A DNA stretch of 64,000 nucleotides from the NCBI GenBank assembly GCA_005799745.1, contig SYFY01000043.1, positions 1 to 64,000 on the forward strand. The letters run 5' to 3'. Positions 1 through 64,000 of this stretch are shown here, in pieces. The position numbers and the translations under genes were made by a program. The notes below the pieces were generated by a model. The model worked only from the letters and a program-made list of their open reading frames with translations. It was not told where the DNA came from and ran no database searches. The stretch's first letter is position 1. Each line of letters starts with the position of its first letter. Origin of the DNA: Gammaproteobacteria bacterium. Lineage in GTDB: Bacteria > Pseudomonadota > Gammaproteobacteria > Pseudomonadales > Azotimanducaceae.

Positions 1-248
1 CTCATTGAACGCACTTATCCTAAGATCCCGGTAATGCTGAGCTCTGATCAGGTGTCTGCCCAAGTTGAAGAGATTTGAAACAGCAGCATGAGCAGTCACA
101 AATCTCTGTGCCTGCCTAACTGATTTGAACTTCCGCATACCACGCTCCCTCACCCTGGTCGCCTCATGTGATTGTTCAGCACGATTATTCTCGTACTGAT
201 CGTTACTGTGAATCGTATTGGGCATCACTTCCCGGTGGGCCACAGAAT
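1..248 (-). pseudogene. IS6-family transposase, C-terminal fragment
   Basis: Read on the minus strand this stretch encodes about 80 residues that closely match the C-terminal third of the intact transposase at 291-974, including AHRE, NNRAEQSHEATRVRERG and TAHAAV-NLFNLGRHL. The start and catalytic core are missing: homology stops at 248, exactly where the terminal repeat of the neighbouring element begins, so the neighbour appears to have inserted into or recombined with this copy. The frame is still open to the left edge of the window. The sequence differs enough from the intact copy (for example EVMPNTIHSND against ELIPETIHSTQ) to be a related element, not a recent duplicate. Confidence 0.85.
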
Positions 249-1024
249 GGTACTGACAACTTAACTCGCGCTAATTGCTAGATTCGGTGGATGAATACGT
301 ACAAACGCCACCGATTTCCTCCCGACATCATCAGTTACGCAGTCTGGCTCTACTATAGATTCAATCTCAGCCATAGAGATATTGAAGATCTACTGGCCGA
401 ACGAGGCATCATCGTCACCAGAGAATCGATCCGTCTTTGGTGCATCAAGTTCGGCGCTTTATACGCTCGCAGATTGAAGCGAAGTCATCGAGGCTACGGT
501 GATACATTCTTCATCGATGAAGTCTTTGTCAAAATCAACGGCAAGCAGCACTACCTGTGGCGCGCTGTGGACCAGGATGGGGAAGTGGTTGATGTCTACC
601 TGCAGGCCAAGAGAGACGGTGCTGCTGCCAAGCGTTTCTTCAGGCTTTTACTGCGGAGCCACGGGGGCGAACCAAGGAAGATCGTTACGGATAAACTACG
701 CAGTTATGGCGTCGCGCACCGAGAGCTGATTCCAGAGACGATCCACAGTACTCAACAGTACGAGAATAATCGGGCAGAGCAATCGCACGAAGCGACCAGG
801 GTCAGGGAACGGGGGATGCGGCGGTTTAAATCGAGGAGGCAGGCTCAGAATTTTGTCACCGCTCATGCCGCAGTGGCTAACCTATTCAATCTGGGTAGAC
901 ATCTGGTTAGGGCTCAACACTATCGTGAGCTTAGGGTCAGTGCGTTTACAGAATGGAGCAGGGCGGTTGCATGAATTGGACAAGCTCGATTTCGTTCGCT
1001 CTGAAGACTTAACTTGTCAATACC
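249..1024 (+). mobile_element. IS6-family insertion sequence, apparently intact
   Basis: A single transposase gene is flanked by near-perfect terminal inverted repeats: left end at 249-267 (GGTACTGACAACTTAACTC) and right end at 1006-1024, whose reverse complement differs at only three positions of 19. The total length of about 776 bp is normal for IS6 elements. The eight bases outside each end (241-248 and 1025-1032) do not match, so there is no visible target duplication; this fits IS6 cointegrate or rearrangement chemistry, or later loss of one flank. Confidence 0.85.
291..974 (+). CDS. IS6-family DDE transposase
   Basis: This 227-residue protein has the size and order of IS6/IS26-type transposases. 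An N-terminal helix-turn-helix part (about residues 1-60) contains LSHRDIEDLLAERGI. The DDE core follows, with FFIDEVFVKINGKQHYLWRAVD around residue 75 (first Asp), IVTDKLRSYGVAHRE around residue 135 (second Asp), and a Glu in NNRAEQSHEATRVRERG near residue 165. The start ATG lies 24 bp inside the left inverted repeat, and the product fills the element. The protein would catalyse replicative transposition by cointegrate formation. It looks intact. Confidence 0.93.
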   Translation: MNTYKRHRFPPDIISYAVWLYYRFNLSHRDIEDLLAERGIIVTRESIRLWCIKFGALYARRLKRSHRGYGDTFFIDEVFVKINGKQHYLWRAVDQDGEVVDVYLQAKRDGAAAKRFFRLLLRSHGGEPRKIVTDKLRSYGVAHRELIPETIHSTQQYENNRAEQSHEATRVRERGMRRFKSRRQAQNFVTAHAAVANLFNLGRHLVRAQHYRELRVSAFTEWSRAVA

Positions 1025-1124
1025 CTTTTTCGAAATTGGTATCCCCTGAGGTGTCACTTATATGTGCATTGGTCGGCCATCGTTGTTTTCATTGATATAG
1101 AAGCTGACTGTTAACAGAGGTTTC

Positions 1125-2633
1125 CTAAAGCTGCCCTGCCGACAGCCGCTCCATGACTGCGACAGCACGTTCGCGCACTTCCTGTAGATCTCCCAACCGC
1201 ATGGCTGCGTGCACCTGTTGCGCCACTCGAGGGTTGCGACCAAAGCGCCCCCGATGACGCGCCATGAAATCCCAGTAGAGCGTCGTGAACGGACAGGCAT
1301 CCTCACCGGTACGTCGGCTGCGATCGAAGCGGCAACCCTTGCAGTAGTCGCTCATCCGGTCGATGTAGGCACCGCCGGATGCATAGGGCTTGGTGGCCAT
1401 GCGCCCGCCATCGGCATGTTGGGACATACCGATGACGTTCGGCACCATGACCCATTCGGCTCCATCCACAAAATTGGCCCACATCCAGTCGAGCAACGCC
1501 CTGGGATCGACGCCCGCAATCAGGCAAAGGTTGCCGAGGACCATGAGACGCTGGATGTGATGCGCCCAACCGTGTGCCTGGACTTCCGCGAGTACCTGGC
1601 CGACGCAACGCATCTGTGTAGGCGCCTCACCCCGGAACACCGGGGGCAGAGGCCGAGTGGCCTCCAGCGCGTTCATGCCGGCATAGGTTGGGGTGCCGGC
1701 CCAGTACATGCCCCAGACATATTCCCGCCAGCCAATCACCTGGCGCATGAATCCTTCAGCCGACGCGATGGGAACGAGTCCCCGGTCGAACGCGTCCTGC
1801 ACCGCATCACAGACCTCGGCCGGCGTGAGCAATCCAAGATTGAGATAAGGCGACAGCATCGAATGTGCGAGGTGCCAGGAGTGGACGGTCATTGCGTCTT
1901 CATGGGGACCAAATCCAGGCAGCAGCTGGTCGACGAAATGACGCATTCGTCGCTGCGCTTCTGCACCGCTTGTCGCCCAGAGCCCGACGGGGGTGTCGCC
2001 AGTACAATACGGCCGCACCTTTTCGATCACTTCGCGGTCCAGGTCATCCAGGGGAGTCACCAGCGGCGTCGGCCATACCTGGCTCCCGCCTTTCGGTGGC
2101 GGGCGGCGGTTATCGGTATCAAAGTTCCAGCGACCACCCACGGGCTGCGCATCGGGGCCGGAGCCTTCCATGAGGTAGCCGAGCCGCCGTCGCTGCCAGC
2201 GGTAAAAATCCTCCATTTTCAGATTCCGGCGGCTCCCCATCCATCCAGCGAATTCGGTGTAATGGCAGAGGAACTGGTTGCCCGGCACCACACGACACCC
2301 CAACCGAGTCACCCGCTCGAGTCCGTTCCAGCTACCCGGCTCCATAACGATCACCTCGCCGGGACGATAGGCCGCACGATGCTCGTGCAGACCTTGGGCA
2401 AGGGTTGCGGCATGACGGTAATCAACTTCGAAACCACGGACACGCAGTTCTTCGCCAAACCTCCGCATCGCCGTGATCACCAGATGGGCGCGCTGGATAT
2501 GCCATCGCCTGGACGCCAGTGTGGCTAAACTTTCAACCATGAGCACCCGATGGGTGGAAGGATTCGACTGTGCCAACGCAGCAAAGGCAGGATTCAGTTG
2601 ATCACCAAGTATCCAGACAGTATCCCGAATCAA
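1125..2633 (-). CDS. FeS-containing cryptochrome/photolyase (prokaryotic (6-4) photolyase type)
   Basis: A flavoprotein that would use blue light to repair UV photoproducts or act as a photoreceptor. The N-terminus (IRDTVWILGDQLNP) and the C-terminal half match the FeS-BCP/CryPro group. Counting from the TTG at 2633, four cysteines lie at residues 343, 431, 434 and 447 (MRCVGQ, YCKGC, DACPF). Their spacing equals that of the [4Fe-4S] ligands described for Agrobacterium PhrB. The usual length of about 500 residues fits 502. The start is chosen because GGGAG sits six bases before this TTG and lies just after the stop of the upstream SDR gene; the longer open frame upstream only overlaps that gene. 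The two genes form an operon. It is the key enzyme of the surrounding light/stress island. Confidence 0.92.
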   Translation of the reverse strand: MIRDTVWILGDQLNPAFAALAQSNPSTHRVLMVESLATLASRRWHIQRAHLVITAMRRFGEELRVRGFEVDYRHAATLAQGLHEHRAAYRPGEVIVMEPGSWNGLERVTRLGCRVVPGNQFLCHYTEFAGWMGSRRNLKMEDFYRWQRRRLGYLMEGSGPDAQPVGGRWNFDTDNRRPPPKGGSQVWPTPLVTPLDDLDREVIEKVRPYCTGDTPVGLWATSGAEAQRRMRHFVDQLLPGFGPHEDAMTVHSWHLAHSMLSPYLNLGLLTPAEVCDAVQDAFDRGLVPIASAEGFMRQVIGWREYVWGMYWAGTPTYAGMNALEATRPLPPVFRGEAPTQMRCVGQVLAEVQAHGWAHHIQRLMVLGNLCLIAGVDPRALLDWMWANFVDGAEWVMVPNVIGMSQHADGGRMATKPYASGGAYIDRMSDYCKGCRFDRSRRTGEDACPFTTLYWDFMARHRGRFGRNPRVAQQVHAAMRLGDLQEVRERAVAVMERLSAGQL

Positions 2634-2649
2634 GTACCACTCCCGTTTA

Positions 2650-3438
2650 TCAGTGACGCTGCGCCAGCAGATCTCTGCGCACTGCGCCTCCTTCGATGAC
2701 GCCTCCAGAACTCTCGCCGCGAAAGAACCCGGCACAAGCTTCACCGATCTCCAGGGCGGTCGCTGCATGCGGAACGATCCGGCGTAGCAGATCGACACGA
2801 CGTGGTGCATGTGTGAAGGGCGGCAGCCACAACCTTCGCCCGGCGATTTCGAATCGACCACAGACCAGCCCAGCACGAATGATCAAGCTGTTGTTGTCCG
2901 GAAAAATCCCGGAAACCGCCTTTTCCACCTCTGCCTTCGCACGCTGCTGCGGCGCCAGCCAAGCCTTCACCCAACGCAACGGTCCGTGCCGCCGCACCGG
3001 CAAACGTGTGAACTCAGGAAAGAGCCCCGACACATAAACCAGTCGCCCGACTCCCGCATGCTGTGACGCGTGCAGCGCTCGCAGGGCCGGCGTCTTCGCG
3101 CCATCCTCCACCTCTGAATGACGCGAAGGAAACAGCTGGTCCCATGCCCGCAGGCGTCCGATGGTTATCGCCGCACAGGTCGGTGAGATGGTCTTGAGAC
3201 ATTGCGCCAGCGGCGCCTCATCGCGCACATCACAGGCATGCCAGTTAACGGCGCGCAACCACGGTTGACGGGAAAGAGACAGCCCGCCAGGGGGACCACC
3301 ACGTCGGGAAAGGGCGTGAACGTCGAATCCGCCTGCGGACACCAGTGCTTCGAGCACACCAAGCCCGACCACACCGTTTCCTCCAAAAACGACGACCGTG
3401 TGCTGCAGGCTGGATGAGCCGGTTGATCCGGTTTTCAC
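2650..3438 (-). CDS. NAD(P)-binding SDR/epimerase-like protein
   Basis: A 262-residue protein of the atypical short-chain dehydrogenase fold. A Rossmann dinucleotide motif, VVVFGGNGVVGLGVLEAL, lies at about residues 15-32, followed by a second-strand HALSRRG and later RLVYVSGLFPE. The canonical YxxxK is not obvious, so it may be a NAD(P)H-binding protein of the NmrA or SDR_a type and not a true dehydrogenase; its substrate cannot be told. It starts with GTG and lies 16 bp upstream of the photolyase on the same strand, a pairing that suggests co-expression with it. It is transcribed divergently from the HNH gene, with a near-palindrome GAGATGATCTC at about 3440-3450 in the shared promoter region. 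Confidence 0.8.
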   Translation of the reverse strand: MKTGSTGSSSLQHTVVVFGGNGVVGLGVLEALVSAGGFDVHALSRRGGPPGGLSLSRQPWLRAVNWHACDVRDEAPLAQCLKTISPTCAAITIGRLRAWDQLFPSRHSEVEDGAKTPALRALHASQHAGVGRLVYVSGLFPEFTRLPVRRHGPLRWVKAWLAPQQRAKAEVEKAVSGIFPDNNSLIIRAGLVCGRFEIAGRRLWLPPFTHAPRRVDLLRRIVPHAATALEIGEACAGFFRGESSGGVIEGGAVRRDLLAQRH

Positions 3439-3686
3439 GAGATGATCTCAGCAACGCCAATCATGGAGAAGAGCGGCGAACCGCCATGTTCTGGAACATC
3501 TCTTGCCACGCTCACTTGCCATGAAAACCCACATTACTCCTGTATCTCCTGCAGCGAACGAGAGGAGATATTCGGGCAGTGCTGTCCTTTGCATTCGGTT
3601 CCGCAAGGATGCCACAAGCGGTGTCTTCCCTCGCAGGTTGCCAACTGGATATAGTCCTACGCGCCTTGAGCGAAACAGAGAATGTC

Positions 3687-4046
3687 ATGTCCGGGCGTAT
3701 CCGTCGCAAGGCCATTGCGGAAATGCAGTTTCCGCCACGGCAGAGTGCACTTCCGGATTGCCCGCTGTGCGGGCGTATCATTCCGGAATCCCAGCGGGAC
3801 GCCCACCATCTGGTGCCACGCTCGCGAGGTGGCATGCATACCACGTTCATGCATCGCATCTGTCACCGGCAAATCCACGCACTGTTCACCGAAGTTGAAC
3901 TCGCGTCCCACTATTGCACGATCAACGCGCTGCTCGCGCACCACGACGTCGCTGCCTTTGTCCGTTGGGTGCGCGAAAAGCCGCCCACTTTCAGCGAGCG
4001 CACCCGCAAGTCCCAGCGCATCGCCAGCCGCCGCAGACTTCCCTGA
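3687..4046 (+). CDS. HNH endonuclease-like protein
   Basis: A small protein (119 residues from this ATG; an in-frame ATG at 3579 would add 36 unconserved residues) with a compact HNH-type metal finger: CPLCGR, then DAHHLVPRSRGG, then HRICHRQIHALF. The zinc-finger cysteines (CPLC and the later C) and the HH..H/N/H residues fit HNH nucleases of the short single-domain kind. The C-terminal part is basic (RTRKSQRIASRRRLP), as expected for nucleic-acid binding. The substrate is unknown. It is divergent from the SDR-photolyase operon, which may link it to DNA damage responses, but that is inference. Confidence 0.75.
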   Translation: MSGRIRRKAIAEMQFPPRQSALPDCPLCGRIIPESQRDAHHLVPRSRGGMHTTFMHRICHRQIHALFTEVELASHYCTINALLAHHDVAAFVRWVREKPPTFSERTRKSQRIASRRRLP

Positions 4047-4571
4047 GGGCAGACCTGACAAACCCTTTAAGCGCACTGCGCAAACAGCAGAATCGGCATG
4101 CACGGTAGACAACAGCTGCTGCAATCGCGCTCGCTCGAGCGCGATGCCAGAAAGAAGGCCGGGTTTCAGCAGGCGGAGAGTCTCCTCTGGTGCCGGGCGG
4201 GTGCGTCGACGATTGACCGTGGGAACACCCAGATACGGAAATACACCGCCCCCCGCGAAGTGACGCGGTCGCGGGTTCGGCCACCTGCCAGAGGGTTCCC
4301 GCGCTCGTCCGGGAAAAGGGAGCAAATCCGGGTTTGGGGCTGGCACGCGCCAGATATTGGTCGAAGAACCGACCGGATAGGCGGGCTTGCATGCGCTCAG
4401 CCGCCTTGGATCACCTGTGCGCCATAAAGGCGCTGCGCAGGTGCCGGTTGGTCATCATTCAGACAGGACCCGGACCGCCCTGAAGAGCCCGCCGACGAAG
4501 CTGCAGACGCCAGTGCATCGTTGGCGATTTCTTGGAGATGGGCCTCATCACATGACTCAAAAGTAAGTTTG
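4047..4571. other. Gene-poor stretch, nothing recognised
   Basis: About 525 bp between the HNH gene and the AT-rich promoter at 4572. Several open frames cross it on both strands, but none shows a recognisable domain, ribosome binding site or compositional support. The base composition is GC-rich as in coding DNA, so a decayed gene is possible. Confidence 0.5.
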
Positions 4572-4657
4572 TGTCTATTTTATATATTTACTTTAATTAG
4601 ACATTCTATTAATAATCACCATAATAGAAGTTATGACCAATAAATGTCCATATTTAC
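4572..4657 (+). promoter_or_regulatory. AT-rich promoter region with repeated TGTC(C/T)AT motif
   Basis: This is strikingly AT-rich compared with its surroundings. It holds TGTCTATTTT at 4572 and a facing TAGACA at 4598-4603, forming a wide inverted repeat, plus TGTCCATATTTAC at 4645-4657. The same TGTCCATATTT and TGTCTATTT words recur at 7150 and 7182, in the other AT-rich promoter of this island. They are candidate binding sites for the MerR-type regulator at 5207-6121. The match is seen in the sequence; the regulator assignment is inference. Confidence 0.5.
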
Positions 4658-4671
4658 AGGGCCGCCTTGAG

Positions 4672-4968
4672 ATGAAACTCCTCGACCTCATGAAATTTTC
4701 TCGCTCCCGCCCGTCACGCGCCACGATCATCAGCGACGGTTGCCGTGACTACGTCGTTGAAGTGCAGGAACCTGCCAGTGCAGGACTCCTGCGTGATCGT
4801 CGAGGCCGGGTTTTACGGTTCAAGACACTGCGTGATGCGCGTGATGCGGTACGTGACGCCACCGCCATCACGCTGTCGATGCGTGTCGCCGCCGACGAGG
4901 CTTGCTGGGGAGGAGCGATGTCCGACTCAGGATTTTCACGCGTAACGATTTCCCGTCGCGATGGATGA
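4672..4968 (+). CDS. Small DUF6482-like protein
   Basis: A 98-residue cytosolic protein beginning MKLLDLMKFSRSRPSR. It has the shape of the DUF6482 family: a short N-terminal helix, a beta segment DYVVEVQEP, then GLLRDRRGRVLRFKTLRDAR and a C-terminal helix. The function of the family is unknown. An upstream ATG at 4633 is in frame, but the extra codons would run through the TGTCCATATTTAC regulatory motif, so the ATG at 4672 is preferred. It is transcribed towards the MerR gene. Family assignment is from memory of the pattern and is moderate. Confidence 0.6.
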   Translation: MKLLDLMKFSRSRPSRATIISDGCRDYVVEVQEPASAGLLRDRRGRVLRFKTLRDARDAVRDATAITLSMRVAADEACWGGAMSDSGFSRVTISRRDG

Positions 4969-5206
4969 TGGCAATCAACCGCTCACACGCCGGGAAGAAC
5001 GCTTCGACCAACGCTCACCTGTCGTCAATCCCTACGCCGTTTCATCTAGGTGGGTGCTCCAGACTTCGCGCCCGCCAGCAGGCCAACCTGCGCAGTGCGG
5101 GGCGCAAAGTGCGACAGGATGGCCAACCGCCGTGTCCGCTGCAGCCGTAGTCGTTGCGACGTCCTTGAGCGGAGCGATTGCGCCGCGCCCTTAATCTTGG
5201 ACAATA

Positions 5207-6121
5207 ATGAGACACTTCTCTGGTCGATTCGATATGCAACAATTTTCAATCGGTGCCACCGCACGCATGACCCAGATTCCCGCACATACCCTGCGCAAGT
5301 GGGAAAGCAGACACGGCATCGCTGTACCGATTCGTACGGATACCGGTCGCAGGGTCTACACCGAAGAACAACTCGAACTGCTGAAGCTCATCAAGCTGCT
5401 TACCGGCAGCGGGCACGCCTTGAGCCACCTCGCGGACCTGGACGTCGATGCGCTGCGCGTCCTCGCGGCGCTCCACCAGCGTGACACGCCGCGAACCAAA
5501 GCACGCTCACTGACCCTGATTGGACCCAATGTGGCGCAGTTGCTGCTCGGCAATCCGATGGTTGAAACGCGCTACAGCGGCGACGCTGCCGACTGGCTGC
5601 GTGAGTCGGGCAAGGTCGGGACCGACGCCGTCGTTATCGAGAGCCCGACGTTGCCCGACGCTCTCGTTCAATTTGCAAAAGAGACCCGAGAGCGCGTCCC
5701 GCTGGTTGTCGTCGCCTACGCCTTTGCCGCACGCCCGACGCTGTCGACGTTGGCAGACGCCGGTATCACCGCGGTGCAAGGCCCGGTGAACGATCGGGAT
5801 GTTCTCCTTCATCTTGAAACTGGGGGCGATGCACCGCGCGAGCATGACGATCTGCCAAAGCGATTTTCGACGACGGAACTGTCCCGCATCGCTCGGCTCA
5901 ACCCGCGCCTCCAATGTGAATGTCCAAACCATATTGCCAAGTTGCTGATGGACATCAGCGCATTTGAAAAATACAGCCGTGAGTGCGCAAGCAGTAGTCC
6001 CGCAGACACTGCATTGCACGCGCAGCTGGGCGACATCTCCGCAAGTGCACGCCGTTTGTTCGAAGACGCCCTGATTGCGGTTGCTGCGGCCGACGGCCTG
6101 CAGATCTCGCTGCGCACCTAG
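5207..6121 (+). CDS. MerR-type transcriptional regulator
   Basis: A 304-residue DNA-binding protein. The N-terminal winged helix FSIGATARMTQIPAHTLRKW (about residues 12-31), followed by ESRHGI, GRRVYTEEQLELLKLIKLL and SHLADLD, is a clear MerR HTH. The central and C-terminal parts (about 90-304) are unlike the cobalamin-binding domain of CarH/LitR: no E/DxHxxG B12 signature is seen. They may form a degenerate sensor domain plus a helical dimerisation domain. A start at ATG 5234 (MQQFSIG) is equally plausible from family alignment. Location amid photolyase, fasciclin and cytochrome genes suggests it controls this island, as LitR-like regulators do elsewhere; this is inference. Confidence 0.85.
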   Translation: MRHFSGRFDMQQFSIGATARMTQIPAHTLRKWESRHGIAVPIRTDTGRRVYTEEQLELLKLIKLLTGSGHALSHLADLDVDALRVLAALHQRDTPRTKARSLTLIGPNVAQLLLGNPMVETRYSGDAADWLRESGKVGTDAVVIESPTLPDALVQFAKETRERVPLVVVAYAFAARPTLSTLADAGITAVQGPVNDRDVLLHLETGGDAPREHDDLPKRFSTTELSRIARLNPRLQCECPNHIAKLLMDISAFEKYSRECASSSPADTALHAQLGDISASARRLFEDALIAVAAADGLQISLRT

Positions 6122-6291
6122 GGGCCACATCAAGAAGAGGCTGCTTTTGTTTGGACGAGCCCAGCCCTGCAAAGGACATTGTGAATGTGCACTGCTTTCG
6201 CGCTTGTCTGGAGCCTCGATCGAAGACGCTCTCTGCCTCGGGAGGGGGAGACGGAAACGGACCTTGTTCAGTAAATCACCAGGGGGCGACC

Positions 6292-6582
6292 ATGACCACG
6301 CCGACATACAACGATGAGACCAAGATCTTATCGGCGCAGGCCCTGCGCGCTTACCAGTACATCATCGATCACGGAGAGCGCGACCAGGGTGGTCACGTAT
6401 TGTGCGGCATTACCGCGCAGACCGACTATGACGGCTACAGCATGACACTGAGTGACGGCGAGACCACGTTGCGGCTGCTCTTCCACAACAAGATCCGTAT
6501 CGACACCTCCGGGCGACGGGCGTTGCTCGCGTTCCGCAAGAAACTGGCCGCTCTGAAAGAACTTGGCGAACGGCCACGTTGA
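6292..6582 (+). CDS. DUF3081 family protein
   Basis: A 96-residue soluble protein matching DUF3081. It has AYQYIIDHGERDQGGHVLCG, then DYDGYSMTLSDGETTLRLLFHNK, and a closing ALLAFRKKLAAL helix. Family members are short, largely gammaproteobacterial and of unknown role. The start is set by a strong AGGGGG at 6281-6286, five bases before the ATG; a longer frame from 6151 has no support. It lies 170 bp downstream of the MerR gene on the same strand and could be co-transcribed with it. Confidence 0.75.
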   Translation: MTTPTYNDETKILSAQALRAYQYIIDHGERDQGGHVLCGITAQTDYDGYSMTLSDGETTLRLLFHNKIRIDTSGRRALLAFRKKLAALKELGERPR

Positions 6583-6626
6583 GCCATCACTTGTCCAGCC
6601 ACGCCGGCACGGCTTCCGGCCGCCCC

Positions 6627-7115
6627 TCACGCGCTCCGCACCACGTCCCCGAATTGTTCTTCTGCCAAGTCGAACCAGAAGCAGTGTGGGTAGTTGGCTT
6701 GCTGCAGGGCTTGCAAGCCAGCCTTTTCAAAAAAATCCACAGACACCCGCTGCGCTTTGACCAAAAGACCGACGGCACCCCTCCGCCCGGCCTGCGTCGC
6801 GACGTGTCCCAGCAGCGCGCGACCAATACCTGAGCGTTGGTGTGCACCTGCGACATACAGGCCATGCAGCAAAGCTCCACGTTGCCCCGCAGGTCCAAGG
6901 TGAAGGCCGCACTCTCCCCAGGCTGCGACTCCGAGGAGCTCGTGGTCGTTGCGCATCCCGGCGAACTCGAAACCATCGAAATCTGCGCTCACGTAGCGCA
7001 ATACAGGCAATGCCAGGCGTTTGAGACGCTCCGGTAATGGCCAGACGGCCGTGGCATCCGCGATCACGTGATTGATCATCGACAGCGCGGTGGCGTCGAG
7101 CACTTCAATTTTCAT
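6627..7115 (-). CDS. GNAT family N-acetyltransferase
   Basis: A 162-residue acetyl-CoA-dependent transferase. The signature motif A is LHGLYVAGAHQRSGIGRALLGHV (residues about 90-112, with Q/RxxGxG/A), followed by the motif B-like LLVKAQRVSVDFFEKAGLQA and PHCFWFDL, typical of the small single-domain YafP-like GNATs. The start ATG at 7115 has GGTGAT upstream; the longer frame to 7211 would run through the AT-rich divergent promoter. It is divergent from the cytochrome operon and shares that promoter region. Substrate unknown. Confidence 0.85.
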   Translation of the reverse strand: MKIEVLDATALSMINHVIADATAVWPLPERLKRLALPVLRYVSADFDGFEFAGMRNDHELLGVAAWGECGLHLGPAGQRGALLHGLYVAGAHQRSGIGRALLGHVATQAGRRGAVGLLVKAQRVSVDFFEKAGLQALQQANYPHCFWFDLAEEQFGDVVRSA

Positions 7116-7138
7116 CGGGTAATCACCAAAACAGGATA

Positions 7139-7196
7139 AGTCCAATATATGTCTATTTAATTTGAGGATAAATATTCGTTTTGTCCATATTTTGAC
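7139..7196. promoter_or_regulatory. Divergent AT-rich promoter with TGTC(C/T)AT motifs
   Basis: Between the GNAT gene and the cytochrome operon lies an AT-rich block with AGTCCAATAT at 7139, TGTCTATTTAA at 7150 and TGTCCATATTTTGAC at 7182-7196 (itself a GTC...GAC dyad). The words match those at 4572 and 4645. A shared operator for the island is the simplest reading; the binding protein is not shown by the sequence. Confidence 0.5.
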
Positions 7197-7254
7197 GAAA
7201 ATTTCACGCACCCGATCCTACTCTTCTCTCACCAACTCAATGAGCACTGCACAA

Positions 7255-7398
7255 ATGAACAGAAGGGTATTTATCTACGGCCGCAGCTGGGCATATACGA
7301 TGCTGCTGCTCACCGCTGTCTTGACCGCCACCAACGTGGCACGTGACTCGGCTACCGGCACGGTCTATGACGGCGCCCTGCTGGCTGCAAACTCGTGA
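7255..7398 (+). CDS. Tiny single-pass membrane protein
   Basis: A 47-residue protein with a basic start (MNRRVFIYGR) and one hydrophobic segment, WAYTMLLLTAVLTATNVA, at about residues 12-29. An ATG at 7240 (MSTAQ) would add five residues. It is placed first in the cytochrome operon and its stop overlaps the GTG start of the next gene by two bases, so translational coupling is likely. It resembles no family I can name; it could be an accessory subunit for the two downstream cytochromes. A shorter truth, that it is a leader peptide, cannot be excluded. Confidence 0.5.
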   Translation: MNRRVFIYGRSWAYTMLLLTAVLTATNVARDSATGTVYDGALLAANS

Positions 7399-7715
7399 CC
7401 CGCGCGACCCGAAGCGCACTCCTCGCGTTAAGCCTCGTGACCGCGGGTGCAGCGTATGCGAAGGATGAGTCGGACGGCGAAGCACTCGCATGGAAGTACC
7501 ACTGCATGACATGCCATGGCCGCACTGGTGTCGCCAGTTCTGACCACTACCCAAACCTTGCCGGACAGAACCCGGTCTACCTGGAAGGGCGGCTTCGTTA
7601 TTTCCGCGAAGGTATCGAACCCGGCAATCGAATGAACGGCCATGCCGCACCCCTGAGCGACGAACAGATCAGGATTCTCGCAACGTACTTCAACCGACCC
7701 AACGCGGAGCGATGA
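7395..7715 (+). CDS. Periplasmic class I cytochrome c
   Basis: A 106-residue monohaem cytochrome. A signal peptide (TRATRSALLALSLVTAGAAYA) precedes a haem attachment motif CMTCH at about residues 37-41. A distal Met candidate lies in GNRMNGHAAPLSDEQIRILATYF, the usual C-terminal helix of cytochromes c4/c553. It would shuttle electrons in the periplasm. It begins with GTG, overlapping the stop of the small membrane gene, and is followed after one base by a second cytochrome. The partner oxidase or dehydrogenase is not in the window. Confidence 0.9.
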   Translation: MTRATRSALLALSLVTAGAAYAKDESDGEALAWKYHCMTCHGRTGVASSDHYPNLAGQNPVYLEGRLRYFREGIEPGNRMNGHAAPLSDEQIRILATYFNRPNAER

Positions 7716-7716
7716 C

Positions 7717-8010
7717 ATGACGCGTCTAATATTCCTGTTTACGCTACTTATCAGTGCAGCAGCCTGCTCCAGGACTCCCCTCGACGGCGGAGAACTTGCC
7801 ACATCAAAAGGCTGCGTGGCCTGTCATGGCAATAACGGCACGGCCACTGCGCCGAGTTACCCTAGCCTCGATGGTCAATGGGAACGATATCTGCGGCTGC
7901 AACTGATGGCCTATCGCTCCGGCAAGCGGGAGAACGGCATCATGAATGGCATGGCAGCTGCACTGACTGACGAGGAAATTCGTGCTTTGGCGGAGCACTA
8001 CGGGCGTTGA
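7717..8010 (+). CDS. Lipoprotein monohaem cytochrome c
   Basis: A 97-residue cytochrome with a lipoprotein signal sequence: the hydrophobic LIFLFTLLISAAAC ends in a lipobox whose Cys is about residue 17, so it should be anchored in a membrane. The haem motif CVACH is at about 33-37, and NGIMNGMAAALTDEEIRALAEHY holds the likely Met ligand and C-terminal helix. It starts one base after the preceding cytochrome's stop, with GGAG in that gene's end as its ribosome binding site. The pair has the look of a tethered/soluble electron relay. Confidence 0.88.
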   Translation: MTRLIFLFTLLISAAACSRTPLDGGELATSKGCVACHGNNGTATAPSYPSLDGQWERYLRLQLMAYRSGKRENGIMNGMAAALTDEEIRALAEHYGR

Positions 8011-8684
8011 CCGCCTTGTGCCTCCACACGGTCAGGAAGCGGACATTGCGCCCCTTTCGCCACCTGTTTCCACATCAAAGTGCGCCTGACGACGATACAT
8101 GATCCTGCAACTCTTTCACCCACGTGTGGTCGCCCGGAACCTGCGGCCTTCGGGGTCTCTCTTCCGCGTTACCTCACTAGTTCAATCCGTTGCCCTCATC
8201 GCAGAGCGCTTGACTGCTCCGTGCAGCGACCCACTTTATCAACCGCCCCCCACAACAACCAGACGTGCCAACTCAAATCACCCGTGAATCGTTCGGTGCA
8301 GTTACGACCGAGCCTCCGCACCACCCAGTCACTCACCGCCGCTACTGGATACATCAACGTCCACTCGCGGGGCCTTCAACTTCAGATTTTCTCTGTTCGC
8401 ACAACTACAAGAAACAACATTGCGATCCGCCTGGATACCAGCCACTGATTTCTACCGTTAGATAAATAAATCATTTGGCCATTCGTCGTTTCCCTGCGAT
8501 CCTCGCCCCTATTCACGCGGTCCCAACGAATATTTTTTGTCTGCTTCAAGATTTCACATGACCTTCACATCCGCTATGACATTCTAAGGCTGATGATGAT
8601 CACGGCTCTCAACGTGGGACCCCGCTTTCAGCGGCGCCATCGAGACGATCACTTCAACCAACGAAACAACCGAAGGAAAACCAG
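8011..8684 (+). other. Long leader region upstream of the fasciclin gene
   Basis: No convincing gene lies in these 674 bp; an open frame at 8080-8448 has no domain or ribosome binding site. The last 230 bp become AT-rich (TTAGATAAATAAATCATTTGG near 8459, and ATATTTTTTGTC near 8532), fitting a promoter for the fasciclin gene. The TTTTTTGTCTGC stretch weakly resembles the TGTC motifs of the island. Confidence 0.4.
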
Positions 8685-9140
8685 ATGAAAAAGATTCTCG
8701 CCGTAGTCGCACTGTCACTTGCAACCATGACCGCGCAGGCCAAGGATATCGTCGATACGGCAGTCGACGCCGGCAATTTCAAAACGCTTGTGACGGCCCT
8801 TCAGGCCGCAGGTCTCGTCAAAACACTCCAAGGCCAAGGTCCGTTTACCGTGTTCGCTCCGGACGACGCGGCGTTTGCGAAGATTCCGCAAGCTGATCTC
8901 GACGCGCTGTTGAAAGACAAAGAGAAGCTGACCGCGGTTCTTCTCGCGCACGTGGTTCCTGCGAAAGTCTTGTCCAAGGATGTGTCCGCAGGGTTGGTCA
9001 AGACTGCCGGTGGATATGAACTCAACGTTGGCACAGAAAATGGCGTAACGGTGGACTCCGCGAAAGTCACCGCCGTTGATATCGTCGCTGACAACGGCGT
9101 GATCCATGTGATCGATACGGTTGTTGTGCCGAAGACCTGA
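8685..9140 (+). CDS. Secreted fasciclin (FAS1) domain protein
   Basis: A 151-residue exported protein: signal peptide MKKILAVVALSLATMTAQA, then a single FAS1 domain. Both FAS1 boxes are visible: H1 around GPFTVFAPDDAAFAKI (residues 53-68) and H2 near the C-terminus, ADNGVIHVIDTVVVP. The conserved LLAHVVP lies between them. FAS1 proteins mediate adhesion or act as small periplasmic binding proteins; in several bacteria they sit in light- or stress-induced loci with photolyases. The ribosome binding site GAAGGA is at about 8671. A strong hairpin follows at 9160. Confidence 0.92.
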   Translation: MKKILAVVALSLATMTAQAKDIVDTAVDAGNFKTLVTALQAAGLVKTLQGQGPFTVFAPDDAAFAKIPQADLDALLKDKEKLTAVLLAHVVPAKVLSKDVSAGLVKTAGGYELNVGTENGVTVDSAKVTAVDIVADNGVIHVIDTVVVPKT

Positions 9141-9159
9141 TCGACCCGGCCCTTCACTG

Positions 9160-9185
9160 CGCTGTCGGACTCTGCTCCGACAGCG
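9160..9185 (+). terminator. Perfect 10-bp hairpin after the fasciclin gene
   Basis: CGCTGTCGGA pairs perfectly with TCCGACAGCG around a six-base loop, 19 bp after the stop codon. No T-tract follows, so it may protect the 3' end or act as a weak terminator. Confidence 0.55.
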
Positions 9186-9399
9186 AGTTCCAGCCTACGG
9201 CCTGATCGGCACGATCCTCCCAAACTTGCTTTCTGCGGCGTCAGCCCGAACCTTTAACGGGCTCTCCCCGAAGCCTGGCAATGCGCACCCCATCGTTGGT
9301 GGCGCAGGCGTAGCCGATTGATTTGCTTGAAAGTCGGTGCGTACAACTCGCAAAAACAACGAGAGACTAGAGGCGCAAGCCTCTACTCGGGCCGTGCAT

Positions 9400-9732
9400 T
9401 TAACGATAGAGCTTTTCCAGAACCCGAAGCCGCGCATGTGCAGTCTCCAGTTCGTCAATCAGTTCCAGCACGAGAGCTGCACCGGCCAGATTCAGTTCCA
9501 GGTCGTGCTTCAAGCGTAACGCCCGGATCGAGCGCTGCGCTGCACCGTTCGTAAAGCGCGAGCGCGAGGGCGATTCACCCGAAACCGACTCCACGATTCC
9601 TAAAGTGACCACATCGGTGAGCACATCCAGAGTCAGTTTCGGCACGCAGCAAAGGTCATCCTCGGCCGTTTCGCCGCCTGACGATCCGACGAAGGCGCGC
9701 AGGTCGACGAGCAGCGTATCGTCCGAGGATAG
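9400..9732 (-). pseudogene. CbpM-like chaperone-modulator remnant
   Basis: The C-terminal part, ALRLKHDLELNLAGAALVLE then LIDELETAHARLRVLEKL, is characteristic of CbpM, the small modulator of the DnaJ-like CbpA. Upstream, in frame, are DDLCCVPKLTLDVLTDVVTL and GIVESVSGESPSRSRF, which match the MerR-like N-terminal half. No start codon is apparent before the frame merges with the 3' end of the IS91-type transposase, and no cbpA is adjacent, so the gene looks truncated at its 5' end by the mobile element. A start at ATG 9645 would give 81 residues and only part of the fold. Confidence 0.6.
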
Positions 9733-10870
9733 GAAGGATAACGGGTGTTTTCTCGGCGCTGACGACGCTGACGACGTATTGCCTCAGGCGAGCGATTGGG
9801 CGGTGACTTGAGCTGAGCGACCGAACGATCAGACGAAGGTGAAGTACTCGAACGGCAGAGGGCGGATGACCTACGCTTTGGGGCAAGCGCGGGAGTGCTC
9901 GGCTGTTGACGTGGTCGAGGATTTTGCGGATGAGATTGGGGTCGGTGATGTCTTCGATGAAGCGGAGTTGCCCACCGCAGAGCGGGCAGAGGGTGATGTC
10001 GATGTTGAAGACACGTTTTAGTCGCTGTGCCCAGGAGCGGTGTGCGGTTGTCGATTCGGTGATCGCGGTGGTTCGATGGCGCTTGGCGTTCCCGTCTGCT
10101 GGCAGATGATCCGGTGTTGCGTTGTCTGTGTTGCTTTGGAGTCTGCGGGGTTTATCTGCGGTTGGAACGATGTGTGGCCTGAAGGGTGAGCTTGGCGCGA
10201 AGACTCCGTGGTATCGAGTGAGATTGGCACGGGGACGAGGCACGAGGGCGGCAAGGCGGGCGATGAAGTTTGCCGGACTGAAGAGGACGTGCGTGGTGCC
10301 GTCGCGGAAAGGGGTCTTGAGTTGATAGACCACTTGGCCGTTGGTGTTCGTTGAAAGCCGCTCGGGGCAGAGGGCCGGCCGGGTGATGTAACGGCATAGC
10401 CGTTCGAGTCGGTCGCGTTGATGGGGTTGGCAGACGATCGCGCAGTTCAGAGAGAAGCCTGCCTGGTTGGCCGTGAAGGGTTTGGGTGTTGAATCGGCTC
10501 GGGTGAGTCCTGGGTTCTTGAGGGTGAGGGTTCTGCCGCCAACGCCTTGTCCGACGGTGATGCGATAGCGGATGGAGGCGGCGTTCAGCTGATCCAGGGT
10601 GTCAGCGGGTTCCAGGTTGAGTCCATGCTGAGCCAGAGATGGATCGGCGTCTTCGATGAGAAGCCCGTCTCGAAAGAGACGGCGAATGATTCGCTGGACG
10701 AGCCGGTTGAGCAGGCGCTCGAGGCTCTTGGCATCAGGCGCACTAACGGGATGGAATCGTGGTCCGTTGGCTTCCTGGGTGTAGACGCCATCCAGCACGA
10801 GCATGTGCAGATGAACGTTGAGATTCAGTGCACTGCCGAAACGCTGGATCAGCGTGACGACGCCGGTGGC
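9656..10870 (-). pseudogene. IS91-family transposase, 5'-truncated
   Basis: The minus frame encodes the C-terminal two-thirds of an IS91/IS801-type (Y2, HUH) transposase: TGVVTLIQRFGSALNLNVHL, then HMLVLDGVYTQE, RLCRYITRPALCPERL, HVLFSPANFIARLAALVPRP, and the zinc-ribbon-like CPLCGGQLRFIEDITDPNLI near the C-terminus. The N-terminal HUH motif region is missing: homology ends near 10870-10890. An ATG at 10804 would start inside the conserved domain, so it is not a real start. The last 60 residues are low in similarity to the family. It is a dead element. Confidence 0.85.
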
Positions 10871-10948
10871 AGCACACGGGTCAGGATATCACCGCGCCTA
10901 GGAGCTCCGATCTAGCCTGCGCGCCGCCGACCTCGGCGCGGCGCCTAA

Positions 10949-11110
10949 CACGTCTTTGAAATAGACTTCACCCCCAGCCCACATTTCGAGGAGCAATTTC
11001 GCGTCATCGCAGGCATCACCGATCCCGACCTCCTCAGCAAGATCCTCGACCACGTCAACAGCCGAGCGCCCCCTCGACTGCCGCCTCGGCGCGCTGAGTC
11101 ACACCAGACC
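10949..11110 (+). pseudogene. IS91-family transposase, C-terminal scrap on the opposite strand
   Basis: The plus frame reads HVFEIDFTPSPHFEEQFRVI followed by AGITDPDLLSKILDHVNSR, which parallels RVFNIDITLCPLCGGQLRFI and EDITDPNLIRKILDHVNSR of the minus-strand copy. The zinc-ribbon cysteines are lost and nothing upstream matches. It faces the larger remnant, so two elements, or one rearranged element, were present here. Confidence 0.7.
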
Positions 11111-11560
11111 CCAGCCCGTCGAGCTCCATCTTGGCATGTTGCTAACACCCACCGAAAATTCCACCCCCTCGCTGAAGCCGCTCACGTCGCTATGGCCAAC
11201 GCTCGCACCGAGTCGAAAAGGGCTCTAATTTCGAGAGACGAGGCTATGCACATGGTTCGATACGTGCTCAGGAAGGGGAGCCAATTCTCTACGCATCGTT
11301 CCTTCCTCCTGGAACCCAGGTGGATTGCTTGAGTTTGACGCCGTGTGATTTCCATTCTTAAAGCGCTTCTCGAGGGCACCAGCGTGCCAGAGGAAGGGCA
11401 GGAAGGTGCCATTTGGCTGAGCCGAAATTCCCTGGAATTCCTGGGGATTGATCCAAAGTCCCTGAACGTTGTGGCGCATTTGTTGTGAACAGTCTCAACG
11501 CCACACTGGTTCGCCCCATTCTTGGCATCGGCGCCTTCCTCACGATCATCGTATCGCTAA
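11111..11560. other. No gene recognised between element scraps
   Basis: About 450 bp with no supported gene on either strand. A short plus frame from a GTG near 11486 (VNSLNATLVRPILGIGAF...) runs into the receiver-domain fragment out of frame and may be the N-terminus of something unrelated joined at a deletion point. Confidence 0.4.
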
Positions 11561-11947
11561 AACAGGCTGCTTCTGGTCGAAGACAACTTCGTCAACCAGA
11601 AGGTCGCAACGCGCATGTTGCAGAAGTTCGGTTGTACGGTGGACGTTGCTGCAGACGGTGTTGAAGCCATCGATATGTGGGGACAGTTCCACTACGACCT
11701 GATCTTCATGGATTGTCAGATGCCGCGTATGGACGGTTACACCGCAAGTTCGCTCATCCGCGAGAAAGAACACGCGACCGGTAAATCAGCCATTCACATT
11801 GTGGCGTTGACCGCGAACGCCATGACCGAGGATCGCGAAGCGTGCCTGCGAGCGGGCATGAACGATTTCATCTCTAAGCTCATCACGCTCAAACAGATGG
11901 AGTCTTCTTTGCGAAACTTCCGAAGGGCGCAAAGCATCGCCAGGTGA
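11561..11947 (+). pseudogene. Orphan receiver-domain fragment of a hybrid histidine kinase
   Basis: The frame begins right after a TAA at 11558 with LLLVEDNFVNQKVATRMLQK and continues DLIFMDCQMPRMDGY (phospho-acceptor Asp) and HIVALTANAM. It ends in GMNDFISKLITLKQMESSL, where the usual SKP is SKL. This is a complete REC domain lacking any start codon or N-terminal kinase, of the type found at the C-terminus of BarA-like hybrid kinases. ATG 11615 would delete the acidic pocket. I read it as a remnant left by the rearrangements that scattered IS91 pieces here. Confidence 0.75.
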
Positions 11948-11967
11948 GTCGCGTTGAGTGCGGCCCG

Positions 11968-13185
11968 TTACTGCCAGACGCCGCTTTTCATCACCTTCAG
12001 CTTGCGGTGGTCCTGCAAGACTCGAATGTCGTGGCTCGGATCACCATCAACGAGCAGAAGATCTGCGAATGCACCTGTGACCAGCGTCCCGAGACGCCCC
12101 GACGGGTCGAATGCCTGCCCACCGTTACGTGTCGCGCAAATCATGGCCTCCGCAGGGGACATGCCAAACAGTTCAACAAAATACTCAAGGTCTTTGGCAT
12201 AGGTGCCGTGTAGCGCGATGCTGATGCCGTAGTCGCCACCCACAACGAGGCGAATACCTGCAGCGCGCAATTTCTTCACCGTCGCGATAGTCGCCTGAAT
12301 TTCGTGTTCGTAACCTTGTTTGCGGACGGTGTCTTTGGACACGCCGAGTGTTTCGCATTTTTCAAGGTAGGTGACTTCCCAGGCTATGGCTGGCCCTACC
12401 ACGATTCGATCCTTTCGGGCAGTGAGAAGCTCGATGGCCTCGTCGTCGAGATAGTTCGCATGGCCGACGAAATCGACGCCGGCGCGTACTGCCTGTTTTA
12501 CTGCGGCAGCAGAACGTGCATGGCAGGCCACCCGCATTCGACGGCGGTGCGCTTCATCAACGACAGCGTTGACTTCTTCGTCGGTAAACGAAAGTTCACC
12601 CGGTGGACATTGAGGGTTGATGGCTTCACCGTCGATGAAAATCTTCACCACATCAACACTCATCTTGCGTTGTTCGCGCACGGCTTTGCGCAGCTCCCAA
12701 GGGCCATCCGCAATCTGGGAAAGACCACCGGGCGAATCGATGTTGCTACCTGTGGCACCCAGATCGCGACCAGCGGCGAGCAATCGGGGTCCCTTGATGC
12801 GGCCGGTATTGATGGCTTCGCGGAGTGCCACGTCGATTTTGTAGGTTGAGCCAAAGCTGATCGCGGAGGTGAACCCGGAGTCGACCATCAGTGAAGCGTT
12901 TCGAACCGCGGTGATCGTGGCCGCTTCCACAGAGGTGTCGCCGATACCAAAGGGACTCGCATCTGCAAAGGACAGGTGCGCGTGGGTTTCGGTCATGCCG
13001 GGCATCACGAACCGACCGCCAGCGTCGAAGCGCTCACAGTTCGCGTGCAGGGTGGGTAGTGTTGATGCCTTGCCGGCATAACGAACGGTATCGCCTTCGA
13101 TCCAAAGGGCGGCGTCCGCAATAACAGTCTCATCCGTTGCTGTGAACAGTTTGAGGTTGTGAATGAGCAGGTTGCGTGTGGTCAT
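11968..13185 (-). CDS. Amidohydrolase (imidazolonepropionase/prolidase-like)
   Basis: A 405-residue metal-dependent hydrolase of the amidohydrolase superfamily. It shows the N-terminal beta-sandwich entry, then GGRFVMPGMTETHAHLSF with the HxH metal ligands (about residues 67-69), VDVVKIFIDG with the likely carboxylated Lys, RVACHARS and DFVGHANY (two further His), and VVGGDYGIS with the Asp. The C-terminus has the usual GTLVTGAFADLLLVDGDP. It probably hydrolyses a cyclic amide or an acyl-dipeptide bond; the substrate is not predictable. It is transcribed away from the sphingolipid locus, 215 bp from its first gene. Confidence 0.9.
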   Translation of the reverse strand: MTTRNLLIHNLKLFTATDETVIADAALWIEGDTVRYAGKASTLPTLHANCERFDAGGRFVMPGMTETHAHLSFADASPFGIGDTSVEAATITAVRNASLMVDSGFTSAISFGSTYKIDVALREAINTGRIKGPRLLAAGRDLGATGSNIDSPGGLSQIADGPWELRKAVREQRKMSVDVVKIFIDGEAINPQCPPGELSFTDEEVNAVVDEAHRRRMRVACHARSAAAVKQAVRAGVDFVGHANYLDDEAIELLTARKDRIVVGPAIAWEVTYLEKCETLGVSKDTVRKQGYEHEIQATIATVKKLRAAGIRLVVGGDYGISIALHGTYAKDLEYFVELFGMSPAEAMICATRNGGQAFDPSGRLGTLVTGAFADLLLVDGDPSHDIRVLQDHRKLKVMKSGVWQ

Positions 13186-13399
13186 GGGTACTCCGCAGAT
13201 CGATGCTTGCCACTACGACCGGATGCCGATCACCCGACGCGGTGGTTTTCCCGATCATAGATCGAATCCCTTTTCACGTATCAAGTTTTGCGGGGTCCCA
13301 CGGACCGCATGTCTGGTAACACTTCCGGCTTCGTGTTAGACAGCCCGTCTTGAAGTTTCCGATGTCCAAGTCCTCTACAACTCCAGCGAGAACTGATCC

Positions 13400-14539
13400 G
13401 TGGCTGCAGTCTCTACTGATGTTGATGTCCTGCCCGTCGAGGGAAACGAACGGCTGGATGATTTTCTGAACGTCCTCTGGACGGTTTATGCAGGGGACTC
13501 CGCATGGGTGCCACCGCTGTTGATTGAGCGCAAAGGATCTCTGTCGCCGAAGGAGCCGTTCTTTCGCCATGCCGAGTGGCAGGGTTGGGTGGCTTACCGC
13601 AGTGGCAAACCCGTTGGTCGTATCTCGGCGCAGATTGATCGGCTCTATCTCGAACGTTATCCCGATCGGACGGGTTATTTCGGGATGCTCGATGCCATTG
13701 ACGATGTTGCTGTGTTCGCAGCCTTGTTTGCAAAGGCGGAAGCTTGGCTGCGCGAGAAGGGCATGCAGCGGTTGGTAGGCCCTTTTAATCTCGGTATCAA
13801 CCAGGAAGTCGGCATGCTGGTCGAGGGTTACGACACGCCAGCGTATTTCCTGATGGGGCATGCACGGCCGTGGTTTCACGACCAGGTTAAGGCGCTTGGG
13901 TTTGCAGGTTGCCAGGACATGCTGGCCTATCTCCTGCCAACGCGTTACCAGGACAATCCTCGTATCGCTCGCTTGCGCCAACGTCTGGCTCGAAAGGTCT
14001 CGATTCGGCAACTGGATCGACGACGCAAGGATGAAGAGCTTGAGGTCCTTCGCAGTATCTTCAATGACGCCTGGTCGGAGAACTGGGGATTTGTTCCTTT
14101 CACCCAAGAAGAATTTGCGGCCATTGGCTCGATGTTGCTCATGCTGTTACCGAGAGATTTCGTATTGATTGCCGAAACCGAAGGGGAGCCTGTCGGCTTC
14201 ATCGTTCTGGTACCGAACCTCAACGAAGTGATTGGTGATCTCAACGGCCGATTGTTTCCCTTCGGCTGGATCAAGCTCTTGTGGCGACTCAAGGTGAAGT
14301 TCCCAACGACTGCGCGAGTGCCACTCATGGGCGTTCGTAAACGCTTGCACAACACACCTCTGGGTCCGGGGATCGCGACGATGTTGATCGAAGAGTTAGG
14401 TCAATCCGCGTCACGTGCGGGTGTCCACACCAACGAACTCTCCTGGATTCTCGATAGCAACGAAGGCATGCGCAGCATCATCGAGCGGATTGGCGGTGTG
14501 GTCTCCAAACGTTATCGGATGTACGAGAAACCGCTCTGA
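13400..14539 (+). CDS. GNAT-fold protein, candidate bacterial ceramide synthase
   Basis: A 379-residue protein with two GNAT-like halves: an N-terminal part with DSAWVPPLLIERKGSLSPKE and PVGRISAQIDRLYLERY, and a C-terminal part with PVGFIVLVPNLNEVI and TNELSWILDSNEGMRSIIER. This length and architecture match the GNAT-type acyltransferase shown in Caulobacter to acylate the sphingoid base (bCerS). First gene of the plus-strand cluster, its TGA overlaps the next ATG by one base. It would add the second acyl chain to 3-ketosphinganine made by the Spt-like enzyme at 27254. Family is firm, function is inference from locus. Confidence 0.7.
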   Translation: MAAVSTDVDVLPVEGNERLDDFLNVLWTVYAGDSAWVPPLLIERKGSLSPKEPFFRHAEWQGWVAYRSGKPVGRISAQIDRLYLERYPDRTGYFGMLDAIDDVAVFAALFAKAEAWLREKGMQRLVGPFNLGINQEVGMLVEGYDTPAYFLMGHARPWFHDQVKALGFAGCQDMLAYLLPTRYQDNPRIARLRQRLARKVSIRQLDRRRKDEELEVLRSIFNDAWSENWGFVPFTQEEFAAIGSMLLMLLPRDFVLIAETEGEPVGFIVLVPNLNEVIGDLNGRLFPFGWIKLLWRLKVKFPTTARVPLMGVRKRLHNTPLGPGIATMLIEELGQSASRAGVHTNELSWILDSNEGMRSIIERIGGVVSKRYRMYEKPL

Positions 14540-15327
14540 TGGAAGCAGTGCCAGCCATTGTTCTTGCCGGCGAGCGGCCGGGAGGGGGATTGCTCGCTCG
14601 CCACTTCGGCGTGGCAGCAAATGCGCTGGTTCCGGTTGCTGGAACAGCTTGTATCGTGCGGGTGATTGAAACGCTTAGACAATCGAAGTCGATCGAAGGT
14701 GGATTGATCAGCGGCCCCGTGCGTTCGGTGGTTGAAGACTCACCATTGTTTACAGCGCTGCTACGTCCTCAAGATTTTCGCTGGATCGAACCCGCTATGG
14801 GACCATCAGAAAGTGCGGCGGATGCACTGAAGTTCCTCAATCGCTGGCCGGTGTTGATAACCACAGCCGATCACGCGTTGCTCAGTCCTGACGCAGTTGA
14901 AAATTTCTGTACAAAAGCCAAGTCGCTACCTGTTGACGTCGTCGTCGGTCTCGCACCGATTGAAATCGTGCGCCATGCGTTTCCGGAGAGTCGCCGAACC
15001 GTCCTTCGTTTTGCGGATGGTGGGCGTTGTGGTACGAATCTGTTTTTTCTACGCAATGAGAGTGGCGTGCGCGTCGTCGAGTTTTGGAAGTCGTTGCAGG
15101 CAGATCGCAAGAAACCCTGGCGTATGGCGCGACGTATTGGTACAGGTGTGTTGTTGCGTTACTTCGCAGGCATGCTCACCGCTGACGATGCACTTCAGCG
15201 GATCGGGTTGTTAGCGGGTTGTACCATCGGATGGGTCAACCTGGTTGATCCTCGTGTGGCGGTGGATGTGGACTCGGTCGATGACCACGCGCTTGCCGAA
15301 AAGCTGCTCAGTGAACCGCGTGCATGA
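14539..15327 (+). CDS. MobA-like nucleotidyltransferase-fold protein
   Basis: A 262-residue protein with a nucleotidyltransferase (GT-A-like) fold: AIVLAGERPGGGLLARHFGV takes the place of the usual GxGxRxxP loop, and PVLITTADHALLSPDAVENF supplies the Asp region that binds metal. It lacks the perfect signature of MobA or IspD. Sitting between the GNAT and the lipid-kinase-like gene with overlaps at both ends (1 and 4 bp), it is probably part of sphingolipid head-group chemistry. The donor nucleotide is unknown. Confidence 0.7.
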   Translation: MEAVPAIVLAGERPGGGLLARHFGVAANALVPVAGTACIVRVIETLRQSKSIEGGLISGPVRSVVEDSPLFTALLRPQDFRWIEPAMGPSESAADALKFLNRWPVLITTADHALLSPDAVENFCTKAKSLPVDVVVGLAPIEIVRHAFPESRRTVLRFADGGRCGTNLFFLRNESGVRVVEFWKSLQADRKKPWRMARRIGTGVLLRYFAGMLTADDALQRIGLLAGCTIGWVNLVDPRVAVDVDSVDDHALAEKLLSEPRA

Positions 15328-16181
15328 ACAACGCCCTTCTGATCCGTAATCCAAGGGCAGCGCGAGTTCGAGGATCGACGCCGTTGGCCGTCGAAACGAT
15401 TGAACTCAACGAATCCTTCAGCGTTGACACCTGTGCAGGGCGAGATCTTGTGATCGTGGAAGGCGGCGACGGTACGTTGCAGCGAATTCTGACCACGTTG
15501 CTTGCGTTCGGGAGCAGTGATGCCTTGCCACCACTCGCCGTGTTACCGGCGGGTACAACCAACATGAACTGTGCCGAATTTAACCGGTCACGCGACTACG
15601 ACAACGCGGTGGCCAGTTTGCGGCAGATTTTGGCCGGTGGGGCGTTCGATATTCGGCACAAGTCGGTCGTGCGCGTTGATGAAGGAGCACGAACCCTGTT
15701 CGGCTTCTGTTTTTGTCTTGGCGCGGTGGTTGACGCGGTGCGGCAGTTTGCCTCGGCACGAACCCGACGCCCACTGTTCGACAGTCTCGCCATCGCCGGG
15801 GTTTTCGCAAAAGCGCTACTTCGGACACATACGGCACTGCGGATACACCTAGAAGCTGAAGCTATCGATACCTTCGCGATGGTCGCGACCACGTTGGATC
15901 GGCTGCTGTATGGCATGACACCGTTTCAGCCGGGTCGCCGCGCAACCGGATTACACACCACGTGGATCGAAGGAAATGCTCCCGGTCTTTGGCGCAAATT
16001 ACCTTCGTTCTTCCGCGGTGATCCCGCCTTGTTTGCGACGGACGGGTTTCGTAGTTTCGATGTGGAGCGCCTTCAACTCCGATTTGACGGTCCTTTTGTC
16101 ATCGACGGCGAAATGTTCGCGAACCCGGAAGGAGGCGTGTGTGTTTCCATGAGTCCCCCTGTTCGCTTCATCGTGATATAA
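15324..16181 (+). CDS. Diacylglycerol/ceramide-kinase-like protein
   Basis: A 285-residue protein of the DAGK catalytic family. The nucleotide-binding EGGDGTLQRIL is at about residues 49-59 and PLAVLPAGTTNMNCAEF at about 72-88, as in DgkB, YegS and sphingosine/ceramide kinases. The C-terminal beta domain ends with GPFVIDGEMF, the conserved lid strand. In this locus the natural substrate would be ceramide or a long-chain base, giving a phosphorylated, anionic sphingolipid; soluble or membrane-associated on the cytoplasmic face. Start ATG overlaps the previous gene by four bases. Confidence 0.82.
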   Translation: MNNALLIRNPRAARVRGSTPLAVETIELNESFSVDTCAGRDLVIVEGGDGTLQRILTTLLAFGSSDALPPLAVLPAGTTNMNCAEFNRSRDYDNAVASLRQILAGGAFDIRHKSVVRVDEGARTLFGFCFCLGAVVDAVRQFASARTRRPLFDSLAIAGVFAKALLRTHTALRIHLEAEAIDTFAMVATTLDRLLYGMTPFQPGRRATGLHTTWIEGNAPGLWRKLPSFFRGDPALFATDGFRSFDVERLQLRFDGPFVIDGEMFANPEGGVCVSMSPPVRFIVI

Positions 16182-16213
16182 AGCGCAGCTGATTTTGATG
16201 CCCGGTAACTCGT

Positions 16214-16987
16214 GTGATACCTGTCCCCGCAGTACTTCAGGACACAGCGGAACCCCCGCCGCCACCCCGCCTCGGTGTGAAACTCGGCAAGGTGGTCCTG
16301 CGCACAGTGGACCGGTTCTTCGCCCGGCATTCCAGGGTGCCGGTTACTCCATTTATCGATGCGAAGTACTTTCCGGAGCTTGCACCACTCAAAGCGGCCT
16401 GGCGCGATGTTGATGCAGAACTTACGCCGCTGCTTGAAGCCAGGGAGCGTATCCCCTCATTCCATCAACTCTCGAAAGATCAAGTGCGGATCTCTCGAGG
16501 TGACCATTGGAAGACCTTTGCTTTTTATGTGTTCGGTGATCGTGTTTCGGAAAACTGTGCACAGTGCCCACGCACAGCGGCTTTACTCGATGCCCTGCCG
16601 GGTATTCAGAATGCCTGGTTTTCGATTCTTGCACCGGGTTATCACATTCCACCGCACCGGGGTCCAAGCAGGGCGGTTGTGAGGTGTCACCTCGGACTGC
16701 ACATTCCGGAAGCGAAAGAGCGATGCTGGATTCGGGTCGACAACACACGCGCCCATTGGAGTGCGGGTGAATTCATGTGTTTTGACGACACCTACGAACA
16801 TGAAGTCCATAACGACACAGACGAAACGCGAGTCGTACTCTTTATCGATCTCGATCGGCCCCTCGACCGCATCGGCAGGAAGGGGTGTGAAGCGCTGCTT
16901 TGGTTGATGCGACGTTCAAAATACGTCAAGTCGTCGAAAGCCAACCTCGACGCGTGGAACCGGAGACTGGGCATCCGTGCAGATTGA
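16214..16987 (+). CDS. Aspartyl/asparaginyl beta-hydroxylase-like dioxygenase
   Basis: A 257-residue Fe(II)/2-oxoglutarate-type enzyme. WFSILAPGYHIPPHRGPSRA carries the first iron His and the VxHxG-like motif, RCHLGLHIP the 2OG-binding region, and FDDTYEHEVHNDTDETRVVL the distal His and Arg. The same fold is used by LpxO-type lipid hydroxylases, so a plausible role here is hydroxylation of the ceramide fatty acid. Starts at GTG; its end overlaps the next gene by 11 bp. Confidence 0.85.
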   Translation: MIPVPAVLQDTAEPPPPPRLGVKLGKVVLRTVDRFFARHSRVPVTPFIDAKYFPELAPLKAAWRDVDAELTPLLEARERIPSFHQLSKDQVRISRGDHWKTFAFYVFGDRVSENCAQCPRTAALLDALPGIQNAWFSILAPGYHIPPHRGPSRAVVRCHLGLHIPEAKERCWIRVDNTRAHWSAGEFMCFDDTYEHEVHNDTDETRVVLFIDLDRPLDRIGRKGCEALLWLMRRSKYVKSSKANLDAWNRRLGIRAD

Positions 16988-18608
16988 TGCGCTTACGCTG
17001 GCGCCAGACAGCGTACTTAACACGGATGTCTGCATCGTCGGCGCGGGAGCCGCCGGTCTGACGGTGGCACGTTCGCTGCTTGGCTCCGGGCTCAAGGTCC
17101 TGGTCCTGGAAAGCGGCGGCTTTGACTTTGATCCGGGCATTACCGCGCTTGGAGATGGAGACAATGTCGGCGCGGACTATTACCCGCTCGCGGATTCGCG
17201 ACTGCGTTTCTTTGGCGGCACCACCAGCATCTGGGGAGGGCGGAGCGTCCCGCTGGACCCCATCGATCTTGAGCGTCGCGAAGGCATGCCCCTCTCGGGC
17301 TGGCCCATCACCTATAACGATTTGTTGCCAGCATTTCAGACGGCTCAAGAACTCTTGGAGATCGGTCCTTTCGCTTACGATGCGTCTCTCTGGGCGGATA
17401 TGGGGCCGCCCGATGGTGTGGTTCGCAAAGATCAACGCCCAGGATTTTCGTCGGACCTGATCGACTACAGCTTCTGGCGTTTCGATTTCGAAAAAGAGCG
17501 ATTCGGCGCATGCAAAGCCGTCGACTTGCTGCAGTCGGCCGACACGACGGTGTTGTTGCATGCCAATGTGATCGCGCTTGAAGCGAATGCTGATGCAGAA
17601 GTGATTCGTAACATCGAAGTTCGCGCACCTGACAATCGTCGGATCACAGTGCGTGCGCAACAGGTTGTCCTTGCTGCGGGTGGTATCGAAAATCCCCGGT
17701 TGTTGTTGGCCTCACGCGGTGTTGAATCGCATGGGATGGGCAATCGGCACGACCAGGTTGGTCGCTGTTTTATGGAGCACCCTCATGGGCGCCTCGGCCG
17801 AATTGAAGGCCCCAACGGTTTCTATCTGTGGGATGCGTTTCGTATGCGTTTTCGGGAAAGTGACGTACCGATCGCGCCGGTGCTCCGCGTCGCCAGTGCC
17901 GCGCAGCACGCGCGTGGACTGCTCAACAGCGCCGTGACCTTCAAACTGCAAAAAGATCCACGAGGCGGCATACCCCGTACCAAGGCGCTCTACCAGAGCC
18001 TTAAACACGAACTCAATCCAACCCAAAACAATCGCGCGCTTTGGCACTGGTATCGCAATACCCGCCTGACCTATCGGCGTTGGCTACGGCCCGGGATTGA
18101 GCGAATCAAAGCGCGTTGGCCCGGACGGGTGCTGTCGGTGATGATCCGTGGCGAACAGGCGCCTAATCCGTCAAGTCGAATACTGCTGTCGACGCGAACT
18201 GACCGACACGGCGTACCACTGGCCAATTTGGACTGGCGAATGAGCGCCATCGACAAGGCAACGGCGAGGGGACTAGGCGAAATTCTGGGGGCAGAGGTCG
18301 AGCGCCTCGGGCTTGGGCGTCTGGTGATGGAAGACTGGGTCATGGATGGGGGCGTCGATTGGCCAGTTGACCCGACCGTCGGCAATCACCCGTTTGGCGG
18401 ATATCACCACATGGGTACCACGCGTATGAGCAGCGATCCCACACTTGGAGTAGTTGATGCCAATTGCCGTGTCCACGGGTATGACAATCTCTACGTCGCG
18501 GGTTCATCGGTTTTTCTGACCAGCGGCTGGGCCAATCCCACGCTGACGATCATGGCGCTATCCGTTCGTCTGGCCGGGCACCTGAAGGCGACCACCCGGG
18601 CTGCTTGA
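16977..18608 (+). CDS. GMC family FAD-dependent oxidoreductase
   Basis: A 543-residue flavoprotein. The FAD motif TDVCIVGAGAAGLTVARSLL is at about residues 16-35, GGTTSIWGGRSVPLDPIDLE marks the FAD-binding middle, and the C-terminal GMC domain holds GGYHHMGTTRMS and NLYVAGSSVFLTSGWANPTL, with the catalytic His in both blocks. It would oxidise an alcohol, possibly a head-group precursor or an inositol-like polyol. It is translationally coupled to the hydroxylase (11-bp overlap). Substrate unknown. Confidence 0.9.
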   Translation: MQIDALTLAPDSVLNTDVCIVGAGAAGLTVARSLLGSGLKVLVLESGGFDFDPGITALGDGDNVGADYYPLADSRLRFFGGTTSIWGGRSVPLDPIDLERREGMPLSGWPITYNDLLPAFQTAQELLEIGPFAYDASLWADMGPPDGVVRKDQRPGFSSDLIDYSFWRFDFEKERFGACKAVDLLQSADTTVLLHANVIALEANADAEVIRNIEVRAPDNRRITVRAQQVVLAAGGIENPRLLLASRGVESHGMGNRHDQVGRCFMEHPHGRLGRIEGPNGFYLWDAFRMRFRESDVPIAPVLRVASAAQHARGLLNSAVTFKLQKDPRGGIPRTKALYQSLKHELNPTQNNRALWHWYRNTRLTYRRWLRPGIERIKARWPGRVLSVMIRGEQAPNPSSRILLSTRTDRHGVPLANLDWRMSAIDKATARGLGEILGAEVERLGLGRLVMEDWVMDGGVDWPVDPTVGNHPFGGYHHMGTTRMSSDPTLGVVDANCRVHGYDNLYVAGSSVFLTSGWANPTLTIMALSVRLAGHLKATTRAA

Positions 18609-18716
18609 ACGGATGGCCTGTGGTAATTTGCGCGCCCTCATGTGCGGGCTTCAAAGAACCTCCGCTCGCTGAACCAAAAAAACCGGCGCCTTAACACCGC
18701 GGGGAACCGAGTACCG

Positions 18717-19487
18717 ATGAAAGTCATCATCCTGAGCGCCGGCCAGGGCCGCAGGCTCCTGCCTTATACCGAAAGCACGCCCAAGTGTGTTCTTGAGCTC
18801 GGCGATCGATCTGCCCTGGAGTGGCAGCTCAAAGCGCTCAAGGTGAGTGGTGCCAGTGAAGTGGTGGTGGTTTCTGGGTTCCAGGCGCCGAAAGTGAAAG
18901 CCGTCGTGGAGGGTTTTACCGATCTACCCGTGCGGGTTTCTCATAACCCGTTCTACGCGCATTCCGACAACCTCGGGACGTGTTGGATCGTGCGCCACGA
19001 GATGCATCAACCCTTTGTCATCATTAACGGTGACACGATGTTTGAGCCGGACATTTTTGCAAACTTGTTAGCCGCGCCAGCGCGTTATCCGATCACTCTG
19101 GTGACCAATCGCAAAGCCGCTTATGACGCTGACGACATGAAAGTGGTGCTCGATGGTGATCGGCTGCTCCGTGTCGACAAACGCCTCGACGTCAACGCGG
19201 TGAGTGGCGAATCCATCGGCATGATCCGCTTCACCGAACAAGGCGCGGCGTTGTTCCGTCGTCAGCTCGAACAGATGATGGAAAACGAATCCACACTCAA
19301 GCGCTGGTACCTCTCCGCCATCGATGGGCTCGCTGAGCTTGGGTATGTCGGTACGGTGAGCACGAATGGGCTTGCCTGGTGTGAAATCGATTCACCGGAC
19401 GATCTCGCCCATGCGCAGAAGACCGTGCCCGGTTGGTGGACGGAGGATGCGTTGCGGGCACGTGAACTTGAACGCTCTGACAGCTGA
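18717..19487 (+). CDS. Sugar-1-phosphate/polyol-phosphate nucleotidyltransferase
   Basis: A 256-residue enzyme with the canonical motif MKVIILSAGQGRRLLPYTES followed by TPKCVLELG at its N-terminus (GxGxRxxP...PK), and VIINGDTMFEPDIF for the metal-binding Asp. The C-terminus has GLAWCEIDSPDDL. It belongs with phosphocholine, inositol-phosphate and sugar nucleotidyltransferases, and would activate a head group as a CDP- or UDP-derivative. The start at 18717 is set by alignment; the ORF extends to 18642 without conserved residues. It could supply the CDP-alcohol used by the phosphatidyltransferase at 23985. Confidence 0.85.
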   Translation: MKVIILSAGQGRRLLPYTESTPKCVLELGDRSALEWQLKALKVSGASEVVVVSGFQAPKVKAVVEGFTDLPVRVSHNPFYAHSDNLGTCWIVRHEMHQPFVIINGDTMFEPDIFANLLAAPARYPITLVTNRKAAYDADDMKVVLDGDRLLRVDKRLDVNAVSGESIGMIRFTEQGAALFRRQLEQMMENESTLKRWYLSAIDGLAELGYVGTVSTNGLAWCEIDSPDDLAHAQKTVPGWWTEDALRARELERSDS

Positions 19488-19499
19488 TGGCTAACGTGT

Positions 19500-19931
19500 A
19501 TGCACGACACGGCGCGTAAGTTTGGTTGGCCCGCGACAGTCATCCACACCGGTGCTCACTGGACTGTTCTGCTGCGACCGCAGCAAGCCACACTAGGTTC
19601 AGTTGTGTTGTGCGCGAATGAGCCGGTGGCACGTTATTCCGATCTACCTGCGGCTGCGTTTGCGGAACAGGCAGAACTCGTGAAAGCCATCGAAACGCTG
19701 CTGAAAACGCTGGTGAGCTACGACCGCATCAACTGGCTGATGCTGATGATGGTGGATCCCCACGTGCACTTTCATGTGATTCCGCGTTATGAAACGCCAC
19801 GGGAGTTTGAAGGTGTGCCGTTTGCCGATGGTGGTTGGCCGGCACTCCCTCAGCTAGGTGGTGGTGTCGCGTTGGATGAATCACTGCGAGATCGATTGCT
19901 CGCACGCTTGAAGGCGATCTGGCAGGTTTGA
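19500..19931 (+). CDS. HIT family nucleotide-binding protein
   Basis: A 143-residue histidine-triad protein: HVHFHVIPRY with the triad histidines at about 88, 90 and 92, and TGAHWTVLLRPQQATLGSVV earlier. HIT proteins hydrolyse or transfer nucleotidyl groups such as AMP from adenylates; here it may recycle a nucleotide-linked head-group intermediate. It follows the nucleotidyltransferase by 12 bp and faces the LptA-like gene tail to tail. Confidence 0.85.
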   Translation: MHDTARKFGWPATVIHTGAHWTVLLRPQQATLGSVVLCANEPVARYSDLPAAAFAEQAELVKAIETLLKTLVSYDRINWLMLMMVDPHVHFHVIPRYETPREFEGVPFADGGWPALPQLGGGVALDESLRDRLLARLKAIWQV

Positions 19932-19969
19932 GCCGTTTGCGTCAGCTTCAGGCTCAGCCTCAGGGCTGA

Positions 19970-20581
19970 TCACTGCGCGGGTGGGCTGTCCTTCTGCAGC
20001 ACAAACTCCACACCCTGTTTGCCACCCGAGATGAGCTTCTTGTTGCCGACGTCGTAGATGATGGCGGCACTACGCACTGTGACCTTTTTCATTTCCATAC
20101 GTGCGTCGTCATGCAGCTCAAGCATTTTGGTCTGGTACATGTAGACGATGCGATTGCTGTAGCCGGTGCCCTGGCCTTCATTGTCACCTAGGGTGACACG
20201 AATACTGGCGGGTTTGCCGTAACCGATGATCTTGTCCGGGTCTTCCACCGGACCATGCACTTCAGCGCGCTCCGCACGCACTTCCCAGTCCTCAGTGCGC
20301 ATGTGGAATTCACCTTCGAGGTACAGCACATCCTCGTCTTCATCTTCCCAGGCTTTTTCAGCACGGATGAAGATCTGAGTATTGCCGCTGGTGACATCGA
20401 GTGCCTCGGCTTTGGCTTCTTCAGCAAGCGACATGGGCGGGAGAACGAAACTGAGCGTCAGAACCAGACACGTGGTGATACGAAGCCCGAATGTGTGGCT
20501 TAGACCTTGTCCCCCCGATGCGTGTCCCCTCGGTACGTGACCTAGCGCCAGATTGATACTGCTTTGTTCATGGCTGTTCAT
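19970..20581 (-). CDS. LptA/OstA-like periplasmic protein
   Basis: A 203-residue exported protein. A long N-terminal region with hydrophobic ITTCLVLTLSFVLPPMSLAE acts as the signal sequence. An OstA-like beta-jellyroll follows: NTQIFIRAEKAWEDEDEDVL, YLEGEFHMRTEDWEVRAERA, TGYSNRIVYMYQTKMLELHD. LptA bridges inner and outer membrane for LPS; this paralog lies divergent to LptF/LptG-like genes in a sphingolipid locus. The start is placed at ATG 20581; upstream codons to 20662 would overlap the lptF promoter region. Confidence 0.75.
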   Translation of the reverse strand: MNSHEQSSINLALGHVPRGHASGGQGLSHTFGLRITTCLVLTLSFVLPPMSLAEEAKAEALDVTSGNTQIFIRAEKAWEDEDEDVLYLEGEFHMRTEDWEVRAERAEVHGPVEDPDKIIGYGKPASIRVTLGDNEGQGTGYSNRIVYMYQTKMLELHDDARMEMKKVTVRSAAIIYDVGNKKLISGGKQGVEFVLQKDSPPAQ

Positions 20582-20678
20582 GTCGGCATGATAACACTGC
20601 ATCATTGCGCGTCCCCGCCAACTTCGACGCCGGCAGTCTGAGGTCAATATCCGCCCGACCATTCTTGATCGTTACATC

Positions 20679-21710
20679 GTGTCCGTGGTGCTTCGGCCGT
20701 TTCTCGCGGTTTCGGTACTGCTGGTGAGCGTCTTTGTCGCCTATAGCCTCGCGCGTTACTTATCCGAGGCGAACGAAGGCGTCTTGAACGCGGATTCAGT
20801 GTTTCGACTCACAGGTCTGAAATCACTCATCGCGCTGGAAGTACTGCTGCCTATCGCGCTCTATATCGGTTTCATCGTTGGCTTGGGTCGGCTCTATTCC
20901 GATTGGGAGGTGGTGGCATTTCGCGCCAGTGGCATCTCGGAGCTGCGGCTGATGTTGCCGGCGCTGTTCGTCGCGCTGCTGGTTGCCATTGCGACGGCCT
21001 TTCTCTCCCTTGAGCTCCGGCCGTGGGCTTACTCGCAGCTGTACGACACTGAAGCCCAGGCCGAAGCGGAAACGGATCTCACCAATCTCTCGACGGGGCA
21101 GTTTCATACCCTTTCGTCGGGAGGAAGGACGGTGTTTGTTGGCGACCGTGACGGCGATGACGCTGAAATGCAGCGTATCTTTCTTCGCCGCGGTGATGTG
21201 GATGATTTGGAAGTGGTTTCAGCGGAGCGTGGCGTATTGCATGAAGCGGCAACGGGTGATGCTCATACACTCGAACTTAAGGACGCAGTCATCTACAAAC
21301 GGGGGACCGAGGGTCGGGAGATGCTCGCCACGATTGGTGAGCTGACCGTCAAGGTTCCCGGTTTTGAACCTGATAAAGTGGGCTACAAAACTAAGGCAGC
21401 AGCCACGGCGGATTTGTTGGTATCGGAAGTACCGAAAGACCGGGCTGAGCTGCAGTGGCGTTTGTCCAATGCCATTTCTGCGCTGTTGCTTGCAGGCGTA
21501 GCACTGCCCCTTGGTCGCACCCGTCCTCGTTCCGGGCGCTACGCGCGCATCGTCATCGCAGCGGTGATCTACGCCGTGTACTACAACGTCCTGGGAGTTG
21601 TGCGCAGTGGTGTAGAACAGGGGACGCTCGACTATCTGTGGTGGGCACCCCTCGGTCTCGCAGTGCTTCTCGCTGCGGTGATTCTGTACCAGCGACGTAC
21701 TGGAATCTGA
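20679..21710 (+). CDS. lptF: LptF-like inner-membrane permease
   Basis: A 343-residue member of the YjgP/YjgQ (LptF/LptG) family. Helices come at the N-terminus (LRPFLAVSVLLVSVFVAYSL, then LEVLLPIALYIGFIVGLGRL and LMLPALFVALLVAIATAFL), followed by a periplasmic beta-jellyroll (about 125-245) and three C-terminal helices. The listed GTG start leaves out DRYI, which is conserved at LptF N-termini; an ATT at 20661 would restore ILDRYIVSV. No LptB or LptC is in the window. With the LptA-like gene next door, it likely serves a dedicated lipid export route. Confidence 0.88.
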   Translation: MSVVLRPFLAVSVLLVSVFVAYSLARYLSEANEGVLNADSVFRLTGLKSLIALEVLLPIALYIGFIVGLGRLYSDWEVVAFRASGISELRLMLPALFVALLVAIATAFLSLELRPWAYSQLYDTEAQAEAETDLTNLSTGQFHTLSSGGRTVFVGDRDGDDAEMQRIFLRRGDVDDLEVVSAERGVLHEAATGDAHTLELKDAVIYKRGTEGREMLATIGELTVKVPGFEPDKVGYKTKAAATADLLVSEVPKDRAELQWRLSNAISALLLAGVALPLGRTRPRSGRYARIVIAAVIYAVYYNVLGVVRSGVEQGTLDYLWWAPLGLAVLLAAVILYQRRTGI

Positions 21711-21713
21711 TCC

Positions 21714-22775
21714 GTGTTGCAGCTTGATCGATACGTTCTCATTGCCTTGTTACGTGGTGCCGCGCCGGTGGTGTTGCTCTTGCTTGGACTGTTCGGATTT
21801 CTGGAGCTCGCTGAACAGCTCGAAGACATCGGCAAGGGCAGCTACACGACCAACGATGCGTTGAGTGTTGCCGGATTGCATCTGCCACGGATCATGATCG
21901 ATCTCCTACCTGTGACGTGCCTGCTCGGCAGCATCATCGGCTACGGCGCGCTCGCTTCGGCTCAGGAGCTGACAGTACTGCGAACGAGCGGTTGGTCCGT
22001 GGTGCGTATCGCGGCACCGGTGATCGCGCTGTCGATGTTCATTGCCATCGGCGTGACCGTCGCCCAGCAGTGGATTATTCCCCGGCTTGAACAGGAAGCC
22101 TCCGCACTTCGTGTCAAGACCTTTTCAGCGTCGACACGTGAAGATGCGGCGTATTGGACTCGTCAGGACAACCGACTGCTACGCGTCGGTGGTGTTGAGA
22201 TGGGGATGGTGCCGGTGGATATCGAGATCTACGAACTCGACCCATCAGGCCTCGTGCGGACGTTGCAGCAGGCGAAGCGAGCGGATGTGTTGGGCGCCCG
22301 CAACTGGGTGCTACGTGATGTCACGACGATGGTATTCGAAGATGGCGGTGTACAGTCAAGCCACGTTGACGTGTTGCCTTTCGTGCCTAACTTCGATGCC
22401 GAGCAGATCTTCACACTGATCAATGCGGATCATGCGCTCGCGCCGCTGGATCTCATTCGTTATGTGGACCACTTGCAGTCTAATGGTCTGGAATCACACC
22501 GCTATGAAGTACTGCTTTGGCAACAGCTCAGCTTGCCGATTGGGCTCGTAGCGCTGTCATTGCTGGGGTTGCCAGTGGTATTGGGATCGATGCGCGCGAT
22601 GTCCCTCGGAGCACGGATTGCTATCGGTGCGGCTATTGGACTTGGTTTCTATTTGTTGGAACGACTCGCAATGCAGCTGGCGTTGCTTTATCACCTGCCG
22701 GCCCCGGCTACTGGCATGTTGCCGGACCTCGTGATGCTGGTGATCGCGTTGCTGCTGCTCAATCGGCGGCCCTGA
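21714..22775 (+). CDS. lptG: LptG-like inner-membrane permease
   Basis: A 353-residue LptF/LptG-family protein with MLQLDRYVLIALLRGAAPVV at its start, six predicted helices (among them VVLLLLGLFGFLELAEQL and LPIGLVALSLLGLPVVLGSM), and the central periplasmic jellyroll with NRLLRVGGVEMGMVPVDIEI and RNWVLRDVTTMVFEDG. It begins three bases after the lptF-like stop, so the two form a heterodimer operon. In canonical LPS export it would be the permease with LptF; the context favours a sphingolipid cargo. Confidence 0.9.
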   Translation: MLQLDRYVLIALLRGAAPVVLLLLGLFGFLELAEQLEDIGKGSYTTNDALSVAGLHLPRIMIDLLPVTCLLGSIIGYGALASAQELTVLRTSGWSVVRIAAPVIALSMFIAIGVTVAQQWIIPRLEQEASALRVKTFSASTREDAAYWTRQDNRLLRVGGVEMGMVPVDIEIYELDPSGLVRTLQQAKRADVLGARNWVLRDVTTMVFEDGGVQSSHVDVLPFVPNFDAEQIFTLINADHALAPLDLIRYVDHLQSNGLESHRYEVLLWQQLSLPIGLVALSLLGLPVVLGSMRAMSLGARIAIGAAIGLGFYLLERLAMQLALLYHLPAPATGMLPDLVMLVIALLLLNRRP

Positions 22776-22778
22776 CTG

Positions 22779-23696
22779 TCAGCGTTCGAGCAGCCAACTC
22801 TCCTGCCCCTCTGTCGAGATGGTCCCGGAGCGAAGCCGGTAGAGTGAGGTAGAGATTCCCCAAACACCCAGCGGCGATCGATTCAGATCGAAGATACGAA
22901 AACTTGCGTCGGCTGCAGAAGCAGACGCGGTCGAGAAAACACGTGCACGACCATAATGCCGTTGATCATTGTGATGTGTGTGGCCGTGCAGGATCACATC
23001 CACTTGGCGGAGTGTGTTGGCTGCTTTGTCCGCATCGCGAAGCGCTTTGCGTTTCCGGACTCCGGCTTCCTGGGCGATCTCTGGCGGGTGGTGTAGCAGC
23101 AGCACGTTGGGCGCCATGTTCGAACCGGTCAGTAAGAGATCAGCAAGTTCGGTTCGCTGTCTCGCCCCAAGTTCACCTTCTGCGCTGTACCAGGGCATTG
23201 GCAAGGCGGTGTTGGCGAGGGTGATCTTCACTCCTTCCATCTCAAAGCGAATGGGATAAAGATCGTGTGGATGCGTGGGCACTTGATCGAGACGTAACCA
23301 GTCTCGCCAGCGTGACGCCACTTCAGGCCAAGCGCGCGCCGTGTAAATGTCGTGATTGCCTGGCACCACCACCACACGCTCCGGACCGCCGAGCGTTTGC
23401 AGCCAGTCCATCGCTTCAGCGTGTTCATCGGCCAAGCCGATGTGAACGAGATCTCCGGTGATGCAGATGAGATCCGGTTCATGGGACAACATCGCCGCCG
23501 AGATCTGATCGAGTCGCTCTCGCAGATGCAGCCGACGTCGCCGTTTCGCCCAGGATTGGTAGCCGAGCCATTCTTTGCGACGCAGATCGCGTAGGCGAAC
23601 ATGATGCAGCGATGTGAGGTGTGGATCGGTGAGATGGGCAAGACGCAACACGAGGCACCGGTCTGGATTGTGGAGGAGTTTAACAGCACGCTTCAT
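22779..23696 (-). CDS. Calcineurin-like metallophosphoesterase
   Basis: A 305-residue phosphoesterase with the full metal signature: LAHLTDPHLTS (DxH), DLICITGDLVHIG (GDxx), VVVPGNHDIYT (GNHD), LLLHHPPE (H), and HGHTHHND (GHxH). It is probably cytosolic, as no signal peptide is visible. It opposes the LptG-like gene tail to tail. In inositol-lipid and ceramide pathways a phosphatase often removes a phosphate after CDP-alcohol transfer; that role is possible here but not shown. Confidence 0.88.
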   Translation of the reverse strand: MKRAVKLLHNPDRCLVLRLAHLTDPHLTSLHHVRLRDLRRKEWLGYQSWAKRRRRLHLRERLDQISAAMLSHEPDLICITGDLVHIGLADEHAEAMDWLQTLGGPERVVVVPGNHDIYTARAWPEVASRWRDWLRLDQVPTHPHDLYPIRFEMEGVKITLANTALPMPWYSAEGELGARQRTELADLLLTGSNMAPNVLLLHHPPEIAQEAGVRKRKALRDADKAANTLRQVDVILHGHTHHNDQRHYGRARVFSTASASAADASFRIFDLNRSPLGVWGISTSLYRLRSGTISTEGQESWLLER

Positions 23697-23984
23697 CCAC
23701 GCGCCTGTCTGTCCTGGTCGGCCAGGGATCGCCTGGACACACGGGTGGGTGTTGCGGATATCCGTGCGCTATGACCGAACGCCATGCGTATGCCGACGTC
23801 GACCATCAGGCGACCGTGAATGGGTCACTCGCCGATCCCGACCCTTTCGTGCGACGTGCCCTTCTTGGCGAAACGTTGGCGAAACCCTTGGCGGCAACTG
23901 TGATGCGCCGGAAAAACGTCTGCTGCCGGCACCGTCCTCGAACTCCCCCTATAATCCACGCGCGTTGATGGGGAACGGGACGAC

Positions 23985-25154
23985 ATGATCAAAGCCTGTG
24001 TGATCGGCAAAGGCGCCATCCGTTTGTGGGGACTGGATGGCCGAACCCGGATCGGTCGGCAGTTGAGTGCCATCGGTGGGATAGAAGTGGTGGATAGCGT
24101 CGACAACGTTGGTGCGAACGACAAGGTGCTGCTCATCCGTGCAGACCACGTGTTCGAGCTACGTGGATTGTCGAGCCTCGTTGGGCTCGAAGGTGTATTG
24201 GTCGCGGATGGCAAGGCTGCGGCAGCTATTGTCGCCGGGAATCAAGTCCCAGCAGCGGTTGCTGCGTTACATGGCGAGCAGACCTCCCTACCAAAACTAT
24301 CGCTCAATGACCTCGCGGCCTACGCGGTAGAACTGCGCAAAACCGAACCACCCCTTGTCGCTGAAGTTACATCCGCCAGCCAGGCGGGATTGGAGAGCCG
24401 CCTCTATGGTGGCTCCTACAAAGGCGTGACCGACTTTGTCACCAAGTGGTGGTGGCCAAAACCGGCGCGACGTGGAGTTGAATTTGCCGCGAAGCTCGGT
24501 CTCACACCTAACATGGTGACGGGGACCGGTGTGCTGCTCATGCTGATTGCCTTGTGGGCATTTGCTGAAGGTCAATATGTCGCGGGATTGATCTGCGGCT
24601 GGATCATGACCTGGCTCGACACGGTTGATGGCAAGCTCGCGCGCGTGACGGTGCAATCGAGTCGAATCGGCCACATCCTCGATCACGGGATGGACATCGT
24701 GCATCCACCGTTCTGGTACTGGGCTTGGGGTGCCTCGCTTGGGGCTGCCTATGTCGGTCCGTTTGATCTCACGCTGAACCAACTCGTTATTCTGGTCTTT
24801 GTCGGATACATCGGCGGACGCTTAATGGAAGCCGCCTTCCATTTGCTTGGTCCCATCGGGCTTTTTGCATGGCGGCCGTTTGATGCGTATTTCCGGCTCT
24901 ACACCGCGCGGCGTAACCCGTGCCTCGTGTTGATGACCGCCGCATTGCCCATAGGTGGTGCGGAGCTGTCTTTTCTCCTCGTGGTCGGCTGGCATCTCCT
25001 GTCGACGTTGATTCTGATGTTGCGTTTGCTCTACGCGATTGGCGTCCGTCTGCGTGGAGGGCCGCTCACGTCCTGGCTCGCTGATCCTGAGTCACGCAAC
25101 CGTTACCCGCGTGCCCATGCGACGTTTTCTGCGACCCGTGCTGCCTACGAGTGA
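23985..25154 (+). CDS. CDP-alcohol phosphatidyltransferase with N-terminal Rossmann-like domain
   Basis: A 389-residue integral membrane enzyme. The C-terminal half (about 170-389) has the diagnostic motif DTVDGKLARVTVQSS then GHILDHGMD (D..DG..AR...G...D...D), plus helices such as TGTGVLLMLIALWAFAEGQY. The first ~130 residues (CVIGKGAIRLWGLDGRTRIG, VLLIRADHVFELRG) look like a degenerate nucleotidyltransferase or Rossmann domain. That arrangement recalls bifunctional IPCT/DIPP synthases, with the active cytidylyltransferase here perhaps provided by the gene at 18717. It would transfer a phospho-alcohol to an acceptor lipid. The next gene overlaps by four bases. Confidence 0.85.
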   Translation: MIKACVIGKGAIRLWGLDGRTRIGRQLSAIGGIEVVDSVDNVGANDKVLLIRADHVFELRGLSSLVGLEGVLVADGKAAAAIVAGNQVPAAVAALHGEQTSLPKLSLNDLAAYAVELRKTEPPLVAEVTSASQAGLESRLYGGSYKGVTDFVTKWWWPKPARRGVEFAAKLGLTPNMVTGTGVLLMLIALWAFAEGQYVAGLICGWIMTWLDTVDGKLARVTVQSSRIGHILDHGMDIVHPPFWYWAWGASLGAAYVGPFDLTLNQLVILVFVGYIGGRLMEAAFHLLGPIGLFAWRPFDAYFRLYTARRNPCLVLMTAALPIGGAELSFLLVVGWHLLSTLILMLRLLYAIGVRLRGGPLTSWLADPESRNRYPRAHATFSATRAAYE

Positions 25155-25999
25155 ATCCGGGAAGCACCCCTTCCGGCGTCATGTCAGTTTCATCTGACGA
25201 TCCACTTCTGCCTCTCCTGGATTCAGTCCATCGCCGTTTTGGCGCCGTTGTGGATGCTGTCTTCCTCTATGGTTCATGGCGGCGCGGGCGGCGCGACACC
25301 ATGCCGGACTTTTATGTGTTGCTCCGCGAATACCCTTCTGGAATCAAGTATTTTCCGGGGCGCCTGCTGCCACCCACGGTACTTGTTCTGCAAGGTGGCG
25401 AGCTGCGTGCCAAGGTCACAGTGCTGCTGACTTCAGAGCTTGCCCGCGCGGTCGCCAGCGATTTCCATCCGTACTTTTGGGCACGATTTGCTCAACCCGC
25501 ACCGCTGCTCTATGTGCGTGAGCCGACTGTCGGGAAACAGTGCGAAGCGATTCGTGATGCGGCGGCGGTTCGGCTCACCCGTATTGTCGCAACGTGGTGG
25601 CAGGGTCATGCGGTTCCACCCGCAGCAGAGTTTTGGCAACAAGGGTTCACACTCACCTATGGTGCCGAGCTTCGCTCCGAACCCCCGGAACGAATCGCTG
25701 CATTGTATGCAGCAGATTGTGCGCATTACGACACGTTGTACTCACGATGGGCGCAACCCCAGGGAGGCGCGCTCAGCCGCTTGTCCTGGCGCCTTAGACA
25801 AACTGTTGGAAAAATGCTCTCAGGTATTCGAATCGTCAAGGCAGCATTGACCTTCGAAGATCCTCTCGACTACCTCGCCTGGAAAGTGGGCCGCCAATCC
25901 GGTGTGCAGCTCGAACCGGGAACACTCGCACGGCGTTGGCCGTTGCTCTTCGGTTGGTCCTACGTCTTTCGGCTCTGGCGTGCAGGGGGCTTCCGATGA
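25151..25999 (+). CDS. Unknown protein with nucleotidyltransferase-like N-terminus
   Basis: A 282-residue protein not assigned to a named family. The N-terminal VDAVFLYGSWRRGRRDTMPD followed by FYVLLREY resembles the GS-x-x-xG...D-x-[DE] strand-loop of pol-beta-type nucleotidyltransferases, though the second Asp is replaced by Tyr. The C-terminal half is rich in Trp and Arg (LSWRLRQTVGKMLSGIRIVK, RRWPLLFGWSYVFRLWR) and may bind membrane. It is overlapped by four bases at each end by the CDP-alcohol transferase and the flippase genes, so the three are surely co-translated. Confidence 0.7.
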   Translation: MNPGSTPSGVMSVSSDDPLLPLLDSVHRRFGAVVDAVFLYGSWRRGRRDTMPDFYVLLREYPSGIKYFPGRLLPPTVLVLQGGELRAKVTVLLTSELARAVASDFHPYFWARFAQPAPLLYVREPTVGKQCEAIRDAAAVRLTRIVATWWQGHAVPPAAEFWQQGFTLTYGAELRSEPPERIAALYAADCAHYDTLYSRWAQPQGGALSRLSWRLRQTVGKMLSGIRIVKAALTFEDPLDYLAWKVGRQSGVQLEPGTLARRWPLLFGWSYVFRLWRAGGFR

Positions 26000-27294
26000 G
26001 TCGCTGGCAACACCTGGCGATCAACTTTGGTTGGCTCTTAGGCGGGCAGAGCGCGGCGACGGTACTTGGACTGCTCTCCACAGCAATTTGCGCCAGAACA
26101 CTCGGAGCGGATGAGTTCGGCGTCGTCGTGATGCTGCAGGCTGGCGCACTCTTGATTCGCCAGTTCTGCAACTTCAAAACCGCCGATGCCACGGTGCGTT
26201 TCGGTGTTGCCGAACACGCTTCCGGCGATCGGGATCGCTGGTTGTCGCTCTTGCGTGGGCTGTTTCGACTCGACCTCATTGGTATGGCGGCAGCGGTGGT
26301 GGTCATCACCTGCACTCTGCTGATCGGCGAGATGGTGCGTCCGGAACTTTTCCCGGACGCGAGCTGGATCTATGTGTTGGCCGCGACAGGCTTTATCGAG
26401 GGCACATCAAAAGGTGCACTACGTGTGCTTGATCGTTATCAGGTGTTGGGTGCGCTGGAGGCTATGGGTTCGCTGGTCCGTTTGCTCGGTGCTGCGACGG
26501 CAGCGTGGCTCGATGCGCCGGTGGATGCCTTTATCGTCGTCTATGGCGTGGCGTTGTGGCTCGATCACGGACTCACCTTGCTGCCTGCATGGCTCTCACT
26601 CCGCAACACGATCAGAGAAAAACCTTTGCAGAAACGCATTCCGCTCAGCGAGTTTTCAGGTGTCAGAGCTTTCCTTGGTTCCGTGTATTGGCAATCCAAC
26701 ATCGACTCGTTGATGCGACAGGGACCGACACTACTGGTCGGCTCGATGTTGTCGTCAGGCGACGCGGGTATTTATCGTCTCGCACGGGATATCGCCGATG
26801 CTGTGCGCAAGCCCGTCATGCTGATTCGTCAGGCGATCTTTCCGGACCTTGCACGCACCTGGCTCAACGAGCCTTCACAGTTCCTGCGCTTCACCTTGCA
26901 AGTGACTTCGGTGTTGGCAGGTGTTGGTGTGCTTTTCATGGTGGTGATCTGGTTCCTTGGGGACGACCTGCTGAACCTCTTGGGTGGTCCTGAATTTGTT
27001 CCCGGTACCATGCTCGTGATTCTGTTGATGGGCGCAGCCGTGTTGGAACTCCCAAGCGCGAGTCTTCGCCCGGCGGTCTATACGCTGAGTGGAGAACGGA
27101 TGGTGCTAGGGCTCTCACTCGCGATTGCGGTGACTTATGCACTTGGATTCTTGTGGCTTGACTCAGGCGTGGGTCTCTACGCCGCAGGATGGTCGAGTCT
27201 CATGGCCTACGGCATGGCGTTTGTGGGGTATCTCGTTTTGCTGAGCATTCTGCTTAAGCGTTTAAGTCGGCGAGCACCGCCCCCAGTTTCGTAA
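25996..27294 (+). CDS. MOP-superfamily lipid/polysaccharide flippase
   Basis: A 432-residue membrane protein with about 12 hydrophobic segments, beginning MSRWQHLAINFGWLLGGQSA, an N-terminus typical of Wzx/PST-type transporters. Later segments include VTSVLAGVGVLFMVVIWFLG and MLVILLMGAAVLELP. It should flip a lipid-linked product across the inner membrane. The start ATG overlaps the previous stop (ATGA). Its 3' end overlaps the Spt-like gene on the other strand by 41 bp. Confidence 0.85.
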   Translation: MSRWQHLAINFGWLLGGQSAATVLGLLSTAICARTLGADEFGVVVMLQAGALLIRQFCNFKTADATVRFGVAEHASGDRDRWLSLLRGLFRLDLIGMAAAVVVITCTLLIGEMVRPELFPDASWIYVLAATGFIEGTSKGALRVLDRYQVLGALEAMGSLVRLLGAATAAWLDAPVDAFIVVYGVALWLDHGLTLLPAWLSLRNTIREKPLQKRIPLSEFSGVRAFLGSVYWQSNIDSLMRQGPTLLVGSMLSSGDAGIYRLARDIADAVRKPVMLIRQAIFPDLARTWLNEPSQFLRFTLQVTSVLAGVGVLFMVVIWFLGDDLLNLLGGPEFVPGTMLVILLMGAAVLELPSASLRPAVYTLSGERMVLGLSLAIAVTYALGFLWLDSGVGLYAAGWSSLMAYGMAFVGYLVLLSILLKRLSRRAPPPVS

Positions 27295-28435
27295 CCAGTT
27301 CGTCGACGTCTCGTTCGGTGTGCGCCGCGCCGATGGACAGACGCAGCAGGCTTGCGTTGCCTGGAGTTGCCGGTGGCAACATGATGTTCACGTAGACACC
27401 TTGTTCTAGTAGGGCGTTCCAAGCGGCGAGTGCCTTCTCGCGAGTAGGCAGTTCAACACAGGCAACAGGGGTGGGCATGTCGTTGACCGACAACCCCAGT
27501 TGGCGGAGGCCTGACAACAAGCGTGCGCACAACTTTGTCAGCCGCACACGTCGCTCGGGTTCATCACGTAACAATCTGAGCGCTGCCCGCGTCGAGGCGA
27601 CCGTCGCCGGGCTCGGCGATGCAGTGAACATATAGGGTCGGCTGCAGTACGAGAAAAGATTGAGCTCCGCGTGTCGGCTCACACAGAACCCACCGGTTGT
27701 GCCGAAGGCTTTGGAAAAAGTTCCTACGACGAAGTCGACCGAGTCGAGAACTCCTTCGACTTCGACGACCCCTCGACCACCTTCGCCAATGACGCCGACC
27801 GAATGGGCTTCATCGACGAGCAGCAGTGCGCCGTGTTGGTGGGTGACTTCCGTGATCGCAGCCAACGGCGCGAGATCACCCGTCACACTGTATAACCCTT
27901 CGACGATGACGAGTGTTCGTTTGGCTTGTTCGCCGAGGCGACGCAGTCGCGCGTTGAGGTTCTCTGGATCGTTGTGACGAAACGTATAGACGTCTGCGCG
28001 CGTCATACGCGCACCATCATGCAAACTCGCATGGGCGTGAGCATCGAGCATCACCGCATCACCTGGACCCACCAGCGCGGCGAGCACACCGAGGTTTGCA
28101 GCGTAACCGGTGGTGAACACCATGGCGTAGGGATAGCCATAAAACGCGGCGAGTTCTGCTTCGAGCAAACGGTGCGCTTCGTGGGTGCCATTCGCCATGC
28201 GCGAACCGGTGGTGCCGGTGCCCGCTACAGAGAGTGCTTGTTGGCCAGCAGCAATCGCCGATGGTTCCATGGTCATACCCATGTAGTTGTTGGTACCTGC
28301 GAGCAGCGTTTCTCGGCCTCGGATCATCGCTCGGGTCGCGGAGAGCATTCGTTCGACGACCACTCGCGTGGGATCGATAGGGCCAAGACTCTCGCGAGTC
28401 GCGCGAACTTCGTCGAACTTGTCGAGCAGACTCAC
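27254..28435 (-). CDS. spt: Serine palmitoyltransferase-like alpha-oxoamine synthase
   Basis: A 393-residue PLP enzyme that would condense an amino acid (serine in the sphingolipid case) with an acyl thioester to give 3-ketosphinganine. Visible motifs: GTTGSRMANGTHEAHRLLE, HAHASLHDG (pyridine-stacking His near 135), LLLVDEAHSVG (Asp near 208), and GTFSKAFGTTGG with the PLP Lys near 242. The start GTG at 28435 is four bases after the acyl carrier protein's stop; longer open frames run through that gene. AONS or KBL function is an alternative, but the adjacent ACP, reductase and ligase match sphingolipid loci. Confidence 0.85.
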   Translation of the reverse strand: MSLLDKFDEVRATRESLGPIDPTRVVVERMLSATRAMIRGRETLLAGTNNYMGMTMEPSAIAAGQQALSVAGTGTTGSRMANGTHEAHRLLEAELAAFYGYPYAMVFTTGYAANLGVLAALVGPGDAVMLDAHAHASLHDGARMTRADVYTFRHNDPENLNARLRRLGEQAKRTLVIVEGLYSVTGDLAPLAAITEVTHQHGALLLVDEAHSVGVIGEGGRGVVEVEGVLDSVDFVVGTFSKAFGTTGGFCVSRHAELNLFSYCSRPYMFTASPSPATVASTRAALRLLRDEPERRVRLTKLCARLLSGLRQLGLSVNDMPTPVACVELPTREKALAAWNALLEQGVYVNIMLPPATPGNASLLRLSIGAAHTERDVDELVTKLGAVLADLNA

Positions 28436-28439
28436 AGGC

Positions 28440-28676
28440 CTAACCCCCTCGAATTTTCTCGATAACTGAGGCGAGCTGCGCAAGCGTGCGCACGTCAGCC
28501 AACCGATCCTGGGCGATAGCAATGTCAAAGTGATCCTCGGCTTCCATGACGAATTCCATGACCTGCACGGATTCAAGGGCGAGGTCTTCGATCAAATCGG
28601 AGTCCGGGCCGAACGCCGCAGGCAGCTCCGTGATGTGTCCGAGCAGCGTGGACAACTGTTGCTCAATATCGGTCAC
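28440..28676 (-). CDS. Acyl carrier protein
   Basis: A 78-residue four-helix ACP. The phosphopantetheine Ser is about residue 36 in DLALESVQVMEF (a DSL variant reading ESV). Flanking helices are IEQQLSTLLGHITELP and LAQLASVIEKIRG. The GTG start at 28676 is chosen because the upstream extension overlaps the neighbouring epimerase gene and is not ACP-like. It probably carries the acyl chain loaded by the FAAL at 29698 and hands it to the Spt-like enzyme that follows four bases downstream. Confidence 0.85.
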   Translation of the reverse strand: MTDIEQQLSTLLGHITELPAAFGPDSDLIEDLALESVQVMEFVMEAEDHFDIAIAQDRLADVRTLAQLASVIEKIRGG

Positions 28677-28726
28677 GACTGAAAAGACTCCGGAAACACT
28701 GATGTTGGGGTATGTCGGTAACGGAC

Positions 28727-29701
28727 TTACCGCGTTTGCATCGTTTGTTGCACACCGGCCTTGAGCGTCCATTGCGGCCGCCAGCCGGTTAATGCGGTGA
28801 ATGCATTATTACCTTCTGTCTCGCCGCTGCCCACCCAATGTGGATTCAACAGTTCGTTCACCTTGCCAGGGGACAACATTGGCGCGGTGCCGGTAAGGCT
28901 CGCCCACGACGCATTCAATCGCCCGAGCAGCCGCAGAAACGCCGGTGGCAACACGAGACGGAGACGTCGTCGGTCACAAACCGCCTTTTCGATATCGGCC
29001 CAGTCATATCCACCTGTTGTGCCATCGTCGAGTGTGAAAATGCGGCGTTGCAGCAGCTGCGCGTGATTAAGCCATGCAAGGCAAGCTGCGGTCAGGTCCG
29101 CGACGTGAATGAACGAAATCCGATTGGCGAGGCTGCCGGGCACGATGATCACGCCGCGGACTAACCAAGTGAGCAATGGGCGAAGTTCTTTTTCACCAGG
29201 CCCGTACACCGCCGGCGGACGCAAGGCACACCACCGCAGCGCACTTTGCGTAATGATCGCTTCACCAGAGCGTTTGCTGGCGGCGTAGTCCGAAAGTTCA
29301 GGCTGACTTGCGGCGAGTGAAGACATGAGCAATAGGGGCGTGTCGACCGCGTTGGTTTCCATCACGCGCCGAAGCACTGAGATCGAATCCGTATTGACGG
29401 AAGCGAACTGTTCTCCGCTACTTCCGCGAACAGCGCCGGCGAGGGCGATCATTGCGGTTGCGTTTTGAACGGCGGACCGAAGAGCTTCACCATCGAAGAG
29501 ACTGGCACGAAGAATGTGACAGCGTGGATCGAGGGGAACTTCTGCGCGCTCGGGTCGAATGACCGCAGTGACGTAGTGACCCGCGTCGAGTAATGCACGA
29601 TGAACATGCTGACCGATGAAGCCTGTGGCGCCGGTCAACAGGATACGATGCGTGCGCGGTAAGTCAGGCGCAGCAGGTGAACCGTGGGAAGGCGTGGTCA
29701 G
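28727..29701 (-). CDS. NAD-dependent epimerase/dehydratase, candidate ceramide reductase
   Basis: A protein of about 325 residues with an N-terminal Rossmann motif RILLTGATGFIGQHVHRALL, then MIALAGAVRGSSGEQF, LLLMSSLAASQPELSDYAAS with the Ser and YxxxK catalytic residues (YAASK), and ALRPPAVYGPGE. It is an extended SDR. In the Caulobacter pathway the reductase CerR, from this family, reduces the 3-keto group after acylation. The start is unclear: a CTG at 29701 overlaps the FAAL stop by four bases and gives the right N-terminus; no ATG is close by. Confidence 0.8.
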   Translation of the reverse strand: MTTPSHGSPAAPDLPRTHRILLTGATGFIGQHVHRALLDAGHYVTAVIRPERAEVPLDPRCHILRASLFDGEALRSAVQNATAMIALAGAVRGSSGEQFASVNTDSISVLRRVMETNAVDTPLLLMSSLAASQPELSDYAASKRSGEAIITQSALRWCALRPPAVYGPGEKELRPLLTWLVRGVIIVPGSLANRISFIHVADLTAACLAWLNHAQLLQRRIFTLDDGTTGGYDWADIEKAVCDRRRLRLVLPPAFLRLLGRLNASWASLTGTAPMLSPGKVNELLNPHWVGSGETEGNNAFTALTGWRPQWTLKAGVQQTMQTR

Positions 29702-31476
29702 CCGTAACCTTCTAGCGCTGACGTGGCGATCGGATTGCCGTGTTCGTCCCAACCCACACGTTCGAGGAAGCCCAATCGCGCGGTAGCACGGGAGAGTTTG
29801 CCGGAGGAAGTCTTCGGCAACGTCTTGGGCGGAACAAGCTCGACATGGCAAGTCACACCAAAACTGCTGGAAACACGCGCAGCGATGAGCTTGCGCAGCT
29901 CCGGGTCCGGTCGTTTCGTTTCAACCACGACAACCACCATTGGATCGTTGTCGGGACGAGCCACTTCAAACGCGGTGGAATCTCCCAGACGGACACCGGG
30001 ACAGGATTCAGCGAGTTGTTCGAGATCCTGCGGCCAGATGTTGCGGCCGTGGATGATGATCACGTCTTTGCTGCGTGCGGTGACATAGAGGTGGTGATTA
30101 AGGCTGTAGCCGATATCTCCCGTGTCCAGCCAACCGTCTGCGCTCAGTACCCGTGCGGTTGCTTCTGGATCATTGAAGTAACCCCGCATGACACTCGGGC
30201 CCCGTACCTGGATGTGGCCACACTGCCGGTCTGGCAAGGTGCGGCCGCCACCGTCGGTGATACGCAGTTCGTAGCTCGGCAACATGCGCCCGCAGTCGAC
30301 GAGTTCGAGCACCTCGGCGTCACCTTCCACCGGCACGGCTTTGCCCGTGCGGGTAATCAGGTCCTTGTCGACATTGTCTACTGTGACGCCTTCTCGCAGT
30401 GGCGCAAAGCTGACGGCGAGTCCACATTCGGCCATGCCATAACAGGCGACAAAGGCTTTGGGATCGAAACCCATATCCTTCATGGCGTTGGCGAAACCGA
30501 CGAGTTGCCGAGGATTGATTCGTTCCGCGCCAACACTTGCGACCCGCCAGCTCGACAGGTCGTATTTTTGTTGGTCGGTCGTCAGACGAAGCCGAGTCGC
30601 ACACAGGCCATATCCTGACGGTGGGCTGGATGAGATCGTGCCGCGGTTGTCACTGATGAGTTTCAGCCAGAGGCGTGGACGCATCGCGAAGGTGCGCGGG
30701 CTCAGGTAGTCGACAGACAGTTGACGGCACAGCGGTACGAGTACAAAGCCAACGAGTCCCATGTCGTGATAGAACGGCAACCACGATACCAGCCGATCTT
30801 CGGCGGTCATGTTGACGCCTTTGTCGACGATTTCATTGAGGTTGCAGATAACCGCGCGTTCGGTCATCTCGACACCGCGTGGGAACTGCGTGCTTCCAGA
30901 GGTGTATTGCAGGTACGCCGGGTCGTCACGATCCAGTGGTAGAAGCTCGCGATCTTCGGCCGGCAGTACGGTTAAGGCGTCGGCACCGCCGTGCCACGTG
31001 AGGTCACAACCTTCGACGGCACGACTCAACAGATCTTCATATCCTGGTGGTGCAATGGCGACCGATGCGGTGCAGCTCTGCAACATCCGGCGAATCTGAT
31101 TTACGTAACTCTCGGCACCGCCCATGAACAGGGCCGCGGGCATCGGCACCGGGATGAAGCCTGCATATTGGCAGGCAAAGAAAACCTTGTGAAAGAGTGG
31201 CGTAGTGTCCGCAATGATGGCGACACGTGCGAGTCTCGGCAGATTCAATGTCGCGAGTTGCTTGGCGAGGTGTAATGCCTCCACACGCAAATCGCGATAG
31301 GTCAGGACATCGGTCAGTTGGCCGCTGCCATTATAGAAGTTGAAACCGGTGACACCCGTCGCTGCAAAATCGAGCATTTCCGCCAGGTTGGCCAAAGGTT
31401 TGGCAGGCGGTTTCAGGCCCGAAAAAGTTGGGATGGCGACGAGGCTTTGCCTTTCTTGCTGTGCTTCGATGTGCAT
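29698..31476 (-). CDS. Fatty acyl-AMP ligase/acyl-ACP synthetase
   Basis: A 592-residue adenylate-forming enzyme. The core motif LQYTSGSTQFPRGVEMTERA is at about 190-209, followed by WLPFYHDMGLVGFVLVPLCR, ACYGMAECGLAVSF and GWLDTGDIGY. The C-terminal domain ends with PKTLPKTSSGKLSRATARLG, carrying the catalytic Lys. HDMGLVG and the overall layout are typical of FAALs, which activate a fatty acid as acyl-AMP and load it on an ACP, and not of CoA ligases. First gene of the minus-strand operon leading to reductase, ACP and Spt. Confidence 0.92.
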   Translation of the reverse strand: MHIEAQQERQSLVAIPTFSGLKPPAKPLANLAEMLDFAATGVTGFNFYNGSGQLTDVLTYRDLRVEALHLAKQLATLNLPRLARVAIIADTTPLFHKVFFACQYAGFIPVPMPAALFMGGAESYVNQIRRMLQSCTASVAIAPPGYEDLLSRAVEGCDLTWHGGADALTVLPAEDRELLPLDRDDPAYLQYTSGSTQFPRGVEMTERAVICNLNEIVDKGVNMTAEDRLVSWLPFYHDMGLVGFVLVPLCRQLSVDYLSPRTFAMRPRLWLKLISDNRGTISSSPPSGYGLCATRLRLTTDQQKYDLSSWRVASVGAERINPRQLVGFANAMKDMGFDPKAFVACYGMAECGLAVSFAPLREGVTVDNVDKDLITRTGKAVPVEGDAEVLELVDCGRMLPSYELRITDGGGRTLPDRQCGHIQVRGPSVMRGYFNDPEATARVLSADGWLDTGDIGYSLNHHLYVTARSKDVIIIHGRNIWPQDLEQLAESCPGVRLGDSTAFEVARPDNDPMVVVVVETKRPDPELRKLIAARVSSSFGVTCHVELVPPKTLPKTSSGKLSRATARLGFLERVGWDEHGNPIATSALEGYG

Positions 31477-31970
31477 GGCTCAGTTCTGAAGAGATTCCAT
31501 GGCTTCTGAATGATGCGCGTCGCAGTTAAACCTGTTTCGAGGAAGGCGGCCTTGCCCTTGCTGTTGGCAAGCCCTTCGGCTAACCACACAAGCAACCATA
31601 CGCGTCTGCTGGTCGGCAGGCGAGTGAACGATTCGATAGGATCGTTCCGATACGGACAACAGCAGCTCCCCCCATCTTCCAACACGTCGATCGATCACGT
31701 TCCTGGACAGGAATGAACGGTGACCCACCGGCGGCGGCAGACTGGCGCGGAATGGTACGCGAATCGGTGAACGGCCAGAAACCCCTCAGGCGCATTTTTT
31801 TCCGTTCCGTTACACCATTTATCGAACTTTCCTCCATTTTTGTTTCATTTTGTTTCCACCAGCTCAGGCGTTCGAGGTTGTGCAGGAGTGACCGAGGGCG
31901 ATACCAGAATCAATCGCCCCTACTCTCAAGTTGGTCTCAAGTTGGTCTCAAGTTAGTGTCAGAACGCCGC
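31477..31970. other. Intergenic region, no gene; contains a short tandem repeat
   Basis: Roughly 490 bp between the FAAL promoter and dps. Short open frames exist on both strands, but none has support. A T-rich tract (GCATTTTTTTCCG near 31792) and a three-unit tandem repeat lie in it. Confidence 0.5.
31924..31956. repeat. 11-bp direct tandem repeat, three units
   Basis: TCTCAAGTTGG is present three times head to tail (last unit TCTCAAGTTAG), 15 bp beyond the dps stop codon. Role unknown. Confidence 0.8.
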
Positions 31971-32447
31971 TTAGACCTCCAAAAGGCTGCGCAGCATCCA
32001 GGCATTTTTCTCATGAAGCTGCATTCGCTGGGTCAAAAGGTCTGCGGTGGGCTCGTCCGCGGCTGCATCTACCTCCCGAAAAAGGGATCGTGCAGTCCTG
32101 ACCACGGTTTCCTGACCCTCCACCAACCGCCGAATCATCGTGGTGGCATTCGGCAAGTCGGCCTCCTCGGGGATGGATGACAGTTCTGAGAATGCCTTGT
32201 AGGAGCCAGGTGCTTTTTCTCCCAGCGCCCGGATTCGTTCGGCGATCAGATCGACGGCTAAGGCCAGCTCCGTGTACTGGGTTTCGAAGAGGAGATGCAG
32301 GGAGGCGAACTGGGGACCAGTTACACTCCAGTGGTAGTTGTGGGTTTTGAGATACAACGTGTAGCTATCTGCCAGAAGGCGCGAAAGTCCGAGTGCAATG
32401 GACTTGCGGGTAGCTTGGTCAATGTCAATGGCGGGGGATGTATTCAT
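31971..32447 (-). CDS. dps: Dps-family DNA-protecting ferritin
   Basis: A 158-residue Dps protein that would oxidise and store iron and coat DNA in stress. The ferroxidase region reads KTHNYHWSVTGPQFASLHLL then FETQYTELALAVDLIAERIR, with conserved His, Asp and Glu. The C-terminal helix is MQLHEKNAWMLRSLLEV. The ATG at 32447 is preferred, with GAGGCAAC upstream; the open frame continues to 32618 but runs through the promoter dyad. An AT-rich dyad at 32521 suggests oxidative-stress control. Confidence 0.93.
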   Translation of the reverse strand: MNTSPAIDIDQATRKSIALGLSRLLADSYTLYLKTHNYHWSVTGPQFASLHLLFETQYTELALAVDLIAERIRALGEKAPGSYKAFSELSSIPEEADLPNATTMIRRLVEGQETVVRTARSLFREVDAAADEPTADLLTQRMQLHEKNAWMLRSLLEV

Positions 32448-32520
32448 CTTGGTTGCCTCGTTGGCGCGGTGAAGATGGGTGGCATCCTGGCTGATGAAAT
32501 TACATTGATGAAATGAATTG

Positions 32521-32570
32521 TTTCTATCATATCGATAGAAATTTTGGATAGCTCTTTGTCTATAGGACTG
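32521..32570 (-). promoter_or_regulatory. Palindromic operator-like site upstream of dps
   Basis: TTTCTATC and GATAGAAA form a perfect 8-bp inverted repeat (32521-32541). Inside it CTAT-N7-ATAG is the half-site geometry of OxyR boxes, and a second ATAG-N8-CTAT follows at 32548-32563. The four-element spacing does not match the full OxyR consensus exactly, so the regulator is a guess. Confidence 0.5.
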
Positions 32571-33396
32571 AGGCGTTGTACAGCATTCGTCCGCCGACCA
32601 GCAGCAGAAATCCACCAAACGCCCTGCTGAGCTGCTGCCGCGACAGGCGGTGTGCTAGACGGGCTCCATAAGGGGCGAAATACGTCGTTAGCGGCGCAAT
32701 CAGCAGAAAACCGACTACGTTGACGTAGCCGACGCTACCTGGCAGGGCGCCTGCGTGATCCCAGCCGGCCATCACGTAGGCGATGGTCGCGGGGATGCTG
32801 ACAACCAATCCAAACGTCGCGCTGGTTCCGACGGCACGATGTACTGGGTGGTTAAGCAGTGTGAGCGTCGGCACGCCGAGGGTGCCGCCGCCAATGCCCA
32901 TCATGCTGGAGATGCCACCAATACCAAATGGAATGAGGTGACTTGCAGGCCCCGTGGGTACGGCGGACGCAATGCGAACAGCTTCCGGAATAAGGAGCAT
33001 CTTCGCAGCCACCAGCAACGCGACCGCACCAAAAACCAGCGCCATGCCTTGCCCGCTCACTGTCGAAGCGATGAGCGCGCCTGCCGTTGACCCGATGAGC
33101 ATTCCCCCGGACCAGCGCTTGAAGAGCGGAACGTCCACCGCGCCGTTGGCATGGTGGGAGCGGGCGGACGAAATCGAGGTGGGAATGATCGTCGCGAGCG
33201 ACGTGGCCACCGCGAATTGCAGGCGAAGCTCGGGTGGTACACCCAGCATCGCGAAAGCGAAGTCGAGCACCGGCACTATGACGATGCCTCCGCCAACACC
33301 CAAGAGCCCTGCCATCAAGCCGCCGATCACCCCGGAGGCCAGCATGCAGAAAAGGATCGGCGCGTAATCGACGAGTGCGTCGATGGAGAAGGGCAT
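32560..33396 (-). CDS. TauE/SafE-family membrane exporter
   Basis: A 278-residue protein with about eight transmembrane segments in two repeats. Each begins with the family's glycine-rich loop: ASGVIGGLMAGLLGVGGGIV near the start and GIGGISSMMGIGGGTLGVPT in the second half. These proteins export sulfite, sulfoacetate or related anions, or take them up. Its stop lies close to the dps promoter; it is transcribed in the same direction and 113 bp upstream of dps. Substrate unknown. Confidence 0.9.
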   Translation of the reverse strand: MPFSIDALVDYAPILFCMLASGVIGGLMAGLLGVGGGIVIVPVLDFAFAMLGVPPELRLQFAVATSLATIIPTSISSARSHHANGAVDVPLFKRWSGGMLIGSTAGALIASTVSGQGMALVFGAVALLVAAKMLLIPEAVRIASAVPTGPASHLIPFGIGGISSMMGIGGGTLGVPTLTLLNHPVHRAVGTSATFGLVVSIPATIAYVMAGWDHAGALPGSVGYVNVVGFLLIAPLTTYFAPYGARLAHRLSRQQLSRAFGGFLLLVGGRMLYNASVL

Positions 33397-33599
33397 CAGT
33401 GCGTTTTCCGAAGAATCTGTAAAGTCGGCGAGGTAACACTCTCAGGGTTTGATTCCTGTCTCGTCAATGCTTGTCCCGTCAATGCCTGCCCCGTCACTTG
33501 AGGGTGGCCTGAGACGAAAGCGGGGTACTCAAGCCTGATGCGGCGTAATACCATGCCGCCAATCCGATTTTTTCTTTATCTTCCGGGAGACTAAGGACC

Positions 33600-34439
33600 A
33601 TGACTGAGTACCAACGCGTCAAATACGAGACGTTTGATACGGGTGTTGCGCGAGTCACACTCAACCGTCCGGAGGCACGTAATGCCCAGGACATGCGTAT
33701 GACCTATGAACTGAATGATGCGCTTACCCGCGCATCCTTCGATGACTCGGTGAAGTGCATCATTCTCGCTGGTGCAGGTCCGCACTTCTCGTCCGGTCAT
33801 GACACTCGCAACCGCGATCCCTACGACATCAAACCCATTGGGATCTCCGGCGGCTTCAGCAAGCCAGGCACTGAAGGACACCTTGCTCTCGAAGAAGAGA
33901 TTTACCTCAACATGTGTCGTCGCTGGCAACAGTTGCCAAAACCCACCATTGCTCAAGTGCATGGCAAAACGATTGCAGGTGGACTCATGTTGATGTGGGT
34001 CTGCGATCTCATTGTCGCCAGTGAAGATGCGACGTTCATCGATATCACCGTCGACTTCGGGGTGAACGGCGTGGAGTGGTTTGCGCATCCTTGGGAGTTC
34101 GGTATTCGTAAAGCGAAAGAGATGCTCTACACCGGTGAGCCCGTGACCGCGCCGGAAGCCTATAACCTCGGCATGATCAATCACGTCGTATCGCGCGATA
34201 ACCTCGATGCGTTCACCATGCGAATGGCTGAGAAGATCGCAACTCGGCCTTCGTTCTCGCTGAAGCTTGCCAAGATGTCCTGTAACCAGGCGCTTGATGC
34301 CCAAGGCTTCTGGACGGCGCAACAAGCGGCTTTCAATCTGCAGCACGTCGGTCACTCACAAACGCGTGAAAGGATGTTCGCAGCACGTATCGACGAGCTG
34401 AAGGCAAAACTTGCTGAAGGCGGGAAAGCGGGCGAATAA
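33600..34439 (+). CDS. Enoyl-CoA hydratase/isomerase family protein
   Basis: A 279-residue crotonase-fold enzyme. The first oxyanion-hole block is CIILAGAGPHFSSGHD, and the second is KPTIAQVHGKTIAGGLMLMW then VCDLIVASEDATFID. The usual FxxGxD reads FSSGHD. A catalytic Glu at the common position is not obvious (GVNGVEWFAHP), so the reaction (hydration, isomerisation or hydrolysis) is uncertain. It heads a plus-strand run with an SDR and a CoA-transferase remnant, suggesting degradation of an acyl-CoA. Confidence 0.85.
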   Translation: MTEYQRVKYETFDTGVARVTLNRPEARNAQDMRMTYELNDALTRASFDDSVKCIILAGAGPHFSSGHDTRNRDPYDIKPIGISGGFSKPGTEGHLALEEEIYLNMCRRWQQLPKPTIAQVHGKTIAGGLMLMWVCDLIVASEDATFIDITVDFGVNGVEWFAHPWEFGIRKAKEMLYTGEPVTAPEAYNLGMINHVVSRDNLDAFTMRMAEKIATRPSFSLKLAKMSCNQALDAQGFWTAQQAAFNLQHVGHSQTRERMFAARIDELKAKLAEGGKAGE

Positions 34440-34476
34440 ACCCGTAGTCCGCCGCTCGACTGAGGAGGGAAGAAGC

Positions 34477-35199
34477 ATGGTTCAGAAGATCGCACTCGTA
34501 ACAGGCGGGTCCACGGGCATCGGTGCCCAGGTGGTCCGGCAACTCACCGCAAAAGGCGCGAAGGTCGCGATATGCGACGTCAACGCCAAAGACGGTGAGC
34601 CCCTTGCCGCTGAAGTAGGTGGTCTCTTTATCCCTTGTGATGTCACCAACCTGTCGTCAGTGACCTCGGCAGTGAACACCTGCGAACAAAAACTCGGTGT
34701 TCCCGATCTCGTGCACCTCAACGCCGGCATTATGGTCGTAGCGACTGGTGCACCGTTCCTCAAGATTGAGGACGTCTCCCTCGAGCAATATCGGCGCATC
34801 GTCGGCGTAAACCTCGATGGTGTGTTCTTTGGCGTGAAGGTTCTCTTGCCGAAGATGCGAGCTAAAGGGGGTGCCGTCACCATCACCGCATCCATTGCAG
34901 GTCTCGGTGTTCTGCCCATCGATCCTCTTTATGCCGCCACCAAATACGCATTGATCGGCTTTGGACGGAGTGTGGCGGCGGCTAACGAAGGCACGACGGT
35001 CAAGGTTAACGTACTCTGCCCGGGTGTGGTCGATACCGGTATTGTTCCAGATGCGTTTAAACGTCCTGACATTATGGCACCGGAAGTGATGGCTGCTGAG
35101 GCAGTGGATCTCTTGCTCAATGCACCGAACGGCGAGATCCGGGTGCGGCTGGCCCAGAAGCCGGCGTTTGCGGTCTATCCACAAGATCTCGACGCCTAA
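34477..35199 (+). CDS. Short-chain dehydrogenase/reductase
   Basis: A 240-residue classical SDR: cofactor loop KIALVTGGSTGIGAQVVRQL at the start, DLVHLNAGIMVV (NAG), TITASIAGLG, and the catalytic DPLYAATKYALIGFGR with YxxxK. GTP/NADP preference cannot be called. GAGGAGGGAAG lies just ahead of ATG 34477. It is 37 bp downstream of the hydratase gene. Its TAA is in the same frame as the truncated CoA-transferase that follows. Confidence 0.92.
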   Translation: MVQKIALVTGGSTGIGAQVVRQLTAKGAKVAICDVNAKDGEPLAAEVGGLFIPCDVTNLSSVTSAVNTCEQKLGVPDLVHLNAGIMVVATGAPFLKIEDVSLEQYRRIVGVNLDGVFFGVKVLLPKMRAKGGAVTITASIAGLGVLPIDPLYAATKYALIGFGRSVAAANEGTTVKVNVLCPGVVDTGIVPDAFKRPDIMAPEVMAAEAVDLLLNAPNGEIRVRLAQKPAFAVYPQDLDA

Positions 35200-36102
35200 C
35201 CGCGTCCTTATGGGGCCCTCGCCGACATCACCATCATCGTGGGTGTGATGGATCGCCTCGGTGTCGGTTATGACGTGATTCGCGAACGGAACCCACGACT
35301 GGTTTATGGCGCGATTCGTGGTTATGGCGATCCACGCACGGGCGAAAGTCCTTATGCCGATTGGCCGGCCGACGACATCGTTGCGCAAAGTATGGGTGGG
35401 CGTGTGCACATCACCGGCCCTGAAGGCAGTGGTGGGTTTCCGGGTGGTGTGAGTGTCGGCGGCATCTATCCCGGCACACTGCTCGCGCTCGGTGTCGTCT
35501 CCGCCATTCATCACCGGACAGGGGGGCAGTTTCTCGACATTGGCATGTACGACGAGATGCTGGCGTACAACGAAACGGTCATCACCAATTACGGTGTGGC
35601 AGGCATCGAACTCGGTCCACGTGGGCAACATCATCCGAACCTTATGCCTTTTGGAATCTATCCAGCGAAAGATGGGTCTGTAGCCATCGCTGCACCTGGT
35701 CCGGGACATTGGGCTGAACTTTGTGAAGTCAGGGGAAGGCCGGACCTGATCAACGATGCATGCAGTAGTAACATGCATCTAAGGCTGAAAAATCAGGACT
35801 TCGTTGAACCGATCATCTCGGCCTGGACGGGTGAGCGAACGAAGAAAAAAAACGGCACGGCTCTCGGTGGCCGTGTGCCGTGTGGTCCGGTGAATACGGC
35901 CAAAGAGATTTTTGAGGACCCACATGTTGAAGCGCGTGGCATGATCACACGCTTCAAACCGCCCGGAGATAACCCGGAAGTGGTCACCGTCGGCAGCCCC
36001 ATCAAGTTCACCGAAACACCTACGTCGTTGCTGCGCATTCCACCACGACTCGGCGAACATACCGACGAAGTGCTGCGCGAGTTCGGCATTACCCGGGAAT
36101 AG
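35200..36102 (+). pseudogene. CaiB/BaiF CoA-transferase lacking its N-terminus
   Basis: The open part (GTG at 35239) reads VMDRLGVGYDVIRERNPRLV, then YGAIRGYGDP, GGQFLDIGMYDEMLAYNE (the catalytic Asp) and RVPCGPVNTAKEIFEDPHV, all hallmarks of family III CoA-transferases. These proteins are normally about 400 residues, and the first ~100, forming the CoA-binding Rossmann half, are missing; only YGALADITII remains between the SDR stop and this point. A deletion joined the SDR end to the middle of this gene. The remaining 287 residues are unlikely to work alone. Confidence 0.75.
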
Positions 36103-36148
36103 CCCTCAACTATCGTTCACGGAGATCAGAGCCAATGGGACTTAACTC

Positions 36149-36901
36149 ATGAGAATTGGAGCATTGCTTGGACCCATCACGACACCATCCGATCCTTCGT
36201 TCCTAGCCAATCAGGCTAAGGGATTTCAAGCTGCGGGTTATTCGAGTTTGTGGTCAGCGCAAGCCATCGGTCGCGGGTTCATGATCACCGATCCGTTTGT
36301 CAGCTTGTCAGTGGCCGCTACTGTTACAGAAAAAGTCGAGCTCGGCACCGCCGTCGTGCAGGCATCGCTCTATCACCCTGCGGATCTCGCGCACCGCATA
36401 CTTTCGTTGTCCCAGATCGCCGGTAATCGTCTGATCATGGGTGTTGGCGCAGGGTCCACCGAAGCTGACTTCAGCACCTATGATCGCGACTATGCCGGGC
36501 GCTTCAAAACGTTCCGCGAGATGCTGCACCCTTTGCGAGGATTCCTGCAGACCGGTGAACATGCAGGCAAGCAACTCTCCCCCTGGACACCCGTGCTCGG
36601 GCGCGTGCCGCTCTTCCTCGGAACCTGGGGAAAAGGTGTTGAACAGGCCGCCAGGAATTTTGATGGCTGGATTGCGTCGGGTCACTATCGAACACTGCCA
36701 GAAGTGGCGGAGGCGCTAAGGACTTATCGCGCTGCAGGTGGTGGTCGCGCGATTGTTTCAACGCTCATCCTCAACAAAGCCACGGATGTCGGCGAACTGC
36801 GTGAACGGCTGCAACTGTTTGCCGAGGCAGGGTTTGATGACGCTGTGGTGATGTTTCACCCCGGCGCTCCCGGTATCGATGTGGTGCGTGCCCTTGTCTG
36901 A
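36149..36901 (+). CDS. Short LLM-class flavin-dependent oxidoreductase
   Basis: A 250-residue luciferase-like TIM-barrel protein: MRIGALLGPITTPSDPSFLA, GYSSLWSAQAIGRGFMITDP, VELGTAVVQASLYHPADLAH, GNRLIMGVGAGSTEADF and PLFLGTWGKGVEQAARNFDG. These are F420- or FMN-dependent enzymes. At 250 residues it is shorter than the usual 300-350, yet it starts and ends cleanly; the family includes short members. Substrate unknown. Its end overlaps the thioesterase remnant. Confidence 0.85.
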   Translation: MRIGALLGPITTPSDPSFLANQAKGFQAAGYSSLWSAQAIGRGFMITDPFVSLSVAATVTEKVELGTAVVQASLYHPADLAHRILSLSQIAGNRLIMGVGAGSTEADFSTYDRDYAGRFKTFREMLHPLRGFLQTGEHAGKQLSPWTPVLGRVPLFLGTWGKGVEQAARNFDGWIASGHYRTLPEVAEALRTYRAAGGGRAIVSTLILNKATDVGELRERLQLFAEAGFDDAVVMFHPGAPGIDVVRALV

Positions 36902-37334
36902 TGACTCGTCGAACCCAGGTGAGTTCACGTTGCCGAGCGGGTTTGTTCTCGCCATCGGCACTGACCCTGCAGAAGACTTCATTGGCCCTTTCGGTTTTCG
37001 CCGTGATATGCAAGGGCAATGTACGGGCGTCTGCTTCTGGCCAAAGGTTCAACATACAAACGGCATGCGCACGGTACACGGTGGTGTTCTCTCGACCATG
37101 GCGGATGTCAGTCTCTGTGCGTTGGCGCGAGATGTGGTGGCTGATGCACATATTGTCACGGTGAGTCTCCAGGTCGACTTTGTGGCAGCGGCGCCTCTGG
37201 GTAAATGGCTCCTTGGCACCGGTGAGGTGATTAGGCGCACTTGATCCCTGACGTTTATCCGCGGGGAAATGCGAAGCGGTAGAGACGTTGTTGTCGCTTG
37301 GCGTGGCATCGGCAAACGAAGTCCAAAAACGTGA
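36879..37334 (+). pseudogene. PaaI-type thioesterase interrupted by an in-frame TGA
   Basis: A hot-dog thioesterase gene: GMRTVHGGVLSTMADVSLCA and VTVSLQVDFVAAAPLGKWLL are the conserved core. The frame stops at TGA 37242-37244 in GEVIRRT-stop, but the very next codons in the same frame read SLTFIRGEMRSGRDVVVAWR then GIGKRSPK, the normal C-terminal strand and tail, ending at TGA 37332-37334. A CGA (Arg) to TGA change fits. The gene probably starts near GTG 36888, overlapping the preceding gene. Confidence 0.75.
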
Positions 37335-37377
37335 GAAAAAACCGGAAGTGTCCGGAGGGCGCATCAACCAATCTGAT

Positions 37378-38661
37378 ATGGCGCGGTCGGACGGATTGTG
37401 GGAGCGCGCACGTAAGGTCCTGCCCGGTGGATCGACACGCGCCGCGGTGTGGTTTTCACCGCATCCGCCCTACATCGTGAAAGGTGAGGGCGCCTGGATC
37501 ACCGACGTCGATGGTCATCGATACTTAGATCTTGCCAACAACCTCGGCGTGTTGATTCACGGTCACGCGCATCCCGACGTGGTTCGGGTTGTACAAGAGC
37601 AGGTTGCGCTTGGTTCCTGTTTCGCTGCGCCCACGCCTCACGAAGTGGCGTTGGCGGAGTTGTTGCAAGAGCGCGTGCCTGCGTTTGAGCGCATTCGTTT
37701 TATCAACACCGGTTCGGAAGCAGTGGGTCTCGCCCTTAAAGCCGCACATGCATTCACCGGTCGCAGCCGCATCGTCAAGCTTGAAGGGGTCTATCACGGC
37801 TCCAACGATTTTGCTGAAGTCAGTGACTACTCCACACCAGAAAACTGGGGTAATGAACCCGCCTCTGTCGCCGCCGTTCCGGCGACGCCACAAGGTGTAC
37901 TCGATGCGGTTGTCGCCATTGCTGCGAATGATCTGGCCATAGCCGATCGAGTCTTGACAACCCATGCCGCGGAGATTGCTGCGGTGATCGTCGATCCGGT
38001 ACCGCCGCGCGCCGGAATGAAGCCGTTGGAGCGTTTTTTTCTTGAAGGACTTCGTACACTGACGCGACGATTGGGCATGCTCCTGATCTTCGATGAAGTT
38101 ATTGCGGTTCGATTTGGCTATCACGGTGCACAAGGTCGGTTTGGCGGCGAACCCGACCTCACGGTGCTCGGTAAGATCATTGGTGGCGGTTATCCCGTTG
38201 GCGCGGTTGCAGGCCGTGCGGATGTGAAGGAAACCACGGCGAAGGATGTGGCGTCCAGCGGTACCTTTACCGCCAACCCCATCACCATGCGAGCAGGGCT
38301 TGCCAGCATGCAGTTGCTGACGCCTGCCGCGTTTGCTGAGCTTGATGCACTGGGTGAACGGCTTCGATCAGCGCTGACGCAGTTCTTTGATGAGCAACGT
38401 TTACCGATGCAGGTCAGTCGCACGGGCTCTGTGTTTTCTTTCTACTTTCACCGCCGCGAGGTGCGTGACTACCGCAGCTATTTCAAGCTGCCGGAAGAAC
38501 TCAAACGAACTGAAGCGTTCTTTCGGGCGATGCTTGCGCGTGGCGTGTTCATCGCGTCGACGGGAACGGTGTTCCTGTCCACGGTGATTGGTCCTGGTGA
38601 AGAACGGATATTTATCGATGCCTGCAAATCGAGTCTCCTGGAAATCTATACCGCGGCATGA
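37378..38661 (+). CDS. Class III aminotransferase (GSA-aminomutase-like)
   Basis: A 427-residue PLP enzyme of fold type I. WITDVDGHRYLDLANNLGVL near residue 40, RIRFINTGSEAVGLALKAAH at about 118, LLIFDEVIAVRFGYHG with the cofactor-binding Asp, and TVLGKIIGGGYPVGAVAGR with the PLP Lys are all present. It would aminate or shift an amino group on a small ketone or aldehyde. The start is set at ATG 37378 (MARSDGLWERARKVLPGG), where family similarity begins; GGAGG occurs further upstream at about 37354. Confidence 0.88.
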   Translation: MARSDGLWERARKVLPGGSTRAAVWFSPHPPYIVKGEGAWITDVDGHRYLDLANNLGVLIHGHAHPDVVRVVQEQVALGSCFAAPTPHEVALAELLQERVPAFERIRFINTGSEAVGLALKAAHAFTGRSRIVKLEGVYHGSNDFAEVSDYSTPENWGNEPASVAAVPATPQGVLDAVVAIAANDLAIADRVLTTHAAEIAAVIVDPVPPRAGMKPLERFFLEGLRTLTRRLGMLLIFDEVIAVRFGYHGAQGRFGGEPDLTVLGKIIGGGYPVGAVAGRADVKETTAKDVASSGTFTANPITMRAGLASMQLLTPAAFAELDALGERLRSALTQFFDEQRLPMQVSRTGSVFSFYFHRREVRDYRSYFKLPEELKRTEAFFRAMLARGVFIASTGTVFLSTVIGPGEERIFIDACKSSLLEIYTAA

Positions 38662-39455
38662 AGCGGACGTTCATCGCGGGAGATATTGTACTGACGATCC
38701 TCGTCGGTGGCGCGTGGTTGATGCTGAGGTGGTCCGTTCCTTCTGACCCTGCTTCATCCGATGCCGCCGTCGCGGATTCAGGTGAGCTCCACTCTGACCC
38801 GTGGCGTCGACCCTTTGTGCGTGCAAAAACCTTGGAAGGTGCGCGCTCTACACAAGGCATGGCGGCATGCGAAAGAACGCCTCCGGCAATTGTAGGTGAT
38901 ACGACGTGCCGGAAAGGCGAGCTTGGCCAAAGCACTCGAACGTTTTGCGCTCGATACCGATATCGAACTCAAGTGTGCGGGCGTGCCCGCACTTGCGCTG
39001 CAGATTGAGCGAAATACCACGACGCAACTCAGCGCTTTGGTCTCTCGCTACGCGGCTGGCATCAACGCGGGTATTCAATCGCTATCCCTCGTGCCACCGG
39101 AGTTATTGCTCACATGTCTTGAAGTAGCGTTGTGGACGGGTGCTGCGAGCCGCTTTGATCTCGTAGCGCGGGATTTGGCGGTGGCAACTCCACACTCGCC
39201 CCGGAGCGACATCGATACAGCGAACCGTTTAAGGCAACCGGTGGTATGACACTGCGCGTGGTACTGGAGATGAGCCAGCCCACTCGTGCGTTCGTGGTCA
39301 GACCCGGTTCACAGTCCGGCCATCCCTTGAGACCTCGTTACGGCGATCAACTCGGTGTCTGGATCAAGGGTGAGTTGTCACCCCTCGCATCCACCCCCGA
39401 AGACGCCGGACCGATTACAAACACGCTACATCCCGTCACGGTCGCAGGGCCTTGA
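38658..39455 (+). pseudogene. Penicillin-acylase-family gene, heavily decayed
   Basis: Pieces in successive frames match the N-terminal and C-terminal parts of penicillin/acyl-homoserine-lactone acylases. There is a membrane-anchored start (MKRTFIAGDIVLTILVGGAW), then SLAKALERFALDTDIELKCA with YAAGINAGIQSLSLVPPELL in a second frame from 38896, and finally RAFVVRPGSQSGHPLRPRYG then DQLGVWIKGEL in a third frame from 39246. The family is about 750 residues; the whole catalytic Ser/beta-subunit core is deleted. Product nil. Confidence 0.75.
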
Positions 39456-39528
39456 CGGGTAGTTTCCGTTGGCCGATTCCCGGATACTTCGGCTCCCGCT
39501 TTAACAAGCTGTCACCCGCCAGAAAGCC

Positions 39529-40176
39529 ATGCCGAGACTGAAACAACTGCGTCGCAGTGAGGTCCACCCTTCCGTATTGCCGCTCTATGACGCGGTTTTT
39601 GGGCCGGACCGTGACCCGGTGGATCAACCCGGTACGGCTACGGGAACACCCGGTAACTGGTGGACCGTTCTCGCCCAGGTACCCGATGCGCTGCATCACA
39701 TGGTGTCCGGCTTTCAGTTTTACCGTTCGAAAAATCGCAAGCTAAGCCCACGGCTGCGTGAATTGGGTCAGGCACGAGCGGGATTTGGACGGGGCAGTCA
39801 GTTCGTCTTCTCCCAACACTGCAAGGCGCTTCGTGCCGCAGGATTCTCTGAAGAACAGATCGGATCGATTCCGCATTGGTCGTCGACGAGTCTCTTCACC
39901 GAGGTTGAGCGGGCAGTGCTCGCTTATACGGATGATCTCGTGCTGCAAGGTGGCCGTGTCGCCGATGGCACCTTTGATGCCCTGAAACGCCACCTCTCCG
40001 ACGTAGAAATCATCGAACTGACCTACATCACTTGTACGTATGAAATGCACGCGACAATGACACGTGCACTCCGACTGGAGTTTGATGATGTGCCTGAGCG
40101 GCTTGTGGAAGTGCCGGTGCCTGAAGGTGAAACCCGAAGCATCGACTTCATGCGTGTCGTTGATCAGAAAAAATAG
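39529..40176 (+). CDS. Carboxymuconolactone-decarboxylase-family (AhpD-like) protein
   Basis: A 215-residue alpha-helical protein of the AhpD/CMD superfamily: LSPRLRELGQARAGFGRGSQ, QHCKALRAAGFSEEQIGSIP, FTEVERAVLAYTDDLVLQGG and EIIELTYITCTYEMHATMTR. The CxxC active-site pair of AhpD is absent, so it is more like the decarboxylase-type or uncharacterised members. It precedes the flavin monooxygenase by 83 bp and may act in the same catabolic route. Confidence 0.85.
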   Translation: MPRLKQLRRSEVHPSVLPLYDAVFGPDRDPVDQPGTATGTPGNWWTVLAQVPDALHHMVSGFQFYRSKNRKLSPRLRELGQARAGFGRGSQFVFSQHCKALRAAGFSEEQIGSIPHWSSTSLFTEVERAVLAYTDDLVLQGGRVADGTFDALKRHLSDVEIIELTYITCTYEMHATMTRALRLEFDDVPERLVEVPVPEGETRSIDFMRVVDQKK

Positions 40177-40259
40177 CGCTGCTCCTTAAAGCAGTCGTTC
40201 AGCAGTAAGACTGGCGAGAGCGTAGGCCTGAGATCAGGCCAGAGAGAAGGAAGAGAATC

Positions 40260-41777
40260 GTGGAACATTTCGATATGATCATTGTAGGCGCCGGCTTGTC
40301 AGGCATTGGTGCTGCCGTTCACCTGCAGCGGGATTGTCCGGGCAAGAAGTACGTCATCCTCGAAGCTCGAAACGCCATCGGCGGAACGTGGGACTTGTTT
40401 CGTTATCCCGGTGTTCGTTCTGACAGTGATATGCACACACTTGGTTACGACTTCAAGCCCTGGCGTGACGCCAAGTCCATCGCCGATGGGCCCTCGATTC
40501 GGAAGTACGTTCGAGAAACAGCCGCGGAATACGGTATCAATCCACACATCCGCTTCGGCAAAAAACTGCACAGTGCCTCCTGGTCCACGGAAGATGCTTG
40601 TTGGGCGTTAAGCGTCGAAGAACCTGCAACCGGAAAGACTGAAAAAATGAGCTGCCGCTTTCTCGAGATGTGCAGCGGCTACTACAACTACGAACAACCT
40701 TTCGAGCCGGAAATTGCTGGTTTGAAGGACTTTGCAGGAATGACCCTCAGTCCCCAGTTCTGGCCGGAAGATCTCGACTATGCCGGTAAACGCGTAGTCG
40801 TCATTGGCTCCGGCGCGACGGCCATGACGGTTGTTCCGTCCATGGCCGATCAAGCAGCGAAGGTGACCATGATCCAACGCTCGCCGACCTACCTGGTTTC
40901 AAGGCCCGATCAAGACGCCATCGCCAACTGGCTGCGAAAGTTCCTCCCGGAAATGTGGGCCTACCGCATCACCCGCTTCAAAAACACGCGGCTGCAGGCC
41001 TATATGTACAAACGCACCCGCACATCTCCAGGTCGCGTACGTGAGCTGTTGCTGAGTGGTGTGCGTAAAGCGGTCGGTGAAGACTTTACAGAGCGGCATT
41101 TCACCCCGAGCTACAACCCTTGGGATCAACGACTCTGCTTGATTCCGAACGCGGATCTGTTCAAAGCGATCAACAAAAAGAAGGTCGACGTGGTGACAGG
41201 GCAGATCGCCCGTGTGACCGCGGATGGTGTGCGGATGCAGGATGGCACGGATGTTAAAGCCGATATTCTGGTTGTCGCGACAGGGCTCAATTTGCTGCTG
41301 CTGGGTGGTGCGAGTTTCTCTGTGGATGGAGAGAGTGTCGATTTCCCGAATACCGTCAGCTACAAGGGCATGATGTACTCCGATGTGCCCAACCTCATCC
41401 AGACCTTTGGTTACATCAATGCGTCGTGGACGCTGCGCGCGGATCTCACCGCAGAGTACGCCTGTCGGGTGATCAACCAGATGGACAAGCTCGGCGTTAC
41501 CCAGGTAACCCCGCGGCTGCAGTTGCATGAGTTGAATGCGCAGCGTAGACCCTGGATCGAAGATTTTACCGCAGGCTACATGCAGCGAATGATGCACCTT
41601 TTCCCCAAGCAGCTTGGTACCGATCCCTGGCGCAATACGCAGAACTTTGAGCTCGACAAAAAGATGGTGCGGCACGCACCCCTCGAAGATGGCGCGCTGC
41701 TGTTTGGAAAGTCGGGAGCGCTCAAGCCGATGCCGACCAGAACCACGGTGGTTGAAGAAGCAGTGTCAGCGGGTTAA
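40260..41777 (+). CDS. Flavin-containing (BVMO-like) monooxygenase
   Basis: A 505-residue flavoprotein with two Rossmann motifs, MIIVGAGLSGIGAAVHLQ (FAD, about residues 6-23) and KRVVVIGSGATAMTVVPSM (NADPH, about 178-196). The Baeyer-Villiger fingerprint FxGxxxHxxxW reads FAGMTLSPQFW, with Ser in place of the His. The rest, including GGTWDLFRYPGVRSDSDMHT, is close to EtaA-type enzymes. It starts at GTG and follows AAGGAAGAG. The missing His makes oxygenation of ketones doubtful; N- or S-oxidation or loss of function is possible. Confidence 0.88.
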   Translation: MEHFDMIIVGAGLSGIGAAVHLQRDCPGKKYVILEARNAIGGTWDLFRYPGVRSDSDMHTLGYDFKPWRDAKSIADGPSIRKYVRETAAEYGINPHIRFGKKLHSASWSTEDACWALSVEEPATGKTEKMSCRFLEMCSGYYNYEQPFEPEIAGLKDFAGMTLSPQFWPEDLDYAGKRVVVIGSGATAMTVVPSMADQAAKVTMIQRSPTYLVSRPDQDAIANWLRKFLPEMWAYRITRFKNTRLQAYMYKRTRTSPGRVRELLLSGVRKAVGEDFTERHFTPSYNPWDQRLCLIPNADLFKAINKKKVDVVTGQIARVTADGVRMQDGTDVKADILVVATGLNLLLLGGASFSVDGESVDFPNTVSYKGMMYSDVPNLIQTFGYINASWTLRADLTAEYACRVINQMDKLGVTQVTPRLQLHELNAQRRPWIEDFTAGYMQRMMHLFPKQLGTDPWRNTQNFELDKKMVRHAPLEDGALLFGKSGALKPMPTRTTVVEEAVSAG

Positions 41778-41821
41778 CGAATCAAAACTACAGCGCGCGA
41801 CACGGTCAATGAAAGAGCGCC

Positions 41822-43300
41822 ATGAACGGTCCACTTGATTTCGCCATCGTCATTGGGATGATGGTGCTGACAACCTGGTTCGGGCACTACCTCAGTGGCA
41901 CCATCAATGACCGCAAAGGTTTTTTCGAAGCCGGAGGTTCACTGCCCTGGTGGGCGGTCTCGGCGAGCATCATCGCGTTTCTCGTCAGTTCGGTAACCTT
42001 CGTTTCAGTGCCTGCTGCAGTCTTTCGTGACGGCGGCAATCTCACTTACTTCCAGGTCATCCTCGGCCTTGCGCTCGGAAAACTGTTTATCGCGGCCATA
42101 CTGGCGAGGCCGTACTACGAAAGCCGTGGGATACGCACGGCGTACGAGTACATCTCCGCACGGATGGACGCCCGAACCGGTGAGTTCTCCATGGTGCTCG
42201 GACTCATCCTTAACATTATCAATTCCGGCATCAAGCTGCTCACGGCTTCGCTCGTTCTGGATGTCATTACCGGTTGGGGAATACCGGTGTGTGGGCTCTT
42301 TATCGTGTTGTTCAGCTTGTTATGGAGTGCACTCGCGGGTCTCAAGACGGTGATCTGGACCGACTTCATTTTGTTTCTGGTGTTTGCCGCAGGTGGGATT
42401 TTTGCGCTCTTCTATGTGGCTGGAACGTTGCAGTCCTCCCTCGCCGAAGCTTTTGTCTGGTTGGATACGCAGGGCAAGCTGGTGTTGTTCGATTTTTCCA
42501 CGGACCCGGAGCGGCGTTACACGATCTGGTCCGGCATCCTCGGCTCGATTGGCCTGTCTATCGCCATGGGTGCAACTCAAGGTACCTGGCAGCGTGTGCG
42601 CGCCTGTCGATCCGTAGCCGATGCGAAGAAGGCCTATAACTTCTCGGCGCTCTTCTACGTCCTGCATCTTTTCATTTTGGGTGTGGGGCTCGCGTTGTCG
42701 GTGTTCTATATGGAGCACCCGCTGTCCGAGACAGTGCTTGCTGAACTGGCGCGCGAACCCGACCGAATCTTTCCTCACTTCATCGTGACGGAACTGCCGA
42801 CAGGCATTTGCGGCCTCACGATCGCATCGATCTTTGCTGCGGCGATTTCCACGCAAAACTCTGCATTGGCTGAGGCTGCCGATGTCACCGTGCACCACAT
42901 CTACGAACGATTTGTTCGTGGGGCGAGTGAAGCCCATTATCTTTGGGTGGCTCGATTGTCGATTGTGGTTTGGAGCGTGATCTTTCTGGTCACTGCGGTG
43001 TACTTCAGTCGATTCTCCGCGGAGGGGTTACTCGATCTGACGTTCAAACTGCCTAACTACGTGTACGGGCCGATCTTCGCGACCATCATGCTGGCACGGT
43101 ATGGCATCGGCCGTTTCCCGTCGTTCATGATCGGATTCCTGGCGTCGTGTGTGACCACAGCCTGGATGGCGGAGCAGAACGTGTCGTTCTTCTACTGGTG
43201 TCCGGTGTCGGGCACGGTGATGTTCTTGGTGGTATGGGCGCTGGATCGGCGACCGCTCGATCGGAGTGGTGTGGTCGTGCAGCCTGCCATCCGGGGATAG
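41822..43300 (+). CDS. Sodium:solute symporter (SSS family)
   Basis: A 492-residue transporter with about 13 helices. The family core is visible in GGSLPWWAVSASIIAFLVSS, AAAISTQNSALAEAADVTVH (the Na-binding TM8 segment), and GLALGKLFIAAILARPYYES. Sugars, organic acids or amino acids are usual substrates. It is 45 bp downstream of the monooxygenase, so it probably brings in that pathway's substrate. It faces the selenoprotein-like gene tail to tail. Confidence 0.9.
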   Translation: MNGPLDFAIVIGMMVLTTWFGHYLSGTINDRKGFFEAGGSLPWWAVSASIIAFLVSSVTFVSVPAAVFRDGGNLTYFQVILGLALGKLFIAAILARPYYESRGIRTAYEYISARMDARTGEFSMVLGLILNIINSGIKLLTASLVLDVITGWGIPVCGLFIVLFSLLWSALAGLKTVIWTDFILFLVFAAGGIFALFYVAGTLQSSLAEAFVWLDTQGKLVLFDFSTDPERRYTIWSGILGSIGLSIAMGATQGTWQRVRACRSVADAKKAYNFSALFYVLHLFILGVGLALSVFYMEHPLSETVLAELAREPDRIFPHFIVTELPTGICGLTIASIFAAAISTQNSALAEAADVTVHHIYERFVRGASEAHYLWVARLSIVVWSVIFLVTAVYFSRFSAEGLLDLTFKLPNYVYGPIFATIMLARYGIGRFPSFMIGFLASCVTTAWMAEQNVSFFYWCPVSGTVMFLVVWALDRRPLDRSGVVVQPAIRG

Positions 43301-43321
43301 TCAGGCTGCACAAGCGCGGGC

Positions 43322-43663
43322 TTAACCCAGAATTTCTTCCCAAGCCCCTTCACCAAAGCCAACCAACACCGTCTTGCCCACCTTCAAGGTCGGTGCACGA
43401 AGATTTCCGGTAGGCCCAAGCATCGCCTCAACCATTTCGTCAGTGATCCCGCCTTTGAGATCAAACGAATCGCTCTTCTTACCGCGAGCGACAACCAACG
43501 TCTTCATGCCGGCGAGCAGTTTACGCGCATCGGCAGCGCCGAGTTTGCGAGAAGCAGGAACAGTCTCACGCACGGTGAGTTTGCGGGTGGTCATGAATCC
43601 CATGGCCTTACCGCAGCCCGTTCAGCCGTTGCGGTGGTAGTACCAGTCGAGGGTATTCGACAT
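43322..43663 (-). CDS. ArsC/Spx-like thioredoxin-fold protein, probable selenoprotein (in-frame TGA)
   Basis: Starting at ATG 43663, preceded by a perfect AGGAGA eight bases upstream, the frame reads MSNTLDWYYHRNG-TGA-TGCGKAMGFM and continues without a break to LVGFGEGAWEEILG (113 codons). The TGA (43622-43624) stands where ArsC-like proteins have the first Cys of the redox motif, giving U-T-G-C. Downstream in the mRNA, CATG-GGATT-CATG with outer GG/CC forms a stem-loop whose loop starts 22 nt after the TGA, within the range for bacterial SECIS elements. A shorter protein from ATG 43603 would lack the active site. Confidence 0.7.
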
Positions 43664-43802
43664 CGTGTGTTCTCCTGTCATGAAGAGGTTGATTAGCCGC
43701 TGTACTCGTCGTGCAGCGCGGCGGATTGCGAGGGAGAGTGTAAGGACACATGTGCCACGTGTGCTACCATCGCGCGTCCCCACTTTAAAGCCCAGTCATC
43801 CT

Positions 43803-46220
43803 GTGCGACCGCTGATTCCACTGAGCTTTATTTTTGCGTCCGGTCTTTTTGCGGTCGGCGCTTCAGCGAGTTCATCGGCGCCGCCGTTGCCGCTACAGCG
43901 TATTGATGCGGCTCCAGATCAGTTCGTGATCGACGGCCAACTCAACGAACCTTTCTGGAAAACCATCACACCGGTTACGGACTTCAAGGTGCTCGAACCG
44001 GATACGCTTCAACCGGCACGTCATGCCACGCGTCTTTTTCTCGGTTATGACCTCAAGGGCCTCTACATCGGTGCAGAACTCGAGCAACCCACCGACGCTT
44101 ACGTATCGCGCTTGTCAGGGCGAGACCAGATTCAGCTCAATCGCGATAACGTCTCCATCACCATCGACACCTCCGGTCAGGGGCTTTACGGCAACTGGTT
44201 CGGCATTGCGCTCGGCGATTCACAGATGGATGGCACCGTGTTGCCCGAGCGCAAATACCAGAACGATTGGGATGGTCCCTGGCGCGGACGCACAAGCAAA
44301 ACCGACTTTGGTTGGACAGCTGAGATGTTCATCCCCTGGAGCGCAGTGTCCATGCCCGCAAGTGGCGACCTTCGCAAGATGGGCGTCTATGTGTCGCGCA
44401 AGGTAGGTTATCTCGATGAACGTTGGGGCTGGCCGGAGCTTCCCCCGACGGGTCAGAAGTTCATGTCGGAACTGCAAACCATCACCATGAACGAAGTTGC
44501 GCCGCGTCAGCAGTACAACGTCTATCCGTTCGTCGCTGCGGCGAAGGATCGTGTTGAAGGGGAGATGAAGTATCGCGCGGGAGTCGATATGTTCTGGCGA
44601 CCCTCCTCCAACTTCCAGATGAATGCGACGCTCAATCCAGACTTTGGCAATGTCGAGTCCGATGAGGTGGTCATCAATCTCACGGCACTGGAGGTGTTTT
44701 TCCCTGAAAAACGGCTGTTTTTTCTGGAAGGTCAGGAGGTTTACGTCACCTCACCTCGAGGTGATACGCGTACTCGTGGCAACGTCGGCAACCAGGGTGT
44801 TCCGTATACCTTGCTCAACACCCGAAGGATTGGTGGAAAACCGCGGCGACCGGACGTGCCGGGTACTGCTTTTATTCCACAACGTGAGCTGGAAGCACCC
44901 ACGGAACTCAAAGGCGCGGTCAACACCACAGGACAAACGGGCCGCCTTCGTTACGGATTTCTCGCCGCCTTTGAAGACGATGTGAAATTCCACACGCGCC
45001 AGGGTGGAACGCCGGTGAACGTACACCAGGATGGTAACGACTATGGTGTGGCGCGGGTGCTCTATGAAAACAACGACTCGGGCTACCGTGCGGTTGGCGC
45101 GATGGTCACCAGCGTGCTCAACAACTACCGCGATGCGATGACGGTAGGTGTCGATGGTCACTGGTTATCACCCACAGGCAAAGTGAAGATCGATGCGCAG
45201 TACATGGGCTCTGATGTTGAAGGCTCAACACAAGGGCACGGTGGTTTCGTTGACGTGGAGTACCAGTTCCGTCGTGGCATGTTCTATCGAGCCGGTCTTG
45301 AAGCCTTTGACAAACACCTCGACGTGAATGACTTAGGCTTCCTGCAGCGGGTCGACATGTATCGTTTCCGCAACTCGTTCACGCTCACGTCGTCCGGGCT
45401 TGGGTTTGCGCGTGAGAATCAGTTTGATTTGCGTGGGTTCTTGCAAAAGAACATCTCCGAATCGCTGCTCACGGGAGGGGGCGCGTTCCTGTCGGATCGT
45501 CTGTCACTCAACAACTTGACCTACCTGACGGCGCGACTGGGTTTTGCGGCACCTCAGTACGATGACCTCAACTCCTTCGGCAACGGTACGTTTCGCATTG
45601 AAGAGCGCGTCGAGGCGTCGTTGTTGTGGGAGTCCGACACGACGCAGCGTTGGTTCTACACCGCGGGTATTGGATACAAAGGTGAAAACCTCGGTGGTGA
45701 AGCGCTGGTTTGGGATGCATCGATTGGTTGGCGTCCGAGTGATCGGTTCGGCATGACTCTGGCCGTGCAGTACCAGGATCGTGATGGTTGGCTCTTGCAT
45801 CAAGGTGGTCGCCTGATGGGCACCTTCAGTGCGGAACAGTGGATGCCGAACCTGTCCGTCGACTACTTCATCAGTGCTCGCCAACAACTGCGTTTGTCCA
45901 TGCAGGTCGTTGGCATCAAGGCACGTGAACAGGATTTCTTTTTCATTCCAGCACGACCGGGCAATCTGATTTCAACAGCCAAGCCAACAGGTCCCGGCTT
46001 CCGTTCGAGCTACGACTTCTCCAAAACGCAGTACAGCTTGCAGCTTCGTTATCGTTGGGAAATGGCACCTCTCTCTGATTTGTTTGTGGTCTATACGCGT
46101 CAGGCAGACCTCGGTGCGTTGTTGGGTGACCAGGAATTCGGACAGATCTTCAACGATGCATGGGATGCACCGCTGGCCAACTTCCTCGTGGTTAAGATCC
46201 GGTATCGACTCGGGTCTTAA
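43803..46220 (+). CDS. DUF5916 outer-envelope protein with CBM9-like domain
   Basis: An exported protein of about 805 residues. From GTG 43803 a signal peptide, RPLIPLSFIFASGLFAVGAS, precedes a CBM9-like beta-sandwich (DGQLNEPFWKTITPVTDFKV, YDLKGLYIGAELEQP). A DUF5916 module follows (NATLNPDFGNVESDEVVINL then TALEVFFPEKRLFFLEGQEV), and a C-terminal half rich in alternating beta strands ends SDLFVVYTRQADLG...NFLVVKIRYRLGS, as in outer membrane barrels. ATG 43680 is in frame but gives an odd 40-residue basic extension that would overlap the divergent gene's ribosome binding site. The ligand is unknown. Confidence 0.8.
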   Translation: MRPLIPLSFIFASGLFAVGASASSSAPPLPLQRIDAAPDQFVIDGQLNEPFWKTITPVTDFKVLEPDTLQPARHATRLFLGYDLKGLYIGAELEQPTDAYVSRLSGRDQIQLNRDNVSITIDTSGQGLYGNWFGIALGDSQMDGTVLPERKYQNDWDGPWRGRTSKTDFGWTAEMFIPWSAVSMPASGDLRKMGVYVSRKVGYLDERWGWPELPPTGQKFMSELQTITMNEVAPRQQYNVYPFVAAAKDRVEGEMKYRAGVDMFWRPSSNFQMNATLNPDFGNVESDEVVINLTALEVFFPEKRLFFLEGQEVYVTSPRGDTRTRGNVGNQGVPYTLLNTRRIGGKPRRPDVPGTAFIPQRELEAPTELKGAVNTTGQTGRLRYGFLAAFEDDVKFHTRQGGTPVNVHQDGNDYGVARVLYENNDSGYRAVGAMVTSVLNNYRDAMTVGVDGHWLSPTGKVKIDAQYMGSDVEGSTQGHGGFVDVEYQFRRGMFYRAGLEAFDKHLDVNDLGFLQRVDMYRFRNSFTLTSSGLGFARENQFDLRGFLQKNISESLLTGGGAFLSDRLSLNNLTYLTARLGFAAPQYDDLNSFGNGTFRIEERVEASLLWESDTTQRWFYTAGIGYKGENLGGEALVWDASIGWRPSDRFGMTLAVQYQDRDGWLLHQGGRLMGTFSAEQWMPNLSVDYFISARQQLRLSMQVVGIKAREQDFFFIPARPGNLISTAKPTGPGFRSSYDFSKTQYSLQLRYRWEMAPLSDLFVVYTRQADLGALLGDQEFGQIFNDAWDAPLANFLVVKIRYRLGS

Positions 46221-46221
46221 G

Positions 46222-46405
46222 GTAAGTCTGATCAATTCGCTCCTGCGAATCGATCAGGTCGGTACCCTGAGGGTGCCTCGCATTTTCCCTGCGTTTACAC
46301 GGGCTTTGCCCGCGAATGCGCGTGCGAGGCACGCGCCACGCGCATGAAAAATGGCGGTGCATCCCTGTACCACACAGGAAGGTCCAAATAGTCAGACCTT
46401 CCTTA
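46222..46405 (+). repeat. Multi-hairpin intergenic repeat, copy A
   Basis: About 180 bp with three stem-loops in order: CTGATCAATTCG...CGAATCGATCAG (46228-46257), ACGGGCTTTGCCCG near 46298, and AGGAAGGTC...GACCTTCCT (46376-46403). The reverse complement of 51716-51894 contains the same three hairpins and most of the connecting sequence. It directly follows the DUF5916 gene's stop. Confidence 0.8.
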
Positions 46406-46616
46406 AGGCAAACTCCTGCAATTCCTTTCGACAGACCCAGTGCGTCGGAACGCGCTCGCCGGCAAGTCTGATCCCCGGTATCGTTCAGGTATTCCGGATG
46501 GGCTCCCCGCCTCTCCGTAATCGGGCGCCAAGACCCGAACATGGTCCGCACCGTCCAGGATGTTGAGAGAATGTCAATAGAACGTTCAGAGAACTCTTAC
46601 CTGCGGGAGAACGGTC
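46406..46616. other. Leader of the Yip1-like gene
   Basis: No gene is seen between the repeat and ATG 46617; CTGCGGGAGAACGG just ahead of that ATG supplies its ribosome binding site. Confidence 0.4.
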
Positions 46617-47681
46617 ATGTTTGATTTGAACGCCACCCAGAAGTGGATCACCGCGGTTCTGAAGGCACCAGAAGCCGCGGCTCAAGAATATGCGGCCATG
46701 GGTGCTCCCTTCATGCAGTCGTTGATGCAGCTGACGCTGCCAGCCTACGCGGCCGCATTCGTCATTGGCGCGATCATCGCCGGAATTCTTGGCAGTGGCT
46801 TTGACATGGGTTACGGCGGCGCGCTCGGATTCACTGTGATGTTTGTTTTCCAGTTGGCCTGGACGTTTCTGTTCGCCTTTGTATTCGATTTTCTGGCTGG
46901 CACGTTCGGTGGGGTCAGAAACTTCGATAACGCGTATGGCATGGTCGCTCTCGCCGTCATTCCGGCGTGTATCGGTACGGCGCTTTCTGGTATCGCCTGG
47001 ATTGGTGGGTTGTTGGCACTGCTCGCAGCGATCTACTCCATAGTCCTGACCTGGCAGTTCGTGCCGCACTTTCTCAAGGTGCCGGAGGAGAACCGCGGTA
47101 AACACTTCGGTGTTTCCGTCCTCGTGCTGCTTGTCATAGGTGCGGTGTTTGGGGTGATCTTCAGCACGATGTTTTTTGCGGCGGCCGTGACGTCTGGTTT
47201 GTCCGATGCCGTTGATGAAAACACCGAGACAGTCATAGAAAACGTTTTGGACGGGGAGGGCTCTCCTGGTCTCCTGGCTGGCGCGGAGCGTGTCGGGAAT
47301 CTTGTCGCTGAAGCAGAGGAGGACACCTATGAACCTCCCAGCGACGGTGAATTGACAGAAGAGCAAGTCGAAACCTACATCCGCAATATGGAAAAGACCA
47401 AGGCACTGCGGGATCGCCTTGACTCGAACCTGAAGAAGATCGAGGGCGGTGAAGGCAGCGAGCCGAGTTTGGATGCTGTTTTCAGTGGCCTGGGCGACAT
47501 CACCCGATTGGCAACCGCTGAAACCGAAGTGGTGAAAACCAGCGGTGGTAACTGGGCAGAACATGTTTGGGTGAAGACCACCATTGAAACAGCGCGCATC
47601 CAGCAAGACCTCAACGACGCCGTTAAACACAACTACGAGTTGTATCTCGAGTATCAGGAAAAAATCGACGCGCTCGACTGA
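46617..47681 (+). CDS. Yip1-domain membrane protein with soluble helical tail
   Basis: A 354-residue protein. The first half (to about residue 200) has five hydrophobic segments (LPAYAAAFVIGAIIAGILGS, FVFQLAWTFLFAFVFDFLAG, VLVLLVIGAVFGVIFSTMFF among them) and the motif NFDNAYGMVALAVIPACIGT, typical of Yip1-like proteins. The second half is acidic and helical (LTEEQVETYIRNMEKTKALR) and probably forms a coiled coil. The function of bacterial Yip1 proteins is unknown. It is followed by a START-like lipid-binding gene, which hints at lipid or membrane handling. Confidence 0.75.
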   Translation: MFDLNATQKWITAVLKAPEAAAQEYAAMGAPFMQSLMQLTLPAYAAAFVIGAIIAGILGSGFDMGYGGALGFTVMFVFQLAWTFLFAFVFDFLAGTFGGVRNFDNAYGMVALAVIPACIGTALSGIAWIGGLLALLAAIYSIVLTWQFVPHFLKVPEENRGKHFGVSVLVLLVIGAVFGVIFSTMFFAAAVTSGLSDAVDENTETVIENVLDGEGSPGLLAGAERVGNLVAEAEEDTYEPPSDGELTEEQVETYIRNMEKTKALRDRLDSNLKKIEGGEGSEPSLDAVFSGLGDITRLATAETEVVKTSGGNWAEHVWVKTTIETARIQQDLNDAVKHNYELYLEYQEKIDALD

Positions 47682-47702
47682 TTACAGATTTTGGGACGAG
47701 CG

Positions 47703-48302
47703 ATGTTGACGACGCGACTTGTGTTCTGCCTTTCGCTGCTCGCGCTACCTGCGTGGGCAGAGAGTGCATGGAAAGCAGCGCGTGACGTCGAGGGTGTCGG
47801 GGTAGAGAGTCGCGAGACCACATCCAAGTACCATGAGCACCGCGGTCGTGTGATGCTCTGTGGAAAGCTTGAGTCCGTGCTGAAGTATGTTTCCGACGTC
47901 GACGCTTTAGCAGCGTGGGTTCCGCATACCGGCGCCGCCAAAAAACTCGAAGAAACTCCGTCGGGCATCGTTTATCACGTGGTCACGCTCGCACCCTGGC
48001 CCTACAAGCCTCGCGACATGATTTATGCGCTCGATGTGCATCTACAGGGCGCGTCGGCGAAAGTCACCATGAAGGGGCTTCCAAGACGCATCGCGCCTCA
48101 GCAAGGCACGGTACGAATGCAAGCCGCCGATGGTGTGTGGACGTTTACGACACAAGGCGAGCAGATTGAAGTTGTGCTGCAACTCTGGATCGATCCGGGT
48201 GGTGGACCGAAGCTCCTCGTTAACCGTCGCGCTGGCACCACCGTTGGCAAGATGTTGGCGAACCTTCGATCCGAATTCGCCTGCAAACAGAAATTGAAGT
48301 AG
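47703..48302 (+). CDS. Exported START-like (SRPBCC) protein
   Basis: A 199-residue periplasmic protein: signal peptide TTRLVFCLSLLALPAWAESA, then a START/helix-grip fold with WKAARDVEGVGVESRETTSK, LESVLKYVSDVDALAAWVPH, PWPYKPRDMIYALDV and TVGKMLANLRSEFAC. Members bind lipids or hydrophobic ligands in a deep pocket. It starts 21 bp after the Yip1-like gene, so the two are likely co-transcribed. Ligand unknown. Confidence 0.82.
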   Translation: MLTTRLVFCLSLLALPAWAESAWKAARDVEGVGVESRETTSKYHEHRGRVMLCGKLESVLKYVSDVDALAAWVPHTGAAKKLEETPSGIVYHVVTLAPWPYKPRDMIYALDVHLQGASAKVTMKGLPRRIAPQQGTVRMQAADGVWTFTTQGEQIEVVLQLWIDPGGGPKLLVNRRAGTTVGKMLANLRSEFACKQKLK

Positions 48303-48340
48303 CGTCCGGAACCATCACTACAAATTTATCGGGGGAAACC

Positions 48341-49204
48341 ATGCGATTGGCAGGCAAAGTCGCCGTCATTACCGGTGGCGCGAGTGGTATGGGCAAAGCG
48401 ACAGTGATGCGTTTTCTTGCGGAAGGCGCGGCTGTTGTGGTCGCGGACTACAACGCCCAAACCGGCGAGCAGACCGTTGTTGAAGCAACGACGGCGGGCT
48501 ACGGTGCAAAGTGTGTTTTCATCCGCACAGACGTCTCCAATGAAGCGGACGTCGAAGCCATGCTCGATCTCGCCATCAGCCGATTTGGTCAGCTCGATAT
48601 CGTCTTCAATAACGCCGGTGTCGGCGGTGCCATTGGTCCGATGACGGAAACTACCGTCGAAGCGTGGGACTACACCATGGATGTGCTCGCGAAGAGTGTT
48701 TTCCTTGGCATGAAACACGCCGCGCGTCGTATGAAAAAACAGGGTGCGGGCGGCTCGATCATCAACACCGCGTCGATCGCTGGCCTTTCCGGTGACGCCG
48801 GCCCCATGGTGTATTCCGCTGCCAAGGCTGCGGTCATCAGTCTCAGCAAGTCTGGGGCAGTGGAGCTCGGTCCTGATCGGATTCGTGTTAACGCGATTTG
48901 CCCGGGTTTTATTGCCACGCCACTTGCTGACGGTGGTAATCCGGAACGCGCGCGTGAACGATTCGCGCGATCACAACCCTGGCCGGAACACGGTAGTGGT
49001 GAGCACATTGCGGGTGCAGCACTATTCCTCGCCACAGACGACTCCCGGTTTGTCACCGGCGAACACATCATCGTGGATGGTGGTTTAACTGCGGCGGGAC
49101 CTGAGCTTTCAAAGAAATACCCAAAGTCATCGGCGAGAGATGCAAAGATCTCTGGCATCACCAAGGGCAGTACCGGTGAGAAGCCGGAAGTCAGACGCTG
49201 GTAA
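48341..49204 (+). CDS. Short-chain dehydrogenase/reductase
   Basis: A 287-residue classical SDR: KVAVITGGASGMGKATVMRF, DIVFNNAGVGGAIGPM (NNAG), IINTASIAGLSGDAGPMVYS with catalytic Ser, then YSAAKAAVISLSK (YxxxK). The C-terminal FVTGEHIIVDGGLTAAGP is the usual end of the fold; a further 30 residues form a basic tail. It is preceded by GGGGGAAACC. Substrate unknown; the following NIPSNAP protein may share its pathway. Confidence 0.92.
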   Translation: MRLAGKVAVITGGASGMGKATVMRFLAEGAAVVVADYNAQTGEQTVVEATTAGYGAKCVFIRTDVSNEADVEAMLDLAISRFGQLDIVFNNAGVGGAIGPMTETTVEAWDYTMDVLAKSVFLGMKHAARRMKKQGAGGSIINTASIAGLSGDAGPMVYSAAKAAVISLSKSGAVELGPDRIRVNAICPGFIATPLADGGNPERARERFARSQPWPEHGSGEHIAGAALFLATDDSRFVTGEHIIVDGGLTAAGPELSKKYPKSSARDAKISGITKGSTGEKPEVRRW

Positions 49205-49208
49205 GACC

Positions 49209-49270
49209 AGCAAGATCGCCCAACAAGATCGCCCAACAAGATCGCCCAACAAGATCGCCCAACAAGATCA
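49209..49270. repeat. 13-bp direct tandem repeat, about five units
   Basis: AACAAGATCGCCC repeats head to tail four to five times immediately after the SDR stop and before the NIPSNAP ribosome binding site, with nearly perfect units. Confidence 0.9.
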
Positions 49271-49289
49271 CTTAGTCAGGAAGAAGAAC

Positions 49290-49628
49290 GTGTACGAAAT
49301 CCGCAACTACTACTACAAGCCCGAACTGTTTGAAGCGTACAAAGCGTGGGCCAAAACGAAGGCGCTGCCTTACCTCAAGCGCGAACTCGACCTGATCGGT
49401 TTCTGGACCAATCTGCCCGACGCACCTCAAATCAACGGCGAAACCATGGATAAACTGGGTTCTGCCAACATCACCTGGATTCTTCAGTGGAAAGACATGG
49501 CAGAGCGCAACGACACCATGGGCAAGGTTTTCCAGACCCCGGAATGGGCAGAGATCTTCAAAGACGTACCGGGTGGTATTACGAGTTACCTGCGCATGGA
49601 AGCGAAGTTCACTGAGCAAATCGCTTAA
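49290..49628 (+). CDS. NIPSNAP-family protein
   Basis: A 112-residue alpha/beta protein: VYEIRNYYYKPELFEAYKAW, ELDLIGFWTNLP, ANITWILQWKDMAERNDTMG and a closing SYLRMEAKF, all fitting the dimeric ferredoxin-like NIPSNAP fold. The function is poorly known; members occur with SDRs in small-molecule catabolism. GTG 49290 is chosen because AGGAAGAAG precedes it; the longer frame from 49140 would translate the tandem repeat and overlap the SDR. Confidence 0.82.
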   Translation: MYEIRNYYYKPELFEAYKAWAKTKALPYLKRELDLIGFWTNLPDAPQINGETMDKLGSANITWILQWKDMAERNDTMGKVFQTPEWAEIFKDVPGGITSYLRMEAKFTEQIA

Positions 49629-49664
49629 GTGATAAATCCCTGAGAGCTGTTGGTGGGCCTTCGC

Positions 49665-51017
49665 CTACCACAGCCTTACATCTGCCCAGCGCCGCTGCTG
49701 CCAGAGCGCCGTGAGAATTGCGGCGTTTACCGCCCGGAAGGCCACCTGATGTACGAGCAACACACCGAGTAGCCCCAGCGTCGAATACTCCGCGACCGCC
49801 CAAGCACCTGGTAGAAGAATCAGATACTGCGTCGCGAGGTTCACATACATCACGCGTTTCACATCACCTGCGCCATATAACAAGCTGGCGAACATGTAGC
49901 CGATGCCGTTGATGCCAATCATGATGCCGAGCAGACGACATGGACCGATAGCGGCTTCGATCGCAGCAGGATCATGCAGGAATATCCGCAGAATCCACTC
50001 CGGCGCCACCCACAGCGGAACACCCAATACGAGCATGCAGGCTGTGCCTACCTTGATCACGTCCCACGCCCAGGCATGTGCCGCGTCCGGATTACGTTCA
50101 CCCATCGCCTGACCGACAAGCGTAGCGCCCGCTGCGCCGAGTGCCCAAGCGGGCAGCCCAACGGTGTTGATGAGATTAATGAGGATCGTGTAGGCCGCCA
50201 CTTCCACGGTGCCGAGTATCGCGACGATACGAAACATCAGCGTTAGCGCGAGGTTTTCGAGGAATTGTTGAATACCGGCCGGAATCAGCAGGCTAAAAAC
50301 AACTGGCGTGTGCCTGGACACGTTACCCCGCCAATAACCAGGTGCGTGGCGTGAAGCCATAACGAGGTGAAACAACGTTCCCGCGATGGCCGCTGCACAC
50401 GTCGCTATGCCCGCACCCGTCACGCCAAACGCGGGAATGCCGAGCCCTCCAAATATCAGCAGCCAGTTGAGCGGCAATTTGATCGCTGCCTGCACAAGCA
50501 CTACACGAAAGTAGAGATGGGGTCGATCTGTCGCGTTCCAGTAACCCATGAACGCGTTGTTGAGCGTGAGAAAGATGCCTGATGCGAATGACCACTGCAG
50601 GTAAGCGGTACCGACTCTGGGAACTTCGGAGTCTTCGCTCATCAGCGTGAGCAGGGGCTCAGCAAACCAGCTAGCGATCAATGCACCGAGGGGTGTGAGC
50701 GCAGCGATGATGAACAGCGTCGTGCGTAAGAATCGCGGCAGATCCTCGGTGGCGCGTTCACCTACCAGTCGCGCGGTTGTCGCTTGTACGGCAATGGTGA
50801 CGCCACCAAACAGGGCAAGATACGAAAACGTGAGAAACACCGAGATGCCCACAGCGGCCACAGCCACCGTGCCGAGGAAGCCCACGAACACCATGTCCAC
50901 GAGTTCAAGCAACACATAGGTGGACATGCCACCCATGATGGGTAGTCCGAGATCAAGAATTCGGCGCGAGCGAGGCCGGTCGGGAAAGAACTGACTCCGC
51001 GAAGTTGAGTCGTTCAA
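49665..51017 (-). CDS. MATE-family multidrug/Na+ antiporter
   Basis: A 450-residue protein with 12 predicted helices in two bundles. ILDLGLPIMGGMSTYVLLEL then VDMVFVGFLGTVAVAAVGIS is the typical N-terminus of DinF-like MATEs. The second bundle holds LALTLMFRIVAILGTVEVAA and GAAGATLVGQAMGERNPDAA. It would extrude cationic drugs or metabolites. The TTG at 51017 starts one base after the GST gene's stop, so both are on one transcript. The longer open frame to 51104 lies inside that gene. Confidence 0.9.
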   Translation of the reverse strand: MNDSTSRSQFFPDRPRSRRILDLGLPIMGGMSTYVLLELVDMVFVGFLGTVAVAAVGISVFLTFSYLALFGGVTIAVQATTARLVGERATEDLPRFLRTTLFIIAALTPLGALIASWFAEPLLTLMSEDSEVPRVGTAYLQWSFASGIFLTLNNAFMGYWNATDRPHLYFRVVLVQAAIKLPLNWLLIFGGLGIPAFGVTGAGIATCAAAIAGTLFHLVMASRHAPGYWRGNVSRHTPVVFSLLIPAGIQQFLENLALTLMFRIVAILGTVEVAAYTILINLINTVGLPAWALGAAGATLVGQAMGERNPDAAHAWAWDVIKVGTACMLVLGVPLWVAPEWILRIFLHDPAAIEAAIGPCRLLGIMIGINGIGYMFASLLYGAGDVKRVMYVNLATQYLILLPGAWAVAEYSTLGLLGVLLVHQVAFRAVNAAILTALWQQRRWADVRLW

Positions 51018-51018
51018 A

Positions 51019-51627
51019 TCAGGTGCTGATTCCCTTCTGGAAGGCCAGACGTGCTTCGATACGCCCGATGTATTGCAGAAGGTTCGGCATCGATTCAGGT
51101 ACACACCCGAGCCTGCGCGACATGTAGGCGGCGTGACCTAGCATTATGTCTGCGGCAGAGAATCGTCCGATCAGATAGTGCTTTCCGGCAAGTGCGGCAT
51201 CTACGGGTTCCCATGCACGAGTCAGGAGTTTCTGAGCTTGCGCAAGGACCGTGGCATCACGACGATCCGGTGGCAACAGCAGGGTCTGCACAACGATGGT
51301 GTTCACCGGCGGCATGACCATGCCTTCGCAGTAGTGAAACCACTGCAGGTACATCGGAAACTCCGGTGCATCGACAGCGGGTTTCAATGCGCCATCGGTG
51401 TGCCGTGCGATGACGTATTCAACGATGGCACCCGATTCATAGATCGACACCAGACCATCCTCAAGCACCGGCACGCGTCCCAATGGATGGCGCGCACGAT
51501 GTTCATCGGACTTGAGGTCTTTCGGGCTGAAGGCCATGCGGTTGATCTCATAGGGAAGACCCAGTTCTTCGAGCAGCCAGACGATACGTCCGGCACGGCT
51601 GTTGGGTGCGTGATGCAGTTTGAGCAT
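51019..51627 (-). CDS. Glutathione S-transferase
   Basis: A 202-residue GST: the thioredoxin-like N-domain has LKLHHAPNSRAGRIVWLLEE, LGRVPVLEDG and YESGAIVEYVIAR (the ESxAI glutathione contact), followed by an all-helical C-domain with HYLIGRFSAADIMLGHAAYM. Detoxification or isomerisation of an electrophile is the usual role. ATG 51627 is chosen by family alignment. It leads the GST-MATE operon, together suggesting a conjugate-and-export pair. Confidence 0.9.
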   Translation of the reverse strand: MLKLHHAPNSRAGRIVWLLEELGLPYEINRMAFSPKDLKSDEHRARHPLGRVPVLEDGLVSIYESGAIVEYVIARHTDGALKPAVDAPEFPMYLQWFHYCEGMVMPPVNTIVVQTLLLPPDRRDATVLAQAQKLLTRAWEPVDAALAGKHYLIGRFSAADIMLGHAAYMSRRLGCVPESMPNLLQYIGRIEARLAFQKGIST

Positions 51628-51715
51628 GGTGGTGTCCTGACCCGGAGTGCTTGTGAAGAAGACGCAGTTTAAACCGTTCCTTGTACTCGCTTCGATCAAA
51701 CCTATACTCGGTCGC

Positions 51716-51894
51716 CTCAAGGAAGGTCTGATTCGTCAGACCTTCCTGTGTGGTGCATGGAAGCACCACCACATTCCATGCGTGTGGCGCGTGCCCTGCA
51801 CGCGCATTCACGGGCAAAGCCCGTGTAAACGCGAGGAATCCGAAGAATTCCGACCTGATCAATTCACAGGAGCGAATTGATCAGAATTACCTAA
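51716..51894 (-). repeat. Multi-hairpin intergenic repeat, copy B
   Basis: The inverted partner of the repeat at 46222-46405. GGAAGGTCTGA...TCAGACCTTCC is at 51721-51746, CACGGGC...GCCCGTG at about 51809-51825, and CTGATCAATTC...GAATTGATCAG at 51855-51884. It lies between the GST gene and the LLM gene, which diverge from it. Confidence 0.8.
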
Positions 51895-51910
51895 ACGGGG
51901 AGGCGTGAAC

Positions 51911-52831
51911 ATGCGTATCGGTATCAATGGCACAGGGCTGGTTGGCAGGGCATCTGTAGCGGCAGTTGTTGCTGATGTCGCTCGAGCCAGAGATCAAGGT
52001 TTTTCCAGCTATTGGCTCGCCGAACACCCCACTGGCGGATTTGATGCACTCACCGTGCTTGCGCTCGCCGGACAACAGGTTCCCGATATCGAGCTCGGCA
52101 CGGCGGTGATTCCAACGTGGCCACGACATCCCATGGTGCTGGCAGGGCAGGTCAATACCGTTGCAGGCACACTGCCAGGGCGGCTATGTCTGGGCATCGG
52201 ACTCTCCCACGAAGTGATGATGGCGGAGCTTGGTATTGCGTTCGACAAACCGATTCGACACTTGCGTGAGTATCTGGAGGTGTTGATGCCGTTGATCACC
52301 GCAGGTGAGGTCGATGCACAGGGCGCGTCGATTTCGTGCAAAGCCAAACTGTTCCGTGCGCCTGAACAACCTTGTCAGGTGGTCGTGGCCGCGCTCGGTC
52401 CACAAGCTTTGAAGGTTGCGGGAACACTTGCTGATGGTGTGTCTTTGGCCTGGGTCGGCAAGAAGACCATCGCCGAACATATCGTGCCGCGATTGACGGA
52501 GGCTGCGGACGCAGTTGGACGACCAAAGCCGAGGGTTATCGCGACGTTGCCCATCTGCGTGACGTCCGATGCGGCGTCGGTGCGTGCGCACATCAACCGT
52601 AACCTCGCGATGTATGGTCAGTTGCCTTCGTATCGCGCGATGTTTGAACGGGAAGGTGCCAGTTCGCCAGCTGATATCGCGCTGGTCGGTTCGCTTGCTG
52701 AAGTTGAAGCAGGTCTCGAAGCGCTTCGCTCAGCTGGTGTTACGGACTTCGCAGCTTCTGCTTACGCGCTAGCTCCCGTGGATCGTGAGGCGACAAATGA
52801 CCTCATCCGCAAGTGGGCGACCTTCTCATAG
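51911..52831 (+). CDS. LLM-class flavin-dependent oxidoreductase
   Basis: A 306-residue luciferase-like enzyme, close to F420-dependent short LLM proteins: MRIGINGTGLVGRASVAAVV, GFSSYWLAEHPTGGFDALTV, DIELGTAVIPTWPRHPMVLA, GRLCLGIGLSHEVMMAELGI and QVVVAALGPQALKVAGTLAD. ATG 51911 has GGGGAGGCG just ahead of it. Whether it uses F420 or FMN cannot be told. Its 3' end overlaps the PadR partner gene by 6 bp, tail to tail. Confidence 0.88.
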   Translation: MRIGINGTGLVGRASVAAVVADVARARDQGFSSYWLAEHPTGGFDALTVLALAGQQVPDIELGTAVIPTWPRHPMVLAGQVNTVAGTLPGRLCLGIGLSHEVMMAELGIAFDKPIRHLREYLEVLMPLITAGEVDAQGASISCKAKLFRAPEQPCQVVVAALGPQALKVAGTLADGVSLAWVGKKTIAEHIVPRLTEAADAVGRPKPRVIATLPICVTSDAASVRAHINRNLAMYGQLPSYRAMFEREGASSPADIALVGSLAEVEAGLEALRSAGVTDFAASAYALAPVDREATNDLIRKWATFS

Positions 52832-53728
52832 GGGACGCATCAGTGGGATGAGCGCCTTGCGAATGTCCCACAGCGACCAGAGCGCGATGGCAGCGACCGC
52901 GCCATAGATAACGTTGATCAGGATACGCCGTGGGACCTCCGAAGCCGTTGATTCGATCACGAGCGTATCAGCCATCGCGATCGGAGCCAGAATTCCCAGT
53001 ATGCCGAGGTTAAGCACGATTTCAGTTTTCAGTGCCCACCGCGACCAGTAACCGCGAACGACCAGGCTGAGGTGCAACAGGAACATTAGGCCGACGATGA
53101 CGTTGGCCGGCCAGAAGATGTCGTCCCAGATTGGACCCGGAAGAATATGGGTGCTGTCCGCGAAGATCAGAATGTTGTTCCACCAGAGAAGGAACAGTCC
53201 GTCAATCAAGACGTTCCAGGCAGTATCACCGAATTCGAGAGGCCGTGTACTCGCTTGTTGCAGCGTCTGGGCGTTCCATCGATCAAAGAACTTTAGTGTT
53301 TCTCCGGTGTATTCCACTGACACAAACCCGAGGGTGATGAAGAAGGCGCCCCAACAGAGCACCGCGAGCAAATGAGCGATGACATCGCCCATGTGTAGCG
53401 TGGTCTCAAGCGCGGGAAAGAGGAACAGCGATACCGCGAGGTGTACCGCTAGCAACGCCACCAATACCCGACCGAGCAGGTAACGATAAGCGGGGAAGAT
53501 CGCTGGTCCAATGAGGTACTGCTGCGGATGGTAACGGCCAGCCACTTTGATGGGATGGCCAAGGCGAGCGAGTGCCTCGATTTCGGCATCACGTTTGGTT
53601 TTACCGGATTCATGAGTGGTGCTCACACCTTCTTCAAGGGACTGCCGCAATTCCGCGAGGATGTCATCGCGACCTTCCTTCGGTAGCAGTTGGGAAACCT
53701 GGGTGAGGTAATTTTCGATCAAGGTCAT
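52826..53728 (-). CDS. Integral membrane protein of the HAAS type, PadR partner
   Basis: A 300-residue protein. The N-terminal ENYLTQVSQLLPKEGRDDIL then AELRQSLEEGVSTTHE is the HAAS helical domain, a signal-transducing adapter found beside PadR regulators. Six to seven hydrophobic segments follow (LGRVLVALLAVHLAVSLFLF, VIAHLLAVLCWGAFFITLGF, ILINVIYGAVAAIALWSLW). It starts four bases inside the PadR gene's stop region. It probably senses an envelope or lipid signal and is controlled with its regulator. Confidence 0.8.
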   Translation of the reverse strand: MTLIENYLTQVSQLLPKEGRDDILAELRQSLEEGVSTTHESGKTKRDAEIEALARLGHPIKVAGRYHPQQYLIGPAIFPAYRYLLGRVLVALLAVHLAVSLFLFPALETTLHMGDVIAHLLAVLCWGAFFITLGFVSVEYTGETLKFFDRWNAQTLQQASTRPLEFGDTAWNVLIDGLFLLWWNNILIFADSTHILPGPIWDDIFWPANVIVGLMFLLHLSLVVRGYWSRWALKTEIVLNLGILGILAPIAMADTLVIESTASEVPRRILINVIYGAVAAIALWSLWDIRKALIPLMRPL

Positions 53729-54066
53729 CGTGTTCTCCCGTTACGCAGGGTGTCGATGGTTGCGAACAGTGAATCGAACTCAGTCAGCAGCTGTTTCAGA
53801 TGGCTGCGGCCCTCGGCGGAAATCACGTAGAAACGTTTGTTCCGCCGATCTTCTTCGCGCCATTCGCTGGTCAAGAGTCCCTGGGTTTCCAGGCGGCGTA
53901 TCAGCGGATAGAGCGTGCCTTCATCAATGTCGAGGCCGTGAGCTTCAAGCGCCTGACGCAGCGCGTAACCGTAGTGTTCAGTCCGCAGCTGCAAGAGCAC
54001 GGCGATGATCACGACGCCGCGGCGCAGTTCCAGTCGCATCTTGTCCAGATGTTCGTCGGGTGGCAT
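53725..54066 (-). CDS. PadR-family transcriptional regulator
   Basis: A 113-residue winged-helix repressor: VIIAVLLQLRTEHYGYALRQ ALEAHGLDIDEGTLYPLIRR and LETQGLLTSEWREEDRRNKR together are a textbook PadR domain ending with the dimerisation helix SHLKQLLTEFDSL. The upstream region carries ATGTAGTACACAGTAA at about 54112-54127, a TACT/AGTA-like PadR operator candidate overlapping the promoter. It autoregulates the downstream membrane gene in most known cases. Confidence 0.9.
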   Translation of the reverse strand: MPPDEHLDKMRLELRRGVVIIAVLLQLRTEHYGYALRQALEAHGLDIDEGTLYPLIRRLETQGLLTSEWREEDRRNKRFYVISAEGRSHLKQLLTEFDSLFATIDTLRNGRTR

Positions 54067-54256
54067 ATCCGAATACTTCTTTTCGAGTCTTTATTGGTGT
54101 GTGGCACATACTATGTAGTACACAGTAAATGAGTCAAGCGAAAACTGTGGCCGATCTTTGATTGGGTAGGGGTTGTAGACGTCGAGGTGAATGGGAATCA
54201 CTGCGCCAACGAAGCACCTTAGCCGCTGGGCGATAAGGACTTTCGAAGGGGTTTGA

Positions 54257-55915
54257 ATGAAAACGACGTGCAGGGACGTTCGGATCTTCTACAGCGTTTT
54301 TCTTTGGTCGGTGTGGTTTTCGTCGACGTTCGCGGAATAGGCCGTGACCATCGACATTCCAGCAACCGTCACTGAATTTGAGTGGTCGGAAAAACTCGGA
54401 AAGTTGCGGAATCTTGATGCCCTGAGAAAGGGAGTCGCTCAGAGTGAAAACAGTGATGTTGCGCGATTTCGAAAGCTCTATCGTCGGGCTCCCGAACGAT
54501 TGGAGGATCTGGTTGAATCGCTGCAAACCAAAGACCTTGGGCAACAGAAGAACCTTAGCGAATCGGTTGGATTGCTCCACGGCCACTGGACTACCGCAGG
54601 TCAGTTAGATGAACAATCTGCGCAGCTGGTCGAGGTCATCGTCGAAGCGATTGCAAGAACGGGGAGAGGTTCAGCTCGTGAGCCGTTTGAAATTTTGTCT
54701 CCGTTTGAGATCAAGCCGTTTCTCGAAGCAGGAGAATTTCGTGAAATTGGCCGGGTTATCTCAGGATTAGACAAGGAAAGAATCGATTGGACGATTACCG
54801 TTCGTGATCCCGACTCCGACCAGAGCCGGTTCATGCACTTCGCGATGCGAACCTATGCAAGTCTCGATCCGCGACACGCATTTAGCGCGCTGCTTCAAGC
54901 CGGGGATGAAGCTGCGCAGTTGGGAAGTATCGAAATCCGGATGCGATCCCGTCCTGCGGCGACACTCCCTAAAAAACGCGTGCAATATTTGGAATCGATT
55001 TCGGATACAAACGTGGTGGCCACGGTGTTGTTGGCTCAGTACTTCGCCGACTCAGCCAAGTACAGTATTGATTCACCAAACCGCCCGCTGATGGCGACCA
55101 ACCTGCTACTTGAAGCCATTGAGCGTGGATCGATTTCAGCACCCTCAGTACTTGCTGAACAATTCTATGAAGGCGCGCTCCAGGGCATTGATGAGACGTC
55201 GGTCATCGAGCTGTTGGAATTCCAGGCGAGACCCGGAGATCCTTGGACGGGCTATGTCCTCGGGTTGATCAAGGCTGGACGGCTGGGAAACAGAACACCA
55301 GACGTGGCGGCCGCACAACGAGCTCTCAAAACGTCTATCGGGTACAACGACTATGCACGGGCGGAACACCTGAGACTGGAGTTGCCCGTTACAAGAAACA
55401 CGAGAACCGTAGAAAACCAGGAGGAGAAAATCAAATCGCTTGAAGCTCTGGGATCTGCAGGTGTGACCAACGCAGCGCCTCATCTCGCAACGATGCACCT
55501 TACAGGCTGTTATGTTCAAGCAAACCCAGCGGCTGCCAAACCGCTGCTATCCAGTGTGCAATTGATGTCTACCCTGCGTGAAGACGTTGTTGAAGCCGTT
55601 TGGTTGCTCGCCACCTATCCGGACGATGCGGTTCGAGATGGGTATGAAGCGGCCAGATTGATGGAAGGAGTCACAGAGTCGACAAATCTCGCGTTGTCGA
55701 AACCGCGTTGGTGGCTTGTACGCGCGGCAGAAGAGGCCGAAGCCGGAAATTTCCTGTCCGCTGAAAATCACATCTGTGAGGGATTACGCATCGTTGGCGA
55801 AGATCGGAGCACCAAAGACCAGTTGCTCTCGGCAAGGATCTCATTCAAGAGCGGAGAGCCTCTAAGAAGTGCTCCGCTGATCCAGTGTGACGAGGGGTCA
55901 CACATACCTGTCTAA
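54257..55915 (+). pseudogene. Exported protein of unknown family, signal peptide separated by an in-frame TAG
   Basis: From ATG 54257 the frame encodes a signal peptide (MKTTCRDVRIFYSVFLWSVW FSSTFAE), then TAG at 54338-54340, then continues in the same frame as AVTIDIPATVTEFEWSEKLG and 520 more residues. Without the first part, the GTG at 54344 would give a cytosolic version with no visible ribosome binding site. The body is largely helical (repeats such as AAHLA/APHLATMHL are loosely Sel1/TPR-like), and no family is recognised. It lies just upstream of the broken transglutaminase-like gene. Either a nonsense mutation or readthrough is involved. Confidence 0.65.
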
Positions 55916-55935
55916 ACCGAACAGGTGCACCGGCC

Positions 55936-57924
55936 ATGGACACGATGCGCTCCCTTTCTTTCGCTTGGATGGTGCTCCTGCTGGGTTTGCATTCGGCGAC
56001 GGTGACCGCGGCAGCTCCAGGTGTGGCGAACTACCGTGTAGGTCCAGGTCCGGAGTGGGCGCCTAACGAGTGGAACCCGCGGTAATCCGAGAAGGTTGAT
56101 AAGGAGATTTCGCTGGTTTTGCAGCGAGATTGGTCAGACCTCGAACAAGGCCAGAGCTACGTCGAATATGTGCGGCGTATCCGGTCCCAAGCTGAAGCCC
56201 AGAGTGCAGGCAGAGTGGCGATGGCGTTCAACTCTGACTATCAGGAGCTGGTCATTAATGGCATCGACATCTGGCGCGGCAAGACTCTCATTGACGCGCT
56301 GCAGGCGGCGCGCATGAAGTTAACCATCCCACAATAACTTGCGGAATCGTTGATCTACACCGGTGCGTGGGAATTACATGTTTTGTTGGCGGATGTGCGA
56401 GCCGATGATTTTCTACATGTGCGATTCAGTATCCGGAGAGCGAATCCCATTTTTGAGGGCGCATTGCAGGGTTCTAATGTGTTTCGTTTCATTGAACCCG
56501 TCAATGAACGGGAGTTTGCATTCATGCAACCGACAAGTGGCGACCTGCGTTGGCGAGCGGTCGATGTTGAACCGGAACAACCCGTGAAAAAAACAAGGGG
56601 CCAACGAGTGTTCCTTGTCTGGAGGCAGAAAGGTCTTGAAGCTCTCAAGTTCGAAGCTGGGGTTCCGCCAGACCATGCATGGGGTTCCTGGATTGAGGTG
56701 TCTGGAGGAGAGGATTGGTCGTCGATCGCAAACTGGGCAAAAAGGCTCTTTGAGACTGATGCGGCAGATGTCGATGTAGCCAATTGGTTTGGCGAAGCGG
56801 TGAAGGCGGAGGAGATGAGTGCTGAACGTATCGTCGACTTTGTTCAGCAAGAGATTCGGTATCTCAGCCTTTCACTAGGGGAAAACTCACACCGACCCCG
56901 ACCAGCGAATGAAGTGATGAGTTCGCGCTACGGCGATTGCAAGGACAAGTCAATTCTGCTGGTGACGGCGTTACGAAGCATCGGAATGAAAGTGGATCCG
57001 GTATTGGTCCGCTCAGTGGGTGGCTCGGTGCTCAGTGAAGCTCTGCCCATGCGTGTTCACTTTAACCACGTGATCGTTCGCGCGGTGATCGAAGGTCGGA
57101 CCGTGTTCATCGACGCGACCAATCCTTTTCAGCGTGGCACGCTCCAAGAGCGTCCGCACATGCGCTTCCGATGGGGCCTTGTGGCAGCGGAAGGACAAAC
57201 GGGACTCGTACCCATCACGCCAGCGTTTGCACACGAACAACGCATTGAGTATGACCGCACATTCACCCTCAAGGATGGGGAAATCTGGGAAGAGTCGAGC
57301 GCTCAGTATTTTGGCACCGGTGCTGAGTATGCTCGCGCCGTGCTCACAGGCAACCCGCAGTTTTTCGAGGAGGGTTTGGAGCGTTTGGTTACATCTCGAA
57401 ATCTGCAGGGCAAGGCGACTGCTAAGTTCGAAGAAACACCCGAAGGGAGTATCCAGCTGAACTACAGGGTGCCGCTTGCTTCGAAAGACAAGCCTCTGAT
57501 CGTCGCGTCTCTCGACATGGTTCAGATAGTCCGACGGCTTGAGGCGGGTGAGAGACCTCGGTCGATTGTTCATCCAGCCACGTATCGCTTTCGTTAGGAG
57601 ATTCCGCTCGAAGTGTTTCGATTTGTTCGAAAGCCTGTGAAGAAACAAATCGACAGCAAGTGGATGAAGTTCTCCGCATCGTTCGAAGAGACCGAATCGC
57701 TGGCAGTCGTTGAATACGAAGTTGTTTCCAAAGCAGCTGAGGTATCCGCAGCCGATGTTCAAGCGTTTAACGAATTCGTGAAAGTGGCGTTGGACGCTTC
57801 GCTCGGTGAAGTTCGAGTGATTGGTGAGATCGAGCCGAAAGCTGATCGCGACAAAGCGAAGAACAATCTTACGCCACAGGAACGGTTACGTCAGATTATC
57901 AGAGATCGTACCGGGTCTCGATAG
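55936..57924 (+). pseudogene. DUF3857/transglutaminase-core exported protein with three in-frame stop codons
   Basis: One 663-codon frame runs from ATG 55936 to TAG 57922 with no frameshift. A signal peptide (MVLLLGLHSATVTAAA) is followed by a DUF3857 domain (YVEYVRRIRSQAEAQ, YQELVINGIDIWRGKTLIDA). The transglutaminase core follows, with NEVMSSRYGDCKDKSILLVT (catalytic Cys) and HVIVRAVIEGRTVFIDATNP (His and Asp), and a beta-rich C-terminal domain. The frame is broken at TAA 56083, TAA 56335 and TAG 57595; each could come from a Gln codon by one C-to-T change. Pieces of 72, 415 and 103 residues are otherwise the open parts. Confidence 0.8.
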
Positions 57925-58022
57925 TTTGAATCAGCGTGATTTAGATGGAATCGAAGCGTTCGATAGCGACACAGGTTCGGTGCGTGAACTAACTGTGTTC
58001 AGCTAGTTAAGGGGGCAAAACT

Positions 58023-58362
58023 GTGCGAGAGCAAGCGTTAGTCGGTGTCTACGACGAGAAAAAAACTTCCGAAGGAAGTGCAAATTCAGATTCTAGAGGA
58101 GGCCAGATATTACAGCTTTGTCACCCAAAAAAGGGCAGGAGGCCATACGGTGCGCTTTCTGGTGTTGTTGCTCATGCTCCTGATGGCGGTCGTTGTCTAT
58201 TTCGACTCAACCTGGTGGGCGACACCAGTGGTTTCTGGTGTCTGCGTGTTCTGCGTCGCGACCATCGAAAAGCGTTACTACCAACGGATCATACGTGACG
58301 GTCTGACATACGTTCTATCAACGCAACGATCCAGAGGAGCAGAGTCAGCCCCTGCGATCTAG
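58023..58362 (+). pseudogene. Small two-helix membrane protein split by a poly-A frameshift
   Basis: GTG 58023 follows AAGGGGG and reads REQALVGVYDEKK up to a run of seven A (58059-58065). Removing one A would join it to LPKEVQIQILEEARYYSFVT, then VRFLVLLLMLLMAVVVYFDS and WWATPVVSGVCVFCVATIEK in the frame that ends at 58362. Neither half has a complete protein alone: the second frame's only upstream codon is a GTG at 58045 preceded by an in-frame TAG. The resulting ~112-residue protein has two membrane segments and no recognised family. Its 3' end overlaps the dioxygenase gene by four bases. Confidence 0.55.
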
Positions 58363-59210
58363 GCCCTAGGCGCCAGCGTGATTCGCTGCAGTACACGCTG
58401 GTAACCGTCATACCCGCCCGTCGCGGCGTGAATCAGTGAACGGTTGTCCCACATCGTCACCATGCCTTCTGACCATAAGTGACGATAGATAAACGGTTCG
58501 CTGCTCTGATAGGCATAGAGCTCAAACAACAGCTTTTGCGCTTCGTTTTCTTCCATTCCATCGATGCCGATGGTGTAACCCGGACTCAGGAAAAGTGTCT
58601 TGAGGCCTGTCTCTGGATGCGTGAGTACAAGAGGATGCAGTTGAGTCGCGAGTGCTTTGTCGTCATAGACGATCGCCATGGATCGGCCAACGTCTTTCTC
58701 ACCGTATTGCCCAGCACGTGAATAACCACGTCGGGCGGAGTGAATTCCTATTAGCCCTTCCAGTTTTTCCTTCATCTCGTCTGACAAGGCATCGTACGCG
58801 GCGACCTGATCGGAATAGAGCGTGTCACCACCCATGGGAGGAATAACTCGGCCATACAGCATCGTCATCGCTGGTGGTTTTTCGAGGAAGCTCCAGTCGG
58901 AATGAAAACCTTCGGCGAAGAGCGGTGTCTTCTCGTCAGGCTCACGACGAATCTCAGCGACGTGTGGATGACCGGGTAGCGACTTGAAAAACGGATCCTG
59001 ACCGAACGGTCCGAAAAACGTGGCGAGGTGTTCGTATTGTTCGAGGGTGAGCGTCTGGTCTGGGAAGGCGACCACCTTGTGTTTCAGCCAGATCGCACGG
59101 ATTTCTTCCGCCAAGGCGGTGGTTATATCGCGCAGATCAATACCGTGAATCAGTGCGCCACAGGTCGCTGAAGAAGGTGCAACGGCAGACGGCGAAATCG
59201 ACAGTGCCAT
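58359..59210 (-). CDS. TauD/TfdA-family 2-oxoglutarate dioxygenase
   Basis: A 283-residue non-haem iron enzyme: the HxD metal pair is in EGFHSDWSFLEKP (about residues 101-103), and the distal His is in WDNRSLIHAATGGYDGYQRV, with the Arg that binds 2-oxoglutarate close behind. Family members act on taurine, herbicides or alkyl sulfates. ATG 59210 lacks a strong ribosome binding site, but family alignment supports it. Transcribed towards the decayed region; substrate unknown. Confidence 0.9.
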   Translation of the reverse strand: MALSISPSAVAPSSATCGALIHGIDLRDITTALAEEIRAIWLKHKVVAFPDQTLTLEQYEHLATFFGPFGQDPFFKSLPGHPHVAEIRREPDEKTPLFAEGFHSDWSFLEKPPAMTMLYGRVIPPMGGDTLYSDQVAAYDALSDEMKEKLEGLIGIHSARRGYSRAGQYGEKDVGRSMAIVYDDKALATQLHPLVLTHPETGLKTLFLSPGYTIGIDGMEENEAQKLLFELYAYQSSEPFIYRHLWSEGMVTMWDNRSLIHAATGGYDGYQRVLQRITLAPRA

Positions 59211-59306
59211 GGTTCACATCCGCATGCTTGATGGCGGGAACATAGACCGGGATGCCTGGCGAGGCAACCGTCGATTCCCGCCGCACGACGTGAACGTATA
59301 ACTTCC

Positions 59307-61241
59307 TCAGAAAACGCTGATGTTCACGCCGATCAATGCGGTGGTTCCCGGTGATCGGAAGCCGAAGAGCTCTGTGTAGTCCTCATCGAAAAGGTTGTCG
59401 ATGCGGGTGTAGACAGAGACGGCTTCGGTCACCGCGAACGAAGCAGCCAGATTAACCAGCAGATAGTCACCCAGCACCACGCGATCAGTGGGTGTGGCGA
59501 AGATGAACTCCGCATCCCGTTGATTACCGTTGTACACCGCGCTCAACGTCACGTTTCCCCGTTTTGCGGCGAAGTCATAACCGAGCGTTGTGGACCCGGA
59601 ATGGTGGGGCCTTCGAATTTCCTGGCGACCTTCGCGGTCCTTTGCGTGCACGTACGCGTAGCTGCCCTGGATGCAGAAGCCGCCGGGTAAGTTTGCTGAC
59701 GCGGAGAATTCGAGACCTTTACGTTTGCTCTTGTCGCCTAAGTTAACGGGCGATGAGACAAAGGTATTGAAGTCGAAGCTAGTGGTGATCTCATCAGTGA
59801 AGTTGCTGGTGAATGCAGTCAGATCGATCACCACCTGGCCATCGAGAAACGTTTGTTCGACGCCAAAATCAAATCCGGTAGACGACTCTGGTTTGAGGTT
59901 GGGGTTGCCGGCGAAACTCGATGGGATGAATCCAAAGAGCTCAAAAAAACCTGGATTGGCGATGCCTTCACCGTAACTCCCGTGGAGGCGAGTGCCGTGA
60001 TCACCGACGAGCGACGATGCTGTTCCTCTCCACGTCGTCGCGTCATCAAACCGGTCATTCCAGTCGTGGCGCGCGGCGATACTCAGCCACAGCTGCGCAT
60101 CGAACCCTAAGGTGTATTCGAAGATGCCACTGGTTTGTTCATCTTCGCGGTTCTGATCAGCGCCACCGAAATCGACTGCGCGGTTGCGGAATCGCAGCGC
60201 TTCGTATTGCGCGCCCACGGTCAGTGCATGCGACAACCTGTCAGCACCGAAGTTGAGTGTCGCGTCGTAGTCGAACTTGCGACGATTGCCTGCGGTTGCC
60301 GAAGTCGTGCGGTCTGCGTCAATGAAATGACTGCTCGTATCGGCCCAACCGAACGCAAGTCTTTGCCCAAGTTGTTCATCGAAGCCTGAGTGTCGCAGTT
60401 CAGCCAGCCCATAACGCTGGTGAAAGTCGGTTTCGTTCCGGCTATCAATGACGAGCCCTTGAGTGGGCGTTGATGGGAAGTTGAAGTCCTGAGTGTCTTC
60501 TTCAACACGGCTATCTGTTTGTCTGAGCACCATGCGCGCTATGAGACTTTCGTTCACGTCGGCTTCGACGATGCCGTGCATCGTGCGTGTTTCAATGCCA
60601 TCACGTTCAGGTTGTAGCTCAGATGCGCTAACACCAGCGGTTCGATATTGGCTCGCGTTGACCGAGCCTCGGACGCGTTCGTGCCCAAATCCTCCCTGCA
60701 GCGAGGATTGTGTGGTGGCCTGTGATCCGGTGCCCAGGTCAAACGTCAGATTCTGCTCACCGGCTTCGGGTAGCTCGCTGTGCAAGCTGATGACCCCAGC
60801 GATGGCATCACTGCCCCACAAGGCGCTTTGAGGGCCACGCAACACCTCGATGCGTTTGCTGCCTTGTGTGAGTAGCGGTGCGAAGTTGAATTCGGATCCA
60901 AAGGCCGGATCGTTGGCTTCGATGCCATCGATAAGCACGAGGGTGTGATTGCCTTCCGCACCACGCATACGCACCTGAGTGAGGCTACCGACAGGTCCGC
61001 CGCGATTGACGGCGACACCGGGTACTTCGCGCAGAATATCGGGCACAAATGCAGCGTTTCGATCGTTCAAGTCGGCCTGATCGATCAGCGTAAAGCTGCT
61101 GCCGGTTTGGCCTGCGGAGAGATTCTGCCGACTTGCCGTGATGATGATTTCTTCACGGATAGTCGAAGGTTCTGCGGACACGGAAGGAATGCCGATGCCG
61201 CCTAAGATCGCGGCGCAAAGAACAGGGATGACACGATTCAT
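59307..61241 (-). CDS. btuB: TonB-dependent cobalamin receptor (BtuB-like)
   Basis: A 644-residue outer membrane receptor. Signal peptide MNRVIPVLCAAILGGIGIPS is followed by a TonB box-like EEIIITASRQ. The plug domain has NAAFVPDILREVPGVAVNRG, VRMRGAEGNHTLVLIDGIEA and LRGPQSALWGSDAIAGVISL; a 22-strand barrel then ends in FRSPGTTALIGVNISVF with a terminal Phe. The cobalamin riboswitch upstream identifies the ligand. ATG 61241 has AGGA at the right distance; ATG 61265 adds eight residues. Confidence 0.92.
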   Translation of the reverse strand: MNRVIPVLCAAILGGIGIPSVSAEPSTIREEIIITASRQNLSAGQTGSSFTLIDQADLNDRNAAFVPDILREVPGVAVNRGGPVGSLTQVRMRGAEGNHTLVLIDGIEANDPAFGSEFNFAPLLTQGSKRIEVLRGPQSALWGSDAIAGVISLHSELPEAGEQNLTFDLGTGSQATTQSSLQGGFGHERVRGSVNASQYRTAGVSASELQPERDGIETRTMHGIVEADVNESLIARMVLRQTDSRVEEDTQDFNFPSTPTQGLVIDSRNETDFHQRYGLAELRHSGFDEQLGQRLAFGWADTSSHFIDADRTTSATAGNRRKFDYDATLNFGADRLSHALTVGAQYEALRFRNRAVDFGGADQNREDEQTSGIFEYTLGFDAQLWLSIAARHDWNDRFDDATTWRGTASSLVGDHGTRLHGSYGEGIANPGFFELFGFIPSSFAGNPNLKPESSTGFDFGVEQTFLDGQVVIDLTAFTSNFTDEITTSFDFNTFVSSPVNLGDKSKRKGLEFSASANLPGGFCIQGSYAYVHAKDREGRQEIRRPHHSGSTTLGYDFAAKRGNVTLSAVYNGNQRDAEFIFATPTDRVVLGDYLLVNLAASFAVTEAVSVYTRIDNLFDEDYTELFGFRSPGTTALIGVNISVF

Positions 61242-61279
61242 GTTGAAGATCCTGTTTGCCGCCATGCCTCGGGCGGTGT

Positions 61280-61510
61280 GATCGACGATGCCAAGCCGGT
61301 CTCCGGACTTTCGGGTGGGGTGTTGAACCTGATCTTCGCGGCCTTCCCATCTTCAACCCTTCGATTGAAGACAGTGACTGCTTCAGAAGCATTCCCTCTA
61401 TCAAAGGAGAGAAGCGAAGATCACCCGATTACCGTTGCGAGGACAGTCCCGGAGTTGCACCGGGTTCCCGAACGCTTGGTACCTGTAACGCGGTATGCGC
61501 CACAGCGGGC
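61280..61510 (-). promoter_or_regulatory. Cobalamin riboswitch
   Basis: On the minus strand the leader contains GGGAACCCGGTGCAACTCCG then GGACTGTCCTCGCAACGGTA, the conserved P3-P6 core of B12 riboswitches, and further on GTCCGGAGACCGGCTTGGCA, the B12 box. It lies 40 bp ahead of the receptor gene and should switch its translation or transcription off when adenosylcobalamin is bound. There is no other feature in this stretch. Confidence 0.92.
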
Positions 61511-61566
61511 AGTATACGCAAGGAAGGTCGAATTGACCTGAAAGAAATTCAATCGAGCAGTGAGGC

Positions 61567-62178
61567 TTATCTCTTTTCCGGTTCGAACTGCTGAACGCCA
61601 CCACTCTGCCGCTTGGATAGGTAGTCCTGAATGGACGCCACGCCGAGGCGCTCCGACTCAAAAAGACTCTCCAGGTGTTCTCGCGAATTGACGATACCAA
61701 GGGAAATCAGTTTGCCCGCAGCGTCAATCAACACCGCATAAGGCAGCTTGCCCACACCATAAGTGCGTCCCGCGATCTCAGAGAGCGCATAAGGGAATCC
61801 CTCGAGTTTGTGTGCGGCGATGTAGTCGCGATGCGGCGCCGGGTCATCACCGTCTGAAAGCAGCACCACTTGAGTGGACTTGTCTTCAGCGGTCACCGAC
61901 TTGAGTACCGGTATGAGGCTCTTGCAGATCGGACAATCCGGCGCTAGATAGAAGAGCAACTGCCTCTTGCCTGTGCCACCGATCATGATCGAGTCGTCCG
62001 AGAGCGTCGTTACTGGAATCGCCGGTGCTTGTTCACCGGCACGAATGCGTTGATTCACCATCAGAGCGCCCGCTGGCGCGATACGTTCGTGCAGAACCCC
62101 GATCTGCCGTGCCAGTGCAAACACGACGATGATCAGACCGATCACGATCACCCAAAGCAGCGCCATCGATAACATCAT
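61567..62178 (-). CDS. mauD: MauD-like membrane-anchored thioredoxin-fold protein
   Basis: A 203-residue protein with an N-terminal anchor (MALLWVIVIGLIIVVFALAR) and a periplasmic thioredoxin-like domain: RQLLFYLAPDCPICKSLIPV holds the CPIC redox pair and GKLPYAVLIDAAGKLISLGI the cis-Pro region. In methylotrophs MauD and MauE help form disulfides in the small subunit of methylamine dehydrogenase. No mauA or mauB is found here. It follows MauE by 21 bp. Confidence 0.85.
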   Translation of the reverse strand: MMLSMALLWVIVIGLIIVVFALARQIGVLHERIAPAGALMVNQRIRAGEQAPAIPVTTLSDDSIMIGGTGKRQLLFYLAPDCPICKSLIPVLKSVTAEDKSTQVVLLSDGDDPAPHRDYIAAHKLEGFPYALSEIAGRTYGVGKLPYAVLIDAAGKLISLGIVNSREHLESLFESERLGVASIQDYLSKRQSGGVQQFEPEKR

Positions 62179-62199
62179 GATGAAAGAATCTTCAAGGAA

Positions 62200-62727
62200 T
62201 CAGGCGGTATAACCCGCAAGGCGGAATTTCGTGGCATTGACGATCAACTGGTTCGCAATGCGATAAAGACCAAACGCTGCTGCCGCGGCCGCAACCTGGG
62301 TCAGAAGCGTTTCCCAATGGGTGACATCGTTGCTCTCGACTAACGAGCCAACTAACGCGATTGAAGCCAGGACGCCGTTGCGCACAATCAAGCTTACCGA
62401 GATTGGTACCGGCTCATCTCCACAGCCACAGTCAATGAATGAACGTCCACGCGCGCGGTTGACACCCATTCCGACTGCATAAGCCAGAAGCAGGAGCATC
62501 GCCAGCCACAAACCCGGTTGAATCATGAACGCGCAGGCGAGGACGGTGATGGCTTCCAACGACAGAATGACTCGCGCAGCGACTCCGATCAGGGATTTCG
62601 GAAAGAGTCGATAGGCACCAAAGGTTGCAGTGAAACGCATCGGTGCATGCAGCTTGTGATGCAACGCTTCAGCAAAAACGGCTGCGATGAAGAAGTGAAT
62701 CGCCGCAGTGGGCACGTCGATCATCAT
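62200..62727 (-). CDS. mauE: MauE/DoxX-like membrane protein
   Basis: A 175-residue protein with four helices: AAIHFFIAAVFAEALHHKL, ILSLEAITVLACAFMIQPGL, WLAMLLLLAYAVGMGVNRAR and a last segment near the end. RGRSFIDCGCGDEP has the CGCG cysteine pair typical of MauE, probably exchanging electrons with MauD. It starts four bases after the stop of the cytochrome b561-YceI gene, with GAGGG as its ribosome binding site. Confidence 0.85.
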   Translation of the reverse strand: MMIDVPTAAIHFFIAAVFAEALHHKLHAPMRFTATFGAYRLFPKSLIGVAARVILSLEAITVLACAFMIQPGLWLAMLLLLAYAVGMGVNRARGRSFIDCGCGDEPVPISVSLIVRNGVLASIALVGSLVESNDVTHWETLLTQVAAAAAAFGLYRIANQLIVNATKFRLAGYTA

Positions 62728-62731
62728 GCCC

Positions 62732-63907
62732 TCACGACTCTGATGCGCGAGTGACTTTGAAATCGACCTTCACCATTTGACCGACTGACGATGTGTCAGC
62801 CCAATCACCGGTGCCGAGATTGAGCGCGAGGCGATCGAGGGTCGCGGTTCCGGTAAGGACTTCCTGGCTTCGATCCGTCGTGTGGCTAAACGTCAGGAGT
62901 ACCGGATATTCGCTGTTACGAATGCGCAGCATACCCGTAGCATGGAAGCCACCTTCGGGAACCATAGTGATATCGATGGAGTGATATCGAACCTGGGGAT
63001 GGGCTGCAGTGTCGAACCACTCTGCCGATGCCATCGTGCCATCGCGGCTATCGTCACCTGTGGACGTCTTGGTTACGTCGACCAACACCTGAGCACTGCT
63101 CGCACCCAAATTGTCAGGCAGGAAACGAATCTCTGCGGTCCATGTAGACCAGGTACCAGTGAAAGGCGCACCAGCTTGTTCAGCGGTGAAGGTGATCGAA
63201 CTCTGGCTGTAGTCGATGGTCCATAGTGGTAGAGAGGTATCGATCGCGATCGCGACCGGCTCGACAACAGGCGCCACGTTCGCCGGAACCGTTGCTGCAG
63301 GCGACTCAACAGGTTTGACGTTGAGGTAGGTCAGTCCTGCACCAATCGCGATAACGAAGAGACTCACCGAGATCAGCGATGACATTCGCGATAACACGCC
63401 GTCGCGGTCAATGACTGCATGTTTGAGAGCAGCCAGAATGTGCAGCAACGCCAATACGAACATGACGTTCGCGCCGATCTCGTGCACCTCTTCAAAGGAC
63501 TCGGCGAGTGATTCGTTGTCCCAGACGAGATCAGGGAAGACGAACAGGTTAAACCAGCTGACCGAATAGGCCGATGCAGACGAGTAGAGCCAACCCGACA
63601 GCGGCATGATGAAGATGAGTGCGTAGAGCACAACATGCGTAACCTTCGAGACCATCACTTGCCAGCTCGGCATTGTCGCGGGTAGGGCAGGTGCGGGATG
63701 GGTAAAGCGCCAGTTGAGGCGAATGACCGCGAGCATCAACACAGTCATGCCTACCGACTTGTGGTTGGCCCATATCGCGAGTTCGATGACATCGCTGCCG
63801 GCCTCTTCAGCAAGTTCATGCAAGACGAAGTTGAGCACGATCAACCCGGCGATCAACCAATGCAGGATACGGGCGACTTCGCTGTAACGAATGGCTTCGG
63901 ATGTCAT
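62732..63907 (-). CDS. Cytochrome b561 - YceI fusion protein
   Basis: A 391-residue two-domain protein. Residues about 1-185 form a four-helix cytochrome b561 with haem His in ARILHWLIAGLIVLNFVLHE, NHKSVGMTVLMLAVIRLNWR and FVLALLHILAALKHAVIDRD. A linker (VEPVAIAIDTSLPLWTID) leads to a YceI lipid-binding beta-barrel: SSITFTAEQAGAPFTGTWST, DSRDGTMASAEWFDTAAHPQ and GMLRIRNSEYPVLLTF. It may move electrons between the quinone pool and a lipid-like carrier held by the YceI part. ATG 63907 is preferred over 63964. Confidence 0.9.
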   Translation of the reverse strand: MTSEAIRYSEVARILHWLIAGLIVLNFVLHELAEEAGSDVIELAIWANHKSVGMTVLMLAVIRLNWRFTHPAPALPATMPSWQVMVSKVTHVVLYALIFIMPLSGWLYSSASAYSVSWFNLFVFPDLVWDNESLAESFEEVHEIGANVMFVLALLHILAALKHAVIDRDGVLSRMSSLISVSLFVIAIGAGLTYLNVKPVESPAATVPANVAPVVEPVAIAIDTSLPLWTIDYSQSSITFTAEQAGAPFTGTWSTWTAEIRFLPDNLGASSAQVLVDVTKTSTGDDSRDGTMASAEWFDTAAHPQVRYHSIDITMVPEGGFHATGMLRIRNSEYPVLLTFSHTTDRSQEVLTGTATLDRLALNLGTGDWADTSSVGQMVKVDFKVTRASES

Positions 63908-64000
63908 GAGAATCAGGGTTGCCTCCGGGAGCAGCGGAGTGTATGGAACGACCCCATCGAACACAAACGAGCCTCACGTGGCGCAATCTTTTCCTTCAAG

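Follow-up and report, generated by a model that had tools for sequence, protein, structure and literature searches.

Does the 18-kb gene set at positions 13400-31476 of the window (the whole 64,000-nt stretch of DNA analysed), from an uncultured gammaproteobacterium, encode a complete sphingolipid pathway, and which lipid would it make? The first-pass annotation had read sphingolipid synthesis, head-group decoration and export into this locus and had called such a combination unusual in a gammaproteobacterium. Gene-by-gene homology bore out the first part; the second was contradicted by clusters in Escherichia coli BL21, Azotobacter and Pseudomonas. We read the locus as a complete ceramide (di)phosphoglycerate (CPG/CPG2-type) sphingolipid system (probability approximately 0.8), on the basis of homology, gene order, conserved catalytic and substrate residues, and predicted folds. 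The CpgB and CpgD reactions, the use of AasR and AcpR by Spt, and the mutant lipid phenotypes are taken from the Caulobacter papers.

In profile searches, all genes named by the first-pass annotation were open frames at their positions with the expected domains. Three further genes were found in the locus (GMC oxidoreductase, HIT protein and metallophosphoesterase). The 18 genes are as follows.

13400-14539, plus strand: GNAT N-acyltransferase, orthologue of bacterial ceramide synthase (bCerS/CC_1154/YghO; PF00583, 29.5 bits)
14539-15327, plus strand: MobA-like NTP transferase, counterpart of CC_1153 (PF12804, 36.8 bits)
15324-16181, plus strand: DAGK-type lipid kinase, orthologue of ceramide kinase CpgB (CC_1160; PF00781, 41.4 bits)
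16214-16987, plus strand: PF05118 (OlsC/LpxO-type) hydroxylase (169.9 bits, above the cut-off)
16977-18608, plus strand: GMC-family FAD oxidoreductase adjoining cpgD (PF05199, 80.2 bits)
18642-19487, plus strand: CTP:phosphoglycerate cytidylyltransferase, orthologue of CpgD (CC_1152; 47% identity to Caulobacter CpgD)
19500-19931, plus strand: HIT-family protein, counterpart of CC_1157 (PF01230; CC number assigned from gene order)
19970-20662, minus strand: LptA-like periplasmic protein, LptA2 (LptD_N domain PF03968, 37.4 bits, above the cut-off)
20679-21710, plus strand: second-copy LptF, LptF2 (TIGR04407, 279 bits, cut-off 230; tree)
21714-22775, plus strand: second-copy LptG, LptG2 (TIGR04408, 276 bits, cut-off 240; tree)
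22779-23696, minus strand: calcineurin-like phosphoesterase, counterpart of CC_1158 (PF00149, 59.4 bits; 33% to Caulobacter)
23985-25154, plus strand: CDP-alcohol phosphotransferase with a cytidylyltransferase-like N-domain, orthologue of CpgA (CC_1159; PF01066, 41 bits)
25151-25999, plus strand: Tam41-like CTP:phospholipid cytidylyltransferase, orthologue of CpgC (CC_1161), 282 aa (fold; 32% to Caulobacter)
25936-27294, plus strand: MOP-family flippase, counterpart of CC_1166 (PF01943, 43 bits; 25% to Caulobacter, 24% to BL21)
27254-28435, minus strand: serine palmitoyltransferase, Spt (NF047599, 2x8u, tree; frame open to 28576)
28440-28772, minus strand: dedicated acyl carrier protein, AcpR (PF00550, 38.1 bits)
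28727-29851, minus strand: NAD-dependent epimerase/dehydratase, orthologue of CerR (PF01370, 72.4 bits; start uncertain)
29698-31476, minus strand: fatty acyl-AMP ligase/acyl-AcpR synthetase, AasR (AMP-binding FAAL; NF006624)

The locus is not a chance grouping, because the nearest relative recovered, G001, has the same gene order for 17 of the 18 genes, its contig stopping within the epimerase gene, before FAAL. GNAT, Spt, LptF2, LptG2, the CDP-alcohol transferase and the Tam41-like protein were all present within the fetched stretch in 20 of 80 named loci, which were picked by the CDP-alcohol transferase. No Rfam match was found in 9000-36000 and no tRNA in the whole window. The host genome is a metagenome-assembled genome (85.9% complete, 218 contigs).

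On sequence grounds, we assign the Spt-like protein to the serine palmitoyltransferases (SPT) of the rhodobacterial type. Among the 25 models shown, the beta-type SPT model NF047599 was the only one passed at its own cut-off (531.8 bits; cut-off 500); the alpha-type SPT model (416.2 bits; cut-off 670) and the bioF, Kbl, ALAS and autoinducer-synthase models gave scores below theirs. The best PDB match was the SPT 2x8u (374.7 bits), compared with 147.5 bits for cysteate acyltransferase 28eh. The tree, built without the truncated Spt of L156, seven paralogues from the window's own genome and L043, placed the protein on a 100/100 branch with the Caulobacter and E. coli BL21 Spt proteins, with bioF and kbl outside and both long-branched; in a blast comparison at E 1e-10, neither the seven paralogues nor L043 matched the window Spt (too divergent or wrong frame). 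Profile scores, PDB match and tree thus ruled out the AONS/KBL or pigment-synthase identity against which the first-pass annotation had wanted the protein checked. It is hardly credible that this oxoamine synthase makes a biotin precursor, an aminoketone, a pigment precursor or a sulfonolipid in a cluster not meant for sphingolipids: the fold is common to all of these enzymes, and BioF (331.6 bits) and Kbl (276 bits) also match, but the results above and the ceramide partner genes in the same locus argue against it. A specialised ACP gene beside spt is a mark of rhodobacterial SPT (PMC9386255), and the ACP gene at 28440-28772 adjoins spt, as did an ACP match in 20/20 relatives. AcpR was 46% identical over 61 residues to the BL21 ACP, AasR passed NF006624 (689.7 bits, cut-off 600; 45% to BL21, 43% to Caulobacter), and the ceramide synthase was 49% identical to E. 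coli BL21 YghO (371 bits) and 44% to the Caulobacter protein. The CerR orthologue (36% to BL21, 32% to Caulobacter) shares the YAASK motif with Caulobacter; its start codon is uncertain because approximately 66 residues precede the domain in the frame. A blastn search of spt against E. coli genomes gave no match.

LptF and LptG score above the cut-offs of the lipopolysaccharide-export equivalogs, as they would if the LptF, LptG and LptA proteins were the ordinary lipopolysaccharide exporter lying by chance beside the cluster. We consider this very unlikely, given that a separate LptF/G pair sits on contig C59 of the genome and further LptA/D-type genes on C43, C69 and C177. In the LptF tree, the window LptF2 grouped with the BL21 spt-linked LptF and a copy from G194 (97/97) and separately from the C59 type (100/100); neither LptF2 nor LptG2 grouped with the Caulobacter proteins. 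The LptF/G trees hold 23 of 26 extracted rows (L240, L245 and L250 gave no hit, presumably because of wrong frames) and omit two fragments, L253 and L255. Among the 44 named loci spanning 18 kb or more, each of the LptF and LptG profiles matched in 40. LptA2 scored below the LptA equivalog cut-off (TIGR03002, 59.8 bits; cut-off 71.7).

The predicted product is a ceramide (di)phosphoglycerate because the CpgD orthologue keeps 9/9 published active-site residues, catalytic and glycerate-contacting (the residue counts take in two truncated rows, and some rows are of one genome fetched twice, e.g., L047 and L087): R16, K26 and D112 (PMC12275187), and N90, N110, M147, K161, S170 and W201 (PMC13228409). 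The CpgA orthologue (39% to Caulobacter) has an intact D-x2-DG-x2-AR-x8-G-x3-D-x3-D motif, and its model (pLDDT 94.1) matched AF2299 (Z 23.2) and IPCT-DIPPS 4mnd (Z 22.3), which indicates a CDP-AP fold. The CpgB orthologue (29% to Caulobacter) carries a GGDG motif at residue 47; of the 41 named loci that span 18 kb or more and have a Tam41-like gene, 21 showed no CpgB-type kinase nearby. Alignments showed the CC_1153 counterpart (38% to Caulobacter) to be without the G-x-G-x-R loop. The HIT protein (51% to Caulobacter) has an H-x-H-x-H pattern (residue 88) that a search did not turn up in the Caulobacter counterpart; the protein resembles CC_1157, set aside in Caulobacter as probably unrelated, and may be part of the pathway. 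The CDP-alcohol transferase, HIT and cpgD-like genes were also considered as an extra submodule, an idea dropped since all are in the known Caulobacter set.

Beyond that set, the hydroxylase and the GMC enzyme probably modify the lipid; neither had a match in the Caulobacter cpg locus. The hydroxylase scored below both equivalogs (OlsC, 189 bits, cut-off 450; LpxO, 138.2 bits, cut-off 500), occurred in 16/80 named loci, and is proposed as a ceramide acyl hydroxylase, the hydroxyl most likely being added to the acyl chain. The GMC enzyme, in which the G-x-G-x-x-G loop, HH[ML]GTTRM and GWANPTLT are kept across 11 aligned sequences, would oxidise an alcohol, the head group being the likeliest site. 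Wherever it occurs among the named loci (11 of 11) it adjoins cpgD, in two orientations, and its best PDB matches, over short stretches, were glucose and fructose dehydrogenases. These features, with the lack of a GMC match in Caulobacter, would fit a ceramide phospholipid whose mature head is not phosphoglycerate, the GMC enzyme and altered partners giving another acid or a sugar-derived group. We consider such a head unlikely: all nine CpgD catalytic and substrate-binding residues are kept, counterparts of CpgA, CpgB, CpgC and CC_1153 are all present, and a phosphoglycerate oxidised further would remain a CPG2-type lipid. Within the CPG2-type reading, we hold as tentative, and on balance doubtful, the fuller proposal that the locus directs an undescribed phosphosphingolipid, with a hydroxylated ceramide made via CDP-ceramide (Tam41-like CpgC), a GMC-oxidised phosphoglycerate head, and export by its own flippase and LptF2/G2/A2. 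In that proposal, the oxidation might, for instance, turn the free CH2OH of a 2-linked glycerate into an aldehyde or an additional carboxylate.

That CC_1161 makes an NDP-activated ceramide has been proposed already, from an InterPro domain (Conclusions of PMC11324152), and the CDP-ceramide step was therefore dropped as a new idea; the Tam41 fold is claimed as added support only. The exact names CDP-ceramide, CDP-dihydroceramide and cytidine diphosphate ceramide gave no paper in the searched library of open-licence PubMed Central papers. The model of the CpgC orthologue (pLDDT 91.8) matched Tam41 7ecd (Z 17.6, rmsd 3.0, 211 residues, 12% identity), the next-best unrelated nucleotidyltransferases reaching Z 7.7; Foldseek gave E 2.3e-5 with moderate TM-scores (0.54/0.56; range 0.44-0.56). 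The window protein had no match to PF09139 or any other Pfam family, and Caulobacter CpgC had none to PF09139 at E ≤ 1. Three other family members scored 12.3, 19.2 and 18.0 bits (cut-off 24), and 33/53 matched at E ≤ 1 (best 2.5e-7). By the pattern searched, the D-x-D after YGS was absent in 53/53 CpgC-family sequences, which fits the single acid of Tam41, described in PMC11646218 as retaining one of three usual acids. The 282-aa protein was for this reason no longer considered an inactive nucleotidyltransferase with a broken D-x-D. It resembles the CDP-diacylglycerol synthase Tam41 (7ecd, 6ig4) in YGS, the one acid, an invariant Lys, R-F-x-Q-P and fold, but differs in that its expected lipid is ceramide-1-phosphate and that it falls short of PF09139. 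The predicted fold thus backs the CDP-ceramide step. The E. coli BL21 "hypothetical" ECD_RS14865 was rejected on comparison as a CpgC counterpart.

By sequence comparison, the locus is an already known type of system that carries additional enzymes. Among the closest known systems is the CPG2 locus of Caulobacter crescentus (CC_1152-CC_1168, ccna_01210-01226). A Caulobacter cpg locus recognised by published cpgD primers (5/8 exact) gave clear matches for 13 of the 18 genes (AasR, CerR, AcpR, Spt, CerS, CpgA-D, CC_1153, CC_1157, CC_1158 and the flippase). Counterparts of all eleven genes taking part in Caulobacter CPG2 are present, the weakest being CpgB. Caulobacter also has its own second LptF/LptG (PMC11324152), with weak matches to the window pair. 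Unlike Caulobacter, the window adds the hydroxylase, GMC oxidoreductase and LptA2, has LptF2/G2 on another branch, and has a rearranged gene order; the Caulobacter acyl chain is thought to be hydroxylated by the unlinked DesA-type enzyme CC_0202 (PMC11324152, section 9). Synthesis, flippase and LptFG already lie together in E. coli BL21(DE3), in a single block (yghO-FAAL-epimerase-ACP-spt-lptG-lptF-YtfJ-hypothetical-MOP) that shares CerS, FAAL, CerR, AcpR, Spt, LptF, LptG and MOP with the window; profile searches across 49 kb there gave no match to CpgA-D, the hydroxylase or GMC. PMC11324152 (section 9 and Fig 7 legend) also describes contiguous clusters of ceramide, CPG2 and transport genes in the gammaproteobacteria Azotobacter vinelandii and Pseudomonas luteola, reported there without CC_1158, CC_1166 (flippase), CC_1167 and CC_1168, whereas the window has the phosphoesterase and flippase. 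The hydroxylase was found and GMC was not in Azomonas, Pseudomonas sp. Root562 and Stutzerimonas (L138, L160 and L162). Comparable gene sets occur in many of the 80 named loci, and a ceramide-synthase match (E ≤ 1e-20) in 43 of 398 genomes sampled from the phylum, the window's own counted.

We infer that the host makes the lipid by the following route, including the CDP-ceramide step, both modifications and transport. AasR would load a fatty acid onto AcpR, and Spt would condense acyl-AcpR with serine. CerS would add the amide acyl chain, CerR would reduce the ketone, and CpgB would phosphorylate the ceramide. The Tam41-like CpgC would convert ceramide-1-phosphate and CTP to CDP-ceramide, and joining of glycerate or phosphoglycerate to this intermediate would give CPG. 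No locus gene is assigned to that transfer because, according to the genetics in PMC11324152, Caulobacter adds the first glycerate without need for CpgA. CpgD would make CDP-glycerate, and the CDP-alcohol phosphotransferase CpgA would add a second phosphoglycerate, with the CC_1153-like, phosphoesterase and HIT proteins assisting. The hydroxylase and GMC enzyme would act as proposed above, and the MOP flippase and LptF2/LptG2/LptA2 would carry the lipid to the outer membrane.

In Caulobacter, the anionic sphingolipid CPG2 aids survival without lipopolysaccharide (PMC12275187). The locus would represent a compact alternative CPG2-type gene set from another class than that of Caulobacter. The confident Tam41-like model of its CpgC counterpart makes the CDP-ceramide idea directly testable, and its GMC and hydroxylase genes suggest that the head group and the acyl chain are modified.

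The host genome, a metagenome-assembled genome of 3.87 Mb in 218 contigs and 85.9% complete, includes the window as contig C9. The cluster at 13400-31476 consists of 18 tightly packed genes, the largest intergenic gap being 288 bases. The first-pass annotation had read it as a locus for sphingolipid synthesis, head group formation and export, and gene-by-gene homology indicates that this identity was right; the gene domains it had named were also recovered by domain and profile searches. Three cluster genes were absent from its list, encoding a GMC oxidoreductase, a HIT protein and a calcineurin-like phosphoesterase. The following features flank the cluster:

9656-10804, minus strand, ORF resembling IS91/ISCR transposases (231 bits against ISCR clade Ia, under the cut-off of 925)
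9882-10017 and 10947-11082, inverted repeat of 136 nt, 76% complementary, one arm overlapped by this ORF
11968-13185, minus strand, beside the cluster, amidohydrolase, Xaa-Pro dipeptidase-like, below cut-off
33600-38661, plus strand, genes on one strand for an enoyl-CoA hydratase, a CoA-transferase III, a luciferase-like monooxygenase and a class III aminotransferase

The transposase-related ORF and the repeat lie approximately 2.6 kb upstream of the cluster. A counterpart of the amidohydrolase (83% identity) also adjoins the cluster in G001, the closest relative. The 33600-38661 genes perhaps form a catabolic cluster.

Spt scored 531.8 bits against the NCBIfam model for beta-type serine palmitoyltransferase (NF047599, cut-off 500) and remained under the cut-offs of the BioF, Kbl, ALAS and autoinducer-synthase models. 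The best solved structure was serine palmitoyltransferase 2x8u (374.7 bits), compared with 195 bits for AONS 1bs0. The sphingolipid reading survived the comparison proposed with it, namely whether Spt clusters with AONS or KBL: in a tree of 26 rows, Spt fell on a 100/100 branch with the Caulobacter and Escherichia coli BL21 Spt, and BioF and Kbl were apart, on long branches that drew a tool warning. Tests of the BL21 Spt and of its acyl carrier protein have been published (PMC9386255). Identity to BL21 was 46% for ACP, 36% for the epimerase and 45% for FAAL, and the GNAT protein was 49% identical to BL21 YghO. An ACP match adjoined Spt in all 20 relatives with fetched Spt regions.

For the Caulobacter reference, 390 genomes from a single family were searched with a published cpgD primer; it hit 18 of them with no more than one mismatch, including four exact hits. 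In the Caulobacter cpg locus L223, five of eight published primers were exact, and R16, K26 and D112 occupy their published positions in its CpgD. Identities between window and L223 were 47% for CpgD, 38% for CC_1153, 44% for CerS, 39% for CpgA, 32% for CpgC, 33% for the phosphoesterase (CC_1158), 50% for Spt, 40% for ACP, 32% for CerR, 43% for FAAL and 25% for the flippase. LptF2 and LptG2 matched weakly (approximately 22% identity, 38-42 bits). Eleven of the matched genes are involved in Caulobacter CPG2 formation, with CC_1158 non-essential, according to PMC11324152. The CpgB counterpart, whose Caulobacter homolog has kinase activity (PMC10331486), showed 29% identity, which counts against the CPG2 reading. 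Of the 41 named loci that span 18 kb or more and carry a Tam41-like gene, 21 showed no DAGK-type kinase nearby, even by profile, and no replacement kinase was evident by eye among the unassigned ORFs of ten kinase-less loci.

The HIT protein (19500-19931) was 51% identical to the CC_1157 counterpart at L223:6364-6798. PMC11324152 considers CC_1157 probably unrelated to the pathway; because of this conservation, the HIT protein may nonetheless belong to it. Two observations speak against this: the window protein carries H-x-H-x-H, a pattern absent from the Caulobacter counterpart, and HIT was seen in only 20 of 80 named loci.

The best evidence for the predicted phosphoglycerate head group is residue conservation in CpgD. 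In the CpgD structures (PMC13228409), glycerate is touched by Asn90 and Asn110 and, via water, by Ser170, the enantiomer is set by Met147 and Lys161, and Arg16 and Trp201 lie around CTP. The window CpgD keeps all of these residues, together with Lys26 and Asp112. In an alignment of 45 rows, of which some share a genome and two are incomplete, R16, K26, N90, N110, D112 and W201 were each kept in 43 rows, M147 in 44, K161 in 43 and S170 in 42.

The CpgC counterpart was modeled from 53 sequences (pLDDT 91.8). Its best solved match was the Tam41 CDP-diacylglycerol synthase 7ecd (Z 17.6, 211 residues, 3.0 A), followed by Tam41 structures 6ig4 (Z 12.4) and 6ig2 (Z 11.9) and then by aminoglycoside nucleotidyltransferases (Z up to 7.7). 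Foldseek agreed on Tam41 with moderate TM-scores (0.44-0.56), and the family profile found 6ig2 among solved structures (E 5.3e-6). PF09139 was matched by 33 of the 53 family members at E ≤ 1 (best 2.5e-7), with no match in the window and Caulobacter proteins themselves. By the pattern searched, D-x-D after YGS occurred in none of the 53 sequences, in keeping with Tam41, which retains one of three acids (PMC11646218). Because of fold, profile matches and motif pattern, the CpgC counterpart is predicted to work like Tam41, yet it is not assigned to PF09139. Caulobacter genetics is consistent with lipid-side activation: cpgD deletion abolishes CPG2 and CPG persists (PMC12275187), and therefore the first glycerate is independent of CpgD-made CDP-glycerate. 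Activation by CC_1161 had already been proposed (PMC11324152). In L200, L201 and L204, which come from other classes of the phylum, CpgB and CpgC genes are present, with no CpgA, CpgD or CC_1153 profile match within the 20 kb fetched.

The model of the 389-residue CpgA counterpart (pLDDT 94.1) matched AF2299 at Z 23.2 and 4mnd, a fused IPCT-DIPPS, at Z 22.3, in both cases from residue 1 to approximately residue 355; its CDP-alcohol motif is intact and its N-domain is cytidylyltransferase-like. In three Nitrospirales loci (L119, L127 and L148), the kinase and Tam41-like genes are flanked by two CpgA-like CDP-alcohol transferase genes, perhaps one per glycerate.

On the export side, LptA2 was under its equivalog cut-off, which counts against the reading of the locus. 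In trees of 13 and 14 rows, window LptF2 grouped with the LptF that is linked to spt in BL21 and in G194 (97/97), apart from the type on host contig C59 (100/100); the BL21 and G194 copies of LptG were not firmly joined to LptG2. Because Caulobacter LptF2 and LptG2 (L232, L244) group with other Caulobacter copies, away from gammaproteobacterial ones, the alpha- and gammaproteobacterial transport genes may have separate histories of recruitment or replacement. The host most likely makes LPS too, since C59 holds another LptF/LptG pair, additional genes of the LptA/D type lie on contigs C43, C69 and C177, and LpxC is encoded twice (C81:12639-13454 and C41:9886-10701). The second LpxC may be either a paralogue or contamination (4.93% reported for this genome).

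The locus had also been called unusual for a gammaproteobacterium. This was wrong: a scan of named genomes by the CpgA counterpart gave at least 525 loci, and similar gene sets were found in many of the best 80, which include uncultured Gammaproteobacteria, Pseudomonadales, Lysobacterales, Nitrosomonas, Azomonas, Pseudomonas, Stutzerimonas, Nitrospirales, Desulfobulbaceae and others. Within the stretches fetched for these 80, many of them so short that gene absence is weak evidence, we observed Tam41-like genes in 70, LptG in 63, LptF in 60, GNAT in 46, phosphoesterase in 43, CpgD and CpgB in 39 each, Spt in 29, flippase in 26, HIT in 20, hydroxylase in 16 and GMC in 11. G001 keeps the window gene order up to the end of its contig. 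Among other family members, no match was found for the hydroxylase in G016 and G023, for the kinase and GMC in G015, or for LptA2 and the flippase in G019, where LptF/G matches were weak and outside the block.

In all 11 loci with GMC among these best 80, the gene adjoins cpgD (same direction in four, divergent in seven). Two motif sets, which we take to be an FAD loop and active-site-like residues, are kept in the 11 aligned sequences, and the best solved matches, over short stretches, were glucose and fructose dehydrogenases. The gene position suggests that GMC would oxidize the head group. The hydroxylase belongs to the broad OlsC/LpxO type, under both equivalog cut-offs, and is present as well in loci of Azomonas, Pseudomonas sp. 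Root562 and Stutzerimonas; the Azomonas macrocytogenes locus L138 has two OlsC-type matches. Because hydroxylated CPG occurs in Caulobacter, where PMC11324152 ascribes it to an unlinked enzyme, the hydroxylase would by analogy hydroxylate the amide acyl chain. Judged by homology, the cluster is a well-supported candidate CPG2-type locus that carries additional enzymes.
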